Program-made: the position numbers and the translations under genes
Origin: Amycolatopsis sp. GM8
GTDB lineage: Bacteria; Actinomycetota; Actinomycetes; Mycobacteriales; Pseudonocardiaceae
Assembly: GCF_021653975.1 (NCBI RefSeq)
Contig: NZ_JAJKFK010000001.1
Coordinates: 774,863-838,862 of the forward strand
DNA: 64,000 nucleotides
Direction: 5' to 3'
The notes under the pieces: model-generated
What the model saw: only the letters and a program-made list of their open reading frames with translations
The model's database searches: none
Told to the model about the DNA's origin: nothing
Shown: in pieces, positions 1-64,000 of the stretch
How positions within the stretch are numbered: the first letter of the stretch is position 1
How the letters are laid out: every line of letters starts with the position of its first letter

Positions 1-57
1 TTAACGAAACTTCAATCCGGCAGCCCGGGGGTTACCCACCCGGGTGGCGGAAGTCCG

Positions 58-63
58 TACGAT
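58..63 (+). promoter_or_regulatory. -10 hexamer of a leaderless promoter for the kinase gene
   Basis: TACGAT ends 7 nt before the GTG at 71, and no Shine-Dalgarno sequence lies between. Spacing fits a transcript that begins at the start codon, so 71 is preferred over the GTG at 44. Confidence 0.5.
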
Positions 64-70
64 CGCCTCC

Positions 71-2053
71 GTGACAACCACCGACACCGGGCTGGCCGGG
101 ACGCTCCTGGAGCGGCGTTACCGGGTCGACTCACCGATCGCCAGGGGCGGCATGTCCTCGGTGTACCGGGGTGCCGACACCCGGCTGGACCGCCCCGTCG
201 CCATCAAGATCATGGACCCGCGGTTCGCCGACGACCGGTCGTTCGTCGAGCGCTTCGAACGCGAAGCCCGCTCCGCGGCCAAGCTGCACCACCCGAACGT
301 CGTCACGGTGCACGACCAGGGCGTCGATGACGAGCACGTCTTCCTGGTGATGGAGCTGGTCGACGGCGGCACGCTGCGTGACCTGCTGGAGGAGCGCGGC
401 CGGCTCGACGTGCAGCTGACGCTGACCATCGCCGAGCAGATGCTCGCCGCGCTGGCCGCCGCGCACACCGCCGGTCTCGTGCACCGCGATGTCAAGCCGG
501 AGAACGTGCTGATCGGGCGTACCGGCACGCCGCCGACGGGTGTGGTGAAGGTCGCCGACTTCGGTCTCGTGCGCGCCGTCGCGAGCTCGGGCACCACCAG
601 CTCCAGCATCATCCTCGGCACCGTCGCCTACCTCGCGCCCGAGCAGGTCACCACCGGTCTCGCCGCCGAGCGCGGCGACGTGTACTCGGCCGGGATCGTG
701 CTGTACGAGATGCTCACCGGCCAGGCCCCCTACACCGGCGACACCGCGATTTCCGTGGCGTACCGGCATGTCAACGACGACGTGCCCGCCCCGGGCATCG
801 TCACACCGGGCATCCCGCCCGCGATCGACGACCTCGTACTGCGCGCCACCCGTCGCGACCCCGAAGCACGGCCGGCCGACGCGGGCGCGTTCCTGCAGGA
901 GCTGCGGCAGATCAGGGCCGCGCTCGGCATGGCGCCGGTCGCCGTCCCGGTGCCGGGCAAGCCGGAACCCTTGCCGGACGCGGAAACCACCATCCCGGCG
1001 TTCGCTCCGGTCGGCAACACCGCGCCGGTCAGCGGACCGCGCGGCACGCGGGCGATCCCGATGGCGCCTCCCCCGCCCAGGTTCTCCCACACGTCGCCGC
1101 CCGTTCCGCCGGAAGAACCGCAGCCGGACGGCGGAACCGGGCGCCCCGCGCTGATCTGGTCACTCGCGGCGATCGCGATCGTGCTGTTCGGGATCGGGAT
1201 CTGGTGGGTCACCGCCGGGCCGACCTCGGTCAGCAGCAGCTCCATCCCGCAGGTCGCCGGGATGGACCAGGCGACCGCGGCGAAAACGCTGACCGACGCC
1301 GGGTTCAGCCCCAAATTCACCCAGCAGCGCAACAACAGCGTGGCCGCGGGCCTCGCCGTACGCACCGATCCGGCGACCGGGACGGGCGCCGTGCGCGGGA
1401 GCAGCGTGACCGTCGTGCTGTCCGCCGGGCGCCCGACGGTGCCCGACATCGGCACCAGCACGTCGCTCACGCAGGCGGAGAGCGCGCTCATCGCGGCCGA
1501 GCTGATCCCGCAGCACGACGCGAACGCCGACCAGTTCAGCAACACGGTGGTCAGCGGGAACGTCATCCGGGTGGACCCGAAGCCGGGTACCCAGCTGGAC
1601 GTGAACGCGCCGGTGTCGGTCATCGTGTCGAAGGGCCCGCCGCCGCAGCCGGTGCCCGACGTCGTCGGGCTGCCGCACGACCAGGCGTTCGCGACCCTGC
1701 AGCAGGCCGGTTTCCAGCCGTTCGACGCGGGCAACGAGTTCTCCAAGGACGTGCCCGCGGGCGCGGTCACGAAGACGAACCCGGCGGCCAACAGCTCGGT
1801 CTCCGACGGCACCATGCGGGTCGGCGTGTTCACCAACAACGCCGTGCAGGTGCCGTCCGTGGTCGGCCGGCAGATCCAGGACGCGATCCAGATCCTCCAG
1901 CAGGCCGGGCTGCAGCCGGACTTCAAGAGCGGCGGCGACCAGGGCGGGCGCGGCCGGGACAAAGGTGGGTTCGGTTTCGTGATTCAGCAGGATCCGCAGC
2001 CGGGTCAAGTGGTCAAAAAAGGCAGCAAGGTGGCGCTGAAAACCTTTCCCTGA
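71..2053 (+). CDS. pknL: PknL-type serine/threonine protein kinase with four PASTA domains
   Basis: Membrane-anchored kinase that phosphorylates Ser/Thr residues and senses cell-wall fragments through extracellular PASTA repeats. The cytoplasmic kinase domain (about residues 15-280) shows the glycine-rich loop GGMSSVYRG, the ATP-anchoring Lys46 in VAIK, the catalytic loop HRDVKPEN at 138-145 and a DFG motif near 165. A Pro-rich linker follows, then one transmembrane helix near 362-385 and four PASTA units to the C-terminus at 660, each opening with a (V/I)P-x-(V/I) segment. A longer start at 44 is possible; 71 is chosen from the -10 spacing. The nearby aroG gene matches the mycobacterial pknL/aroG neighbourhood. 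M. tuberculosis PknL lacks PASTA repeats, so the sensor part differs; the symbol rests on context. Confidence 0.85.
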   Translation: MTTTDTGLAGTLLERRYRVDSPIARGGMSSVYRGADTRLDRPVAIKIMDPRFADDRSFVERFEREARSAAKLHHPNVVTVHDQGVDDEHVFLVMELVDGGTLRDLLEERGRLDVQLTLTIAEQMLAALAAAHTAGLVHRDVKPENVLIGRTGTPPTGVVKVADFGLVRAVASSGTTSSSIILGTVAYLAPEQVTTGLAAERGDVYSAGIVLYEMLTGQAPYTGDTAISVAYRHVNDDVPAPGIVTPGIPPAIDDLVLRATRRDPEARPADAGAFLQELRQIRAALGMAPVAVPVPGKPEPLPDAETTIPAFAPVGNTAPVSGPRGTRAIPMAPPPPRFSHTSPPVPPEEPQPDGGTGRPALIWSLAAIAIVLFGIGIWWVTAGPTSVSSSSIPQVAGMDQATAAKTLTDAGFSPKFTQQRNNSVAAGLAVRTDPATGTGAVRGSSVTVVLSAGRPTVPDIGTSTSLTQAESALIAAELIPQHDANADQFSNTVVSGNVIRVDPKPGTQLDVNAPVSVIVSKGPPPQPVPDVVGLPHDQAFATLQQAGFQPFDAGNEFSKDVPAGAVTKTNPAANSSVSDGTMRVGVFTNNAVQVPSVVGRQIQDAIQILQQAGLQPDFKSGGDQGGRGRDKGGFGFVIQQDPQPGQVVKKGSKVALKTFP

Positions 2054-2247
2054 TCAACCGTAGCCGGCCGGAAAGCGAAATCCCTTTCAATACACAGCTG
2101 TCCTTTATGGACAGTGGGTCGTCCTTTAGAGTGAAGAAAGGCCGCTGTTAGCGCGGGCGAAACACAACGACTACGCTCTCGTCATGTCGGTGCGCTGCAG
2201 TAGTTGCCCCATCCTTTGCTGAAAAAACGACCACAGAAAGGTCGCCT

Positions 2248-3552
2248 ATGCCCGGCCGCCAGCTCAGTGGGCTCGATGTCGCATTTCTCTGCCTGGAGGG
2301 GGAAACCTCCCCCATGCACATGGGCGCGGTGGTGATCTTTTCACCGGACGAGGAGATCCCGCCGTCGCGGATCGCGACCCTGCTGGCCGAACGAGCGGCG
2401 CGGGTGCCCCGGCTGCGGCGCCGGGCCAGCACCACGGTGCTGCCGCTCGGTGGCGCGCGCTGGATCGAGGATCCGGCATTCGACGCGGAACGTCATATCC
2501 AGGTGCGCGAGCTGCACGGTCAGTGCCGCGACGAGGCGCTCGCTTCCCATACGGCGCAATGGATCGAGGAGCCGCTGGACCTGCGCCGCCCGCCGTGGCA
2601 GGCACGCGTGGTGACCGGGCTGTCCGGCGGCAGGTTCGCGCTGCTGCTCAAGCTGCACCATGCGCTCACGGATGGTGCCGGTGCTTTTGCCGTCGCCGCC
2701 GGCCTGCTGGACGAACTGCCCGTCACCGCGACCCTCATGGCGGCGGCCGAGAAGGTGCCGCGCCCGCGCTCGCCGCTGGCCGCGGTGAAGGGCCGGATCA
2801 GCGAGGCCGGCGAGAACGTCGGGATCGCGTCGGCCATGCTGCGCGCCGCCCGGCCGTACCCGGTTTCGCCTTTGGCGGCACCGAATTCGGCCACCCGGCG
2901 GCTCGGGTTCGTCCGGCTGGAAGGCACCGACATCCGGGCGATCCGGAACGTGCACGGCGGAACGGACAACGACGCGCTGCTCGCGGTGCTTTCGGGCGCG
3001 TTACGGCGCTGGATGTCCGATCGGGGCCAGGCCGCGGGGCGCCCGGTGCGGGCGCTGATCCCGGTCAGCACGCGCGGGCGGGGCGGCGGGGCGTCGGCGA
3101 ACCAGCTTTCCGGCTACCTGTGCGAACTGCCGGTGCACGTGGAGGACCCGGTCGAGCGGCTCACCGGGATCCGCGCGGCGATGGACGCCAACAAGGCGGC
3201 CGGGCCACTCGCCGGGGCCGGCGCGATTCCCGTGCTGGCGGGGCGGATCCCGGCCCAGGTGCACCGGCTGGCGACGCGTTTCGCCGGGCAGGCCGCGGGG
3301 TTGCTGTTCGACACGGTGATCACCAACGTGCCGCTGCCGAAGCTGGACCTCACGTTCGACGGTGCCCCGCTGCGGGAGGTCTACCCGCTGGTACCGCTGG
3401 CGTCGCGGCACGCGGTCGGCATCGCGGCGGCGACGTACCGCGGCTCGGTCCACATTGGACTCCAGGCGAACGGTGCCGCGGTGGCCGACATCGGCTCGCT
3501 GCGGGACGCGGTGCTGAAGTCGGCCGCGGAACTATATGAACGATCCGTCTGA
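2248..3552 (+). CDS. WS/DGAT family acyltransferase (wax ester synthase / diacylglycerol acyltransferase)
   Basis: 434 residues, close to the usual length of this family, which joins acyl-CoA to diacylglycerol or a fatty alcohol to make storage lipid. The N-terminus has the family opening (SGLDVAFL followed by MHMGAVVIF). The catalytic motif HHxxxDG is intact at residues 137-143 (HHALTDG). A C-terminal condensation-like half follows, with the NVPLP segment near 355. The ATG at 2248 is preceded by GAAAGG 9-14 nt upstream. The gene stands alone, about 195 bp after the kinase. The preferred substrate cannot be read from the sequence. Confidence 0.9.
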   Translation: MPGRQLSGLDVAFLCLEGETSPMHMGAVVIFSPDEEIPPSRIATLLAERAARVPRLRRRASTTVLPLGGARWIEDPAFDAERHIQVRELHGQCRDEALASHTAQWIEEPLDLRRPPWQARVVTGLSGGRFALLLKLHHALTDGAGAFAVAAGLLDELPVTATLMAAAEKVPRPRSPLAAVKGRISEAGENVGIASAMLRAARPYPVSPLAAPNSATRRLGFVRLEGTDIRAIRNVHGGTDNDALLAVLSGALRRWMSDRGQAAGRPVRALIPVSTRGRGGGASANQLSGYLCELPVHVEDPVERLTGIRAAMDANKAAGPLAGAGAIPVLAGRIPAQVHRLATRFAGQAAGLLFDTVITNVPLPKLDLTFDGAPLREVYPLVPLASRHAVGIAAATYRGSVHIGLQANGAAVADIGSLRDAVLKSAAELYERSV

Positions 3553-3583
3553 CTTTGTGACCTTGGTGCGTCAGAATTGAGTC

Positions 3584-4138
3584 ATGCCGGTCCCCACTGC
3601 CGCCTGGCTTTCGCGCGCGACACGTAGCGCGCTCATCGTCCCGGTTCCCGAGACCGAACCGCTGGTGACGGCGCATCGGCGCACCCTCGGTGACGCGCCG
3701 GTGTCCACAGTGCCGACACACGTCACAGTGCTGTACCCATTCGTCCATCCGAACAGGATCGGGCCGGAGACGTTCGGTGAACTCGCGGCCGCACTGGCCG
3801 AGATCGCGGCGTTCGAGTGCGCTTTCACGCAAGTCAAATGGTTCGGTGCCGACGTCGTATGGCTGGAACCCAAGCCGGACGAGCATTTTCGCGCACTGAC
3901 CGCGGCGGTCTGTAAGCGCTTTCCGGCACATTTGCCTTATGCCGGCGAACATCCGGACACGGTGCCGCACCTGACGGTGGCCGACAGCCGCAGCGGTGAC
4001 GCGGCGGGCAAACAGCGCATCGCCGCGGATATCGCCGCGCACCTGCCGGTGCACGCCAGGATCGACCGCGTCCGGCTGGTGGCCGGCGAGGACGAATTCG
4101 GCCCCTGGCGCACCATCACCGAGTTCCCGCTCGCCTGA
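3584..4138 (+). CDS. 2H phosphoesterase / 2'-5' RNA ligase family protein
   Basis: 184 residues with the two HxT motifs that define the 2H phosphoesterase fold: HVT at 46-48 and HLT at 129-131, about 83 residues apart. Members hydrolyse 2',3'-cyclic or 2'-5' phosphodiester bonds in RNA or nucleotides; the substrate here is unknown. Start is ATG 3584. No good Shine-Dalgarno sequence is seen, and a weak -10 (CAGAAT) ends 6 nt upstream. The gene converges on aroG with only 17 bp between the stop codons. Confidence 0.8.
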   Translation: MPVPTAAWLSRATRSALIVPVPETEPLVTAHRRTLGDAPVSTVPTHVTVLYPFVHPNRIGPETFGELAAALAEIAAFECAFTQVKWFGADVVWLEPKPDEHFRALTAAVCKRFPAHLPYAGEHPDTVPHLTVADSRSGDAAGKQRIAADIAAHLPVHARIDRVRLVAGEDEFGPWRTITEFPLA

Positions 4139-4155
4139 CGGCGGGCGGCGTGGTG

Positions 4156-5580
<1,425 letters not shown>

Positions 5581-5659
5581 TCAGCCGCGTCCGGTCAAGA
5601 CTTGCTCGTAGGTCCCGGACGCAGAACTCGCCGTCCCGAACGTACGGCTCATCGTCCTG

Positions 5660-5697
5660 AACGTCGGACTCGCCGTGGTGCCTGCGAGTCCGACGTT
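5660..5697 (-). terminator. 14-bp perfect hairpin 3' of gltD, built from a dispersed repeat
   Basis: AACGTCGGACTCGC at 5660-5673 pairs perfectly with GCGAGTCCGACGTT at 5684-5697 around a 10-nt loop, about 30 nt after the gltD stop. There is no T-tract, as is usual for actinobacterial hairpin terminators. The arm sequence is the core of the 21-bp tandem repeat found 51 kb away at 56496-56621. The rest of 5554-5725 holds weaker relatives of the same core and no gene. Confidence 0.5.
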
Positions 5698-5725
5698 GGC
5701 GACGGCGAGTTCGACAGTCGCGCCG

Positions 5726-7234
5726 CTACACCACGGCCAGCGGCAGGGCGGTCGGGTGCACGGGGGCGGGCAGGTCGCTGCCGCCGGTCAGGTACTGGTC
5801 CACCGCATTGGCCACGGAACGGCCTTCGGCGATCGCCCAGACCACCAGCGAGGCGCCCCGATGCGCGTCGCCGCAGACGAAGACGCCGGGGGCGTCCGTC
5901 TGCCAGTCGGTGCCGCACGAAACCCGGCCGTTGCGCGTCAGCTCGATGCCCAGGTCGTCCAGCAGGCGCATCTCCTCGACACCGTCGAAGCCGATCGCCA
6001 GCAGCACCAGGTCCGCCGGGATCTCCTCGACCTCGTCGCTCACCGGCACGACCTCCCGCACGCCCGTCTCCGGGTCCCGCGAGACGCGCACCTGCTGCAG
6101 CTCGATCGCCCGCACGCGGCCCCCGTCGTCGCCGACGAAACGCTTCACCGCGACCCCGAACTTCCGCTCGCCCCCCTCGTCGTGCGCGGGATACGTGCGC
6201 AGGATGTACGGCCAGGTCGGCCACGGCGACACGTCGTCGTCCCGCGTTTCCGGCGGCAACGGGTACTGGTCCAGCTGGGTCACCGACAGCGCGCCCTGCC
6301 GGGTCGCGGTGCCGTAGCAGTCGGCGCCGGTGTCCCCGCCGCCGATGACCACGACATGCTTGCCCGCCGCGTCGATCTCCGGTGGGCCGTCGCCCTCGAC
6401 CTGCCTGTTGGCCTGCACCAGGTGTTCCATCGCGAGATGAACGCCGGCCAGCTCCCGGCCGGGGGTGACCGTGTCGTCCCGGCCACGCAGCGCGCCGACC
6501 GCGAGCACCACCGCGTCGTACTGCGCCCGCAGGTCCTCGACGGTCAGGTCCACCCCGACCTCGCACCCGGTGACGAACTGGGTGCCCTCCTTGCGCAGCT
6601 GCGCGAGCCGCCGGTCGAGGTGCTTCTTCTCCATCTTGAACGCCGGGATCCCGTACCGCAGCAGCCCGCCGAGCCGGTCGTCCCGCTCGAACACGGTCAC
6701 CTCGTGCCCGGCCCTGGTCAGCTGCTGCGCCGCCGCCAGACCGGCCGGTCCGGAGCCGACCACCGCCACCCGCTGTCCCGAGGAGACCTCGGCCACCAGC
6801 GGCTCGACGAGACCCTTCTCCCAGGAGACGTCCGCGATCGTCGCCTCGACCCGTTTGATCGTGACGGCACCGCCGGACATCGGCGAGATGGCCAGCACAC
6901 AGCCCGCTTCGCACGGCGCCGGGCACAGCTTCCCGGTGAACTCGGGGAAGTTGTTCGTCGCATGGAGACGGTCGCTCGCGGCCGCCCAATGTCCTTGCCG
7001 GACAAGGTCGTTCCACTCGGGAATCAGGTTGCCCAGCGGGCAGCCGGCACTTCCCGAGTGACAGAACGGGATACCGCAGTCCATGCACCGGGTCGCCTGG
7101 TGACGCACCTCGGCGTTGCGCTCGTCCGGCGGCGTGAGGTCGTAGACCTCGCGCCAGTCCCGCACCCGTTCCGTCCGCGGGCGCTTAGCCGGCTCTTCCC
7201 GGTCGAACTTCAGAAAACCACGGGGGTCAGCCAC
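5726..7234 (-). CDS. gltD: Glutamate synthase, small (beta) subunit
   Basis: Passes electrons from NADPH through FAD and iron-sulfur clusters to the large subunit for glutamate synthesis. The 502-residue protein shows the N-terminal Cys cluster (CMDCGIPFC, then CPLGN, residues 50-66), a first dinucleotide fold [12 protein letters not shown] for FAD near 143 and a second, [12 protein letters not shown], for NADPH near 290. The start at 7234 overlaps the end of gltB by 8 nt, so the two subunits are translationally coupled. A repeat-derived hairpin follows the stop. Confidence 0.96.
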
Positions 7235-10200
7235 GAGCGGCCTCCATCACTGCCTCGTCGACGTCGCGCCCCATTGCTTTCGCCGTCTTCATTGCCTCCA
7301 GTACCCGCGCGTAGTCACGCGGCATGACCTTCGTGAACGACGCCGACCGCCGCGGCCAGTCGCCGAGCAGCGAAGCGGCCACCGACGAACCCGTCAGCTC
7401 GCGGTGCCGCGTCACGATCTCCTTGAGCCACACCAGATCCTCGGGCTCGGGCGGCAGCAGATCGACCATGTCGCCGTTGACCCGGGCGCGGTCCAGATCC
7501 AGCACGTAGCCGATGCCGCCGGACATCCCGGCCGCCAGGTTCCGCCCGGTCGGGCCGAGCACCACCGCACGGCCGCCGGTCATGTACTCGAACGCGTGAT
7601 CGCCCACGCCCTCGGCGACCACGACCGCGCCGGAGTTACGCACACAGAACCGCTCCCCGACCTGGCCGCGCAGGAACATCTCGCCGCCGGTCGCGCCGTA
7701 TGCGAGCGTGTTGCCCGCGATCACCTGCCGCTCCGCGACGAATTTCGCGTCCTCGTGCGGGCGGACGACGATCCGCCCGCCGGACAGGCCCTTGCCGACG
7801 TAGTCGTTGGCGTCGCCGATCATCTCGAGCGTCACGCCGCGCGGCAGGAACGCGCCGAGCGACTGCCCGGCCGAACCGGTGAGTCGCACGTGGATCGTGC
7901 CGTCCGGCAGGCCTTCGCCGCCGTAGCGGCGGGTGATCTCCGAACCGAGCAGCGTGCCCACGGTCCGGTTGACGTTGCGCACCGGCAGTTCGATGTTCAC
8001 CTGGTGCGCGTCCTCCAGCGCCGCCTCGGCGAGCTGGATGAGCGTGCGGTCCAGCGCGTGCTCGAGGCCGTGGTTCTGCTCGCGGACCTTCCGCCGCGCG
8101 CCACCGTAGGGCGTCTCCGCGGGCATTTCGAAGATCGGCGAAAGGTCCAGACCATTGGCCTTCCAGTGCTCGACCGCTTCGTCGACGTCGAGCGCGTCGG
8201 CCCGGCCGATCGCCTCGTCGAGCGTGCGGAACCCCAGCGCGGCAAGGGTTTCCCGGACTTCCTGCGCCACGAACCGGAAGTAGTTCACGACGTGGTCGGC
8301 CTGACCGGTGTACCGCTTGCGCAGGTCCGGGCTCTGCGTCGCGACACCGACGGGACAGGTGTCGAGATGACAGACGCGCATCATGACGCAGCCCGCGACG
8401 ACGAGCGGCGCCGTCGCGAAGCCGTACTCCTCGGCGCCGAGCAGCGCGGCGATCACCACGTCACGCCCGGTCTTCATGGCGCCGTCCACCTGCACGGTGA
8501 TCCGGTCCCGCAAACCGTTGAGCATCAAGGTTTGCTGAGTTTCCGCGAGCCCGATCTCCCACGGCGTACCGGCGTGCTTGAGCGAGTTCATCGGCGAGGC
8601 ACCGGTGCCACCGTCGTGCCCGGAGATGAGCACCACGTCGGCGTGCGCCTTGGAAACTCCAGCCGCGACCGTCCCTACTCCGAGCGAGCTGACCAGCTTC
8701 ACGTGGATGCGGGCGTTTTCGTTGGCGTTCTTGAGATCGTGGATCAGCTGGGCCAGGTCTTCGATCGAATAGATGTCGTGATGCGGCGGCGGGGAAATGA
8801 GCCCGACGCCCGGCGTCGAGTGCCGGGTGCGCGCGATCCACGGGTACACCTTGTTCGGCGGGAGCTGGCCGCCCTCACCGGGTTTCGCGCCCTGCGCCAT
8901 CTTGATCTGGATGTCGTCGGCGTTGACGAGGTATTCGCTCGTCACGCCGAACCGTCCACTCGCGACCTGTTTGATCGCGCTGCGCCGCTCCGGGTCATAG
9001 AGACGTTCGGGATCCTCGCCGCCCTCGCCGGTGTTGGAGCGGCCGCCGATCCGGTTCATCGCGATGGCCAGCGTCTGGTGCGCCTCGGCGGAAATCGAGC
9101 CGTAGGACATCGCGCCGGTGTTGAAGCGCTTGCAGATCGACTCGATCGACTCGACCTCGTCGATGGGCACCGGTGAGCGCTCGCCGCTACGGAACTTGAA
9201 CATTCCGCGCAGCAGCCCGCCTTCCCGCGCCAGCCGGTGGACTTCCTCGGTGTACGCACGGTACGCCTCGTCCCGGCGGGTCGTGGCCGCGTGCTGCAGC
9301 AGGAAAACCGTCTCCGGGGTGAACAGGTGCAGCTCACCCTCGCGGCGGTAGGCGTACTCGCCGCCGGTGTCCAGCCGCCGGTGCGAACGCTCGGCCGGGT
9401 TGTCCGGGTACGCGCGGCGATGCCGGACCGCGACCTCCTCGGCGAGCACCTCGAGCCCGACGCCGCCGAGCTTCGACACCGTGCCGGTGAAGTACTCGTC
9501 GAGCACATCCTGGGACAGGCCAAGGGATTCGAAGACCTGGGCGGCGGTGTAAGCGCTCACCGTCGAGATGCCCATTTTGGACATGATCTTCTGGACGCCC
9601 TTGACCAGCGCCTTGACGTAGTTGCGCAGCGCGTGGCGCGGGTCGACGCCGGTCAGCATGCCCTGGTTGATCAGGTCCTCGATCGTCTCGAAGGCCAGGT
9701 ACGGGTTCACCGCGGCGGCGCCGTAACCCAGCAGCAGCGCGATGTGGTGCACCTCGCGGGCGTCGCCGCTCTCCACGACCAGCGCGACGCGCAGTCTTTC
9801 CTTGGTGCGCACCAGATGGTGGTGTACCGCGGACACCAGCAGCAGCGACGGGATCGGCGCCATCCGGTGGTCGGAGTCGCGATCGGACAGCACGAGCGTG
9901 CGGGCGCCGGCCGCGATCGCCTCGGACGCCTCGCGGCGCACGCGCTCGATCGCCGCCCGCAGCGCCTCGCCTCCACCGTCCACTTCGAACAGTCCGGAAA
10001 GGACGGTACAGGCGAAGCCGGGCAGGTCGCCGTCGTCGTTGATGTGGATGAGCTTGGCCAGCTCGTCGTTGTCGATGACCGGGAAGGGCAGCTCGATGTG
10101 CCGGCACGAGGCCGGTCCGGGCTCGAGCAGGTTGCACTCGGGGCCCATGATCCGGCTCATCGACGTGACCAGCTCCTCGCGGATCGCGTCCAGCGGCGGG

Positions 10201-11837
10201 TTGGTCACCTGCGCGAAGCCCTGCTTGAAGTAGTCGTAGAGCTGGCGGGATCGCTGGGACAGCACCGCGGGCGGGGTGTCGGTGCCCATCGAGCCGATCG
10301 GCTCGGCACCGTTGCGCGCCATCGGCGTCAGCAGGATCTTGACCTCTTCTTCGGTGTAGCCGAAGGAAAGCTGGCGGCGGAGCACCGAATCATGGCTCTG
10401 CGTCACGTGATCGCGGTCGCGCAGCTCGGCCAGCTGCAGCAGGCCCGCGTGCACCCAGTCCGCGTACGGGTGCTTGCGGGCCAGCCCGGTCTTGACCTCG
10501 TTGTCGTCGACCAGCCGGCCGGCCTCGGTGTCCACCAGGAACATCCGGCCGGGTTTGAGCCGGCCCTTGGCCACGACGTTCTCCGGCGCCACGTCGAGCA
10601 CGCCGGCCTCGCTGGCCAGCACCACCCTGTCGTCGGCGGTGCGCCACCAGCGCGCCGGGCGCAGGCCGTTGCGGTCGAGCACCGCGCCGACGAGCGTGCC
10701 GTCGGTGAAGGTCACGCAGGCGGGACCGTCCCACGGCTCGGTCAGGTTGGCGTGGAACTGGTAGAACGCGCGAAGTTCGGCGGACATCGCGGCCGTCGTC
10801 TCGTTCCGGTCGCCGACCGGGGTGTTCTCCCACGCCTCGGGGATCATCATCAGCACCGCGTGCGGCAGGCTGCGCCCGCCCAGATGCAGCAGTTCCAGCA
10901 CCTCGTCGAAGGACGCGGAGTCCGAGGCGTCCGGCGAGCAGATGGGATACAGCCGCGACAGGTCACCGGGGATCAGGTCGGACCGCAGCAGCGCCTCGCG
11001 GGCCCGCATCCGGTTGCGGTTGCCGCGGACGGTGTTGATCTCGCCGTTGTGCGCCACGTAACGGAACGGGTGCGCCAGCGGCCACGACGGGAAGGTGTTG
11101 GTGGAAAACCGGGAGTGCACCAGGGCGATCGCACTGGTGAGCCGCTCGTCCCGCAGGTCGGCGAAGAACGCCGGCAGCTGCTCGGGCGTGAGCATTCCCT
11201 TGTACACCAACGTGCGCGCGGACAGCGACGGGAAGTAGACACCGTCGGCGCCGTCGGCCGTGGCGCTCATGCTGTCGTGCTCGGCACGCTTGCGCAGGCA
11301 GAACGTGAGCCGGTCCAGGTCCACACCGGACGGGCGGGCCCCGCTCGCGTCGGGCTTGCCCGCGACGAACAGCATCGCGAAATGCGGCATCACCGACCGG
11401 GCCGTGGGGCCGATGCCGGCGGCTTCCGCGTCGGCCGGCACGTCGCGCCAGCCGAGCACGTCGAGGCTCTCCTCGTCGGCCAGCCGCTCGATGAGGGAGA
11501 CGGCCTTCATGCGCGCCTCGGCGTCCATCGGCAGGAAGGCTATTCCCGCCGCGTACCGGTGCTGCCCATGCGAATCCGGCAGCGGCAGCTCGAAGCTGGT
11601 CACCGCGCGCAGCAGCGCGTCGGGCAGTTGCAGCAGGATGCCCGCGCCGTCCCCCGACGTCGGTTCGGCACCCGCGGCACCGCGGTGGTCGAGGTTCGTC
11701 AGCGCCGTCAGGCCGTCGGTGACGATGGCGTGCGAACGCCGTCCGCGGATGTCGGCCACCATGGCGACACCGCAGGAATCCTGCTCTGTGGCAGGGTCGT
11801 ACAGACCTTGCTTGCCTGGATTGGCGGAGAAGATCAT
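7227..11837 (-). CDS. gltB: Glutamate synthase, large (alpha) subunit
   Basis: 1536-residue Ntn-type enzyme that releases ammonia from glutamine and transfers it to 2-oxoglutarate. The start is ATG 11837, preceded by AGGAGGT; a longer frame reaches 12077 but has no homologous look. Cys22 (DSCGVAMV) follows a short propeptide and should become the N-terminal nucleophile after processing. The synthase domain carries the Cys ligands of the 3Fe-4S cluster in [15 protein letters not shown]. The C-terminal part is the Gly-rich GXGXG beta-helix domain. It forms an operon with gltD. Confidence 0.97.
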
Positions 11838-12161
11838 ACGGGGACCTCCTTCGTCGTCGTCGTGCTTGCGGAAAGTTCCCCCGGTTCTGCTCGCTCGGGA
11901 CGACGATGGCCCGCTGATTAGCGCGACCTTAACACCCAGGAAACACAACGGCACCCTCTCGGACCGTGGAAATTCTCTTCGGTGAGGTAACGATCTGGCT
12001 GCGGCGAACGACATCGTTCTTGATGGGCTGGTTCGCATGCGAACGCGTGTCCAGGGCAGCTCGCGGCTATCCGTCAAGATTACGTGAGAGTTCCCCGAAT
12101 CGCCCAGAAACCCTGGTGGTAGCGTTCCTCACGCTGGTCGGCGGCTCGCTGACCAGCGGAC
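11838..12161. other. Intergenic region between gltB and the btu riboswitch
   Basis: 324 bp with no convincing gene. On the minus strand it must carry the gltB promoter and the AGGAGGT ribosome binding site at 11842-11848. On the plus strand it must carry the promoter of the riboswitch transcript. A perfect 7-bp hairpin (GCTGGTC 12133-12139 with GACCAGC 12151-12157) lies just upstream of the aptamer. Confidence 0.5.
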
Positions 12162-12260
12162 GTGTGCGGTCGCGAAATCCGGTGCGAACCCGGTGCTGTG
12201 CCGCAACTGTGATGGCCCGGACACGGTGTGTCAGGCCGAGCCAGGTCGCCTGCCGCACGC
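12162..12260 (+). promoter_or_regulatory. Cobalamin (AdoCbl) riboswitch aptamer
   Basis: The conserved core is plainly readable: AATCCGGTGCGAACCCGG, then GCTGTGCCGCAACTGTGA, then the B12 box GCCAGGTCGCCTGCC at 12240-12254. P1 can form between GTGTGCGG (12162-12169) and CCGCACGC (12253-12260), 8 pairs including one G-U. It lies directly upstream of btuFCD, so high cobalamin should turn off vitamin B12 uptake. Confidence 0.9.
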
Positions 12261-12270
12261 CGACGCCATC

Positions 12271-12340
12271 CACCTCCGGCGCAGAGGTGCGGCGTGACCG
12301 GTGACGGCACGGCGAAGCGCCGGGGCCCGTCCACAGAGGT
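12271..12340 (+). promoter_or_regulatory. Candidate riboswitch expression platform
   Basis: CACCTC at 12271-12276 can pair with GAGGTG at 12284-12289 (6 pairs, 7-nt loop). Five of its bases, ACCTC, can instead pair with the btuF ribosome binding site GAGGT at 12336-12340. These are mutually exclusive structures, as expected for translational control. This is inference from base pairing only. Confidence 0.4.
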
Positions 12341-12344
12341 CCAG

Positions 12345-13268
12345 ATGTCGCGCAGATTCCCGCTGCTCATCGTCTTGCTCCTGGTGCTCGCCGGCTGCGC
12401 TTCGCATCCGCGGGACCAGGACTCCACCGCCAAACCCGACACCGAGGCGACGTTCCCGGTGACCATCGGCTCGGTGACGATCGAGCAGCAGCCGATGCGG
12501 ATCGTGTCCCTGTCCCCCTCGGCCACCGAAACACTGTTCGCCCTGGGTGCGGGCCCGCAGGTGGTGGCGGTCGACTCGCAGTCGGACTACCCGCAGCAGG
12601 CGCCGCACACGTCGCTGTCCGCGTTGAGCCCGGATCCGGAGGCCATCGCCGGCTACCACCCGGACCTCGTCGTCGCGTCCGCGGACACGAACGGTTTGTC
12701 CACGGCGCTGGCGAAGACCGGCGTAAAGACGCTGGTCATGTCGGACGCGAAGACGCTCGACCAGGCGTACGACGAGTTCGTCCAGCTGGGCAAGGCCACC
12801 GGGCACCAGGCCGAGGGCGAGAGCCTGGCCAGCCAGACGCGCGGCGACATCGACAAGATCGTCGCCGGCACCCCGAAGCCGGCCAAGCCGCTGAGCTTCT
12901 ATTGGGAAGTCGATCAGACCTATTACAGCGCGACCTCGAAGACTTTCATCGGTCAGGTGCTGAGCCGATTCGGCCTGACGAATATCGCGGACGGGAACGA
13001 TCCGGCTATTTCCGGCGGCTATCCACAGCTATCTGCAGAACGCATTTTGCAGATCGATCCCGACCTCATTTTCCTCGCCGACTCGAAATGCTGCGGGCAG
13101 ACCGCGCAGACCGTCGGCGCCCGGCCCGGCTGGAACACGCTGACCGCCGTCAAGAACGGCGACGTGTTCGCCCTCGACGACGACATCGCCTCGCGCTGGA
13201 GCCCCCGCATCGTCGACCTGGTCCGGGCCGTCTCCGATGCCGTGACGAAGGCGGCTCATGCCGGCTAG
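12345..13268 (+). CDS. btuF: Cobalamin ABC transporter, substrate-binding lipoprotein (BtuF-like)
   Basis: 307-residue lipoprotein that captures cobalamin outside the membrane and delivers it to BtuCD. The N-terminus has a signal peptide with lipobox LAGC; the lipidated Cys is residue 18. The mature part is a helical-backbone binding protein (RIVSLSPSATETLFALG, then DVVAVDSQ-like and PDLVVAS segments). The ATG at 12345 follows AGAGGT at 12335-12340; longer frames run into the riboswitch. The gene overlaps btuC by 11 nt. A siderophore or heme role is possible by fold, but the cobalamin riboswitch argues for B12. Confidence 0.88.
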   Translation: MSRRFPLLIVLLLVLAGCASHPRDQDSTAKPDTEATFPVTIGSVTIEQQPMRIVSLSPSATETLFALGAGPQVVAVDSQSDYPQQAPHTSLSALSPDPEAIAGYHPDLVVASADTNGLSTALAKTGVKTLVMSDAKTLDQAYDEFVQLGKATGHQAEGESLASQTRGDIDKIVAGTPKPAKPLSFYWEVDQTYYSATSKTFIGQVLSRFGLTNIADGNDPAISGGYPQLSAERILQIDPDLIFLADSKCCGQTAQTVGARPGWNTLTAVKNGDVFALDDDIASRWSPRIVDLVRAVSDAVTKAAHAG

Positions 13269-14277
13269 CGTCACCCGGCTGCGGCCGGTGACCGTGATCA
13301 TCGCGGTGCTGGCGCTGCTCGTGGTGCTCCTGCTGGGCACCCTGATCGGCGCGGCGGACCTGGGCTGGCAGCGCGTACTCGGCGAGATCTTCGCCGAGGT
13401 GACCGGCGGGCAATCCCCTTTGTCCGCAAGGGAAGCCGCGATCGTGTGGCAGCTGCGCGTGCCGCGGGTGCTGCTCGCCGGGCTCGTCGGCGCCGCACTT
13501 GCGATGTCCGGTGCGACGTTCCAGGGCGTGTTCCGCAACCCGCTGGCCGACCCGTACCTGCTCGGCGCGGCCGCGGGCGCCGGGCTGGCGGCGACGATCG
13601 TCGTCGTGGTGTCCCCGGCGGCGGGTGGTTGGGTGCCGCCGGCGGCGTTCGCGGGCGCGCTCGGCGGGGTCGCGCTGAGCTGGCTGCTCGGCCGGGCCGG
13701 CGGCGGGACGGGCACCGCGACGCTGCTGCTCGCGGGGGTCGCCGTCGGGTCCTTCCTGACGGCCGCCCAGACGTTCGCGCAGCAGTTGAACACGGACACG
13801 ATCCGGCAGGTCTACACGTGGATGCTGGGCGGGCTGAACGTCAGCGGCTGGCGCGAGGTACTGATCGCGGTGCCGTACATCGGCGTCGCCGGGGTGATCC
13901 TGTGCGTGTGCGCGCGGCTACTCGACGTGCTTTCGCTGGGCGACGCCGAGGCCGCGTCGCTGGGCGTGCATCCGGCGCGGGTCCGGCTCCTGGTGCTCGC
14001 GGCGGCTTCGCTGGCGACCGCGGCGGCCGTGTCGGTCAGCGGGCTGATCGGGTTCGTCGGCATCGTGGTACCACATGTGGTGCGGCTGCTCGCCGGCGCG
14101 AGCTACCGGGTCGTGATCCCGCTTTCCCTGCTGGGCGGGGCGGTTTTCCTGATCGCCGCGGACCAGGTGGCGCGCACGATCTTGCCGGGCGAGCTGCCGC
14201 TGGGGGTGGTGACCGCGTTCGCCGGGGCGCCGTTCTTCGTCGCGATACTGCGGTCTTCGCGCGGGAAGGTGTCATGA
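13258..14277 (+). CDS. btuC: Cobalamin ABC transporter, FecCD/BtuC-type permease
   Basis: 339-residue integral membrane protein with about nine to ten hydrophobic helices. It shows family landmarks: GATFQGVFRNPLADPYLLG near 80-100, GDAEAASLGVHPARVR in the ATPase-contact loop near 222-237, and GFVGIVVPHVVRLLAG near 264-280. It forms the translocation channel with the BtuD ATPase. It starts inside the end of btuF and overlaps btuD by 4 nt (ATGA), so the three genes are one translationally coupled unit under the upstream riboswitch. Confidence 0.92.
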   Translation: MPASVTRLRPVTVIIAVLALLVVLLLGTLIGAADLGWQRVLGEIFAEVTGGQSPLSAREAAIVWQLRVPRVLLAGLVGAALAMSGATFQGVFRNPLADPYLLGAAAGAGLAATIVVVVSPAAGGWVPPAAFAGALGGVALSWLLGRAGGGTGTATLLLAGVAVGSFLTAAQTFAQQLNTDTIRQVYTWMLGGLNVSGWREVLIAVPYIGVAGVILCVCARLLDVLSLGDAEAASLGVHPARVRLLVLAAASLATAAAVSVSGLIGFVGIVVPHVVRLLAGASYRVVIPLSLLGGAVFLIAADQVARTILPGELPLGVVTAFAGAPFFVAILRSSRGKVS

Positions 14278-15062
14278 AGCTCCGCCTCGCCGGTGTGCAC
14301 GCCGGGTACGACGGGCGCGAGGTCGTCCGCGCGGTGTCGGTGGAGGTGCCGCGCGGGAGCTGGCTCGCGATCGTCGGGCCGAACGGCGCCGGGAAGTCCA
14401 CTGTGCTCAAGACGATGGCCGGCCTGCTGCCGAGTTCCGGTTCGGTCCTGATCGACGAGAAAGTGTTGTCGCGCAAGGAAAGGGCGCGACAGGTCGGTTA
14501 CGCGCCGCAGGACCCGGTGCTCCCCGAAGGGCTCACCGTCACCGACTACGCGCTCCTCGGCCGCACTCCGCATCTCGGCCCGCTCGCTCGCGAGAGCGCC
14601 GCCGATCTGTCCATTGTGGAAGGAGTGCTGGACCGGCTGGACCTGACGGAACTGGCGTCCCGCAGGCTCCGCACCCTCTCGGGCGGCGAACGTCAGCGGA
14701 CCGTGCTCGCGCGCGTTCTGGTGCAGCAGGCCGGACTCCTGCTGCTCGACGAGCCCACCACTGGTCTGGACATCGGGCACGCGCAGGCGATGCTGGAGCT
14801 GATCGACCGGCTGCGGCACGAGGACGGCACCACCGTGGTGTCCACTTTGCACGATCTGACGTTCGCCGCCCAGTACGCCGATCACGTACTGCTGCTGTCC
14901 GCCGGCGAGGTGGTCGCCGCCGGTACGCCGGCAGAAGTGCTTACGGCACAGGCACTCGAGCGTTACTACGGGGCAGCCGCGGACATCCTCACCGCCGGGC
15001 GCGGCGAGCTGGTGGTGGCGCCCGTCAGGCCTGCGCCGTCGGCCGCACGACCACCTCGCTGA
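14274..15062 (+). CDS. btuD: Cobalamin ABC transporter, ATP-binding protein
   Basis: 262-residue ATPase that powers BtuFC import. The Walker A motif GPNGAGKST is at residues 35-43, the signature LSGGERQR near 140, Walker B LLLLDEP near 158 and the switch histidine in STLHD near 195. The ATG at 14274 overlaps the btuC stop. The final 38 nt overlap the 3' end of the convergent SDR gene. The frame is open far upstream of 14274, but that part is the shadow of btuC. Confidence 0.92.
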   Translation: MKLRLAGVHAGYDGREVVRAVSVEVPRGSWLAIVGPNGAGKSTVLKTMAGLLPSSGSVLIDEKVLSRKERARQVGYAPQDPVLPEGLTVTDYALLGRTPHLGPLARESAADLSIVEGVLDRLDLTELASRRLRTLSGGERQRTVLARVLVQQAGLLLLDEPTTGLDIGHAQAMLELIDRLRHEDGTTVVSTLHDLTFAAQYADHVLLLSAGEVVAAGTPAEVLTAQALERYYGAAADILTAGRGELVVAPVRPAPSAARPPR

Positions 15063-15744
15063 CGTCGACGTCCGCCGGCTGCTCGATGGCGAACGTGATC
15101 GCGCGGGCCATCGCCTCCGGGGCGATCGCGATCGCGTCCACCCGCGCCTTCAACTCGGGATCCGGCTTGCCGCTGCCGAAGTTCGTCGCGGTCATCCCGG
15201 GCGACACGACGGTGACGCGCAGGTTCGGGCCCGCTTCCTGGCGCAGCCCTTCGCAGAACGCGCGAACCGCGAACTTCGTCCCCGAGTAGACCGTCTGGCC
15301 CGGCACCGTCTTGAACGCCGCCGTCGAGGCGACCGTGACGAACTGCCCGTCGCCCTGGGCGCGGAACACCGGCAGGGCCGCGGCCACGCCGTACAGCACG
15401 CCCTTGAAGTTCACGTCGATCATCTCGTCCCAGTGCTCGACCTGTAGTTCGTCCAGCGGCTCCACGTACGCGATGCCCGCGTTGTTGATGAGCACGTCGA
15501 GCTTGCCGAACCGGTCACGCGCCACCGCGACGAGGTTTTCCAGGTCTTCCGGGCGTCGTACATCCGTTGCCGCGTAAGCGACTTCGCCGCCCGCCTCGCT
15601 GATCCGTGCCGCGAGCTTCTCGAGCAGGTCCGTTCGCCGGGCACCCAGGACGACCTTCGCCCCGCGCTCGGCCAGTAGCAGTGCCGTGACCTCGCCGATG
15701 CCGCTGCTGGCGCCGGTGATCGCGACGATCTTGCCTTCGATCAT
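15025..15744 (-). CDS. Short-chain dehydrogenase/reductase (SDR)
   Basis: 239-residue NAD(P)-dependent oxidoreductase with the classical fold: cofactor motif TGASSGIG at 10-17, NNAG near 86, catalytic Ser near 136 and YSGTK near 150. The ATG at 15744 has the ribosome binding site GGGAGG; a start at 15756 would lie upstream of it. It is divergent from a TetR regulator with a palindrome between them, so it is probably that regulator's target. The substrate is unknown. Confidence 0.9.
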   Translation of the reverse strand: MIEGKIVAITGASSGIGEVTALLLAERGAKVVLGARRTDLLEKLAARISEAGGEVAYAATDVRRPEDLENLVAVARDRFGKLDVLINNAGIAYVEPLDELQVEHWDEMIDVNFKGVLYGVAAALPVFRAQGDGQFVTVASTAAFKTVPGQTVYSGTKFAVRAFCEGLRQEAGPNLRVTVVSPGMTATNFGSGKPDPELKARVDAIAIAPEAMARAITFAIEQPADVDVSEVVVRPTAQA

Positions 15745-15756
15745 GGTTCCTCCCAA

Positions 15757-15779
15757 TGTAAGACCCTACTTACTTTACA
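15757..15779. promoter_or_regulatory. Candidate TetR operator between the SDR and tetR
   Basis: Nested inverted repeats: outer TGTAA (15757-15761) and TTACA (15775-15779), inner GTAAG (15758-15762) and CTTAC (15769-15773). TACACT at 15776-15781 ends 6 nt before the tetR GTG and looks like a leaderless -10, so bound repressor would cover the tetR promoter. Confidence 0.5.
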
Positions 15780-15787
15780 CTGGGTGG

Positions 15788-16375
15788 GTGAGCAAGCGCG
15801 ACAGCTATCACCACGGTGATCTACGTGCCGCGCTCGTCGAGGCCGCGCTGGCGCTGATCGCGGAGCGTGGGATCGACGCGCTGTCGGTGGCCGAAGCGGC
15901 CCGGCGGACGGGTGTCAGTGCGGCCGCGCCGTACCGGCATTTCCCGACGCGGCTGGCGTTGCTGAAGGCCGCGGCGACCCGCGCCGCGGAGTTGCTGGCC
16001 GAGGGTCTACGGGAGGTTCAGGAACCGGATCCGGTCGAGGCGCTCGCGGCGACCGCGCGGGTGTATGTCCGGTTCGTCGTCGAGCACCACGCCGGCCTGG
16101 ACCTCATCTTCGCCGAGCAGCTACGCCCGCTCGCCGACCCCGCACTGGCCGCCGCGGGCCGCGCGGTGATCGATGTACTGTTGCCGATTGCGTTGGCACT
16201 GACCGGAAATCCCGTGTCGGCGCTCGATCTGCTGGAGCAGCACATCGCGGCCGCCCACGGGTACGCCGTACTGCACCTGAGCGGCTTCGCCCGCCGCCGC
16301 ACCCCGGACGTCGAGATGGTCGCCACCGGAGCGGCGAACGTCAGCCGCGCCCTCGCAGCCGCCTTCCGCGGTTGA
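15788..16375 (+). CDS. TetR family transcriptional regulator
   Basis: 195 residues. The N-terminal helix-turn-helix (LSVAEAARRTGVSAAAPYRH, residues 35-54) is typical, with a tyrosine-histidine pair closing the recognition helix. The C-terminal ligand domain contains AAHGYAVLHLSGF, resembling the WHG-type C-terminal domain. The GTG at 15788 is chosen because TACACT ends 6 nt upstream. It is divergent from the SDR gene and probably represses it and itself. The last ~100 nt of this gene are duplicated several times in the spacer that follows. Confidence 0.88.
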   Translation: MSKRDSYHHGDLRAALVEAALALIAERGIDALSVAEAARRTGVSAAAPYRHFPTRLALLKAAATRAAELLAEGLREVQEPDPVEALAATARVYVRFVVEHHAGLDLIFAEQLRPLADPALAAAGRAVIDVLLPIALALTGNPVSALDLLEQHIAAAHGYAVLHLSGFARRRTPDVEMVATGAANVSRALAAAFRG

Positions 16376-16859
16376 GCCGCCCACCGGCACCCCGCGTGGC
16401 GAGGCATACGCCGACCCGGCGCCGAGCGAAGCCAGCCACGCAGCGATCGCTACACCTCAGCGGCTTCGCCCACGCCGCACCCCAGACACCAACACAGTCG
16501 CCACTGAAGCGGCGAACGTCAGCCCCGCCCTTGCGCCACATTCCGCCACTGAACGGCCCGTCCGGCGCCGAACCAGCGCGGCGAAGCGGCGCTGAGCGAA
16601 GCCCGATACCGACACCGTCACCAACAGAGCAGCAAACGTCAGCAGCGCCCCGCAGCCACATTCCGCCACTGAACGGCACACCCGGCACCGAAACCAGCGT
16701 GGCGTGCCGGTGCTGAGCGAAGCCCGACGTCAACGCCGTCGCCACTGAAGCGGCCAACGTCAGCCGCGCCCTCGCAGCCGCCTTCCGCGGTTGATCACAC
16801 GAACGGGCCGCCCGGCACCGAACGTCAGCCGCGCGCCTGCAACCGCTGCTCGCGGTTGG
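16376..16859. repeat. Degenerate tandem copies of the 3' ends of the two flanking convergent genes
   Basis: This 484-bp spacer has no gene. It contains decayed copies of the tetR 3' end, each closing on a TGA aligned with the tetR stop: 16451-16551, 16601-16671 and 16722-16794, plus a fragment near 16820-16858. The 16722-16794 copy matches the last ~39 nt of tetR exactly. Between them lie copies of the reverse-strand 3' end of the SGNH gene (near 16552-16600, 16672-16721 and 16797-16820). The spacing is about 120 bp, so the junction of the two genes appears to have been tandemly duplicated. Confidence 0.75.
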
Positions 16860-17993
16860 TCATGCGAACGGGCCGCCGGCGCCGAAGACCAGGGTGGCGA
16901 AGCGTTCACCGATGCGGCGGTGTGTGGCGGCATCGGGGTGAAGCCGGTCGGGCAGCGGCAGCTCGGCGAAGTCCGCCTCGCCGTACAGGTCGCGGCCGTC
17001 GAGGTAGTGCAGGTTCGGGTCCTCCGCCGCCCGCTGTTTCACGATGCGCGAAAGCTCCTCGCGGATCACGTTCAGCGTCAGCTTCCCGGGACCGGGCTCG
17101 CCCGTCGCCTGGAACAGCACCTGCCCGGTGCTGAAATCCGCCGCGCCGGGACCCGGGGTGTCCTCGTGGATCGGGCAGAGGATCGGCGAAACGACCAGCA
17201 GCGGGACGTCCGGCTGCCCGTCACGGATCGTGTCGAGGAAACCGTGCACCGCCGGGCCGAACGCCCGCAGCCGCATCAGGTCCATGTTCACCAGGTTGAT
17301 GCCGATCTTGACGCTGATCAGATCGGCCGGCGTGTCCCGCATGGCACGGGCGGTGAACGGATCCAGCAGGGCGCTGCCACCGAGCCCGAGGTTGATCAGC
17401 TCCGCGTTGCCGGCCGCGGCGAGCGCCGGCCAGATCGTGGTGGCGCTGGCGGCGTTGGAGCCGTGGCTGATCGAACTGCCGTGATGCAGCCAGATCCGGC
17501 CCCCTCCCGGCGGCACGGGCTCGATCGGCTCGTCGGTGCGCAGCGCGACCAGCTCGGTGATCTCGTTGAACGGCAACCAGATCTCGACATCCTTCACGCG
17601 CTCGGGCAATCCGCCGAACCGGACCGTGCCGACCGGGCCGGGCTGGACTTCCGTGGCTCCGGTGGAAATGTCGATCAGCAGCACGTTGCCGCCGGTCACA
17701 CTGCCCTGCGCGGCGAGGCTGCCGTCGACCAGCAGGTCGTACACGCCGTCCGGGCGCGGCGGGGCGCCCCGGTACTCCGTCTTGGTCCGCAGGGTGTCCA
17801 GCTCGACGATGGTGGCGCGGGTGCGGAACACCAACCGCACGCCGGACGGCTTCGCTTCGGCCTCCCGCAACTGCGGGTCGGCGCACTGGGCGCGGGCCCT
17901 CGCGGGCAGCCGGTGCGGTGCCAGACCGTGCTCGGTGCGCTCCAGCTCGAGCGCACCGCGCACCAGGTCCGCAGTGACGGGCGTGGTGATCAT
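16860..17993 (-). CDS. SGNH/GDSL hydrolase family protein
   Basis: 377-residue esterase/lipase-like protein. The N-terminal ~165 residues form a beta-rich domain typical of GDSL_3-type hydrolases. The catalytic domain then shows HGSSISHG (nucleophile Ser, block I), [12 protein letters not shown] (Gly, block II), IGINLVN (Asn, block III) and DRLHPD (Asp and His, block V) near 355. No signal peptide is evident, so it is probably cytoplasmic. The ATG at 17993 gives the natural N-terminus; the frame runs further upstream over the divergent SDR but that part is a shadow. Substrate unknown. Confidence 0.85.
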
Positions 17994-18053
17994 GAGCCCA
18001 GCCTGCCAGCGATACACCCGGTTCGCACGCGCATTTTCCGAACTAGAACCTGT

Positions 18054-18059
18054 TACTGT
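18054..18059 (+). promoter_or_regulatory. -10 hexamer of a leaderless promoter for the SDR at 18066
   Basis: TACTGT ends 6 nt before ATG 18066, with no Shine-Dalgarno sequence. Confidence 0.5.
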
Positions 18060-18065
18060 TCCGGG

Positions 18066-18855
18066 ATGATCCTCGATCGTTTCCGGGTGCCCGGCAAGGT
18101 CGCCGTCGTCACCGGGTCCGGCCGTGGCATCGGCGCGGCGGCCGCCATCGCCCTGGCCGAAGCAGGCGCCGACGTCGTGCTGTCGTCCCGGACCGAGTCC
18201 GATCTGGCGAACGTCGCCGCGCAGGTGGCCGAGCGCGGCCGCAGGGCGCACGTGGTGCCGGCGGATCTCAGCGATCCGGCCGCCGCCGCGGCACTGGCGA
18301 CCGCCGCGGTCGACACGTTCGGCCGGCTCGACATCGTCGTGAACAACGTCGGTGGCGCGTATCCCCGGCCACTGCTGGAATCCACGCCCGAGTTCCTCGA
18401 AGAAGCCTTCCGCTTCAACGTTTCCACCGCGCACGCGCTCACGACCGCGGCCGTGCCGGCGATGCTGGCGGCGGGCGGCGGCGCGGTGGTGGGCATCTCG
18501 TCGAACATGGGCCGGATCGCCGGGCGCGGGTTCGCCGCCTACGGCACCGCGAAAGCCGCGCTCGCGCACTACACCCGGCTGGCGGCGTACGACCTCGCGC
18601 CGAAGATCCGGGTCAACGCGATCGCCGTCGGCTCGGTGGCGACGTCCGCGCTGGACATCGTGGTGAGCAACCCGGAGATCAAGGCGAAAATGGAGGTGGC
18701 GACGCCGTTGCGGCGCGTCGGGGACCCCCGAGGACGTCGCCGCGGCGATCATTTTCCTTGTGTCGCAAGCAGGTGCGTACGTGACCGGCAAGGTGCTCGA
18801 AGTCGACGGCGGCCTGCAGGCGCCGAACCTCGACCTCGGCCTGCCGGACCTCTAA
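18066..18855 (+). pseudogene. SDR family oxidoreductase interrupted by a single-base frameshift
   Basis: Classical SDR with cofactor motif TGSGRGIG (residues 16-23), NNVGG, and YGTAK near 160. The frame is intact to [10 protein letters not shown], then breaks at a run of five C at 18725-18729. Removing one C restores the expected C-terminus ([20 protein letters not shown], then [13 protein letters not shown]) and a stop at 18853-18855, giving 262 residues in all. Unrepaired, the frame continues into nonsense over lgt. The homopolymer makes a sequencing error plausible; otherwise it is a recent pseudogene. It ends 4 nt into the convergent lgt gene. Confidence 0.75.
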
Positions 18856-19766
18856 ACCGCCTGTTCCTTCTCGTCGGACTTCGTGGCCGAGCTGAGCAGT
18901 TCGGGATCTTCGCGTGGACCGCGGCTACGGGCCACGATGAAGTACACGATCGCACCGATGAACACCACGGCCGAGGTGAACACGTTCACCCGCAGGCCGA
19001 GGATGTGGTTGGCGGTGTCGGTGCGGAGCAGTTCGATCCAGAACCGGCCGAGCGTGTAGCCCGCGACGTAGAGCGCGAACGCGCGGCCGTGGCCGAGCTT
19101 GAACCGCCGGTCCATCCAGACCACGAACCCGGCGACCGCGAGGTTCCACAGGAGTTCGTACAGGAACGTCGGCTGTACCGGGCTGTCGGGCAGCGGGATG
19201 GAGCCGAACGCGACACCGTCCGGGCCCTGGTCGGGGATCGTCGGGTTGTTCGGGTCGAAGCGCTGGTAGATCTCCAGGCCCCAGGGGAGGTTCGTGTGCG
19301 CGCCGTACAGTTCCTGGTTGAAGTAGTTGCCGAGGCGGCCGATGGCCTGCGCCGCCACGATCCCGGGCGCGATCGCGTCCGCCATCGCCGGCAGCGGGAT
19401 TCCCTTGCGGCGGCAGGCAATCCACGCGCCGAGCCCGCCCAGCGCGATGGCGCCCCAGATGCCGAGCCCGCCGTCCCAGATGTAGAGGGCCTTGATCGGG
19501 TCCTTGCCCGGAGCGAAGTAGAGCTCCGGATCGGTGATGACGTGGTAGAGCCGCCCGCCGACGATCCCGAACGGCACCGCGAAGACGGCGATGTCGACGA
19601 CCGCGCCCTTGGCCCCGCCACGCTCCTGCCAGCGTCGCTCGCCCCACCAGATGGCGACGATGATGCCGGCGATGATGCACAGCGCGTAGGCCCGGATCGG
19701 GATGGATCCCAGGTACCAGACGCCCTGCTGCGGGCTCGGGATCGTCGCGAGAAAGACGGAGTGCAC
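18852..19766 (-). CDS. lgt: Prolipoprotein diacylglyceryl transferase
   Basis: 304-residue membrane enzyme that attaches diacylglycerol to the lipobox cysteine of prolipoproteins such as the BtuF-like protein here. Family landmarks are clear: [10 protein letters not shown] near 72, [12 protein letters not shown] near 98, and the Lgt signature [13 protein letters not shown] near 143. Seven hydrophobic helices are visible. The GTG at 19766 has TACGGT ending 6 nt upstream and no Shine-Dalgarno sequence. It sits beyond trpA as in mycobacteria, though two small genes intervene. Confidence 0.95.
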
Positions 19767-19772
19767 GGGGCC

Positions 19773-19778
19773 ACCGTA
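19773..19778 (-). promoter_or_regulatory. -10 hexamer of the lgt leaderless promoter
   Basis: TACGGT on the minus strand ends 6 nt before GTG 19766. Confidence 0.45.
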
Positions 19779-19846
19779 ACCTGCGGCGGTAACGACCCGG
19801 TGTGCTGCCTCCTACGTGGCGATATACCGCGAGGAGTTCGTCGCGG

Positions 19847-20020
19847 TCAGTGCGACTCGCGGCCGTTGAGGAAGGCCGAGCCGACCGCCAGCACGCAGCC
19901 GGCGGCGAAGATGAGCGTCAGCCACACCGGCCCGCCACGCAGCCCGTTCCAGATCCCGGCGGCGGCCGTGAGCACCGCCATCACGATGTTGCGAACCTGC
20001 AGAGGTGTCGGCTTGGCCAT
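19847..20020 (-). CDS. Small membrane protein (57 residues)
   Basis: Not recognised as a named family. The short frame reads [20 protein letters not shown] at its start and ends with FLNGRESH. It has two hydrophobic stretches (about residues 11-24 and 31-50) separated by a short GLRGG loop, consistent with a two-helix membrane protein. The stop is TGA at 19847-19849. It lies between lgt and the Uma2 gene, all on the minus strand; the coding bias of third positions (G/C) supports it. Its role is unknown. Confidence 0.65.
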
Positions 20021-20043
20021 ACCGGCCAGCCTTGCACACGCGA

Positions 20044-20598
20044 TCAGGCGCCGAGATCCACGGTGGCCGCCAACGGGCTGGTCAGGGTGATCCGGCCGGC
20101 CGTGCTGTGGGCGATCTCTCGGTACTCACCGTCGACCAGCTCGTGCAACGTGGCCTCGGCTGGCCGCGCGGCGGCGTCCACCAGCAGGTAGTAGCGAATG
20201 TTGGCCTCGGCGTACAGCGCACGCTTGAGCACCCGGTCCTGCATCTTGGTCGACGGAGACTCGATCTCCACCGCGAGCAGCACTTCGACCGCGGGGACGT
20301 ACACGAGGTCCTCACCCGGGCACGTCACGATTACCAGATCGGGGATGAGCAGCCGTCGGCGGTTCAGGCGCACGTTGACGCCGAGCAGCATTTCGGTGCC
20401 AGCAGGAGCGGAATCGCGCAGGGAGTACAGGTTCCCCAGGATTCGTTGATGCCGCGTCGTCGGTGCGGGGCTCACGACGAGCACCCCGTCGACCAGCTCG
20501 ATACGGCTGCCGCTGTCCTCGGGCAGCTCAAGGACTTCCTCGACAGTCCACTCAGCGGGGTGCCAGGGCACAAGGTTGTCAGGCTCGATATCAGGCAC
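20044..20598 (-). CDS. Uma2 family (DUF820) PD-(D/E)XK nuclease-like protein
   Basis: 184 residues with the Uma2 core: [17 protein letters not shown] early, IPDLVIV near 91, then [18 protein letters not shown] and [17 protein letters not shown]. These supply the D, E-x-E and K positions expected of a restriction-endonuclease-like fold. Members are common in Actinobacteria and cyanobacteria, but their biological role is not settled. The GTG at 20598 is preferred because TACCGT ends 7 nt upstream; a GTG at 20607 would add three residues. No toxin-antitoxin partner is visible. Confidence 0.85.
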
Positions 20599-20754
20599 TG
20601 CGACCACGGTAGTTCACCCCCGCTCGTGACGAAAACAGCTCTGCACGACAAGCATGACATATCGACCCCCAGTTATGGACGAACATGGGGTTACCGTGCC
20701 ACTACCCACCGACATTTCCGCTGCGCGGTGGCGCCCTGCCGCGAACCGTCGCGG

Positions 20755-21540
20755 TCAGGCAGAAACAGGCTGCCGGACGCCTTCGGCGAGTTCCGCGCTC
20801 AGCTCGCGCACCGCCGACGCGCCCTCGGCGGCCTTCGTCACCAGCGCCGACCCGACGATCACGGCGTCGGCGAAGCCGGCGACCTCCGCCGCCTGCGCAC
20901 GCGAGCGCACGCCCAGCCCGACGCCGATCGGCAGGTCCGTGTGCACCCGCGCCCGGCGGACCAGGTCCGCGGCACCGGCGCCGACCTTGTCCCGCGCGCC
21001 GGTCACGCCCATCACCGACGTCGCGTAGAGGAAGCCCGACGCCGCCCGCGCGGTCAGGTCGATCCGCTCCTCCGACGACGACGGCGCAACCAGGAAGATC
21101 CGGTCCAGCCCGTGCTCCTCCGACGCGGCCAGCCACTCGGCCGCCTCGTCGGGGACCAGGTCCGGGGTGATCATGCCCAGCCCGCCGGCCGCCGCGAGAT
21201 CGCGCGCGAACCGGTCCACGCCGTAGCGGTGCACCGGGTTCCAGTACGTCATCACGACCGCCCGTCCACCGCGCGCGGAAACCGACTCGACGACCTCGAA
21301 CAGGTGCTTGATCCGGACGCCCTGCTTCAGCGCCGTGTCCGCGGCGAGCTGGATCGTCGGCCCGTCCATCACCGGGTCGGAGTACGGCATTCCGACCTCG
21401 ACGAGGTCGGTGCCACCGTCGATCATGGCCGCGAGCATGTCCTTCGAGCCTTCGACGCTCGGGTACCCGGCGGGCAGGTAGCCGACCAGCGCGGCCCGGC
21501 CCTCGCCGCGGGTCTGCTCGAACAGAGCCTGCAAACTCAC
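20755..21540 (-). CDS. trpA: Tryptophan synthase alpha subunit
   Basis: 261-residue TIM-barrel enzyme that cleaves indole-glycerol phosphate to indole and glyceraldehyde 3-phosphate. GYLPAGYPS opens the barrel, [15 protein letters not shown] holds the catalytic Glu and Asp, and GVGLGVRSR binds the phosphate. The GTG at 21540 overlaps the trpB stop by 4 nt (GTGA), coupling the two subunits at equal levels. Last gene of the trp unit; the 147 bp beyond the upstream end of the neighbouring Uma2 gene hold no gene. Confidence 0.96.
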
Positions 21541-22757
21541 TTGCCCACCAACCCGAACCACTCGGCCGCCGTGTCCATGTCCTTGTCCCCGCGGCCGGAC
21601 AGGTTGACCAGGATCAGCGCCTCGCGGCCGAGCTCCTGGCCCAGCTGGATCGCGCCGGCCAGGGCGTGTGCCGACTCGATCGCCGGGATGATGCCCTCGG
21701 TCCGCGACAGCAGCTTCAGCGCCTCCATCGCCTGGGCGTCGGTGATCGGCCGGTACTCGGCCCGGCCCGAGTCCTTGAGCCACGCGTGTTCCGGGCCGAC
21801 GCCCGGGTAGTCGAGCCCCGCGGAGATCGAGTGCGACTCCATGGTCTGGCCGTCCTCGTCCTGCAGCAGGTACGACATCGCGCCGTGCAGGTTGCCCGGG
21901 GTGCCCTTGGTGAGTGTCGCGCCGTGCCGACCGGTCTCGACGCCGTCGCCGCCGGGCTCCAGGCCGACGAGCCGGACGTCGGGGTCGTCGATGAAGCCGT
22001 GGAAGATGCCGATCGCGTTCGACCCGCCGCCGACGCACGCGGCGACGGCGTCCGGCAGCCGGCCGGTCTGTTCCAGGACCTGCGCCCTGGCCTCCTCGCC
22101 GATCACCTTGTGGAAGTTGCGCACCATCGTCGGGAACGGGTACGGGCCCGCCGCCGTGCCGAACAGGTAGTGCGTCGTGTCGGCGTTGGTGACCCAGTCG
22201 CGCAGCGCCTCGTTGATCGCGTCCTTGAGCGTGCGCGAACCCGTCTTGACCGGCACCACCTCGGCGCCGAGCAGCCGCATCCGCGCGACGTTCAGCGACT
22301 GCCGTTGCGTGTCGACCTCGCCCATGTAGACCACGCATTCGAGGTCCAGCAGCGCGCAGGCGGTGGCCGTCGCGACCCCGTGCTGCCCGGCGCCGGTCTC
22401 GGCGATGACCCGCTTCTTGCCCATCCGCTTGGTGAGCAGTGCCTGGCCCAGCACGTTGTTGATCTTGTGGGAGCCGGTGTGGTTGAGGTCCTCGCGCTTG
22501 AGGAAGATCCGCGCGCCACCCGCGTGCTCGCCGAACCGCACCGCCTCCGTGAGCAGGCTCGGCCGGCCCGCGTAGTCGCGCAGCAGCCGCTTGAGCTCGG
22601 CGTTGAACGCCGGGTCCGCGCGGGCCTTGTCGTACTCGGTGGCGACCTCGTCGACGACCCCGATCAGCGCCTCCGGCATGAAGCGGCCGCCGTACTTGCC
22701 GCCGTAGTAGCCACGCTCGTCCGGGTCGTGCTCGGAGCGCGGGGAGCGCTCGGTCAT
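21537..22757 (-). CDS. trpB: Tryptophan synthase beta subunit
   Basis: 406-residue PLP enzyme that condenses indole with serine. The PLP lysine is Lys98 in HTGSHKINN, and the phosphate-binding GGGSNAIG lies near 243. Full length for the family. It overlaps trpC by 4 nt upstream and trpA by 4 nt downstream, so trpC-trpB-trpA are translated as a coupled series. Confidence 0.97.
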
Positions 22758-23563
22758 CGCGCGGGCCTCGGGCAGGCCGGGTGCGAACCGGCGGTGACCA
22801 GTTTGATCAGCGCGCCCTTCGGGTCACCCGAGGCGACCAGGCCCTCGCCGACCAGCACCGCGTCGGCGCCGTGACCGGCGTAGGCCATCAGGTCACCGGG
22901 GCCGCGGACCCCGGACTCGGCGATCTTGGTGACGTCGAACGGCAGCCCGGGAGCGAGCCTGCCGAACACGTCGCGGTCCACTTCCAGGGTGTGCAGGTTG
23001 CGCGCGTTGATGCCGATGACCTGGGCGCCCGCCTCCAGCGCGCGGTCGGCCTCCTCGGCGTTGTGCACCTCGACCAGCGCCGCCATGCCCAGCGACTCGA
23101 CCCGATCGAGCAGCGAGACCAGCGCGTTCTGCTCCAGCGCCGCGACGATCAGCAGCACCATGTCCGCGCCATGCGCGCGTGCCTCGTGCACCTGGTACGG
23201 GCTGACGACGAAGTCCTTGCGCAGCAAGGGAATGTCGACGGCGGCGCGGACCGCGTCGAGGTCGGCGAGCGAACCGCCGAAGCGGCGCTGCTCGGTGAGC
23301 ACGCTGATCACGCGCGCACCGGCCTCTTCGTAGTCCTTGGCCAGCGCGGCCGGATCGGCGATCGCCGCCAGCTCGCCCTTCGACGGGCTGCGGCGCTTGA
23401 CCTCGGCGACCACACCGATCGACGACTCCCGCAGCGCACCCGCGGCATCCCGCGGCGGGGCCGCCTTGGCAGCGAGAACCTTGAGCTCGTCCAACGGCAG
23501 TGCCTTCTCGCGCTCGGCGAGATCGACGCGGACACCGGCGATGATTTCTTCGAGAGCGCTCAC
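22754..23563 (-). CDS. trpC: Indole-3-glycerol phosphate synthase
   Basis: 269-residue TIM-barrel enzyme converting carboxyphenylaminodeoxyribulose phosphate to indole-glycerol phosphate. [11 protein letters not shown] at 53-63 holds the catalytic Lys and the phosphate-binding Ser; [12 protein letters not shown] and [14 protein letters not shown] follow in the usual order. There is no TrpF domain fused to it. The GTG at 23563 lacks an obvious ribosome binding site. The 151-bp gap to the upstream membrane-protein gene shows no other gene. Confidence 0.96.
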
Positions 23564-23714
23564 CGGAAGCCCCCGTCCTCGGGTGTATCCGGATATTCAC
23601 TCGAAAGCTGGCTCACAAACACCTTCCCCTTCCCGCAGAAAAGATGCTAACCCGCCGACAATCACGGGCCGGTCCCGGGTCGAACATGCCTTGGCAGCGG
23701 CCAAATCTCCACCA

Positions 23715-24263
23715 CTACTTGTGATCAGTCGGGTCTTCTCCCTCGGAGAGCGCCTCCCACAGTTCGGTGTCGGGGTCACGCGCGGCCTTGCGCACGCTCG
23801 GTGCCGAATAGCGCGCGCCGAGGCGTGGCATCGCGCCGGCGCGCCTGGTGCTGATCAACCCGCCGAGGAGCACGAGAATTCCCGCGAGCAACGCGAGCCC
23901 ACGGCCGAGGTAGATCTGCCAAATGGGCGCACCCGCGGGAAAACCGCCGAACGACACCCCGTCGACCGCGATCCAGCACGCCCACAGCCCGGCGACAGCG
24001 AGTACCCCACCGAGCACCCGGCGTGGCCAGCCGCCGGTCGCGATGGCACCGGCGACCCCGGCGACGGCGAGAAACGCCAGCGGCACGAGCGCGCCGGAGT
24101 GCTGCGCGCCCGTCTGGGTCTCCAGGATCGTGCCCCGCACGCCGGCGTCACGAAGCTGGGCCGACCAGACGAGCCGAGACGAACCCCACAGTGCCGCCGC
24201 CCCGAGGAGCAACGTCACCGAGACCGTCCACAGTGGACGCTTACTGGACGCTGGCGATGTCAT
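23715..24263 (-). CDS. Trp-operon-associated membrane protein (TIGR02234-type)
   Basis: 182 residues with four hydrophobic helices (about 14-30, 56-74, 84-102 and 122-142) and a charged cytoplasmic tail. Such a protein sits between trpE and trpC in mycobacteria (Rv1610) and other Actinobacteria; its function is not established. The ATG at 24263 lies 23 nt inside the end of trpE, so it is coupled to trpE. A frame extending to 24491 is a trpE shadow. It contains one copy of the GTCC-N3-GTGGAC palindrome. Confidence 0.8.
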
Positions 24264-25812
24264 CGGTCGGATCCAATGCCCTGGCGGGGGCCATGGTCTG
24301 CGCGGCGGCGACGGCCGAAAGCACCGTGCGCGCCTTGTTGAGCGATTCGTTGTCCTCGTAGTCGGCGACCGAGTCCGCGACCACGCCACCGCCGGCCTGC
24401 ACGTACGCGACGTTGTCCCGCACCAGCGCGGTGCGGATGGCGATGGCCGTGTCGGCGTCCCCGGCGAAGTCGAGGTAACCCACGACGCCACCGTAGAGGG
24501 CGCGGCGGACCGGTTCCAGCTCCTCGATCAGTTCCATCGCGCGCACCTTGGGCGCGCCCGACAGGGTGCCGGCCGGGAAGCACGAGGCCACGGCGTCGAA
24601 CGCGGTGCAGTCGTCGCGCAGCTCGCCGGTGACGGTCGACACGATGTGCATCACGTGGCTGTAGCGCTCGATGGTGAAGAAGTCGACGACGTGCACGGTG
24701 CCGGGCTTGCACACCTTGCCGAGGTCGTTGCGGCCCAGGTCGACGAGCATCAGGTGCTCGGCGCGCTCCTTCTCGTCCGCGAGCAGGTCCTTCGCCAGCT
24801 GGGCGTCCTCCTCGGGATCGACGCCGCGCCAACGGGTCCCGGCGATCGGGTGCGTGGTCGCGCGCCCTTCGTGCACGGTGACCAGTGACTCCGGGCTCGA
24901 GCCGACGATGTCGAAACCCTCCAGCCGTAGCAGGTACATGTACGGGCTGGGGTTGGAGGTGCGCAGCACGCGGTAGATGTCGAGCGCGCTCGCCTGGGTC
25001 TCGATCTCGAAACGTTGCGAGGGCACGACCTGGAATGCCTCACCGGCCTTGATCGCCTCGACGGCCGTCTCCACCGCCTGGTGGTAGTCCTCCTTCGTGC
25101 GGTGCCGGCGGAACTCCGGCGCGGGCCGGGAGAACACCGCGGTGGTCGACGGCGCGGCCACCCGCAGCTGCTCGGTCATCGCCTCCAGCCGGCGGACCGC
25201 GTCGTCGTACGCCGCGTCGACGCGCTCCGGTGAGTCGTCCCAGTTCACCGCGTTCGCGATCAGCGTGACCGTGCCCTCGTGGTGGTCGACCGCCGCGAGG
25301 TCGGTCGCGAAGAGCATCGTCAGCTCGGGGATGTCGATGTCCTTCTCGGCCAGCTCTGGCAGCTTTTCCAGCCAGCGCACGGCGTCGTAGCCGATGTAGC
25401 CGACCATGCCGCCGGTCAGCGGTGGCAGGCCGGGCAGCCGCTCGGTGTGCAGCGCGGCCACGGTCTCGCGCAGCACCTGCAGCGGGTTGCCCTCGGTGGG
25501 CAGCCCGACCGGCGGGGTGCCCACCCATACCGCCTTCCCATCACGCACGGTGAGCGCGGCGGGGCTGCGCACTCCGATGAACGACCATCGTGACCAGGAC
25601 TGCCCGTTCTCCGCCGACTCGAACAGGAACGTGCCGGGCCGGTCCGCGGCCAGCTTCCGGTACACGCTGACCGGGGTCTCCCCGTCGGCGAGCAGCCGCC
25701 GGACGACCGGGATGACCCGGCGGCCCTCGGCGAGCGCGCGGAACTCGTCCCGCGGCGGGCTGACGGCACCGAGCCCGACGGGTACGGAACTCGCGGAGTG
25801 GACAGTGACCAT
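24241..25812 (-). CDS. trpE: Anthranilate synthase component I
   Basis: 523-residue chorismate-using enzyme, first committed step of tryptophan synthesis. The N-terminal regulatory part has FLFES (the LLES-like tryptophan feedback element), and the catalytic part has [38 protein letters not shown] and the closing [12 protein letters not shown]. The glutamine amidotransferase partner (trpG) is not in this window. ATG 25812 has TAGGCT ending 6 nt upstream, so the mRNA is probably leaderless and cannot carry a leader-peptide attenuator. Confidence 0.96.
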
Positions 25813-25818
25813 GCGGAA

Positions 25819-25824
25819 AGCCTA
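25819..25824 (-). promoter_or_regulatory. -10 hexamer of the trpE leaderless promoter
   Basis: TAGGCT on the minus strand ends 6 nt before ATG 25812. A 12-bp direct repeat, CTAGCCACGCGC, covers this region (25822-25833) and recurs at 25875-25886. Confidence 0.5.
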
Positions 25825-25909
25825 GCCACGCGCAGCGTGTCCGTGAGGGGTGGTGGTCGGGCGAGGGGCTGGCGCTAGCCACGCGCCGCTGGGCACTCGC
25901 AGACGGCCA

Positions 25910-25933
25910 AGAATTCACCGCTCGTTGAATTCT
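25910..25933. promoter_or_regulatory. Candidate TetR operator between trpE and tetR
   Basis: AGAATTCA (25910-25917) and TGAATTCT (25926-25933) are perfect 8-bp inverted arms around an 8-bp spacer. The site lies 26 bp upstream of the tetR GTG at 25960 and 97 bp upstream of trpE, fitting autoregulation. Confidence 0.55.
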
Positions 25934-25959
25934 GTGCCAGGGCGAGTCATGATGGACTG

Positions 25960-26589
25960 GTGAGCACGACTGATGAACCGAAGGCCGGCAAGCGGCGCGG
26001 CCGCCGCCCCGCCGGGGAGGACACCCGGACGGCGCTCCTGGACGCCGCCCGCGCGGTGTTCTCCGAGAACGGCTACGACGGTGCCACAGTGCGCGCCATC
26101 GCCGCCAGGGCGGGCGTCGACGCGGCCATGGTCAACCACTGGTTCGGCGGCAAGGACTCACTGTTCGCCCAGGCCGTGCTCGAATTGCCGTTCGACCCCC
26201 AGATGGTCGTCGACACGCTGCTCGAGGGCGAGGTGGACACGCTCGGCGAGCGGATCGTCCGCCGGTTCGTGACCGTGTGGGACTCGACCTCGGGCGGCGT
26301 TTTCCCCGCGCTGGTCCGGAGCCTGGCCAGCCATGACAAGGCCGCGATCGGCCTGCGGGACTTCCTGATCAAGAACATCCTCGACAAGATCGTGGCCCAG
26401 ATCAAGACTGACCAACCCCAGTTGCGCGCCACCTTGTGCGCCTCCCAGCTGATCGGCATCGGCATGGCGCGCTACGTCGCGCGGTTCGAGCCACTCGGCT
26501 CGGCCGACACCGAAACGGTGGTGGCCGCGGTAGCGCCCACCCTGCAGCGCTACCTCACCGGCGACATCGGTTCCATCAGTTCGAATTAG
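25960..26589 (+). CDS. TetR family transcriptional regulator
   Basis: 209 residues. A basic N-terminal tail (KRRGRRPAG) precedes the helix-turn-helix ATVRAIAARAGVDAAMVNHW (about 46-65). The C-terminal domain resembles the TetR C-terminal type common in actinobacterial regulators. The GTG at 25960 has a CATGAT hexamer ending 6 nt upstream and no Shine-Dalgarno sequence. It is divergent from trpE, with its likely operator between them; whether it also controls trpE is open. Confidence 0.87.
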   Translation: MSTTDEPKAGKRRGRRPAGEDTRTALLDAARAVFSENGYDGATVRAIAARAGVDAAMVNHWFGGKDSLFAQAVLELPFDPQMVVDTLLEGEVDTLGERIVRRFVTVWDSTSGGVFPALVRSLASHDKAAIGLRDFLIKNILDKIVAQIKTDQPQLRATLCASQLIGIGMARYVARFEPLGSADTETVVAAVAPTLQRYLTGDIGSISSN

Positions 26590-26594
26590 CGTGC

Positions 26595-26765
26595 CGTTTG
26601 TCGCTGATCCGGCGGCAGCCACAGCGGAAACGGGTTTCTGCGAACAGGTCGTGTCCGCCTGCTTTCGACCGGATCAGTACCGCGCCGTTCGTCACCAATC
26701 CGACCACAGTCACGGGTTTCAGCCAGCAGGCCGGGCCGCGGACCGGCTTTTGCCGGATCGGTGAC
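26595..26765. repeat. Two imperfect tandem copies of an ~85-bp element, each bounded by inverted repeats
   Basis: Unit 1 (26595-26677) and unit 2 (26681-26765) share GCCGTTYGTC, then GATCCG-like, CACGGGTTTC-like and CCGGATC-like blocks. Unit 1 is bounded by CTGATCCGG (26604-26612) and CCGGATCAG (26669-26677). Unit 2 is bounded by GTCACCAATCCG (26691-26702) and CGGATCGGTGAC (26754-26765), 11 of 12 pairing. It fills the spacer between two convergent genes and could act as a two-way terminator. Confidence 0.55.
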
Positions 26766-26774
26766 CTGGCTCGT

Positions 26775-27074
26775 TCACACGGCCGCTTTCTCCCCCGCCA
26801 GACCGAGCCTGCGCATCGCTCCCTCCACGTCGCTCGCGTGCGCCACCGCGATCCGTTCCGCGGCCCGCAGCGAGAGCCGTGCGGTGTCGAGGAACTGACG
26901 CAGGTCCTCACCGTCCGTTGTGGACAGTTCGCCAGGGTTGTCCATGTCCGCGCGCATGACCTCGTCCACGGCCCGGTCGATGGCCAGCACGCCGTCCAAC
27001 GCGTCGTCGAGCCGGTTCACCAACTGCCGCGCCCTACCGCGCAATTGTTCGTAATAGAGTTGGGTGTCGCTCAT
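26775..27074 (-). CDS. Hypothetical helical protein (99 residues)
   Basis: Family not recognised. After MSDTQLYYEQLRGRARQLVN the sequence is almost entirely amphipathic helix, with repeated D/E-R patterns and no cysteines, signal peptide or membrane segment. The ATG at 27074 has AAAGG 8-12 nt upstream; a start at 27116 would lie upstream of it. It converges on the TetR gene across the tandem repeat element and lies 132 bp from hisI on the same strand. It contains one GTCC-N3-GTGGAC site. Confidence 0.6.
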   Translation of the reverse strand: MSDTQLYYEQLRGRARQLVNRLDDALDGVLAIDRAVDEVMRADMDNPGELSTTDGEDLRQFLDTARLSLRAAERIAVAHASDVEGAMRRLGLAGEKAAV

Positions 27075-27206
27075 GATCACTACCTTTCGGAACTGGTGGA
27101 AAACCTCGTGTCCCACAGAGTTCCGAAAGAAGTCCCCCTTGGCAACGAATCAGACAACGCGATCCGAAGTTCACCCGTAAGATCGATTTCGCCGACTTCG
27201 GGGCGG

Positions 27207-27563
27207 CTAGCCGCGGTCGTCCGACAGCAACAGTCTTTCCTCGGTGTCGAAGCAACTCCGGGTGTTCGTGTGGCAGGCGGGACCGACCTGGTCGACCCGC
27301 ACCAGGACGGTGTCGGCGTCGCAGTCCAGGCGGACCTCGCGCACGTGCTGGGTGTGCCCCGACGTCTCGCCCTTGACCCACAACTCCTTGCGGCTGCGGG
27401 AAAAGTACGTGCCGCGGCGGGTGGTCAGGGTGGCTTCGAGCGCCTCGTCGTTCATCCACGCGACCATCAGCACGTCCGAGGTCTCGTGGTCGACGACGAC
27501 CGCGCAGATCAGCCCGTCGGCGTTGCGCTTCAGGCGCGCGGCAAGCGCGGGATCGAGCGTCAT
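27207..27563 (-). CDS. hisI: Phosphoribosyl-AMP cyclohydrolase
   Basis: 118-residue zinc enzyme for the third step of histidine synthesis, opening the adenine ring of phosphoribosyl-AMP. Metal ligands are intact: the D-C-D-x-D cluster at 80-84 (Mg and Zn), Cys97 and Cys104. There is no HisE (pyrophosphohydrolase) domain, as in other Actinobacteria where HisE is separate. Its ATG overlaps the stop of the upstream membrane protein by 4 nt. The longer frame upstream is a shadow. Confidence 0.95.
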
Positions 27564-27937
27564 GCCGCGTCTCCGAGCAGATATCGCCGCACGGGCCCCG
27601 AATTCAGCAGCACCCAGCTGTAGATGTAGCCGATCGCCAGCACCGCCGAGAACAGCTTGAACCACAGCACCGCACCGGCCAGCAACAGGAAAGCGTGCAG
27701 CAGCCCCAAAACCGCGGCCACGGCGAAGCCGAAGAACCGGGACGACGGCATCCGCAGCGCGAGCCCGCCCGCGACGAGCCCGCCCAGGACGACGCTCGCG
27801 ACCGGCAACAGCAGCGTGCGCGGCGAGGCGTCGGACGTGGTCACGATGACGATGCCGAGCGCGAGGTAGGCCAGGCCGAGCCCGACCATCATCGCCATCG
27901 CCAGTTTCACTTCGATGGCCACCGATTTGAGCTTCAC
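27560..27937 (-). CDS. Membrane protein embedded in the his operon (125 residues)
   Basis: Not recognised as a named family. Four hydrophobic helices are visible (about 11-30, 39-58, 66-88 and 90-112), the second pair being rich in Phe and Leu. The GTG at 27937 overlaps the hisF stop by 4 nt and the stop overlaps the hisI start by 4 nt, so it is translated as part of hisF-x-hisI. No catalytic motif is visible. Its position suggests co-expression with histidine genes, but no role can be read from the sequence. Confidence 0.75.
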
Positions 27938-28695
27938 CGGATCTCGACTCCCCCGGCGCGCAAGGCATCCTTCACGTCGCCGATCTTCAACTGTCCGAAG
28001 TGGAACACGCTCGCGGCGAGCACCGCGTCCGCACCGGCCAGCACGGCGGGCAGGAAATGCTCCACCGCGCCCGCGCCGCCGCTCGCGATCACCGGCACCC
28101 GCACGACCTTGCGGGTCAGTTCGATCAGCTCGAGGTCGAAACCGTTCTTCGTGCCGTCCGCGTCCATCGAGTTGAGCAGGATCTCGCCCACGCCCAACTC
28201 CTCGCCGCGGGCGGCCCACTCGACGGCGTCGGTTCCGGTGCCCTTGCGACCGCCGTGCGTGGTCACCTCGAAGCCCGACGCGGTCCCGGGCGCGCGGCGC
28301 GCGTCGACCGACAGCACGATGCACTGCGCGCCGAACCGCCGCGACGCCTCGTGCAGGAACTCCGGGCGGGCGATCGCCGCCGTGTTGATGCTCACCTTGT
28401 CCGCGCCCGCGCGCAGCAGCCGGTCGACGTCCTCGCAGGCACGCACGCCACCGCCGACGGTCAGCGGGATGAACACCTGCTCGGCCGTACGGCGCACCAC
28501 GTCGTAGGTGGTCTCGCGGTTGCCGGAGGACGCGGTGACGTCGAGGAAGGTCAGCTCGTCGGCGCCTTCCGCGTCGTACAGGCGGGCCAACTCGACCGGG
28601 TCACCGGCGTCACGCAGGTCGGCGAAGTTGACGCCCTTCACAACACGGCCGGCATCGACGTCCAGGCACGGAATCACCCTTACGGCTACGGACAT
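27934..28695 (-). CDS. hisF: Imidazole glycerol phosphate synthase, cyclase subunit
   Basis: 253-residue TIM barrel that, with HisH, makes imidazole-glycerol phosphate and [17 protein letters not shown] holds the first catalytic Asp (residue 12) and VLSVDARRA the second, with phosphate-binding GGGVR and ASGGAGA loops. ATG 28695 has TATCCT ending 6 nt upstream and is probably leaderless; a start at 28716 is less likely. It heads hisF-membrane protein-hisI. Its partner hisH lies 3.5 kb away in a separate unit. Confidence 0.96.
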
Positions 28696-28701
28696 ATGCC
28701 C

Positions 28702-28732
28702 AGGATATCCGCGCACCCGGAGTTCCTAAGCT
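28702..28732. promoter_or_regulatory. Compact divergent leaderless promoter pair (hisF and the DMT gene)
   Basis: The two start codons are only 43 bp apart. TATCCT on the minus strand (28702-28707) ends 6 nt before hisF. TAAGCT on the plus strand (28727-28732) ends 6 nt before ATG 28739. The hexamers are 19 bp apart, so each promoter's -35 region must overlap the other promoter or gene. Confidence 0.5.
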
Positions 28733-28738
28733 GGCGGC

Positions 28739-29560
28739 ATGTGGTGGGGATGGCTGTGTGCGGTGGTGGCCGCCGTCGCGTACGGGGTGGCCTCGGTGTT
28801 GCAGGCGGTCGCGGCGCGCGCGGTCGACGGGGGTGAGCGCGGGGTCGATCCGCGGCTCCTGGTGCGCGTGTTCCGGCAGTGGCGGTACGTCGCCGGGACC
28901 GGGCTGGACGTGCTCGGCTTCCTGGCGCAGCTGGTCGCGCTGCGGGTGCTGCCGCTGTTCGCGGTGCAGGCGGCGCTCGCGGCGAGCCTGGCGGTGACGG
29001 CGGTCGCCGCGATCGGCATCGGCGCGCGGCTGCGCGCGCGGGAATGGGTCGCGGTCGCCCTGGTGTGCGGGGGCCTCGGGCTGCTGGGCGTATCGGCGCA
29101 GGGCGAGGGTTCGAACCCGGTCGGGTTCGGCTTCCACCTCTCGCTCGTGATCGCGGCGGCGGTGCTCGGTGTCGTCGGCATGGCGGCCGGGCGGGCCCCG
29201 GGGCGCGTGCGCAGCCCGGCGCTGGGCCTGGTCGCGGGGCTCGAGTTCGCACTGGTCGCGCTCGCCGGACGGATCGTCTCGGCGAACAGCCTCGGCGGGT
29301 TCCTCACCGACCCCGCGACGTACGCGATCGCGGCCGCCGGGGCGCTCGGCATGCTGTTCTTCGCCTCGGCGCTGCAACGCGGCAGCGTCACGACGGCGAC
29401 CGCGCTGATGGTGGTCGGCGAGACCGTGCTGCCGTCGGTGATCGGCGTGCTGGCACTCGGCGACACCACGCGGCCCGGGTTCGGGATTCTCGCCGTGGCG
29501 GGGTTCGTCCTCGCCGTGGTCTCCGCGCTGGCGCTGGCCCGCTTCGGAGAAGTGTCTTGA
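28739..29560 (+). CDS. DMT-superfamily-like membrane transporter
   Basis: 273 residues with nine to ten hydrophobic helices and short loops, ending in a small charged tail. The pattern of paired helices and the segment VLPSVIGVLALGDTTRPGF near the C-terminus fit EamA/DMT-type exporters. The substrate is unknown. ATG 28739 is probably leaderless (TAAGCT ends 6 nt upstream). It is divergent from hisF and followed after 31 bp by an ABC transporter pair on the same strand. A second, longer DMT-like protein lies at 44296-45225. Confidence 0.75.
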   Translation: MWWGWLCAVVAAVAYGVASVLQAVAARAVDGGERGVDPRLLVRVFRQWRYVAGTGLDVLGFLAQLVALRVLPLFAVQAALAASLAVTAVAAIGIGARLRAREWVAVALVCGGLGLLGVSAQGEGSNPVGFGFHLSLVIAAAVLGVVGMAAGRAPGRVRSPALGLVAGLEFALVALAGRIVSANSLGGFLTDPATYAIAAAGALGMLFFASALQRGSVTTATALMVVGETVLPSVIGVLALGDTTRPGFGILAVAGFVLAVVSALALARFGEVS

Positions 29561-29591
29561 CCTAGGACGGCCACTGCCTCAAATTAAACAC

Positions 29592-30317
29592 ATGAGGAAT
29601 TCAGCCGTCAGCGTCGACGGCCTCCGGGTGCGTCGCGGCGGGCGCGAGGTGGTGTCCGGCGTGAGCTTCGAGATCGCGGCGGGCGCCGTGACCGGTTTGC
29701 TCGGGCCGAGCGGCTGCGGCAAGACAACCGTCATGCGGTCGATCGTCGGCGTCCAGATCGTCGCGGGCGGCCGGGTGACCGTGCTCGGCGAACCGGCGGG
29801 CAGCCCGGCGTTGCGGCGCAAGATCGGTTACGCCACCCAGGATCCGGCGGTCTACTCGGATCTCACGGTCACCGAATCGCTGCGCTACTTCGCCGCGATC
29901 CTGCGTGCACCATCGTCCGATGTGGACAGAGTGATCGCGTCGGTCGGACTGGAAACCGAGGCACACAAACTGATCGGCGCGCTGTCCGGGGGCGAGCACT
30001 CGCGGGCCAACCTCGCGATCGCGTTGCTGGGCAAGCCGGAACTGCTCGTGCTGGACGAACCGACCGTCGGCCTGGATCCGGTGCTGCGGGACTCGCTGTG
30101 GGGGCTGTTCCGCTCGCTGGCCGCCGCGGGGACGACCCTGCTGGTCTCGAGCCATGTGATGGACGAGGCCGCGCGGTGCGACCGGCTCCTGCTCATGCGC
30201 GACGGCCTGCTGCTGACCGACGACACCCCGGACGGCCTGCGCGACCGCACCGGCTCGGCCGATCTGGAGCAGGCGTTCCTGCACCTGATCCGCGAACAGG
30301 AGGCGGCGCGACCGTGA
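29592..30317 (+). CDS. ABC transporter ATP-binding protein (drug-export type)
   Basis: 241-residue ATPase: Walker A GPSGCGKT near 38-45, signature LSGGE near 136, Walker B LLVLDEP near 157 and switch region VSSHVMDEA near 187. The signature continues HSRANLAIALL rather than the usual QRR, a minor deviation. It overlaps the permease gene by 4 nt (GTGA), so the two form one exporter (ABC-2 type). It contains a GTCC-N3-GTGGAC site at 29915-29927. Confidence 0.9.
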   Translation: MRNSAVSVDGLRVRRGGREVVSGVSFEIAAGAVTGLLGPSGCGKTTVMRSIVGVQIVAGGRVTVLGEPAGSPALRRKIGYATQDPAVYSDLTVTESLRYFAAILRAPSSDVDRVIASVGLETEAHKLIGALSGGEHSRANLAIALLGKPELLVLDEPTVGLDPVLRDSLWGLFRSLAAAGTTLLVSSHVMDEAARCDRLLLMRDGLLLTDDTPDGLRDRTGSADLEQAFLHLIREQEAARP

Positions 30318-31048
30318 ACCCCGTACTGGCTTTCGCCACCGCACGGCGGATCCTGACCCAGCTCCGCCACGACCCGCGCACCGTCGTGATGCTGATCATC
30401 GTGCCGTCGCTGCTGATGGTGCTGCTGCGGTACGTGCTCAACTCGCCGCGGCTGTTCAGCGCCACCGCACCGGCGTTGCTGGGCGTGTTCCCGTTCCTGA
30501 TCATGTTCCTGATCACCTCGGTCACCACGCTGCGCGAACGCACGACCGCGACCCTGGAACGGCTGATGACGCTGCCGATCGGCCGGCTGGACCTGCTGTT
30601 CGGCTACGCGCTGGCGTTCGGCGGGCTCGCGGTCGTGCAGGTCGCCGTCGCCGCCGGGGTGTCGGTGACGTGGCTCGGTCTCGACGTCCGCGGCTCGCTG
30701 TGGCTGCTGATGCTCATCGCGGTGCTCGACGCACTGCTGGGGATGGCGCTCGGCCTGTTCGTCAGCGCGTTCGCCCGTACCGAGTTCCAGGCGATCCAGT
30801 TCATGCCGGTGTTCGTGCTGCCGCAGATCCTGCTGTGCGGCCTGTTCGTGGCACGCGCGTCGATGGGCTGGGTGCTGCACTGGCTGTCGAACGTGATGCC
30901 GCTTTCCTACGCGGTGGAGGCGCTCGGCCGCGTCACCACTTCGTCCACAGTGGACATCACGTTGGTGCGGGACCTGCTGGTGGTGGCGGGCTGCGCGCTG
31001 CTCGCGCTGGTGCTGGGCGCGGCCACGTTGCGCCGGCGGACGCCGTGA
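30314..31048 (+). CDS. ABC-2 type transporter permease
   Basis: 244 residues with six hydrophobic helices; the segment LRERTTATLERLMTLPIGRL near 70-90 is the conserved ABC-2 cytoplasmic motif. Start is the GTG at 30314 that overlaps the ATPase stop; the frame upstream is a shadow. Together with the ATPase it should export a hydrophobic compound of unknown identity. One palindromic GTCCACAGTGGAC lies at 30943-30955. Confidence 0.88.
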   Translation: MNPVLAFATARRILTQLRHDPRTVVMLIIVPSLLMVLLRYVLNSPRLFSATAPALLGVFPFLIMFLITSVTTLRERTTATLERLMTLPIGRLDLLFGYALAFGGLAVVQVAVAAGVSVTWLGLDVRGSLWLLMLIAVLDALLGMALGLFVSAFARTEFQAIQFMPVFVLPQILLCGLFVARASMGWVLHWLSNVMPLSYAVEALGRVTTSSTVDITLVRDLLVVAGCALLALVLGAATLRRRTP

Positions 31049-31055
31049 GCACCGC

Positions 31056-31061
31056 TACTGT
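31056..31061 (+). promoter_or_regulatory. -10 hexamer of a leaderless promoter for the PPOX-type gene
   Basis: TACTGT ends 6 nt before ATG 31068. Confidence 0.45.
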
Positions 31062-31067
31062 GGGCCC

Positions 31068-31424
31068 ATGACGGAAGCCCTCGGCGCTGAGAAGTACGTG
31101 CTGCTGACCACGTTCCGCAAGGACGGCACCCCGGTGTCGACGCCGATCTGGGTGGCGGCCGACGGCGGCGAGCTGGTGATGTTCTCCGAACGCAAGGCCG
31201 GCAAGATCAGGCGCATCCGCCGCGACGGCAAGGTCCGGGTGCAGGCCTGCGACCTGCGCGGACGGCAGACCCACGGCCCCGAACTGACCGGCACCGCACG
31301 GTTGGTCGAGGGCGAGGACTACCGCCGCGTGCAGCGCCTGCTCGCGCGCAAGTACGGCATCATCGGGCAGGTCAGCTCTTCTTCAGCCGCCTGCGCGGGC
31401 CCAAGGACCGCACCGTCGGAATAG
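31068..31424 (+). CDS. PPOX-class (F420/FMN-type) oxidoreductase with a frameshifted C-terminus
   Basis: Small split-barrel flavin/F420 protein: TTFRKDGTPVSTPIWV near 14-29 and KIRRIRRDGKVRVQACDLRG near 46-65 are typical of this family. The frame is normal to KYGIIGQVS, then reads SSSAACAGPRTAPSE to a stop at 31424. Adding one base near 31375-31378 restores the expected ending LFFSRLRGPKDRTVGIAIRL and a stop at 31442-31444, for about 125 residues. It may be a real 1-nt deletion or an error. The restored end would overlap the convergent hisA stop. Confidence 0.7.
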   Translation: MTEALGAEKYVLLTTFRKDGTPVSTPIWVAADGGELVMFSERKAGKIRRIRRDGKVRVQACDLRGRQTHGPELTGTARLVEGEDYRRVQRLLARKYGIIGQVSSSSAACAGPRTAPSE

Positions 31425-31440
31425 CGATCCGGCTCGACGC

Positions 31441-32172
31441 CTAGCGAACCGCGGCCAGGGCCTCGGGCAGGGTGAAGGCACCGGCGTAGAGGGCCTTGCC
31501 GACGATCGCGCCCTCGACGCCGTCGCCGGCCAGCGTCGCCAGCGCGCGCAGGTCGTCCAAACTGGACACTCCGCCGGAGGCGATGACGGGTGCGTCGGTG
31601 CGCGCCGCGACCTCGCTGAGCAGCTCGATGTTCGGGCCCTTGAGGGTGCCGTCCTTGCTGACGTCGGTGACCACGTAGCGGCTGGCGCCGTCGCGGTCGA
31701 GCCGGTCCAGCACCTCCCACAGGTCCCCGCCGTCCTTGGTCCACCCGCGCGCGGCGAGCCGGTGACCCGCCTCGGTGATGCGCACGTCCAGGCCGATCGC
31801 GACCCGGTCGCCGTGCGTGGCAACGGCTTTCGCGGTCCACTCCGGATCTTCGAGCGCGGCCGTGCCCAGGTTCACCCGCCGGGCGCCGGTGGCCAGCGCG
31901 GCCTCCAGTGACTGATCGTCACGGATCCCGCCGGACAGCTCGACCTGGACATCCAGCCGCGCCACCACATCGGCCAGCAGCTCGCGGTTCGAGCCCTTGC
32001 CGAACGCGGCGTCGAGATCGACCAGATGGATCCACTCCGCCCCGTCCCGCTGCCAGGCCAGGGCCGCCTCCAGCGGGTCGCCGTAGGCGGTCTCGGTGCC
32101 GGCTTCGCCTCGCACGAGCCGGACGGCCTGGCCGTCGGCCACATCCACAGCGGGAAGGAGCGTGAAAGTCAC
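31441..32172 (-). CDS. hisA: Phosphoribosyl isomerase, HisA/PriA
   Basis: 243-residue TIM barrel that isomerises ProFAR in histidine synthesis. In Actinobacteria lacking trpF the same enzyme (PriA) also does the TrpF step of tryptophan synthesis. No trpF is found beside trpE/C/B/A here, so the dual role is likely, though not proven from this window. [15 protein letters not shown] holds the catalytic Asp10, and [15 protein letters not shown] the second catalytic Asp. The GTG at 32172 follows TATAGT by 6 nt (leaderless). It contains no domain fusion. Confidence 0.95.
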
Positions 32173-32178
32173 CCCGTC

Positions 32179-32184
32179 ACTATA
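32179..32184 (-). promoter_or_regulatory. -10 hexamer of the hisA leaderless promoter
   Basis: TATAGT, one mismatch from TATAAT, ends 6 nt before GTG 32172. It lies in the 23-bp gap after hisH, so hisA has its own promoter. Confidence 0.6.
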
Positions 32185-32195
32185 GGTGAGCCCGG

Positions 32196-32825
32196 TCAGA
32201 GGGTCCGCAGCCAGTTCTCCAGCAGCTGCGCGCCCGCGTCGCCGGACTTCTCCGGGTGGAACTGGGTGGCCCACAACGGCCCGTTCTCCGCCGCGGCGAC
32301 GAAGTCCTCGCCGTGGTGCGCCCAGGTGACCTTGGGCTGCTGGCCGGGCAGGCCGGAGTCGAGCTCCCAGGTGCGCACGGCATAGGAGTGCACGAAGTAG
32401 AACCGTGCGTCCGGGTCGAGACCGGCGAACAGTTGCGAGTCGGCGGGCGCGCGCACGGTGTTCCAGCCCATGTGCGGCACGACGTCGGCGTGCAGGCGAT
32501 CGACGGTGCCGGGCCACTCCCCGGTTCCCTTCGACTCCACTCCGTGCTCGACGCCGCGTTCGAAGAGGATCTGCATGCCGACGCAGATGCCGAGCACGGG
32601 GCGGCCGCCGGCGAGCCGGGTGCCGATGATCTTGTCGCCGTTGACGGACAGAAGTCCTTCGATACAGGCGGCGAACGCGCCGACGCCGGGCACCACGAGA
32701 CCGTCCGCGGCCAGCGCCGCCCGCGGGTCCGCGGTCACTTCGACCTCGGCACCGGCGCGCCGCACGGCACGTTCGGCGGATCGAAGGTTCCCGGAACCGT
32801 AATCCAGAATCACGACACGAGTCAC
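32196..32825 (-). CDS. hisH: Imidazole glycerol phosphate synthase, glutaminase subunit
   Basis: 209-residue class I glutamine amidotransferase that supplies ammonia to HisF. The nucleophile is Cys81 in LGICVGMQ, and His and Glu of the triad are in QFHPEKS near 188-190. GTG 32825 follows TAGACT by 6 nt, so it has its own leaderless promoter rather than being read from hisB, which lies 7.7 kb upstream. Confidence 0.96.
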
Positions 32826-32831
32826 GACAGG

Positions 32832-32837
32832 AGTCTA
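32832..32837 (-). promoter_or_regulatory. -10 hexamer of the hisH leaderless promoter
   Basis: TAGACT on the minus strand ends 6 nt before GTG 32825. Confidence 0.5.
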
Positions 32838-32939
32838 AGGTGGCAGACCAACGGCTTCCAACAACGCCGCCCTCCCCTTGGTTTGAGTTTTTCCCAGGCG
32901 GGGAACAGTTCCACGGGCTGGCAGGCAAAGGGAGTGAGA

Positions 32940-33296
32940 ATGCTTTCGCAAAGCGGTTCGACCACGAGACCGACCCGAAGAATCATCACGCTGGCCGATG
33001 AACTGGCCGACGAACTCTCCCGTTTCGACGCCGACGAGCTGGGCACGGCCGAACTGCGCGGGCTGATGCGCGGGATGACCGGCACCGCCTCGGCGCTCAC
33101 CCGGATCCTCGACCAGCTGCGCGAGTGCCCTGTGCTCACCCAGTCCGAGCTGGACCGGCCCGCGCACCAGACGATGCGCAGCGAGCTGGACCAGGCGGCC
33201 GCCGCGGCCGAGGATCTGCGGGTGACCGCCGAGTCACTGTGCCGGCTGCTCCCGGTGGACATGTCCGGCCCGCTCAGTTCCCGCAGAAGTCGCTGA
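32940..33296 (+). CDS. Hypothetical protein (118 residues)
   Basis: Family not recognised. After a polar N-terminus ([14 protein letters not shown]) it is predicted helical, with the run [20 protein letters not shown] and a later [20 protein letters not shown] segment; one Cys in the middle and one near the end. There is no signal peptide or membrane helix. The ATG at 32940 has GGGAG 7-11 nt upstream; a GTG at 32934 is an alternative. It overlaps the convergent transketolase gene by 23 nt and is divergent from hisH. Confidence 0.65.
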
Positions 33297-34149
33297 TCGC
33301 GGCCTGCAGGCTGGGCAGGTCGAGGCCGTGAACGGCGTCGTGGTCGGCGGGGTTGCCGTAGACGCGCACCTCCGCGTCGCGGCGGACGCCCAGCGAACGC
33401 AGCCGGTGCGGCACGTCCGCCAGCGCCTGCGCGACCTGGTGTGCGGACGTGCCCGCCAGGTATGGCTCGACGAGCACGACGTCGGCGACATCGCCGATCG
33501 CGGCCCGTAAACCCTTGGCGTCGAAGGGGCGGATCGTGTTGGCGTACAACAAGGTCACATCCAGGTCCCCGGTCGCGGCGAGTACCCGATCCAACACGGG
33601 TCCGACGGCCAGCACGACGCCACGGCGCCCTTCGCGCAGTAGCTGGAAGCCCGCGCCGAGGTGTGGCCGCGCGTTCGTCTGGTCGCTCAGCCGCACGTAA
33701 ACGGCGCTGTCGCCCGGCAAGGACTCGAGCAGCAGCCGTCGTGCCTCGCCGGGATGCCCGGGGACGTGCACGGTCCAGCCCGGCACGGTGTCGAGCAACG
33801 CGACGTCGGCCGGCGACTGGTGCGTGCGACCGGGCAGGTCGTAGGACGCGCCCGAGGACACCAGCACCGCGCCTACGCCTTGATGCGTCAGGTCGAGTTT
33901 GATCTGTTCGTACGGCCGCTCGACGAGGAAGGGCGCCAGGGCGTGCGCCACCGGACGCAGGCCGGCCAGCGCCAGCCCGCCGGCCACGCCGATGAGCGCC
34001 TGCTCGCGGTTGCCGACGTCGAGCACCCGGCCGGGATACCGGCGCCGCGCGTGCGCCACCGACTCCGCCGGGATGTCCGCGAGCACCAGCACCAGCCGCG
34101 GATCGGCGGCCAGCGCTTCGTCCATTGTGGACAGGAAGGTGGCGCGCAC
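33274..34149 (-). CDS. Transketolase C-terminal subunit (split transketolase-like)
   Basis: 291 residues covering the pyrimidine-binding and C-terminal domains of transketolase: DVGNREQALIGVAGGLALAG holds the catalytic Glu that contacts thiamine diphosphate, and a Rossmann-like C-terminal domain follows. It pairs with the N-terminal subunit encoded 3 nt upstream; together they make one functional enzyme of unknown sugar specificity. They are probably co-transcribed from a SoxR-type promoter. It has a GTCC-N3-GTGGAC site at 34120-34132. Confidence 0.85.
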   Translation of the reverse strand: MRATFLSTMDEALAADPRLVLVLADIPAESVAHARRRYPGRVLDVGNREQALIGVAGGLALAGLRPVAHALAPFLVERPYEQIKLDLTHQGVGAVLVSSGASYDLPGRTHQSPADVALLDTVPGWTVHVPGHPGEARRLLLESLPGDSAVYVRLSDQTNARPHLGAGFQLLREGRRGVVLAVGPVLDRVLAATGDLDVTLLYANTIRPFDAKGLRAAIGDVADVVLVEPYLAGTSAHQVAQALADVPHRLRSLGVRRDAEVRVYGNPADHDAVHGLDLPSLQAAISDFCGN

Positions 34150-34152
34150 GGC

Positions 34153-34794
34153 TCAGCGTCTCGCCGGTTCGACGACCGCCACCACGCACAGCGGCTGGGC
34201 CGGATGGGGCGCGGTGAATGCGTCGTACAACGCTTCGTGGTCATGGCCGTCGACCACGCGGGTTGCCCAGCACTCGACCGCGAACCGGCGCTCGATGCCG
34301 CCGGGCCAGCCGTGGGTGGCCGACGCGCTGTCGATCACCACGGCGGTCAGCTGGTCCATCGCCAGGCGCCCGGCGAGCGCGATCGCCTCGGCGTTCGAGC
34401 CCTCGTCGAGCTCGGCGTCGCCGATGAGCACCATGACCTTCGGCCTGGTGATCCGCTGCGCGCGCAAGCCGAAGACGGTGCCGAGCGCCAGCGCCAGCCC
34501 GTGCCCGGGCGAGCCGGTCGAGATTTCCGCGCCCGGCACGCGGGTTCGGTCCGGGTGCGGGCCCAGGCGCGAGCGCACGGACGTCCGGTCGCCGAGTTCG
34601 TCCGGGTCGAGGAATCCTTTGGCGGCGAGCACGGCGTAGTACGGCATCGACTCGTGCCCGTCGGACAGCAGGAATCGGTCACGCTTCGGATCGCGCACCG
34701 TTTCCGGCGACACGTTCAGCACCCGGTCGAAAAGCACCCAGAGCACGTCCACAGTGGACCCCCACGCGGCCAGGTCCTTGGTGACGGTGGTCAT
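34153..34794 (-). CDS. Transketolase N-terminal subunit (thiamine diphosphate-binding)
   Basis: 213 residues, the pyrophosphate-binding half of a transketolase. The metal and diphosphate motif GDAELDEGSNAEA lies near 128-140, and the substrate-phosphate loop LSDGHESMPYYAVLA near 43-57. It is shorter than the usual 270-residue N-terminal subunit. ATG 34794 is 6 nt after a CACCGT hexamer with TTGACT 19 bp further upstream, matching a MerR-family promoter. It faces soxR. Confidence 0.85.
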   Translation of the reverse strand: MTTVTKDLAAWGSTVDVLWVLFDRVLNVSPETVRDPKRDRFLLSDGHESMPYYAVLAAKGFLDPDELGDRTSVRSRLGPHPDRTRVPGAEISTGSPGHGLALALGTVFGLRAQRITRPKVMVLIGDAELDEGSNAEAIALAGRLAMDQLTAVVIDSASATHGWPGGIERRFAVECWATRVVDGHDHEALYDAFTAPHPAQPLCVVAVVEPARR

Positions 34795-34800
34795 GCCCCC

Positions 34801-34840
34801 ACGGTGCAACCTCGACTTAAGTTGAAGTCAAGGCTACCCT
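34801..34840. promoter_or_regulatory. SoxR box with a MerR-type 19-bp spacer promoter, plus the soxR promoter
   Basis: On the minus strand -35 TTGACT (34826-34831) and -10 CACCGT (34801-34806) are separated by 19 bp, the long spacer typical of MerR/SoxR targets. The spacer region holds the imperfect palindrome ACCTCGACTTAAGTTGAAGT (34809-34828, 8 of 10 positions symmetric). On the plus strand TACCCT (34835-34840) ends 7 nt before the soxR GTG. A single site could thus control both sides. Confidence 0.6.
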
Positions 34841-34847
34841 GGCGGAC

Positions 34848-35309
34848 GTGACCAAGCTTGCCGACCATCTCAGCATCGGCCAGGTCGCGGAACGCAGTGG
34901 AGTGCCGCACACGGCGCTGCGATTCTACGAGGATCGCGGTCTGATCTCCTCGGTGCGGTCCGCGGGCAACCAGCGCCGCTACGCGCGCACGGTCCTGCGC
35001 CGGATCGCGTTCATCCGGGCCGCTCAGCGGGTGGGTCTGAGCCTCGAAGAGATCAGCGAGGCGCTGGGCACCCTGCCCAGGGATCACGCACCGACGAAGG
35101 CGGACTGGGCGCGGCTCTCGCGCAACTGGCAGGACGAACTGGAGGCGCGGATCGACGCGCTGCAGCGGCTGCGGGACCGGCTCACCGGGTGTGTCGGCTG
35201 CGGCTGCCTGTCGTTGCGGATGTGCGGGCTGTACAACCAGGACGACCAGATGTCCCGCTTCGGCCCCGGCGCGCGCCTGCTCAGGCCCGCGATGGAGGGC
35301 GGCGCGTAG
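34848..35309 (+). CDS. soxR: SoxR-type redox-sensing MerR family regulator
   Basis: 153 residues. The MerR winged helix is N-terminal (LSIGQVAERSGVPHTALRFY, then RSAGNQRRYAR). A dimerisation helix follows, then the SoxR [2Fe-2S] cluster motif CX2CXCX5C with Cys115, 118, 120 and 126. In Actinobacteria SoxR senses redox-active small molecules and activates a few nearby genes. GTG 34848 is probably leaderless. The likely targets are the divergent split transketolase genes. kptA follows 46 bp downstream. Confidence 0.92.
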   Translation: MTKLADHLSIGQVAERSGVPHTALRFYEDRGLISSVRSAGNQRRYARTVLRRIAFIRAAQRVGLSLEEISEALGTLPRDHAPTKADWARLSRNWQDELEARIDALQRLRDRLTGCVGCGCLSLRMCGLYNQDDQMSRFGPGARLLRPAMEGGA

Positions 35310-35355
35310 AAACCGCTTGCGCGGTAGGGGTGTTCCGTGCGCCAATCGAGGCAGC

Positions 35356-35904
35356 ATGGAAAACAGAAGAATGATCTCGCTTTCGAAGCGACTTTCCCGG
35401 CATCTGCGCCACGCCCCCGAAGCGATCGGGGTGACCTTGGGTCCCGGCGGCTGGATCGAGGTCGAGGTCCTGCTCGCCGCGCTGGCCCGGCACGGGCTCC
35501 GGATGACGCGAGCCGAGCTCGAGGAACTGGTGGCGCGCAACGACAAACAGCGTTTCGCGTTCGATGACAGCGGCGAGTCGATCCGCGCGAGCCAGGGCCA
35601 CAGTGTGGCGGTCGAGCTCGGCCCGCCGGTCGCCGATCCGCCCGCGCTCCTGTTCCACGGCACCGTCGAGCGGTTCCTCTCCGCCATTCTGAGCGAAGGC
35701 CTGCGGCCGATGGCGCGGCACGACGTACACCTTTCGCAGGCGCGCGAGACGGCCATTCGCGTAGGTGCGAGACGAGGGAAACCGGTCGTGCTCGAGATCG
35801 ACGCGGCAGCGATGAGCGAGGCCGGGCACGAGTTCCGGGTGAGCGCGAACGGTGTCTGGCTGACGGCGCGGGTACCCCCGGAATTCCTCCGGCGGACGGA
35901 ATGA
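35356..35904 (+). CDS. kptA: RNA 2'-phosphotransferase, Tpt1/KptA family
   Basis: 182 residues. The family uses NAD+ to remove an internal RNA 2'-phosphate; in eukaryotes this ends tRNA splicing, but its bacterial role is unsettled. The N-terminal winged-helix part reads LSKRLSRHLRHAPE, with the conserved Arg-His pair. The ADP-ribosyltransferase-like part has LFHGTVERFL near 97, HDVHLSQ near 122 and an Arg-rich stretch. ATG 35356 (after GAGG) is chosen by comparison with the usual N-terminus; ATG 35371 is an alternative. It overlaps the GNAT gene by 4 nt. Confidence 0.88.
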   Translation: MENRRMISLSKRLSRHLRHAPEAIGVTLGPGGWIEVEVLLAALARHGLRMTRAELEELVARNDKQRFAFDDSGESIRASQGHSVAVELGPPVADPPALLFHGTVERFLSAILSEGLRPMARHDVHLSQARETAIRVGARRGKPVVLEIDAAAMSEAGHEFRVSANGVWLTARVPPEFLRRTE

Positions 35905-36320
35905 CACACATCCGCCCGGCGGTTCTCGCCGACGCCGACGCGGTTTTCGCGCTCCTGGCACAGTTCGCGACGAGCTATGAGCCGTCACGGGGGGCGTTCG
36001 ACCGGAACTACGGACACCTGGTGCGGGGCGACGCCGACCTGCTGGTGGCCGAGGACGCCGGTGAGGTCGCCGGATATGCGCTCGCGACCCGGTTTCTGGT
36101 GCTGTACGCGAACGGCTGGGTCGCCGAACTGCAGGAGCTGATGGTCGCGCCGGCGTCGCGAGGACGCGGAATCGGGCGGGCGCTGGTGACCGCGATCGCC
36201 GACCGGGCCCGCGCCGCGGGGGCGGTCGAGCTCACCGTGCCGACCCGCCGGGCGCGGGACTACTACGTCGCACTGGGATTCACCGACACCGCGACCTACC
36301 TCAAACTCCCCCTGCCCTGA
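35901..36320 (+). CDS. GNAT family N-acetyltransferase
   Basis: 139-residue acetyl-CoA-dependent acyltransferase. The acetyl-CoA loop reads LMVAPASRGRGIGRALV (RGxGIG), about residues 80-96, followed by a helix and the closing segment ARDYYVALGF. Its ATG overlaps the kptA stop by 4 nt, so it is translated with kptA. The acceptor is unknown. A repeat-filled spacer follows. Confidence 0.85.
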   Translation: MTHIRPAVLADADAVFALLAQFATSYEPSRGAFDRNYGHLVRGDADLLVAEDAGEVAGYALATRFLVLYANGWVAELQELMVAPASRGRGIGRALVTAIADRARAAGAVELTVPTRRARDYYVALGFTDTATYLKLPLP

Positions 36321-36338
36321 CACCACGCCCTCCCCGGC

Positions 36339-36529
36339 GTGTTTGCCCCTCCCGCGCGCGTGTTTGCCGCCCACGTCGCCGTGTTTGCCCGTGGCGTCGG
36401 TGAGTTGGCCCGTGGCGTCGGTGAGTTGGCCGCCCAGGAAGCGGCGCCCGCGCCACCGGCAAACTCACCCGCACCACGCGCAAACTCACCCGCGCAGCGG
36501 GCAAACACGCGGGCGCCAGACGCAAACAC
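36339..36529. repeat. Mirror-arranged GTGTTTGCC / GTGAGTTGGCC repeat block
   Basis: GTGTTTGCC occurs at 36339, 36360 and 36381; GTGAGTTGGCC at 36400 and 36421. The reverse-strand forms then follow in mirror order: GCAAACTCAC at 36459 and 36480, GCAAACAC at 36501 and 36522. Most units are about 20-21 bp apart. The block fills the spacer between convergent GNAT and TetR genes and could fold into a long imperfect hairpin on either strand. A one-orientation relative lies at 50010-50081. Confidence 0.7.
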
Positions 36530-36544
36530 GCGCGGCGGGGAGGG

Positions 36545-37135
36545 TCAGGCGGGGCGGCGGGGGCGGCCCAGGAGGCGGCGGCCGACGTCGAGGAGGTGAC
36601 CGCGCAGGGTGTCGTCGTCGAGGGCGGCGAACTGCGGGGAACCGCCGGTGAGGGCGATGCCCGTGATGGCCGCGTGCGCGGCGATCGCCCTGTTCACATC
36701 GCCTTCCGGGCCCGTGAAGATCGCCATCATCGGCACGCTGAAGTTCTCCCGCGTCGCCCACGAAGCCGTCAGCACGCGCATGATCCCCGGGTCCCGGCTG
36801 AACAACGACACCAGCGTCCGGTGCCGCACCACGGTGTCCACGAAGCCGGTCAGCATGTGGTCGATCCGCGCGTTGCGGCCCCGCAGCCGGGAAGCCTCCT
36901 GCACCACCTGGTCCAGCTCACGCAAGCCCGGCTCGGCGACCGCGCCGGCGATCTCGTCCTTCGTCTTGAAGTGGTAGTAGACCGCGGCCTTCGTGACGCC
37001 CAGCGCATCGGCGATCATCTGCAGCGACGTGCCTTCCACGCCGTGCTCGGTGAACAGCCGCAAGGCGGTCGAGAGCAGTCGCGTCCGCGTGTCTTCCCGG
37101 CCGCTCTCAACCACAGCGGCAGGACCGGCTGCCAT
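36545..37135 (-). CDS. TetR family transcriptional regulator (adjacent to an MMPL exporter)
   Basis: 196 residues. Helix-turn-helix TSLQMIADALGVTKAAVYYH (about 36-55) ends in the TetR-typical YYHFKTKDE. The C-terminal domain is TetR-like and ends in a basic RRLLGRPRRPA tail. ATG 37135 has GGGAGG upstream. It is divergent from the MMPL transporter, with three similar palindromes between them, so it is the likely repressor of the pump and of itself. Confidence 0.9.
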   Translation of the reverse strand: MAAGPAAVVESGREDTRTRLLSTALRLFTEHGVEGTSLQMIADALGVTKAAVYYHFKTKDEIAGAVAEPGLRELDQVVQEASRLRGRNARIDHMLTGFVDTVVRHRTLVSLFSRDPGIMRVLTASWATRENFSVPMMAIFTGPEGDVNRAIAAHAAITGIALTGGSPQFAALDDDTLRGHLLDVGRRLLGRPRRPA

Positions 37136-37198
37136 CGCACCCTCCCAGTGAACACGCAGAGAGTACGCGTCCCGCGCACCACCAATCAAGCCGAAACG

Positions 37199-37263
37199 CT
37201 AGCCGTGCGGCTAGTCACACGCTAGCCGATCGGCTTGTAAGTCCACTTGCCGATCGGCTAGCG
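37199..37263. promoter_or_regulatory. Three phased TetR operators between tetR and the MMPL gene
   Basis: Three 16-bp sites of the form CTAGCCG-NN-CGGCTAG: 37199-37214 (perfect), 37222-37237 (CTAGCCGATCGGCTTG) and 37246-37261 (CTTGCCGATCGGCTAG). Centres are 23 and 24 bp apart. Sites two and three together form a larger inverted repeat with perfect 15-bp arms (37220-37234 and 37249-37263), extendable to 17. Confidence 0.75.
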
Positions 37264-37310
37264 TGGAATCACTCGATCGTATGACGGACGACCGTATTGG
37301 AGTCCTGCTC

Positions 37311-39443
37311 GTGGCCACTCTGCTGTACCGGCTCGCCCGCTTCTCGTTCCGCCGCCGCCTGCTCGTCACAGCCGTCTGGGGTGCCGTACTGATCGTGTTC
37401 GGGCTCGGCGCCGTGACGCTGTCCGGGCAGATGACGAACAACGTGACCATCCCCGGCACCGAGTCACAGCAGGCGATCGACCACCTCCAGGAGCGCTTCC
37501 CGCAGGCCTCGGTCGGCGGCGCGACAGCCCGGGTCGCGATCGCGGCACCGGCCGGGCAGAAGCTCACCGATCCCGCCAACAAGGCCGTGGTCGAGCAGCT
37601 CGTCACGACGCTCAAGACCGCGCCCAAGGCGCGCATGGTCACCGACCCGTTCCAGGCCGGGACCGTCTCCCCCGACGGCCGCGTCGCGCTCGCACAAGTC
37701 AGCTACGCGGTGCAGGCCTCGGACCTGACCGACGCCGACCGCCAGGGCGTCACCGCGCCCGCCGACATCGCCCGCCATGCCGGACTGACGGTCGAGTTCG
37801 GCGGCGACGCGATCCAGGGCGTGCCGGCGGTCGGTGGCACCGAAGGGATCGGCGTGATCATCGCGGCGATCGTGCTCACCGTGACGTTCGGTTCGCTCAT
37901 CGCCGCCAGCCTGCCGCTGCTGACCGCGCTGATCGGGGTGGGCGTCGGGCTGGCCGGGATCATGACCGTCTCCGGGTTCACCGAGCTGAACTCGAACACC
38001 CCGATCCTCGCGCTGATGCTCGGCCTCGCCGTCGGGATCGACTACGCGCTCTTCATCGTTTCGCGCTATCGCCACGAGCTGGGCGAAGGCAACGAACCCG
38101 AGGAAGCCGCGGCGCGCAGTGTCGGTACCGCGGGTTCCGCCGTGGTGTTCGCCGGGCTGACCGTGATCATCGCGCTCGTCGGGCTGACCGTCGTGGGCAT
38201 CCCGTTCCTCGGGCAGATGGGCATCGCCGCCGCGGCGACCGTCGCGGTCGCCGTGCTGATCGCGCTGACCCTGCTGCCCGCGATCCTCGGTTTCGCCGGC
38301 CGGAAGGTGCTCGGCAAGCGCGCCAAGAAGTCGGCGAAGATCACGAACGGCGAGCGCTGGGCCCGATTCGTGGCGCGGCACCGGATTCCGGTCCTGCTCG
38401 CGGGCGTCGCGGGACTGCTGATCGTCGCGATTCCCGCGCTGAGCATGCAACTCGGCCTGCCCAACGACGCGACGGCTGCGCCGGATTCGACGCAGCGCAA
38501 GGCATACGACCTCGTCACCGAGGGCTTCGGCCCCGGCGTCAACGGCCCGCTGGTCGTGGTGATCTCCGACGCGACCACCCAGAACACCGCCGAGGCCGCC
38601 GACCGGATCTCGCGGCTCGACGACGTCGCGGCCGTGACGCGGCCGCAGTTCAACGAGCAGCACGACACCGCGATGTTCACGGTGATCCCGAAGAGCGGCC
38701 CGGGCAGTGCCCAGACCGAGAAGCTGGTCGGCGACATCCGGGCGCACGCGGACGGCACGCAACTGGCCGTGACCGGGCAGACCGCGTTGCAGATCGACGT
38801 TTCCGCGAAGCTCGCGGATGCGATGCTGCCCTACCTCACGCTCATCGTCGGGCTCGCGTTCCTCTTGCTGATGCTCGTTTTCCGCTCGGTGATCGTGCCG
38901 CTGAAGGCGACGCTCGGGTTCCTCGGCTCGGTCGCCGCGACGTTCGGCGCGGTGGTCGCGGTCTTCCAGTGGGGCTGGCTGAACGACCTGCTCGGCGTCG
39001 AGTCGACCGCGCCGATCATGAGCCTGCTGCCGATCCTGCTGATCGGCGTGCTGTTCGGGCTCGCCATGGACTACCAGGTGTTCCTGGTGACGCGGATGCG
39101 CGAGGAACACGTGCACGGCGCGGACGCGCGGCAGGCGATGGTCAGCGGTTTCCGGCACGGTTCGCGTGTCGTGGTCGCCGCCGCGCTGATCATGGTCAGC
39201 GTGTTCGCCGGGTTCGTCCTCGCGGACACGACGCTCATCCAGTCGATCGGGTTCGCGCTCGCGTTCGGTGTCGCGGTGGACGCGTTCGTCGTGCGGATGA
39301 CAATCGTGCCCGCGGTGATGTCGTTGCTCGGCGCGAAAGCCTGGTGGCTGCCCAAGTGGCTCGACCGGGTACTGCCCAATGTGGACGTTGAGGGCGAGAA
39401 GCTCACCAAGCGGCTGGACGAGAAGGAACTCGAGACGGTCTAG
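37311..39443 (+). CDS. MMPL/RND family transporter
   Basis: About 710-residue inner-membrane exporter of the MmpL type, which moves lipids or drugs by proton-motive force. Two homologous halves each have one helix, an extracellular domain and a bundle of five to six helices. The conserved Asp-Tyr pairs are in GIDYALFIVSRYRHE (first half) and AMDYQVFLVTRMREE (second half). The GTG at 37311 (GGAG 8 nt upstream, N-terminus VATLLYRLARFSFRRR) is preferred over ATG 37281. It is divergent from tetR and probably repressed through the triple operator. Confidence 0.92.
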   Translation: MATLLYRLARFSFRRRLLVTAVWGAVLIVFGLGAVTLSGQMTNNVTIPGTESQQAIDHLQERFPQASVGGATARVAIAAPAGQKLTDPANKAVVEQLVTTLKTAPKARMVTDPFQAGTVSPDGRVALAQVSYAVQASDLTDADRQGVTAPADIARHAGLTVEFGGDAIQGVPAVGGTEGIGVIIAAIVLTVTFGSLIAASLPLLTALIGVGVGLAGIMTVSGFTELNSNTPILALMLGLAVGIDYALFIVSRYRHELGEGNEPEEAAARSVGTAGSAVVFAGLTVIIALVGLTVVGIPFLGQMGIAAAATVAVAVLIALTLLPAILGFAGRKVLGKRAKKSAKITNGERWARFVARHRIPVLLAGVAGLLIVAIPALSMQLGLPNDATAAPDSTQRKAYDLVTEGFGPGVNGPLVVVISDATTQNTAEAADRISRLDDVAAVTRPQFNEQHDTAMFTVIPKSGPGSAQTEKLVGDIRAHADGTQLAVTGQTALQIDVSAKLADAMLPYLTLIVGLAFLLLMLVFRSVIVPLKATLGFLGSVAATFGAVVAVFQWGWLNDLLGVESTAPIMSLLPILLIGVLFGLAMDYQVFLVTRMREEHVHGADARQAMVSGFRHGSRVVVAAALIMVSVFAGFVLADTTLIQSIGFALAFGVAVDAFVVRMTIVPAVMSLLGAKAWWLPKWLDRVLPNVDVEGEKLTKRLDEKELETV

Positions 39444-39511
39444 ACGCTGGAACATGGCATTGCGCGTCTGAGCCATGGGAAGTCTCACCGCGGTCCGCTT
39501 CAATTCCAGGT

Positions 39512-40342
39512 ATGACGAATGACAACCTGACTCTGATCCTTGGTGGCACAGGCAAAACCGGACGACGGGTGGCCGAGCGACTGGCCGCACTCGGCGTGCC
39601 CGTGCGCGTCGGATCTCGTGATGGCAAGCCGCCCTTCGACTGGGCGGACAAGCAAACGTGGGTGCCCGCGGTGCACGGCGCGACCGCGGCATACCTGTCG
39701 TTTTACCCCGACGTGGCCGTTCCCGGAGCCGCCGCAACGGTACGTTCGTTCGCGGAAGTCGCGGTCTCCCATGGGATTCGGAAACTCGTCCTGCTGTCCG
39801 GCCGGGGTGAACCCGAGGCACAGCTTGCCGAAGAGGCCGTACGAGAAGTCGCCCCGGATACGACTGTCTTGCGGTGCAGCTGGTTCAACCAGAACTTCAG
39901 CGAGGGCTACCTGCTGGATCCCGTGCTCGGCGGGGAAGTCGTGCTCCCGGTCGGCGACACGCCGGAGCCGTTCGTCGACGCCGACGACATCGCGGACGTC
40001 GCGGTCGCCGCGCTGACCGAAGACGGCCACGCGGGCCGGCTCTACGAACTGACCGGTCCCCGGCTGCTCAGTTTTGCCGGCGCGGTCGCGGAAATCGCGG
40101 CGGCGACCGGTCGCACGATCCGGTTCAAGCCCGTGTCGATCGACGAGTACAGGTCGATGCTGACCGAGTACGAGGTCCCCGCGGACGTGGTCCAGCTGCT
40201 GTCCTACCTGTTCACCGAAGTGCTGGACGGCCGCAATGCGTCCGTCACCGATGGTGTGCGACGCGCACTGGGCCGCGAGTCTCGCGATTTCGGCGACTAC
40301 GCAAGGGAAACCGCGGCCACCGGCGTGTGGACCGTCAGCTGA
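39512..40342 (+). CDS. NmrA-like NAD(P)-binding protein
   Basis: 276 residues. The dinucleotide-binding loop LGGTGKTGRRV opens the protein (about 10-20), but the SDR catalytic Tyr-x-x-x-Lys is not evident, as in NmrA/ergot-type atypical SDRs. SWFNQNFSEGYLLDPVLGGE and the FVDADDIADVAVAAL segment are typical of this group. It may be a reductase or a redox sensor; substrate unknown. It stands alone on this strand and overlaps the his-associated small gene by 8 nt at its end. Confidence 0.82.
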   Translation: MTNDNLTLILGGTGKTGRRVAERLAALGVPVRVGSRDGKPPFDWADKQTWVPAVHGATAAYLSFYPDVAVPGAAATVRSFAEVAVSHGIRKLVLLSGRGEPEAQLAEEAVREVAPDTTVLRCSWFNQNFSEGYLLDPVLGGEVVLPVGDTPEPFVDADDIADVAVAALTEDGHAGRLYELTGPRLLSFAGAVAEIAAATGRTIRFKPVSIDEYRSMLTEYEVPADVVQLLSYLFTEVLDGRNASVTDGVRRALGRESRDFGDYARETAATGVWTVS

Positions 40343-40489
40343 CGAACCAGACGATCCCGCCGCCGAGCGCGATCAGGGCCGCGACGAGCAGGACGATCGC
40401 CAGCCCTTTCGCGGTCTTGTAGGTGCTGTAAACGCCGCCGGCCAGGAAGCCCGCGACCGCCAGCAGCAGGATCCCGACGATCTCTTTGC

Positions 40490-40493
<4 letters not shown>
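40335..40493 (-). CDS. Small two-helix membrane protein at the end of the hisDCB operon (52 residues)
   Basis: Two hydrophobic segments (about residues 5-23 and 30-50) around YSTYKTAKG, with a Lys-rich connector. The GTG at 40493 overlaps the hisB stop by 4 nt, so it is translated with hisB. It ends inside the 3' end of the convergent NmrA-like gene. A membrane gene next to hisB is common in Actinobacteria, but its function is unknown. Confidence 0.7.
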
Positions 40494-43505
<3,012 letters not shown>

Positions 43506-43511
43506 GGGTCT

Positions 43512-43517
43512 AGGGTA
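43512..43517 (-). promoter_or_regulatory. -10 hexamer of the hisDCB leaderless promoter
   Basis: TACCCT on the minus strand ends 6 nt before ATG 43505, within the 48-bp gap to the divergent nitrilase gene. Confidence 0.5.
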
Positions 43518-43553
43518 CGGAGGGGGAGCCCGCCGGTGACCAGGGAGGTAGCG

Positions 43554-44351
43554 GTGCTGCGGATCGGCTTGTGCCAGGTCACTTCGAGCGAGGACCCGGC
43601 GGAAAACCTGGAGCTGATTCGTGGCGAGGTGGCCAGGGCCGCCGGCCGCGGCGCGCAGGTCGTGGTTTTCCCCGAGGCCGCGATGGTCCGCTTCGGGATC
43701 TCCCTCAAGCCGCTGGCCGAACCGATCGACGGGCCGTGGGCGAAGTCGGTGTCCGCGATCGCCGCCGAACACGACGTGCTGGTCGTCGCGGGCATGTTCA
43801 CGCCGTCCGACGACGACCGTGTGCGCAACACGCTCCTCGTCACCGGGCTCGGCCGGCACCTCGGCTACGACAAGATCCACCTGTACGACGCGTTCGGCTT
43901 CCGCGAGTCCGACACCGTGGCGCCCGGCACCGACCTCGTCACGACGAGCGTCGACGGCGTCACGCTCGGTTTCGCCACCTGCTACGACATCCGCTTCCCG
44001 GAACTGTTCCGCCGCCTCGCCGACGACGGCGCGTCCGCCATCGTCGTGCCGACGTCCTGGGGCGCCGGCGAAGGCAAGCGCGAGCAGTGGGACGTGCTGG
44101 TCCGCGCCCGGGCCCTCGACTCCGGCTGCTGGGTGCTGGGCTGCGGCCAGGCCGACCCGGCGGCGACCGGCACCCGCGTCAATCCCAAGGCGCCCACCGG
44201 CATCGGCTACTCGACGGTCTCCGACGGGTTCGGCAAGGTGCACGCGAAGCTGGGCGCAGGGCCCGAACTCGTCGTAGTGGACGTGGACCCGGAGGTCACT
44301 GAGAAGGCACGGGTTGCGACGGGTGCACTCGCGAACCGCCGGCTGGGCTAG
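43554..44351 (+). CDS. Carbon-nitrogen hydrolase (nitrilase superfamily)
   Basis: 265 residues with the full catalytic triad Glu41 (VVVFPEAAM), Lys107 ([11 protein letters not shown]) and Cys143 ([11 protein letters not shown]). Members split amides or nitriles; this subgroup resembles Nit-type deaminating amidases that clean up damaged metabolites, but the substrate is not certain. The GTG at 43554 has GGGAGG 5 nt upstream; a GTG at 43536 is the alternative. It is divergent from hisD and overlaps the 3' end of the convergent DMT gene by 56 nt. Confidence 0.9.
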
Positions 44352-45225
44352 CTTGCGGCGCCACGAGGTGGTTACTGCGGTAGGCGAGGATCGCGATCCC
44401 CGCCACGATCACCGCGGCCGCCATCAGTTCCCCCGCGAGCACCCCCGCGCCGGTCGCCGCCGACTCGCCCATCCACCCGATCCCGATCGCGACCCCCACC
44501 AGCGGATCGATCGTGGTGATCACCGCGAGCGCCGGCGACATCGCCCGCCCCTGCTGGAACGTGTTCTGCGACAACAGGAACCCGATCGGCCCGATGACGC
44601 ACACGACGTACAGCGCCCAGTGCGTGAACGGCACCCCCGCGCCCTCCCGCAGCTGCCCCGCGACCACCTTCATCAGCCCCGCCGTGACGCCGTAGAAGAC
44701 GCCCGTCGCGAGCGCGAGCCCGAGCACCCGGCCGGCGCCCCGCAGCACCGTCGAGAGCCCGAGCCCGAGCAACGCGACCATCCCCAGCACCACGGCGAGC
44801 GGCCCCACGTCGCTCACCAGCTCGTTCGACCCCCCGGTCGGTTGAGCGAGTGCCAGGAAACCGGAAAGCCCGGCCACACAGACCAGCGCGCCGAGCACGA
44901 CCACCCGGTCGGCATGCCGGTGGCTGAGCCATGCGGAGAACGCCGCCGCGAACGGCAAAGCCGTGACCAGCAACGGCTGCACCAGCATCAGCGGCCCGAA
45001 ACCGAGCGCCAGCACCTGCAACAGCAGGCCGCCGATCGTCGCCACGATGCCGACCAGCCACAACGGCCGGTGTGCCAGTTTGACCAGGAGGCCGGGATCC
45101 AGGGTCTTGCCCTGTGGCACTTCCTTGGTGGCCTTCGCCTGCGCGGCCGACGCGAGGCCCATCAGTGCCGCGCCGACCACTGCCGCCGGCACCGCCACCG
45201 CCAGGCTGTCCCACTCCGCGGTCAT
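44296..45225 (-). CDS. DMT family transporter
   Basis: 309 residues with nine to ten helices in the EamA/DMT pattern; the repeated units run from [16 protein letters not shown] to [20 protein letters not shown]. The last 30 residues are hydrophilic and lie in the overlap with the nitrilase gene. ATG 45225 has GGGGAGG upstream. Substrate unknown. Confidence 0.8.
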
Positions 45226-45404
45226 CGGCTCACCTCCCCTTCACACAACATCCCACCACCTGCGGTCTCTTCCCGGATCCGGAAATTTCCCGGAGTGTTA
45301 TCGAGACCCGACCCTGACTTCACAGGGTCACCGAGTACATTTGGCGGCTCCACCCGCCGCCCCGCCCCGTGCTCCCCCCGGCACGAAAAGAGACTGCGAG
45401 TTCG

Positions 45405-46070
45405 ATGCCCCCGCACCTGACGATCCACCTGCCCGCCCTCGGTGCCACGCTGCGCCAGGGCGCCAAGAACCTGCTCGAATCGACGGTCGTCCCGCTCGGC
45501 CTCTTCTACCTTTTGCTCACGTTCGTCAGCTTCGACGGCGGTATCATCGCCGCGCTGTCGTGGTCCGTGCTCGCGCTGGGCCGCCGTATCGTGTTGCGCC
45601 AGCCGATCCCCGCGATCCTCGTGCTGACGACCGTCCTGCTGGTCGCGCGCACCGCCCTCGGGCTCGCCACCGGCAGCGTCTTCCTCTACTTTCTGCAGCC
45701 CACCCTGCAGAACTTCCTGATCGCCTTCGTGATGATCGCCTCGCTTCCGTTCGGCCGCCCGTTCATCGCGAAGCTGGCCGACGATTTCTGCGCGTTCCCC
45801 GCCGCGTTCAGTGAGCATCCGCGCGTCGTTCAGATCTTCCGCCGGTTATCGCTGTTGTGGGCCGTGGTGTTTCTCACCAACGGTGTGACGACCCTGTGGA
45901 TACTGGCCCGCGAGAGCGTCGGCAACTTCCTGCTGGTGTCGACGGCCGGCACGTGGAGCATCGTCGGTCTGGCGATCGTCGTGTCGCTGTGGTGGTTCCG
46001 GCGCGTGCTGCGCGGCGAGGGCATCCACCTCCGCTGGGGCGCCCAGGCCCCCGCCGCGGTGGCCGTCTAG
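45405..46070 (+). CDS. VC0807-like membrane protein
   Basis: 221 residues with six hydrophobic helices; the pattern AALSWSVLALGRRIV, LPFGRPFIAKLADDF and IFRRLSLLWAVVFLTNG resembles the VC0807/intracellular-septation-like family. The function of this family is not established. ATG 45405 lacks a strong ribosome binding site. It overlaps the convergent response regulator gene by 4 nt. Confidence 0.7.
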   Translation: MPPHLTIHLPALGATLRQGAKNLLESTVVPLGLFYLLLTFVSFDGGIIAALSWSVLALGRRIVLRQPIPAILVLTTVLLVARTALGLATGSVFLYFLQPTLQNFLIAFVMIASLPFGRPFIAKLADDFCAFPAAFSEHPRVVQIFRRLSLLWAVVFLTNGVTTLWILARESVGNFLLVSTAGTWSIVGLAIVVSLWWFRRVLRGEGIHLRWGAQAPAAVAV

Positions 46071-46708
46071 GAGATTCCCTCCTCGATGGCGAGCCGGGTC
46101 AGCTCCGGCCTGCGCCGGCGGCCCGTCTTGTCCCGGATGCGTTCGAGGTAGGACCGGACGGTGCGGACACTGATCGACATCGCCTCGGCGATGTCGGTGT
46201 CCCGCTCGCCCGCCGCGACCAGTGACAGCACCTGCCGCTCACGGTCGGACAGCAGGGCTTTCACCCCGCGCGTCGAGTTCAGCAGGAACGAAGCGAGCGC
46301 GGGCGAGACATAGGTGTTGCCGGCCGCGATCTCCCGGACCGCACGCAGGATGTCGGCGCCGTCGGCGTCCTTGGACAGGTACCCGCGGGCACCGGCGGAG
46401 ATCGCGCCGAGCACCTCCTCCTGTCCGGCGTGCGCGGACACCACGAGGACCAGGTACCCCATCGTGACGACTTTCTGCACGGCGGCCGCGTCCGTGACAC
46501 CACGCAGCTTCAGGTCGAGCACCACCACCGAGCCCGCGGGCTCGCGCGCCGCGGCGAGCCGTGGCACCGAATCCGCGACCGCGCCCAGTTCGATGTCCGC
46601 CGCCTCGCTCAGTACCCGGGCCACCGCGGACCGGTACAACGGGTGGTCCTCGACCACGCTCACCCGGATCCGCGCCGTGTTGACCGATTCGCTCGCAAGA
46701 TCGCTCAT
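46067..46708 (-). CDS. NarL/LuxR family response regulator
   Basis: 213 residues. The receiver domain has Glu20-Asp21 and the phosphoacceptor Asp65 (VVLDLKLRG), the switch Ser91 (SAHAG) and Lys113 (YLSKDADG). The output is a LuxR helix-turn-helix, ALLSDRERQVLSLVAAGERD to ISVRTVRSYLERI. ATG 46708 has GAGGAGGAG upstream. No kinase is adjacent; the HisKA_3-type kinase at 50106-51392 is the nearest candidate partner. It is divergent from eccE. Confidence 0.9.
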   Translation of the reverse strand: MSDLASESVNTARIRVSVVEDHPLYRSAVARVLSEAADIELGAVADSVPRLAAAREPAGSVVVLDLKLRGVTDAAAVQKVVTMGYLVLVVSAHAGQEEVLGAISAGARGYLSKDADGADILRAVREIAAGNTYVSPALASFLLNSTRGVKALLSDRERQVLSLVAAGERDTDIAEAMSISVRTVRSYLERIRDKTGRRRRPELTRLAIEEGIS

Positions 46709-46853
46709 GCGCGCGCTCCTCCTCATCGCGTCGGCGGCCCCCCGCTGACCCAGTGATTCTCCCGCATCGACCTGCCCTGTGGCTATTTCTACCGGCAGGA
46801 AAACGTGACGAACTTGACTATTCTGTCCCAGGCATCAACGAGAGGCGTCGAAC

Positions 46854-47894
46854 GTGACCGCGGCCGGTGCATGGATCCGCACTTTGCCAGGGCCGCACGG
46901 CTTTACCGCCGTGCTGCCGGTACGTCCCGCCCAGATCATCGTGTGGGCGATCGCCCTAACCGCCGTGCTCGTGGACCGCGGCGCCATCGTCGTCCTGCTG
47001 GCCGCGCTGCTCATCGGCGCCACGTCGGTCCGGGTCGCCGGACTGTACCTGGCGGACTGGGTGTTCGTGTGGGTGCGGTACCGGCTGCTGCAGCACGACG
47101 ACCGGCGGCTCGGCGATGACCCGTTGCTGGTGCTCGCCCCGGACTTCCGGCTGCGCCAGCACCACGACCGCGCCGGGAACTCGTTCGGCGTCGTGGGCAT
47201 CGACGGCGGGTGGACCGCCGTGCTCCGGCTCGCGCCGGGCGACGAGCCGGACCTGGCGAAACTGACCGCCGTGCTGCGCGAAGCGTGCGACAACGCGGAC
47301 ATCCCGCTGGCTGGGGCCCAGCTCCTGGCGCGCACCGAGGGGGCGCGCCGGGTCTACCTGATCGCCGTGCGGTACCGGCCCGCGGAGGCACCGCTGGCCG
47401 CGCTGGCCCGTGGTACCGGCGAGCTCGGCGAACACCGGGCGATCGTGCGTGCGGCGCTCGGCATCGCCGGCCAACTCGCCGAAACGGGCGTCACCGCGAC
47501 CGTCCTCGAAGCCGGTGACCTCGCCGCCGAATTGCGGGAAATCCTCGGCGTGAAAGGGGATCTGCTCGCGCGCAGGCACCGGCCGAGCGCCGTGGTGGAC
47601 GGCTGGCGGTCGTGGTCGGCGGCGGGTACGACGCAGTCCTGCTTCACCCCGAAGTCGAGTCTTGAAAGCGCTTTCTCGGCGTCGGCCCGCGGTGCTGCGT
47701 TCACCGTCGTCTCGTACCAGTTACGCCGCACGCAGCTCGGTCGCCTGCACGAGGACGTGACGATTCGCGTCGTGAAGTACCAGGGCACGCGGCGGCCGCC
47801 GAACAGCGCGGATCTCGATGTTCCGGTGGTTCCGCTGTACGGGCGCCACGAAGCGTCCGTCCGGCACACGCTGCCGCTGGCCACCGCGCACTGA
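46854..47894 (+). CDS. eccE: Type VII secretion protein EccE-like
   Basis: 346 residues with two N-terminal membrane helices (about 22-40 and 44-65) and a soluble domain containing LRQHHDRAGNSFGVVGIDGG, the EccE landmark. EccE is a membrane component of ESX/type VII secretion. No eccB, eccC, eccD, mycosin or WXG100 gene is nearby, so it is an orphan here. The GTG at 46854 has no clear signal upstream. The C-terminal half is less conserved, and the assignment rests on the N-terminal half. Confidence 0.7.
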   Translation: MTAAGAWIRTLPGPHGFTAVLPVRPAQIIVWAIALTAVLVDRGAIVVLLAALLIGATSVRVAGLYLADWVFVWVRYRLLQHDDRRLGDDPLLVLAPDFRLRQHHDRAGNSFGVVGIDGGWTAVLRLAPGDEPDLAKLTAVLREACDNADIPLAGAQLLARTEGARRVYLIAVRYRPAEAPLAALARGTGELGEHRAIVRAALGIAGQLAETGVTATVLEAGDLAAELREILGVKGDLLARRHRPSAVVDGWRSWSAAGTTQSCFTPKSSLESAFSASARGAAFTVVSYQLRRTQLGRLHEDVTIRVVKYQGTRRPPNSADLDVPVVPLYGRHEASVRHTLPLATAH

Positions 47895-47981
47895 CCATTT
47901 TTCCCGACTTCCGTAGGTATCAGGGCAACTCCTCCCGTGAATAGTTTTCGAGGACCTGCCCCACACCCCGGAGGTGCTCTG

Positions 47982-48680
47982 ATGCGAAAGTCCGGTGCCG
48001 TTCTCGCCGCCGCCGCCCTGCTCGTCGGCGCGGGAACCCTGACCGCGGAAGCCGCGACGCCACTGATCATCGGCGGCGGCACGGTGAGCAGCGCGCCGTG
48101 GGGTGCCCAGGTCTACTGGGACGACGCCACGTCCTTCGGCGGGTTCGAATGCTCGGGCACGATCATCGCCGCGCAGTGGGTGCTCACCGCGCAGCACTGC
48201 CTCAACAGCCCCGGCATGCACGTCAAGGTCGGCAGCGTGACCCTGCAGCAGGGCACCGATGCCGATGTCGACCGCCAGCTCGCCTCGCCGAACGGCGACA
48301 TCGCGCTGCTGCACCTGGCCACCCCGGTGAACACCACGTACATGCAGCTGGCCACCAGCGACCCGGCGACCGGCAGCACCAACCAGATCTACGGCTGGGG
48401 CCGCACCCAGGGCACCAACCCGCCGTCGAGCACGCTCAAGACCGCGAACGTCCAGGTCACCGGCACCAGCACGGACGCGTTCGGCGGTCCGGCCATCGCG
48501 AGCCGCGGGATCAACGGCTCGGCGTGGCACGGCGACTCGGGCGGGCCGGAGCTGTCCGGCGGCGTGCAGGTCGGGGTGTGCTCGACGGGCAACAACACCG
48601 GCTCGCAGACCAACGGCACGCAGAACTACGCGAAGGTGTCGGCCAGCCGCTCGTGGATCCGGCAGAACGCCGGGGTCTGA
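47982..48680 (+). CDS. Secreted trypsin-like serine protease (S1 family)
   Basis: 232 residues. A Sec signal peptide covers about residues 1-25, followed by IIGGG, the S1 mature N-terminus, at 29-33. The catalytic triad is His72 (TAQHC), Asp106 (NGDIALL) and Ser186 (GDSGGP). Cys57 and Cys73 can form the conserved disulfide. It is short for the family and has no propeptide of any length, so activation may be simple. ATG 47982 has GGAGG 7-11 nt upstream. It is not a mycosin (S8). Confidence 0.9.
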   Translation: MRKSGAVLAAAALLVGAGTLTAEAATPLIIGGGTVSSAPWGAQVYWDDATSFGGFECSGTIIAAQWVLTAQHCLNSPGMHVKVGSVTLQQGTDADVDRQLASPNGDIALLHLATPVNTTYMQLATSDPATGSTNQIYGWGRTQGTNPPSSTLKTANVQVTGTSTDAFGGPAIASRGINGSAWHGDSGGPELSGGVQVGVCSTGNNTGSQTNGTQNYAKVSASRSWIRQNAGV

Positions 48681-48701
48681 TGCCTGTGGGACAGTGACGG
48701 G

Positions 48702-49772
48702 GTGCGTCCCTATGTCCTGGCCTCGGCGGCGGTGTCGCTCGACGGTTTCCTCGACGACACCAGCCCCGAACGGTTGCTGTTGTCGAGCCCGGCGGATTTC
48801 GACCGCGTCGACCAGGTCCGCGCCGGCGCGGACGCGATCCTGGTCGGCGCGAACACCATCCGGACCGACAACCCCCGGCTGCGGACGCGGTCCGGGCCGG
48901 ATCCCGTCAAGGTCACGCTGACCACCAGCGGCAAGCTCGACCCTGATGCGAAGTTCTTCACGACCGGTGATGTCGCGAAACTCGTTTATGCGGCGTCACC
49001 GGTCGTGCCGTCTCTGGCCGCGTCGCTGGACGGACTTGCTGTTGTCGTCGACGCCGGGGACCCGCTCGACCCGCATCGCATGCTGGCGGATCTGGCGGCG
49101 CGCGGGATCGGGCGCCTGATGGTGGAGGGCGGGAGTGCCGTCCACACGCTGTTCTTCACCGAGGATCTGGTCGACGAGCTGCACCTGGTGGTGGCGCCGT
49201 TCTTCGTCGGCGAGCCGGACGCGCCCCGGTTCGTGGGCTCCGGACGCTTCCCGCAGGGCCGGATGCTGCTCGTCGAGACCCGGCAGCTCGAGGATGTCGT
49301 GCTGCTGCGGTACCTGACCGGCCAGGCGGCGGTGGACTACCGGCGGTTGCGGGAAGCCGTGGCGCTGGCGGATCTTTGCCCGCCGTCCACGACGTTCCGG
49401 GTCGGAGCCGTGATCACCGACGCCGCCGGGGAAGTGATCGCGACCGGCTATTCGGGCGAACACGACCCGCATGACCACGCTGAGGAATCGGCCCTGGCGA
49501 AGCTGGACGGCGACGATCCCCGGTTGGCCGGGGCGACGATTTACAGTTCGCTGGAGCCGTGTAGCGCGCGGGCTTCTCGGCCGGTTACGTGCACGCAGCA
49601 CATTGTGAACGCGGGGATTCCGCGGGTTGTTTTCGCCTGGCGTGAGCCGGATCTGTTTGTGGACGCGCGGGGGGCGGAGTTGTTGCGGGGCGCTGGGTGT
49701 GAGGTGGTTGAGGTGCCGGATCTCGCGGCGTTGGTTCGGAAGGCGAATCGGCATTTGCCTGGGGTGGGGTGA
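48702..49772 (+). CDS. RibD-like reductase-deaminase fusion with inverted domain order
   Basis: 356 residues. The N-terminal ~220 form a RibD_C/dihydrofolate-reductase-like domain (AAVSLDGFLDD, then ILVGANTIRTDNPRL, then LMVEGGSAV). The C-terminal ~130 form a cytidine-deaminase-like zinc domain with His259-Ala-Glu261 and Cys287/Cys297. Canonical RibD has the deaminase first. The second zinc loop is PCSARASRPVTC rather than PCxHxGRTPPC, so its substrate may differ from the riboflavin intermediate. Start is GTG 48702, without an obvious ribosome binding site. Confidence 0.82.
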   Translation: MRPYVLASAAVSLDGFLDDTSPERLLLSSPADFDRVDQVRAGADAILVGANTIRTDNPRLRTRSGPDPVKVTLTTSGKLDPDAKFFTTGDVAKLVYAASPVVPSLAASLDGLAVVVDAGDPLDPHRMLADLAARGIGRLMVEGGSAVHTLFFTEDLVDELHLVVAPFFVGEPDAPRFVGSGRFPQGRMLLVETRQLEDVVLLRYLTGQAAVDYRRLREAVALADLCPPSTTFRVGAVITDAAGEVIATGYSGEHDPHDHAEESALAKLDGDDPRLAGATIYSSLEPCSARASRPVTCTQHIVNAGIPRVVFAWREPDLFVDARGAELLRGAGCEVVEVPDLAALVRKANRHLPGVG

Positions 49773-49815
49773 CTGGCGGCCTTGCGCCGGGCCCACCCCG
49801 ATGCCGGATTGTCTA

Positions 49816-49904
49816 ACGGTTGGCACGGCGTGTAAAGGGCGCCTTCGGCGTCGCTATCGCGATGACCGCTGGCGCGGTCACCCTTGACACGACGTGCCAA
49901 CCGT
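49816..49904. repeat. 89-bp palindromic element with 26-bp arms
   Basis: The left arm (49816-49841, opening ACGGTTGGCACG) and right arm (49879-49904, ending CGTGCCAACCGT) are inverted repeats with 3 mismatches in 26, around a 37-nt loop. It follows the RibD-like gene by 43 bp and could be a large terminator hairpin or a MITE-like element. The other sequence between 49773 and 50105 holds no gene. Confidence 0.65.
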
Positions 49905-50009
49905 CAGGGCGGCTTTCTATCGGGGTTGGCGGAGGTGCGGGTGGGCTGCTTTCGTGGTCGCCTTTTGTTGCCGGGTTCGGCTGCCGAGGGCGGGTTCCGG
50001 GGGCTCGGT

Positions 50010-50081
50010 GTGTTTGCCCGTTGCGCGGGTGTGTTTGCTTGTGGTGTCGGTGAGTTTGCTGGCTGCGCGCGTGAGTTGGCC
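50010..50081. repeat. GTGTTTGCC / GTGAGTTGGCC repeats
   Basis: GTGTTTGC at 50010 and 50031, GTGAGTTTGC at 50050 and GTGAGTTGGCC at 50071, all in one orientation at about 20-bp spacing. The flank GTGGTGTCGG (50041-50050) matches GTGGCGTCGG at 36391-36400, so this is the same family as the block at 36339-36529. Confidence 0.65.
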
Positions 50082-50105
50082 CCTGACGGGGTTCGCTGGT
50101 GCTTT

Positions 50106-51392
50106 TTACCTCGGGACCCACATGGTGACTCGGGTTCCGTTGCCTGGGCGGGATTCGATTTGGCACCAGCCGCCGACCTCGGCGAGCCTTGCTTTCATCG
50201 ACTCGCTCACGCCGAAACCTGGTGGGCGCGTGTATTCGTCGTAGCCGACACCGTGGTCGCGGGTGATCACGGCGACGCCGCCGTCCCGTTCTTCCATGCG
50301 TACCACGACTTCCTGCGTCCCAGCGTGCTTGATCGTGTTCCGCAGGGCCTCGCGCGCGGCCTCCCGCACAGCCACCCGTCGCACCTCGGACAGTTGATCG
50401 TCCCCGACATCCGAGATGGCCAGCTCCGCCCGCAAACCTTCCCGCGCCATCTCCGTGGCCAGCGTCGCCAGTTCGGCGGCCAGGCCATCCGGCGGATCCG
50501 ACGCCCGCAACGACCGCCGCAAGGCTCCGGCCTGCGAGCGCGCCACATCCCGGACGCGCGCCAGCTGCCCCGGGCCGTCATCCGTCAACGCGATCGCTTC
50601 CAGGGTCTGCAGCACGGTGTCATGCAGGGTCCGCTCCATCCGCGCCTGCTCGGCGCCCTGACCCAGCCGCATCCCGATGGCGAGCGCCAGCCGTGTCGCG
50701 AGGCCCACCAGCACCAGGAAACCCACCCCACAGGCGACCGCGACCAGCACCATCCCCGCTGCGACCACGAGGCCGGCGATCTCGATCCGGCCGAACTGGG
50801 CGACCGGCCCCAGCCACAGTGTGACGCCTTCCAGCGCGATGCCGACCGCCGCGACCAGCAGCCCGGCCACGATCCCGCGGCAAATCGTCCACAGGGCGAC
50901 CGTGCCGGTGAGGTACAGCAACGGGATCCACCCGTCGAGCCAGAACAACCCGGGCGGCACGGTGATGGTGAACAACAGGCTAGCCACCACCGCGAACAGC
51001 ACGTCGCCACACAACAACCGCCACGTCAACCGGCCCCGCCGGTCGGGGACACGCAGCACCCACGCCACACCGGCGACGTTCGCCAGGATGCCGACCCACG
51101 TGATCGCGGTCAGCTCCGGCGTCGCGCCGAAACCCACCAGCAGCCACAACCAGACGACCGGCAGCACCAAGATCCGGTACGCCAGCGGCAACAACACCGC
51201 ATACCGCGTCGCCCGGATCATCAGGGAATCGGTCGGGGGCGCCACCTCCGTGGCGGCCATCGCGCCCATCCGCCGCACAGCCGCGACGGGTTCGGGATCG
51301 TCAACCTCGGACGGCAGGTCCTGCGGCGTCGACGCGAGCACCGAGGCGCCCTGCCGCAGCAGTGCGCCCAGGAAAGTTGTGCCGCGTACCAA
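50106..51392 (-). CDS. Sensor histidine kinase (HisKA_3/NarL-type)
   Basis: 428 residues. Six to seven N-terminal helices (residues about 60-245) form the membrane sensor. The dimerisation helix has RTLHDTVLQTLEAIAL with the phosphorylated His, and the ATPase has EALRNTIKHAG (N box) and DHGVGYDEY (G1). The start is uncertain: the frame's first start is a TTG at 51392, 14 nt after a GGGAGG, while a GTG with ideal spacing (51399) is out of frame. A start at ATG 51269 or 51260 is possible. Probable partner: the response regulator at 46067. Confidence 0.85.
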   Translation of the reverse strand: MVRGTTFLGALLRQGASVLASTPQDLPSEVDDPEPVAAVRRMGAMAATEVAPPTDSLMIRATRYAVLLPLAYRILVLPVVWLWLLVGFGATPELTAITWVGILANVAGVAWVLRVPDRRGRLTWRLLCGDVLFAVVASLLFTITVPPGLFWLDGWIPLLYLTGTVALWTICRGIVAGLLVAAVGIALEGVTLWLGPVAQFGRIEIAGLVVAAGMVLVAVACGVGFLVLVGLATRLALAIGMRLGQGAEQARMERTLHDTVLQTLEAIALTDDGPGQLARVRDVARSQAGALRRSLRASDPPDGLAAELATLATEMAREGLRAELAISDVGDDQLSEVRRVAVREAAREALRNTIKHAGTQEVVVRMEERDGGVAVITRDHGVGYDEYTRPPGFGVSESMKARLAEVGGWCQIESRPGNGTRVTMWVPR

Positions 51393-51476
51393 AATCCACC
51401 GCGCTTCCTCCCCCCGGTGGTCCCCTCACGGCAACCATAGCCCAGTGAGCCAGCCACTGACACCCGGCCGAATACG

Positions 51477-52325
51477 TCAGGGCAAGTCCAGCCCCAGATC
51501 GAGCGCGGGCGAGGAGTGCGTAAGACCGCCGACGGCCAGATAGTCCACACCAGACTCGGCATAAGCTCGGGCATTGTGGAGCTTCAGCCCACCCGAAGCC
51601 TCCAGCCGCGTCTTCGGCGAGCGCTTGTCCCGGATCCGCACGGCACTCGCGCAGTCACCGGGCGTGAAGTTGTCCAGCAGCACCTCGTCCGCGCCGGCCT
51701 CCAGCGCCTCCGACAGCTGCGCCAGGGTATCCACTTCGACTTCGCACGGCAGGTCCGCCGCGTGCGCCCGCACCGCCTCGATCGCCGCCGCGACCGAACC
51801 CGCCGCGACCACGTGGTTGTCCTTGATCAGCACCGCGTCGCCGAGCCCCATCCGGTGGTTCACCCCGCCACCGCAGCGCACCGCGTACTTCTGCAAGAGC
51901 CGCAGCCCCGGCAGAGTCTTGCGCGAATCCCGGATCCGGCAGCCGGTACCGTCCACTTCGGACACCCAGGCCGCGGTCGCCGTCGCGACGCCGGACAGAT
52001 GGCACAACAGGTTCAAGGCCGTCCGCTCCGCCGTGAGCAGCCCCCGCACGGAACCGCGCAACACCAGCGCGGGCTCCCCGGCGACGAGCTTGCTCCCGTC
52101 TTCAACGGCGGAGATCACCTCGTAGTCGTTGCCCAGCACCTGGTCGAACACGGCGAGCGCGACCGGCATCCCGGCGAGCGTGCCGTTGACGCGCGGCGTG
52201 ATCTCCGCCCGCGCGGTGGCGCTTTCGGGCACGGTCGCGTTGGTGGTCGCGTCCGGGCCGTACCGCAGGTCCTCGGCGAGCGCGAGCTCCACCACGCGCC
52301 GGGCGTCGTCCAGGTCCAGTGTCAT
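51477..52325 (-). CDS. nadC: Nicotinate-nucleotide pyrophosphorylase (quinolinate phosphoribosyltransferase)
   Basis: 282-residue enzyme, last of de novo NAD synthesis: quinolinate + PRPP to nicotinate mononucleotide. RDSRKTLPGLRLLQKYAV and the closing ASGGLKLHNARAYAESGVDYLAVG loops are intact. The ATG at 52325 overlaps the nadB stop by 4 nt. The longer frame upstream is a nadB shadow. A GTCC-N3-GTGGAC site is at 51951-51963. Confidence 0.96.
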   Translation of the reverse strand: MTLDLDDARRVVELALAEDLRYGPDATTNATVPESATARAEITPRVNGTLAGMPVALAVFDQVLGNDYEVISAVEDGSKLVAGEPALVLRGSVRGLLTAERTALNLLCHLSGVATATAAWVSEVDGTGCRIRDSRKTLPGLRLLQKYAVRCGGGVNHRMGLGDAVLIKDNHVVAAGSVAAAIEAVRAHAADLPCEVEVDTLAQLSEALEAGADEVLLDNFTPGDCASAVRIRDKRSPKTRLEASGGLKLHNARAYAESGVDYLAVGGLTHSSPALDLGLDLP

Positions 52326-53968
52326 GCCGCTCCCATCGCCGCGACCGGATCCGCCAGCACGGGCTGCCCCGACGGGCTGAGCCGGATCAGCTGGCTGCGC
52401 TGCCACGTTTCGTCGTCCCGGACCGGGAAATCCGCGCGGACGTGGCAGCCGCGCGACTCCGTCCGCCGCTCGGCCGCCGCCACCAGCGCCTGCGCGACCA
52501 GCGTCAGCGCCGCGTCCTCGACATCCCGGTGCGTCCGCAGTGGACGGTCCTGTGTGGACAGATCGAGTACCGAGCCCAGCACCGCGAGGCCATCGGCGTC
52601 CCGGCCGATGGCGGCGTACCGGCTCATCGCGCGCTGCAAGCCGTCGCGATCGGCGACCGGCGCGGTTTTCAACCGGGGTTCCCTGGCCTGCTTGGGATCC
52701 GCGAGCAGCCCGGCCGCGAGATCCGCGGCCACCGACTCGGCCGTGCCCGCGCCCGTCACCAGGCCTTCGAGCAAACTGTTGGACGCCAACCGGTTCGCGC
52801 CGTGCAGCCCCGTCCTGGCGACCTCGCCGGCCGCGTACAGCCCGGTCACTCCGGTGCGCCCGTCCGTCCCGGCCACGACGCCACCGCACGCGAAATGCGC
52901 GGCCGGGGTCACCGGGATCGGGTCCCTGGCCGGGTCGACGCCGATCGCACGGCAGGCCGCGAACACCGTCGGGAACCGCTCGGCGAAGGACGAAACACCT
53001 GTGGCATCGAGGAAAACGTGATCGTCGATCCCGCCCGGCGCCGTCGTCATCCGGCGCGTGATCGCGGCCGAGACGACATCCCGCGGCGCGAGATCACCCA
53101 GCGGATGCACGCCCCGCATCACCGACGCGCCCGCGCCGTCAACGAGGACAGCGCCCTCACCGCGGACGGCCTCCGTCACCAGCGGGCACCGGCCCCGCGC
53201 ACCGGGCGTGTACAGGACGGTGGGGTGGAACTGCACGAATTCCAGATCCGCCGCCTGCGCACCCGCCCGCAACGCGAGGGCGAGCCCGTCGCCGGTCGCG
53301 ATCTCGGGATTCGACGTCGCCTGGTACAGCTGGCCCAGCCCGCCGGTCGCGAGCAACACCGCGGGCGCGCGCAGCAGGCCCGGCACGCCGTTCGGATCGA
53401 GCACGGTCACGCCCCCGACCGCGCCGAGCGGCGTGAGCAACGCGTCGACCGCGATGTGCCGCTCCAGCACGGGAAGCCGCCGCCCGGTCGCCTCGGCGAC
53501 GAGCGTCCGCTCCACCTCGGCACCCGTCGCGTCGCCACCGGCATGGATCACCCGGAACGCACTGTGCCCGCCTTCGCGCGTGCGCGCCAGCAACCCCGTG
53601 GCACCCGGATCGAACCGGGCGCCGACGTCGCGCAGCCACGAGACCGACCGCGGGCCGGCGTGCAGGATCGACCGCACCGCGTCGGGTTCACACAAGCCGG
53701 CGCCCGCGACGAGCGTGTCCTCGACGTGCCGGTCCACAGAGTCGCCCTCGTCGTGCTCGCCGTCCAGGACGACCGCGACACCCCCCTGGGCCCAACGCGT
53801 GTTGCCGTCCCCGACCGCGGCCTTGGTGACCACGAGGACGCGCAGCCCCAGCTCCTGAGCGCGCAGCGCGGCGGTCAGCCCGGCCACCCCGCTGCCCAGC
53901 ACGAGCAGATCCGCGCGGGCTTCCCACACGGGAGTTTTCGTCTGATAGTCGGTAACCGGCGTGGTCAT
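52322..53968 (-). CDS. nadB: L-aspartate oxidase
   Basis: 548-residue flavoenzyme that oxidises aspartate to iminoaspartate for quinolinate synthesis. The FAD-binding [16 protein letters not shown] is at 24-39; [18 protein letters not shown] near 370 and the conserved HPT..Y segment (QFHPTVLY) are present. The ATG overlaps the nadA stop by 4 nt. It has two GTCC-N3-GTGGAC sites only one base apart (52533-52545 and 52547-52559). Confidence 0.96.
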
Positions 53969-54975
53969 TCGCCGCCGCCCGGCTTGCCGATCTCGATCAT
54001 CCGCTGCACCGAGGCGCGGGCCCGCGCGGCCGTCTCCGGGTCCACGTGCACCTCGTCGGCCCCCTCGCGCAGCGACCGCAGCAGTGCCGCCGGCGTGATC
54101 ATCTTCATGAACCGGCACGACGCCCGCTCGTTCACCGCACGGAAGTCGATCCCCGGCGCGGCCTTGCGCAACTGGTGCAGCATGCCGATCTCGGTGGCCA
54201 CCAGCACGGTCGAGGCCTTGGTGTCGCGGGCCTCGTGCACCATGTCGCCGGTCGAGAGGATCTTGACCCGCTCCGCGGGCACGGTGCCCTCACCGGCGAG
54301 ATAGAGCGCCGAGGTGGCGCAGCCGCATTCGGGGTGGATGAACAGGTCCGCGTCCGGGTTCTCGGCGGCGCGCGCGGCCAGCTCGAGACCGTTGATCCCG
54401 GCGTGCACGTGGCATTCCCCGGCCCAGACGTGGATGTTGTCGCGCCCGGTCACGCGCTTGACGTGCGCGCCGAGGAACTGGTCCGGCAGGAAGAGAACCT
54501 CCTGGTCTTCCGCGATCGAGGCGACCACGTCGACCGCGTTCGAGGAGGTGCAGCAGATGTCGGTCTCCGCCTTGACCTCCGCGGTGGTGTTGACGTACGA
54601 GACCACGACCGCGCCCGGGTGCTCGGCCTTCCAGGCCCGCAGCTGCGCCCCGGTGATGGAGTCGGCGAGCGAGCAGCCGGCCCGCGCGTCGGGGATCAGC
54701 ACGGTCTTCTCGGGCGCGAGGATCTTGGCGGTCTCGGCCATGAAGTGCACACCGCAGAAGACGATCGTCGACGCGTCGCTGGCGGCCGCGATGCGGGAGA
54801 GGGCCAGCGAGTCGCCCGTGTGGTCGGCGATGTCCTGGATCGCCGGGGCCTGGTAGTTGTGGGCGAGCAGCACGGCATCGCGTTCGCGGGCGAGCCGGCG
54901 CACCTCCTCCGCCCAGGCCTCATCGGGTTCGACCCCGGTGTACGGGGTGAGCTCCTGCAAAGTCGTCGAAGACAT
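53965..54975 (-). CDS. nadA: Quinolinate synthase
   Basis: 336-residue [4Fe-4S] enzyme that condenses iminoaspartate with dihydroxyacetone phosphate. The three-domain repeat structure is present, with cluster Cys in [10 protein letters not shown], a central CCTSSNA and the C-terminal [31 protein letters not shown] opens the protein. ATG 54975 has AGGAGG upstream. It heads nadA-nadB-nadC under a NrtR-type palindrome. Confidence 0.97.
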
Positions 54976-54999
54976 GTGGCCCTCCTGGACCGGCTCACT

Positions 55000-55024
55000 G
55001 GTTTTCGCCTTATAATCGAAAACC
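55000..55024. promoter_or_regulatory. NrtR-type operator overlapping the nrtR and nadA promoters
   Basis: GGTTTTCG (55000-55007) and CGAAAACC (55017-55024) are perfect inverted arms around 9 bp. TATAAT at 55011-55016 lies inside and ends 8 nt before the nrtR GTG, so the site sits exactly on the nrtR promoter and beside a TATAAG -10 for nadA on the other strand. Confidence 0.75.
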
Positions 55025-55738
55025 GTGCGTAGCCATATTAACAGCAGCGCCCCCCTGGCACACGAGGTTTTGGCGGCCGTATTACAGGTGCGTTACGCCA
55101 CACTGCGCGTACTCCTGTGGCAGCGGGCGCTCGATCCACACGTCGGGCGCTGGTCGCTGCCCGGCGGCCGGCTCCGCCCGGACGAGGACGTGGAGACGTC
55201 GATCCGCCGTCAGCTCGCGGAGAAGGTGGATGTCCGGCAGCTGAAGCACGTCGAGCAGCTCGCGGTGTTCAGCGCGCCGGACCGGGTGCCGGGCCCGCGC
55301 GTGGTCGCGACGGCGTTCCTCGGCCTGGTGCCGTCCGACGTCGATCCCGCCGTGCCGGAGGACACGCAGTGGCACGAGGTCGACGCGCTGCCGCGCACCG
55401 CGTTCGACCACCGCGAGATCATCCTGCGCGCCCGCAACCGGCTGCGGGCGAAACTGAGCTACACCAACATCGGATTCGCGCTGGCGCCCAAGGAGTTCAC
55501 CATCTCAGCGCTGCGCGAGGTGTACTCGGCGGCGTTGGGCTACAAGGTTTCCGCGACGAACCTGCAGCGGGTGCTGTCGCGGCGCGGGGCGCTGGTGCCG
55601 ACCGGCCACACCGCTCCCCCCGGCCGCAGCGGTGGCCGTCCGGCCGCACTGTTCTCCTTCGCGAGCGAGGGAATCCAGGTGACGGACCCGTTCGCGGTGT
55701 TCCGGCCGCCGCCGAAACCACAGCCGAAGCGACGGTGA
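55025..55738 (+). CDS. nrtR: NrtR-type transcriptional regulator (NUDIX-winged helix)
   Basis: 237 residues. The N-terminal Nudix domain keeps the box frame but has lost catalysis: GRLRPDE fits, while REUxEE is replaced by RQLAEK. The C-terminal winged helix (about 145-225, with [20 protein letters not shown]) binds DNA. NrtR regulators sense NAD intermediates such as ADP-ribose and repress NAD genes, which fits its divergent position to nadABC. The GTG at 55025 follows TATAAT by 8 nt, giving a leaderless mRNA. Confidence 0.88.
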
Positions 55739-55759
55739 GCAGCGGGGACGGAATCGAAG

Positions 55760-55765
55760 TACCGT
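55760..55765 (+). promoter_or_regulatory. -10 hexamer of a leaderless promoter for the LON-domain gene
   Basis: TACCGT ends 7 nt before GTG 55773. It lies in the 34-bp gap after nrtR. Confidence 0.4.
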
Positions 55766-55772
55766 GTAGTCC

Positions 55773-56489
55773 GTGACGGATGCGGAACGGACCGGCGCCC
55801 GACAGGCGACGATTCCGCTGTTCCCGTTGCAGACGGTGCTGTTGCCCGGGGCGGCGCTGCCGCTGCACCTGTTCGAGCCGCGCTATCGCCAGCTCGCCGT
55901 CGATCTGCGCACGGGCCTGGTGCCGGAACGGCGGTTCGGCATCGTCGCGATCAAGGACGCGGCCGTCCGCGAGGTCGAGCTCGTCGAGCACGTGCACGAG
56001 ATCGGCTGCACCGCGCTGCTGGAAGAGAGCGAACGCCTGCCCGACGGCCGCTTCGACATCCTGACCATGGGCGAGCGCCGCTTCCGGCTGCTGGAGATCG
56101 ACGCGACCCGCGCGCCGTACCTCGTGGGCAAGGTCGAGTGGGTCGAGGACGACATGCCACCGCCGGGTGCGGCCGAAGCGACGGCCCGGCTGGCGGGCGC
56201 CGCCCGCGCGGCCTACCGGCGATACTGCGAATCCGCGTGGGACAGCGGAACCTGGACGACGCCCGCGCCGGAAACACGTGCGGTCGACCTGGCGTACCTG
56301 CTGGCCGCGGACTGCTTGCTCCCGCTGGCCGACCGCCAGCGCCTGCTGGAGGAGACGCATCCGTTGCGGCGCCTGCGAATGGTCGGCAAGCTGCTCTCCC
56401 GCGAAGCGGGCTTCCTCGCTGCCCTGCACGCGGTCCCCGCGCCGCCGGCCCAGCTCCCCCACCTGAACACCCGCGCCTGCCTGAACTAG
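55773..56489 (+). CDS. LON substrate-binding domain protein
   Basis: 238 residues made of the Lon N-terminal (PUA-like) domain alone: IPLFPLQTVLLPGAALPLHLFEPRY at the start and GERRFRLLEI near 92-101. It lacks the ATPase and protease parts, so it is not the Lon protease. Such stand-alone proteins are common in Actinobacteria; their role is unclear. Start is GTG 55773, with a -10 spacing 7 nt upstream. It is followed by a 21-bp tandem repeat. Confidence 0.85.
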   Translation: MTDAERTGARQATIPLFPLQTVLLPGAALPLHLFEPRYRQLAVDLRTGLVPERRFGIVAIKDAAVREVELVEHVHEIGCTALLEESERLPDGRFDILTMGERRFRLLEIDATRAPYLVGKVEWVEDDMPPPGAAEATARLAGAARAAYRRYCESAWDSGTWTTPAPETRAVDLAYLLAADCLLPLADRQRLLEETHPLRRLRMVGKLLSREAGFLAALHAVPAPPAQLPHLNTRACLN

Positions 56490-56495
56490 CCGCCC

Positions 56496-56621
56496 GCGAG
56501 TCCGACCCTCACGACAGCGAGTCCGACGTTCGCGACGCCGAGTCCGACGTTCACGACAGCGAGTCCGACGTTCGCGACGCCGAGTCCGACGTTCACGACA
56601 GCGAGTCCGACACTCGAGGCC
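56496..56621. repeat. 21-bp tandem repeat, six copies
   Basis: Six 21-bp units with core GCGAGTCCGACGTTCGCGAC. Units 2-5 alternate between two variants (GTTCGCGACG and GTTCACGACA), giving a 42-bp higher-order period; the first and last units are degenerate. It fills the spacer between the convergent LON-domain and DUF2567 genes. The same core forms the hairpin at 5660-5697. Confidence 0.85.
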
Positions 56622-56635
56622 GGCGCGAGGCGGGG

Positions 56636-57235
56636 TCAGGCCAGGCGGCGGCCGAGGTCGTCGCGGCCGTTCCAGCCCGCGAGCAGGCCGTACACCAGCG
56701 CGGTCGCCAGCGGCTGGGCGACGAGCACCCACATCGACTCGAGCTGCGGCGCCTTGGTGAGCACATCCCCGAGGTTCGGCGTCCCGGTGATCGCGTAGTG
56801 GCTGTTGGCGAACGCGACACCCATCGACGTGCCGAGCCAGCCGGCGAGCAACCCACCCAGCACGGCCGCGATCATCATCACCGGCCCACGCCGTTCCCTC
56901 AGCAGCCACACGATCGCACCGGTGACGATGCCGGCCGCGAGCCCCAGCAGCAGGTAGATCCCCATGGCGTCGAACCGGTGCCAGCTCTCCAGCTGCAGCG
57001 GTACCAACTGGTTGCCGTCGTACACGCGGACCCGCTCGGGCGGCGCGAGGCGCGACCAGATCCAGCCGAGCGGGATGCCGACCAGCCCGATCAGCGACAG
57101 CACGCTCACCGCGGGCAGCAGATCGGCCTTGACCACCACGCGTGGCCTCGGGCGGGGCAGGCTGAACACCAGCCGTGGCAGTTCGTTCTCCGGTGAGCGT
57201 GACAGGTCGTCCGCGCCGACCGATCCCTCAGCCAC
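56636..57235 (-). CDS. DUF2567-like membrane protein
   Basis: 199 residues with four to five helices after a hydrophilic N-terminal 35 (about 40-60, 92-112, 118-140 and 170-190). It resembles the conserved membrane protein next to mycobacterial bioB (Rv1591). Function unknown. GTG 57235 has GGAGAGG upstream. It is the last gene of the biotin unit on this strand, 39 bp after bsaP. Confidence 0.7.
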   Translation of the reverse strand: MAEGSVGADDLSRSPENELPRLVFSLPRPRPRVVVKADLLPAVSVLSLIGLVGIPLGWIWSRLAPPERVRVYDGNQLVPLQLESWHRFDAMGIYLLLGLAAGIVTGAIVWLLRERRGPVMMIAAVLGGLLAGWLGTSMGVAFANSHYAITGTPNLGDVLTKAPQLESMWVLVAQPLATALVYGLLAGWNGRDDLGRRLA

Positions 57236-57274
57236 TGGTGCCTCTCCTTCGCCGCGCCTGCTGGCACAGCGAGA

Positions 57275-57481
57275 CTAGCCGGTCCCCTCACTCGTGCACG
57301 CACCGTGTCGGCTACATCGCGCGACCCAGCCCGCCGGGGTCACCTGCACGACCATCCGCCGCGCGCACTGCGCGCAGAACCGCGGCGGCTCGAGCGCGGT
57401 CCGCGGGTTGTGGCAGGCCGGGTGCTCGCCGCCGGCGAGCGACTGTCCGCAGTGGACACAGAACGCGACCGTCGCGGTCAC
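57275..57481 (-). CDS. bsaP: BsaP-like biotin synthase auxiliary protein (68 residues)
   Basis: A small cysteine-rich protein: Cys8-x2-Cys11, Cys23, Cys36-x2-Cys39, Cys56 and Cys62, with His10, 20, 24 and 59. This spacing suits an iron-sulfur or zinc site. The GTG overlaps the bioB stop by 4 nt, the same arrangement as Rv1589-Rv1590 in M. tuberculosis, where the partner is an iron-sulfur accessory protein needed by biotin synthase. The identification rests on position and cysteine pattern. One GTCC-N3-GTGGAC site lies at 57445-57457. Confidence 0.75.
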
Positions 57482-58494
57482 AACGTCTCGCTCAGCGCCT
57501 TGATCGGCATCTTCAGCTCGTCGAGCATGGCCAGGTCCTGGCTCGCCGGGCGGCCCAGGTTGGTCAGGTAGTTGCCGACGATGATCGCGTTGATGCCGCC
57601 GAGCATGCCCTGCTCGGCGCCGAGGTCACCGAGGGTCAGCTCGCGCCCGCCGGCGAACCGCAGCATCGTGCGCGGCATCGCGAGCCGGAACGCAGCGACG
57701 ACCCGCAGCGCGTCCGGGCCTTCGACGATCTCGTACTGCTCGTACGGGGTGCCCGGCTGCGGGATGAGGAAGTTCATCGGCACTTCGTCGGGCTCCAGCT
57801 CGGCCAGCTGCACCGCGAACTCCGCGCGCTGCTCGGCGGTCTCACCCATGCCGATGATGCCGCCGGAGCAGACCTCCATGCCGGCGTCGCGCACCATCCG
57901 CAGGGTGTCCCAGCGCTCCTCCCAGGAGTGCGTGGTGACGACGTTCGGGAAGTGCGAGCGGGCGGTCTCGAGGTTGTGGTTGTAGCGGTGCACGCCCATC
58001 TCGACCAGCTCGTCGACCTGCTCCTGCGTGAGCATGCCCAGCGAGCAGGCGATCTGGATGTCGTTGCCGTCGGCGCGAATGGCCTGGACGCCCTCGCGCA
58101 CCTGCGACAGCAGCCGCTTGTCCGGGCCGCGCACGGCGGCGACGATGCAGAACTCGGTCGCGCCGGTCTCGGCGGTCTGCCGGGCGGCCTTGACCAGGCC
58201 CGGGATGTCCAGCCACGCCGAGCGCACCGGGGTCGGGAACCGGCCGGACTGCGAGCAGAAGTGGCAGTCCTCCGGGCAGCCGCCGGTCTTGAGGCTGACG
58301 ATGCCCTCGACCTCGACCTCGGGGCCGCACCAGCGCATCCGGACCTCATGCGCGAGCGCGAGCAGGTCGGACAGCTTGTCGTCGGGCAGCCGGAGCACGT
58401 CGAGTACCTGCTGCTGGGACAGGCCGACGCCCCGTTCGAGTACCTGCTCCCGGGCGACGGCGAGCACGTCGGTCTGTTCGGGCGCTGAGGTCAC
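57478..58494 (-). CDS. bioB: Biotin synthase
   Basis: 338-residue radical SAM enzyme that inserts sulfur into dethiobiotin. The radical SAM cluster motif is CPEDCHFC (Cys73, 77 and 80); Cys residues and Asn-x-N motifs for the auxiliary cluster follow ([25 protein letters not shown]). GTG 58494 has GAGGAG upstream. It is coupled to bsaP. The 77-bp gap to bioD has no gene. Confidence 0.96.
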
Positions 58495-58571
58495 GGACTC
58501 TCTCCTCTTCGAGCACGGCGCTGTCGGTAGTCATGCTGCCGGACGGAGCGCCGTAGGTATAGCGACGACGG

Positions 58572-59294
58572 TCACGTCCGGGCGGCGGCGGACTTCTGGA
58601 AGCTCTCGGGATCGAAGTCGCCGCCGAACCACGGCGACAGCCCGCCCCGCGCCTCGGCGAGGAACTCCGCCTGCTCCAGGCGCCCTGCCCCGGCCGGCAA
58701 CGCGCCGAGCAACGGCGCGCCCGCGGCCACGGGCAGGTCGCCGACATTGGACAGCGCCGCGAGATCCGGCTCCGCGGGCCAGGAGCCGATCACGACACCG
58801 GCGACGTGCAGCCCGCGCGCGGTGGCGACCTCGGCGGTCAGCGCGGTCGCGTTCAGCGTGCCGAGACCGGCCTCGGCGACCACCAGCACGACCGCGCCGA
58901 GCGCCCACGCGACGTCCGTGAGGGTGGTGCCGTCCGGCCCGAACCGCACGAGCAGCCCGCCCGCGCCCTCGACCAGCACCAGGTCGTGCGTGTCATCGAG
59001 CTCGGTCGCGGCGCTCGCGATCTCGGCCGGGGTCAGCGGCGGAATCCCGCTGCGGCGGGCCGCCGCCTCCGGCGAGAGCGGGTCGGGATAGCGGCGAAGC
59101 TCCCGGGTGGTGACGTCCCCGGCCAGCCGGACCACCTCGGCGAGGTCACCCGGCTCGCTCGGCGCCACTCCGGTCTGCGCCGGCTTGAGCACCGCGACCC
59201 GCTGACCGCCGTCCCGGGCGAGCGCGGCGATCGCCGCCGTGACGGCAGTCTTACCGACGCCGGTACCTGTCCCCGTCACCACGAGCATGCTCAC
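58572..59294 (-). CDS. bioD: Dethiobiotin synthetase
   Basis: 240-residue ATP-dependent enzyme that closes the ureido ring of dethiobiotin using CO2. The P-loop GTGTGVGKT is at 8-16, then VLKPAQTG near 39, and [11 protein letters not shown] near 109. GTG 59294 (or ATG 59288) is the start; TACGGT lies 8 nt upstream. Its upstream neighbour, only 24 bp away, encodes a SulP-carbonic anhydrase. Confidence 0.95.
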
Positions 59295-59317
59295 AGAACT
59301 TCACCGTAGTACCGGAC

Positions 59318-61564
59318 CTAATTCCCCATGGTCACCGCCCGCCTGACCGGGCCGAAAGATCCCGTCTCGGGGTCGTACAGATGCACTCGCGCGCCGCCGA
59401 CGTCGAAGTACATCCCCCACAGCTCCACGTCCCCGCGCGCCTCGGCACGCGCGATCGTCGGGTACTGCCGCAGCCGGTCCACCTGCTCCAGCACGTTGTG
59501 GAGGGCGAGCTGGTCCACGCCCGCCGGCACCTCGCCCGCGACGGCGATCGGCGGGCGGGTCCGCGCCCGCTCGAGGCTCGGCTCGGCGTACCGCAGCCAC
59601 GAGCGCAGCGCCGTCGCGTCCTCGGGCGCACCGTGCAGCCGGGCGTTCATCGCACCGCACGAGGAATGGCCGCACACCACGATCTCCCGCACCCGGAGCA
59701 CGTCCACCGCGAACTCCAGCGACGCCCCGATGGACGAGTCGGCGCTCGCGTGGTCGGGCACGAGGTTGCCGATGTTGCGGATGGTGAACAGGTCGCCCGG
59801 CCCGCTGCTGGTGATCAGGTTCGGCACGATCCGCGCGTCGCCGCACGTGATGAACAGCGTCTGCGGCTCGTGCACGTTGGCGAGCCGGCTCAGGATCGGC
59901 CGCACCAGCCGCGACGTGCGGCGGTCGAACTCGACCATGCCGCGCCGCATCGAGCTTTCCCGGCCGCGCTGCTCGGGCACCTGCGGGACGGCCTCCTGCC
60001 AGTCCGACCACGGCGCGAACCAGCGCGGCAACACCGGCGGCGCCTGCGCCTTGTGCACGGTCGGCTCACCGGCCTTGCCGCGCTGGAACCACGGGTGCCC
60101 GATCTCGTCCACGAGCACCGTGCCGCCGGCCTGCTCGTGCGAGTGCTGCCAGGCCGAGAGCAGCTCGAACGCGGCGTGGTCGAGGTAGTCGACGACCAGT
60201 TCCAGCGTCACCCGGCTGCCCTGCGGAATCCCACTGAGCACAGTGGACAGTCGCGGGATCGACAGTGACGACAGCGCGCCCTCGACGACCACCCGCCAGC
60301 CGTCGCCGTCCTGCTCGGCGTGGATCCCGGACCACAGCAGGCGCCGCAACATGACCAGGGCCGCCAGGCCGATGCCGATCAGCACGCCGGTCAGCAGGTC
60401 CACCGCTACCACGCCGACGAGCGTCACGAGGTACACGGGCAGGTCGCCGTGGCGCAGCACGTCCTTGATGTGCCCGATGTCGACCAGGTTGGCGCCGACG
60501 TAGACGAGCAGCCCGGCCAGCGCTGCGAGCGGGATGTTGCGCAGCAGCCCGGCGAGCACGGCGACGAACAGCAGGATCCACAGCCCGTGCAGCACGGCCG
60601 CGGCGCGACTACGCGCCCCGGACCGCACGTTCGTCGAGCTGCGCACGATGACGCCGGTGACCGGGAGGCCGCCGAGCGAACCCGAGGCCATGTTCGCCGC
60701 GCCCTGCCCGATCAGCTCGCGGTTGAGGTTGGCGCGCGGGCCGGTGTGCATCTTGTCCGTGGCGACCGCCGACAGCAGGCTCTCCACGCTCGCGACCAGC
60801 GCGACCGTCACGACCGCGAGCCCGAAGTCGTACCAGCCACCGCTGGGGAACTCGGGCACGAACCTGATGTCCAGCACGTTCGCCGGCACGTCGACCCGCG
60901 GCACGCTCATCCCGGCGGCGACCGACAGCACCGTGACGGCGACGATCGCGACGAGCGGCCCCGGCACCTTCCGGACCGCCGCCGGCAACCGGCCCCAGAC
61001 CAGCAGGATCGCGATGGTCAGCACGCCGAGCAGGGTGGCGAGGCCGTGCGGGTTGAGCAGTTGCCGTGGCAGCTGCAGCAGGTTGCCGACGGGCGAACTC
61101 TGCGCCGTGCCACCGAGGATCACGTGCAGCTGCGCGAGCACGATCGTCACGCCGATCCCGGCGAGCATGCCGTGCACGATCGCCGGCGAGATGGCGAGCG
61201 CGGCGCGGGCGATCCGGCTCAGCCCGAGCAGGATCTGCAGTGCACCGGCCAGCACGGTGATCGCGCAGGTGACCGCCCAGCCGAACTCGGTGATGGTCTC
61301 GGCGATGATCACGGTGAGCCCGGCCGCGGGCCCGCTGACCTGCAGCGGCGATCCGCCCAGCAACCCCGCGACGATCCCGCCGACGATCGCGGCGACGAGG
61401 CCGGCGACGACGGGTGCGCCCGAGGCGAGCGCGATGCCCAGCGAGAGCGGAATGGCCACCAGGAACACCACCAGCGAGGCCGGGATGTCGTGCCTGAGGT
61501 TCTGGAATGCCTTGTGCCGACGGCCTTTCGGACGCGGTGGTGCGTGCTCGCGTGCGGTGATCAC
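59318..61564 (-). CDS. SulP-type anion transporter fused to a beta-carbonic anhydrase
   Basis: 748 residues. The first ~430 form a SulP permease with ten or more helices, then a degenerate STAS-like linker, then a beta-carbonic anhydrase (about 530-748) with zinc ligands in CGDARI and HSSCG. It resembles mycobacterial Rv3273-type fusions; it may move bicarbonate and interconvert CO2 and bicarbonate. GTG 61564 has GGGAGG upstream. It lies between bioA and bioD on the same strand. Confidence 0.9.
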   Translation of the reverse strand: MITAREHAPPRPKGRRHKAFQNLRHDIPASLVVFLVAIPLSLGIALASGAPVVAGLVAAIVGGIVAGLLGGSPLQVSGPAAGLTVIIAETITEFGWAVTCAITVLAGALQILLGLSRIARAALAISPAIVHGMLAGIGVTIVLAQLHVILGGTAQSSPVGNLLQLPRQLLNPHGLATLLGVLTIAILLVWGRLPAAVRKVPGPLVAIVAVTVLSVAAGMSVPRVDVPANVLDIRFVPEFPSGGWYDFGLAVVTVALVASVESLLSAVATDKMHTGPRANLNRELIGQGAANMASGSLGGLPVTGVIVRSSTNVRSGARSRAAAVLHGLWILLFVAVLAGLLRNIPLAALAGLLVYVGANLVDIGHIKDVLRHGDLPVYLVTLVGVVAVDLLTGVLIGIGLAALVMLRRLLWSGIHAEQDGDGWRVVVEGALSSLSIPRLSTVLSGIPQGSRVTLELVVDYLDHAAFELLSAWQHSHEQAGGTVLVDEIGHPWFQRGKAGEPTVHKAQAPPVLPRWFAPWSDWQEAVPQVPEQRGRESSMRRGMVEFDRRTSRLVRPILSRLANVHEPQTLFITCGDARIVPNLITSSGPGDLFTIRNIGNLVPDHASADSSIGASLEFAVDVLRVREIVVCGHSSCGAMNARLHGAPEDATALRSWLRYAEPSLERARTRPPIAVAGEVPAGVDQLALHNVLEQVDRLRQYPTIARAEARGDVELWGMYFDVGGARVHLYDPETGSFGPVRRAVTMGN

Positions 61565-61741
61565 GGTGCCTCCCGGTATCGGTCCCCGATGGGGGTGGAG
61601 TGGGTTCCCGGCTCGTCCCCAGTGACCGCCGGTGACTCACTGATACCGAAAAACAGGCAGATTGTCCGTTATGTAAAGAACTCTCACGTTTTGTGCACAG
61701 CGGGTGGTGACCAGCTGACGGTGCCGGCGCCAGCGGAGTGC

Positions 61742-61755
61742 GTGATCATGATCAC
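61742..61755. promoter_or_regulatory. 14-bp perfect palindrome between bioA and the SulP gene
   Basis: GTGATCATGATCAC is a perfect palindrome in the 293-bp gap 61565-61857. The same gap has an AT-richer stretch near 61627-61690. No gene is visible. It may be an operator for the downstream SulP-bio genes; the partner is unknown. Confidence 0.35.
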
Positions 61756-61857
61756 CCCATGGCGTCCACGGACGCGTTGGCCCCGACACTGCGTGACCAT
61801 CCGCGGTGCCGTGTCTGTCGTCACACCAGATGGGGTGAAGTTCTCGCGAGAGGCCGT

Positions 61858-63138
61858 TCAGGCGGCGCGAGCGGCCGCCGTCATCGCCTCGGTGATGGCC
61901 CCGACCTCGGCGTCCGTGCAGATGTACGGCGGCATCGCGTAGATCAGGTCGCGGAACGGGCGCAGCCACACTCCGCGTTCGGTGACCACTTTCGTGGCCG
62001 CCGCGATGTCGACCTCGTGGTCCAGCTGGATGACCCCGATCGCACCGAGCACCCGCACGTCGGCGACCCCCGGCTGGTCCGCCACGCCGGCCAGGCCCGC
62101 GCGCAGGCCCGTTTCGATCCGCCGCACGGTACCCGGCCAGTCCTGGCCCAGCAGCAGGTCGATCGAGGAGTTCGCGACCGCGGCGGTCAGCGGGTTGCCC
62201 ATGAACGTCGGGCCGTGCGCGAGCACCGGCAGCTCACCACGGGAGATCCCCGCGGCGACCTCCGGCGTGCACAACGCGGCGGCCATGCTGAGGTAACCGC
62301 CGGTCAGCGCCTTGCCCAGGCAGAACACGTCCGGCGTGACGCCCGCGTGTTCGGCGGCGAACAGCGTGCCCGTGCGCCCGAAGCCGGTCGCGATCTCGTC
62401 GAAGATCAGCAGCACGTCGTGCGCCTCGGTCAGCTCGCGCAGCGCGCGCAGGTAGCCGGGGTTGTGGAAGCGCATCCCGCCCGCGCCCTGCACGACGGGC
62501 TCGACGATGACGGCGGCCAGTTCGTCGGCGTGCTCCTCGATCGCGCGCGCCAGAATGTCCACATAGGACTCGTCGACGGGCGTATCGAACCCGCGGGGCG
62601 GTTCGGGCACGAACACCTGCTCGGGCAGCACCCCGCGCCACAGCGAGTGCATGCCGCCGTCCGGGTCGCACACGCTCATCGGCTGGAAGGTGTCCCCGTG
62701 GTAGCCGCCGCGCCAGGTCAGCAGGCGGCGCTTTCCCTTGCGTCCCACCGATTGCCAGTACTGCAGGCACATCTTCACCGCGACCTCGACCGAGACCGAG
62801 CCGGAGTCGCACAGGAAGACGTGCTCCAGCCCCGGCGGGGTCAGCTCGGCGAGCTTGGTGGCGAGCCGGATCGCGGGCTCGTTCGTGAGCCCGCCGAACA
62901 TGACATGACTCATCCGGCCGGCCTGCTCCGCGAGGGCGGCGTCGAGCACCGGGTGCCGGTAGCCGTGGATCGCCGCCCACCACGACGACATGCCGTCGAC
63001 CAGCTCGCGGCCGTCGGCCAGCCGCAGCCGCACCCCCGACGCTTCGGTCACCAGCAGCGGCTCCCCCTGGCCCGGCATCGGGCCGTAGGGGTGCCACACA
63101 TGGTGCGCGTCGAGGGCGAGCAGCTGGGCGGGGTCCAC
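61858..63138 (-). CDS. bioA: Adenosylmethionine-8-amino-7-oxononanoate aminotransferase
   Basis: 426-residue PLP aminotransferase that makes diaminopelargonate, using S-adenosylmethionine as amino donor. [37 protein letters not shown] and the PLP lysine in CLGKALTGG are present. GTG 63138 follows TAGGGT by 7 nt (leaderless); the longer frame is a P450 shadow. The 15-bp TGTCCACATAGGACT at 62556-62570 is identical to one in hisC. Confidence 0.95.
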
Positions 63139-63145
63139 GCCCCGC

Positions 63146-63151
63146 ACCCTA
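63146..63151 (-). promoter_or_regulatory. -10 hexamer of the bioA leaderless promoter
   Basis: TAGGGT on the minus strand ends 7 nt before GTG 63138, inside the 22-bp gap after the P450 gene. Confidence 0.5.
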
Positions 63152-63160
63152 CGTCTGGTT

Positions 63161-64000
63161 TCAGCCCAGCCGGACCGGCAGGGTCTCCAGGCCGTGGATG
63201 AGCGTGCTGTCCCGCCAGCGCAGCTCCCCCGGCGCGCCGTCGAGTTCGATGGTGCCGAACCGGGCCAGCAGCTTGCCGATCGCGATCTCGGCCTCCAGCC
63301 GCGCGAGCGGGGCGCCGACGCAGTAGTGGATGCCGTGCCCGAACGCCAGATGGCCACCGGTGGGCCGGGTGACGTCCAGCTCGCCTGGATCGGGGAACCG
63401 CGCGGGATCGTGGTTGGCGCCCAGCAGGGACACCAGGACGAACTGGTGCGCCGGGATCTCCACCTCGCCGACCCGCACGGGTTCGACGGTGAACCGCAGA
63501 GTCGCGACGTTGATCGGGCCGTCGAAGCGCAGGAACTCCTCGACCGCGCCGGGCAGCAGCGCCGGGTCCGCGCGCAGCGCCTCGAGCTGCGCGGGCCGTT
63601 CGAGCAGCGCGCGCACGCCGTTGGCGATGAGGTTGACCGTGGTCTCGTGCCCGGCGACGAGCAGCAGGAACGCCATCGAGATCAGCTCGACCTCGGACAG
63701 CTGGTCGCCTTCCTCGGACACATGCACCAGGTCGGACAGCAGGTCCTCGGTCGGCTCGGCGCGCTTGGCGGCGACGAGCTCGGCGAGATAGGCGGCCAGT
63801 GCCGTGGAACTGGCCTGCAGCTGCTCGGGCGCCCCGGACGAGAGGATCGTGTTGGACCAGGTGCGGAACTTCTCCTGGTCTTCGGTGCGCACCCCGAGCA
63901 GCTCGCAGATGACGGTGATCGGGAGCGGGAACGCGTAGGCGTCCAGCAGGTCGACGCGGCCGGTGGTGGCGATCGACTCGAGCAGTTCGTCGGCGATCTG
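63161..64000 (-). CDS. Cytochrome P450 (C-terminal part; 5' end outside the window)
   Basis: The last 279 residues of a P450. The frame is open to the window edge; the upstream part reads [18 protein letters not shown]. Key motifs are the oxygen-binding I-helix [16 protein letters not shown], the ExxR salt bridge (EFLRFDG) and the heme-binding loop [19 protein letters not shown] with the axial Cys. It resembles actinobacterial CYP105/107-type macrolide or steroid hydroxylases. Substrate cannot be inferred. Confidence 0.9.

Follow-up and report, generated by a model that had tools for sequence, protein, structure and literature searches.

An iterated palindrome that matches a PadR control site points to the possible rise of a whole-chromosome binder from a local gene switch in an actinomycete family

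Bioinformatic and comparative analysis of a 64-kb stretch of Amycolatopsis sp. GM8 DNA (the window) and of related genomes identified a palindromic motif with fixed spacing (consensus YGTCCACWGTGGACR) that is strongly enriched in one clade, conserved at synonymous positions, and present at promoters of a PadR-family gene linked to prfB. Since this palindrome matches a PadR control site, a whole-chromosome binder may have arisen from a local gene switch, and we consider it probable, from sequence comparison, that the palindromes are the sites of a PadR protein that took this path.

Results

Motif sites in the 64-kb window

An earlier note on this DNA had listed 13 occurrences of the motif, four of them perfect palindromes; all 13 coordinates proved exact on recheck, and the four palindromes were found as described. 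Counting both strands added minus-strand matches at 3448 and 11319, which brings the window to 15 distinct places, compared with 0.34 expected from 100 shuffles of the window (sd 0.64, maximum 3). The sites are as follows:

3448..3460, minus strand: motif site GTCCACATTGGAC (plus-strand letters), gene 2248-3552 (+), codon phase 0
11319..11331, minus strand: motif site GTCCACACCGGAC (plus-strand letters), gene 7227-11837 (-), phase 2 (PSGVD)
24226..24238, strandless: perfect palindrome GTCCACAGTGGAC, outside called genes
26913..26925, plus strand: motif site GTCCGTTGTGGAC, gene 26775-27080 (-), phase 2 (LSTTD)
29915..29927, plus strand: motif site GTCCGATGTGGAC, ABC-transporter ATPase gene 29592-30317 (+), phase 2 (SSDVD)
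30943..30955, strandless: perfect palindrome, ABC-2 type transporter gene 30314-31048 (+), phase 2 (SSTVD)
34120..34132, plus strand: motif site GTCCATTGTGGAC, transketolase-domain gene 33274-34149 (-), phase 2 (LSTMD)
34747..34759, strandless: perfect palindrome, transketolase N-domain gene 34153-34794 (-), phase 2 (GSTVD)
41197..41209, minus strand: motif site, class I/II aminotransferase gene 41086-42183 (-), phase 2 (QSYVD)
42537..42549, strandless: perfect palindrome, histidinol dehydrogenase gene 42180-43505 (-), phase 2 (VSTVD)
51951..51963, minus strand: motif site, quinolinate phosphoribosyltransferase gene 51477-52325 (-), phase 2 (VSEVD)
52533..52545, plus strand: motif site GTCCGCAGTGGAC, FAD-binding-domain gene 52322-53968 (-), phase 1 (RPLRT)
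52547..52559, plus strand: motif site GTCCTGTGTGGAC, same FAD-binding-domain gene 52322-53968 (-), phase 2 (LSTQD), 14 bp from site 52533
57445..57457, plus strand: motif site GTCCGCAGTGGAC, outside called genes; gene 57478-58494 (-) has its 3' end 20 bp away
62557..62569, minus strand: motif site, class III aminotransferase gene 61858-63147 (-), phase 2 (ESYVD)

The genes called by a simple gene caller contain 13 of the 15 sites; those at 24226 and 57445 lie outside every such gene, contrary to the claim that all sites are in coding sequence. Nor are the sites in different reading frames, as had been argued, since 11 of the 13 in-gene sites share one codon phase, xxG TCC NNN NNG GAC. The conclusion that protein constraint is an insufficient explanation holds, because synonymous shuffles yield far fewer sites. 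When ungapped k-mers (6 to 10) in the window were ranked against a Markov null, the motif was not among the top 16 of any length; gapped dyads did reveal it. In the literature on the palindrome, on Amycolatopsis motifs and on PadR operators, the motif was absent among the matches listed.

Enrichment and spacing across the genome

Over the 8.16 Mb of the whole genome, the motif gave 542 + 561 = 1,103 strand hits, compared with 3 + 6 = 9 for the reversed pattern. The spacing is strict, as GTCC-N5-GGAC occurs 215 times against a mean of 39 and a maximum of 48 at same-phase gaps, and so is the codon order: TCC-NNW-GTG-GAC after G was found 67 times and the 23 alternative orders combined 4 times, with corresponding counts of 73 and 3 in a second genome, G008. 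Synonymous nulls predicted 0.1-0.2 perfect sites with a W centre for GM8, against 16 seen, and 0.2-0.8 for G008, against 43; in the synonymous-shuffle comparison the W centre was enriched and the S centre was not.

The codon-shuffle check that the earlier note had proposed gave an observed count above the shuffled expectation in an 864-kb sample. In this sample, one codon phase accounts for 95 of 113 in-gene sites, and 8 of 121 sites are not wholly within called genes (11.9 expected); no obvious shared neighbour was seen among sites outside called genes. In the same 864 kb the sites are randomly spread (spacing CV 1.01, variance/mean 0.90), and on the chromosome of G034 the 84 sites of one sub-pattern are uniformly distributed (KS p 0.41). 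ParB-like clusters were also considered: 22 pairs of GTCC-N5-GGAC lie at most 30 bp apart in the GM8 genome, and this clue was dropped because the count is near the random expectation (~15, a hand estimate).

Distribution and conservation among relatives

Absence from close relatives, which the earlier note had named as counting against its observation, does not apply: congeners have the motif, and so do most of the family's genera. Enrichment is confined to one family, which we infer to be the Pseudonocardiaceae; other Actinobacteria have little or no enrichment, and the perfect site is rare outside the family. The A/T wobble of the motif is conserved above baseline in congeners: it stays A/T in 0.40-0.62 of aligned sites, and seven A/T-ending codons listed from elsewhere retain their exact wobble base in 0.05-0.22, two measures that are not identical and whose scrambled control is a single case. 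Sites turn over: at ~81% identity, G113 retains 16 of 42 and G175 retains 4 of 21. Among aligned loci, the core site in the histidinol dehydrogenase gene (42537..42549) persists in 32 of 48 from Pseudonocardiaceae and in 0 of 31 of the Nocardia/Rhodococcus type.

A candidate PadR-family protein

The GM8 copy of the candidate gene lies outside the window (G000:C20:493336-493842, minus strand). Hits of ortholog strength (E 2e-39 or better) are present in 189 of 200 family genomes, and the gene is located upstream of prfB in 20 of 23 family loci. PF03551 matches the four in-family proteins compared with 33.2-37.2 bits (gathering cut-off 27) and the four out-of-family proteins with 36.8-45.9 bits. 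As to the C-terminal dimerisation domain of the family, PF10400 was detected in 4/4 out-of-family proteins and, at E 0.001, in 0/4 in-family ones; the predicted structure has two long C-terminal helices (mean pLDDT 80.8, pTM 0.67). PqqD families also match the PadR proteins weakly, below the NCBIfam cut-off and, for three of four, just above that of Pfam.

As is characteristic of the PadR family, the candidate protein appears to have a palindromic operator in its own promoter. At least one CC-N2-W-GTGGAC is present in 28 of the 32 family PadR promoters read, and two are present in 18; these putative operators are imperfect palindromes. Operator number correlates moderately with site density (rho 0.53, n 32, uncorrected for relatedness), with G102, G005 and G196 as exceptions that combine two operators with 0-1 perfect sites. 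Of 17 perfect-site loci retrieved from outside the family, 4 have the site in the promoter of a PadR gene, always of one subfamily, these four cases having been found via the motif itself. A homolog in G568, found by protein search alone, has GTCCACAGTGGAC and GTCCACAGAGGAC upstream, 32 bp apart; no such promoter site was seen at the prfB-linked ortholog of G403, which lies outside the family. The in-family proteins and the out-of-family PadRs with this operator have in common the helix-turn-helix stretch TRSQ[VI]YREL, whereas 5 of 7 PadRs with TQSQ have CACWATGG-type sites upstream instead.

It should be noted that presence of the PadR gene does not predict site abundance. Five genera (g5, g24, g35, g38 and g39) have a PadR hit in all sampled genomes, and g3 has one in 8 of 10, yet they hold 0-3 perfect sites; conversely, G191 (g3, 90% complete) has no PadR hit, yet three perfect sites. 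In genus g42, 9 of 9 genomes are without an ortholog-strength hit and have 0 perfect sites. This genus is the sister of the motif-poor g5 (support 88/96), which keeps the gene and almost no sites, and its loss is therefore a single event in an already poor lineage.

Discussion

We propose that YGTCCACWGTGGACR is bound by the winged-helix protein of the PadR family whose gene directly precedes prfB in the Pseudonocardiaceae. Close homologs in a few other Actinobacteria carry one or two such sites in their own promoters, which would be the usual autoregulated operator. In the Pseudonocardiaceae the site would have spread, chiefly through base substitutions and for the most part in a single codon phase, until copies around the chromosome, as many as several hundred that are perfect and more than a thousand that are looser, came to be kept by selection, and the protein may act there as a sequence-specific, chromosome-wide binder, either nucleoid-associated or global. 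The imperfect tandem sites in the padR promoter may allow it to sense its own free level. Among the functions guessed at in the earlier note (methylation target, architecture motif, nucleoid protein site), binding by a nucleoid-type protein is the best supported, with a PadR-family regulator as candidate; the note's argument from mixed frames was wrong. For the fuller statement, that an autoregulated PadR repressor became the chromosome organiser of the family, with its operator written into hundreds of genes and with g42 lacking both protein and sites, we see the chances as about even.

Alternatively, PadR may bind while the dispersed copies have no structural role, serving only as a sink that controls how much of the protein stays free, or as many weak intragenic regulatory sites. 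The random spread is what a sink or a broad regulator would allow, and the imperfect palindromes used as promoter operators point the same way, but single sites are conserved above baseline, which seems more than a sink would need; we regard this alternative as unlikely.

Decidedly less likely is a methylation motif of the HIP1 kind, in which the palindrome is the target of a DNA methyltransferase, with enrichment as a consequence of methylation. The preference for a W over an S centre would suit such an enzyme, but methylation targets are seldom as long as these 13-15 bp with their tolerant inner half, and the motif at PadR promoters in and outside the family is unexpected for one. The precedent is the cyanobacterial HIP1 (highly iterated palindrome, GCGATCGC), tied to methyltransferases in the excerpts of PMC4390886 considered here. 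According to these excerpts, HIP1 is also a short, clade-specific palindrome with very many copies, scarce or near-absent in some clade members, and our motif shares its great over-representation and clade specificity; in contrast, our motif is longer, tolerant in its inner half, less dense, unrelated in sequence, and linked to a candidate transcription-factor-type protein rather than to methyltransferases. HIP1 itself was rejected as an identity, since GCGATCGC differs from the present motif.

We give very little weight to two further readings. One takes the sites for paired DnaA boxes, given the resemblance of the half site TGTCCACA to the actinobacterial DnaA box TTGTCCACA; outside the palindrome, TGTCCACA is indeed more frequent than its reverse (47 vs 11), but for TTGTCCACA the counts are 7 vs 4, on which ground DnaA-box identity was rejected. 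In addition, T is not preferred two bases out, and other Actinobacteria, which possess DnaA, have little or no enrichment. Equally improbable is selection for an mRNA hairpin with a four-pair stem and a five-base loop: in the main phase of G008, T outnumbers A at the gene-strand centre by 29 to 10 even though ACT is the less common codon compared with ACA, but the GM8 genome is without such skew (8 vs 6), full pairing leaves a one-base loop, and some sites lie outside called genes. An origin without selection on the DNA, through codon usage, mutation bias or a Ser-x-x-Asp peptide that is common, would agree with the strong phase preference but is already disfavoured and the least probable of all: the synonymous shuffles and the codon-order control speak against it, as do the sites not wholly within called genes (8 of 121, 11.9 expected) and the conservation of rare wobble bases.

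Returning to the PadR protein as chromosome-wide binder, its relatives PadR and AphA are local regulators, whereas the candidate operator of the present protein occurs at sites all around the chromosome. The structures of these two (PDB 5x11 and 1yg2) are sequence-related to the present protein (E 6e-10 and 5e-7). A precedent for a wide-binding PadR protein is NapM, a mycobacterial nucleoid-associated protein (structure 8JXK) for which excerpts of PMC13340245 cite 573 ChIP-seq sites in M. tuberculosis. NapM is likewise a small PadR-family protein with genome-wide binding, but it is a distant relative (phmmer E 0.0016), and those excerpts describe no iterated palindrome for it. As the closest solved relative NapM was rejected, since phmmer ranks 5x11, AphA, 3l9f and 6jyi above 8jxk.

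The binding of the sites by this protein would, if it is the selected function, bear on a wider question. HIP1 and other highly iterated palindromes are long known, yet to our knowledge no function for them has been agreed. Here, sequence evidence links an iterated palindrome with a single small, conserved protein, and the bacteria concerned are culturable actinomycetes; what the palindrome does therefore becomes a one-gene experiment. If the proposal is true, a local switch can give rise to a binder of the whole chromosome when its site multiplies inside coding sequence.

Enrichment and Form of the Palindrome

All 13 places at which the earlier note had listed the pattern GTCCNNNGTGGAC are present in the window, and two further places on the minus strand bring the total to 15, compared with 0.34 expected from shuffles. 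Thirteen of the 15 lie inside genes called by a simple in-house gene caller. These copies had been read as falling in different reading frames; instead, 11 of the 13 share one codon phase. Across the 8.16-Mb genome (G000), we counted 542+561 strand hits versus 3+6 for the reversed pattern (perfect palindromes count twice; distinct places are estimated at ~900-950), and the looser pattern reaches 135 strand hits per Mb.

From 121 places in 864 kb of G000 and 127 in 400 kb of genome G008, the consensus reads YGTCCACWGTGGACR, its centre being A or T. GTCC-N5-GGAC occurs 215 times, whereas other spacings that keep the codon phase average 39. Under two synonymous nulls, perfect sites with an A/T (W) centre in genes numbered 16 versus 0.1-0.2 in G000 and 43 versus 0.2-0.8 in G008, whereas the G/C-centred (S) form showed no enrichment (1 versus 1.2-2.2 and 2 versus 4.5-6.0, respectively). 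We also compared the possible orders of four codons (TCC, GTG, GAC and one ending in A/T) placed after a G: the order that makes the palindrome occurred 67 times in G000 and 73 times in G008, and the 23 other orders together 4 and 3 times. Eight of the 121 sites are not entirely within called genes, against 11.9 expected, which favours constraint on DNA and not on protein alone. In G008 loci L043-L062, perfect in-phase sites have T at the centre of the coding strand 29 times and A 10 times, opposite to the commoner use of ACA than ACT in that genome.

Other dispersed repeats were also observed. The palindrome CSTTGC-NSN-GCAASG, with A/T-rich flanks, was surveyed in G000, 196 other genomes of the class and loci L003-L062: it has 67 places in G000, compared with 6 for its reversed form; 864 kb of this genome hold 15 within genes, where synonymous nulls give 0.5-0.8; genus g47 of family f2 has 11-28 places, and occurrence elsewhere is patchy. 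A TTTAGC-N2-GCTAAA dyad, probably a small repeat family, has ten copies in G008 C1:1-400000, with about none expected.

Conservation and Taxonomic Range

Sites are randomly spread along the DNA, and their density is about equal whether or not the DNA is common to two congeners: 182 per Mb (41 sites) where it is, 143 per Mb (25 sites) where it is not. Four congeners (~81% identity) kept 16/42, 15/40, 5/23 and 4/21 aligned core sites (raw counts); losses involved an indel in 2-3 cases per genome pair and substitutions in the remainder. The wobble base of the motif's NNW codon was still A/T in 13/24, 10/23, 8/13 and 4/10 cases, compared with 5-22% retention of the exact wobble base elsewhere (seven A/T-ending codons), measures that differ slightly in the motif's favour; the scrambled control comprised one case. 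Of the 48 aligned Pseudonocardiaceae loci, 32 retain the histidinol dehydrogenase site in core form; none of the 31 aligned Nocardia/Rhodococcus-type loci does.

The nearest named relatives (93-94% identity to Amycolatopsis proteins) put the window within or beside Amycolatopsis, and its family, f1, is accordingly taken to be Pseudonocardiaceae. In 200 genomes of f1, we found 25 to 2,389 strand hits and 0 to 640 perfect W places each. Among named loci, core sites number 124-322 per Mb in Saccharothrix, Lentzea, Prauserella, Amycolatopsis and Actinokineospora. Saccharopolyspora and Saccharomonospora have one in 21 kb each, Tamaricihabitans none in 7 kb, and Nocardia, Rhodococcus, Prescottella and Hoyosella none in 651 kb. 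In a further 97 genomes from the class, the looser pattern reaches at most ~15 strand hits per Mb, compared with 135 in G000, and other families of the phylum hold 20 perfect places, in 15 of 345 genomes.

A Candidate PadR Binder

Seventeen loci, covering 19 of these 20 places, were fetched. In four (L233, L239, L246 and L247), from four families, the perfect site lies at the promoter of a gene for a PadR regulator; the four regulators belong to one subfamily, and Pfam confirms each as PadR. L233 has two sites 33 bp apart. The remaining 13 have no such gene at the site. The copy in G000 lies outside the window:

G000:C20:493336-493842, minus strand, PadR protein, candidate motif binder

A search with the four-locus alignment matched 7 of 147 other genomes of the class at 1e-32. 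Two (G477 and G327) were already among the motif-found loci, and the protein search alone turned up the other five: G568 carries two promoter sites in tandem at a distance of 32 bp, those of G555 are imperfect, G249 and G434 carry TQSQ, not TRSQ, in the helix-turn-helix with sites TTCCACTATGGAA/G, and no such upstream site was seen in G403. There (L286), an inverted repeat GCACTGTCG-TCGGC-CGACAGTGC stands upstream of the prfB-linked PadR gene in place of GTCCAC sites.

Within f1, the same search matched 194/200 genomes at 1e-20 and 189/200 at 2e-39 or better; the best match in some is a different paralog (e.g., L250-L257, L259), and these are not counts of prfB-linked copies as such. Among 32 f1 promoters, a non-random set picked by hand or by score, CC-N2-W-GTGGAC occurs twice in 18, once in 10 and not at all in 4; paired sites are 21-25 bp apart, exactly 22 in 13/18. 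In 20/23 loci, including that of G403, the PadR gene directly precedes prfB, which encodes peptide chain release factor 2 (prfB assigned by NCBIfam in L287 and L286, by a short pattern in others); an FtsE-like sequence comes next in 8/23, where the locus extends far enough.

Among PadR homologs with TQSQ, CACWATGG-type promoter sites occur in 5/7 (L250, L251, L254, L282, L283) and not in L252 or L253; this change, seen in few independent lineages, could possibly be a one-residue specificity switch. The paralog of genus g33 (L255-L257, L259) has the helix-turn-helix IQRSQAYREL or IQHSQAYREL.

Co-variation of Gene and Motif

None of the nine genomes of genus g42 has an ortholog-strength PadR match (four none at 1e-20, five only 1e-22 to 1e-25); they have 0 perfect sites and a looser count at background. 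Since g42 is nested in the family as sister to genus g5 (88/96; one metabolic gene tree, 20 rows), the gene was probably lost there. The ten g5 genomes have the gene, yet only 0-1 perfect sites, with no operator in 4/5 promoters read; further genera having the gene are also motif-poor. Taken together, the motif may require the gene, but having the gene is not enough. In genus g3, G138 (87% complete) and G191 (90% complete) gave no PadR match, and G191 has 3 perfect sites despite this. Operator number correlates with site density (rho 0.53, n=32, p 0.0016, uncorrected for relatedness).

Interpretation

No paper on the motif was found in the literature searched, which covers a minority of subscription papers. 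On the DNA side, the nearest parallel is HIP1, the cyanobacterial iterated palindrome (PMC4390886). For wide binding by a PadR protein, the precedent is mycobacterial NapM, with 573 cited ChIP-seq sites (PMC13340245).

The palindrome fits a dimeric PadR protein, and a putatively autoregulated operator common to distant homologs is strong circumstantial evidence for PadR specificity. The dispersed sites may act in chromosome structure, gene regulation or titration. Given such specificity, the dispersed, conserved intragenic copies suggest that the PadR protein binds chromosome-wide.
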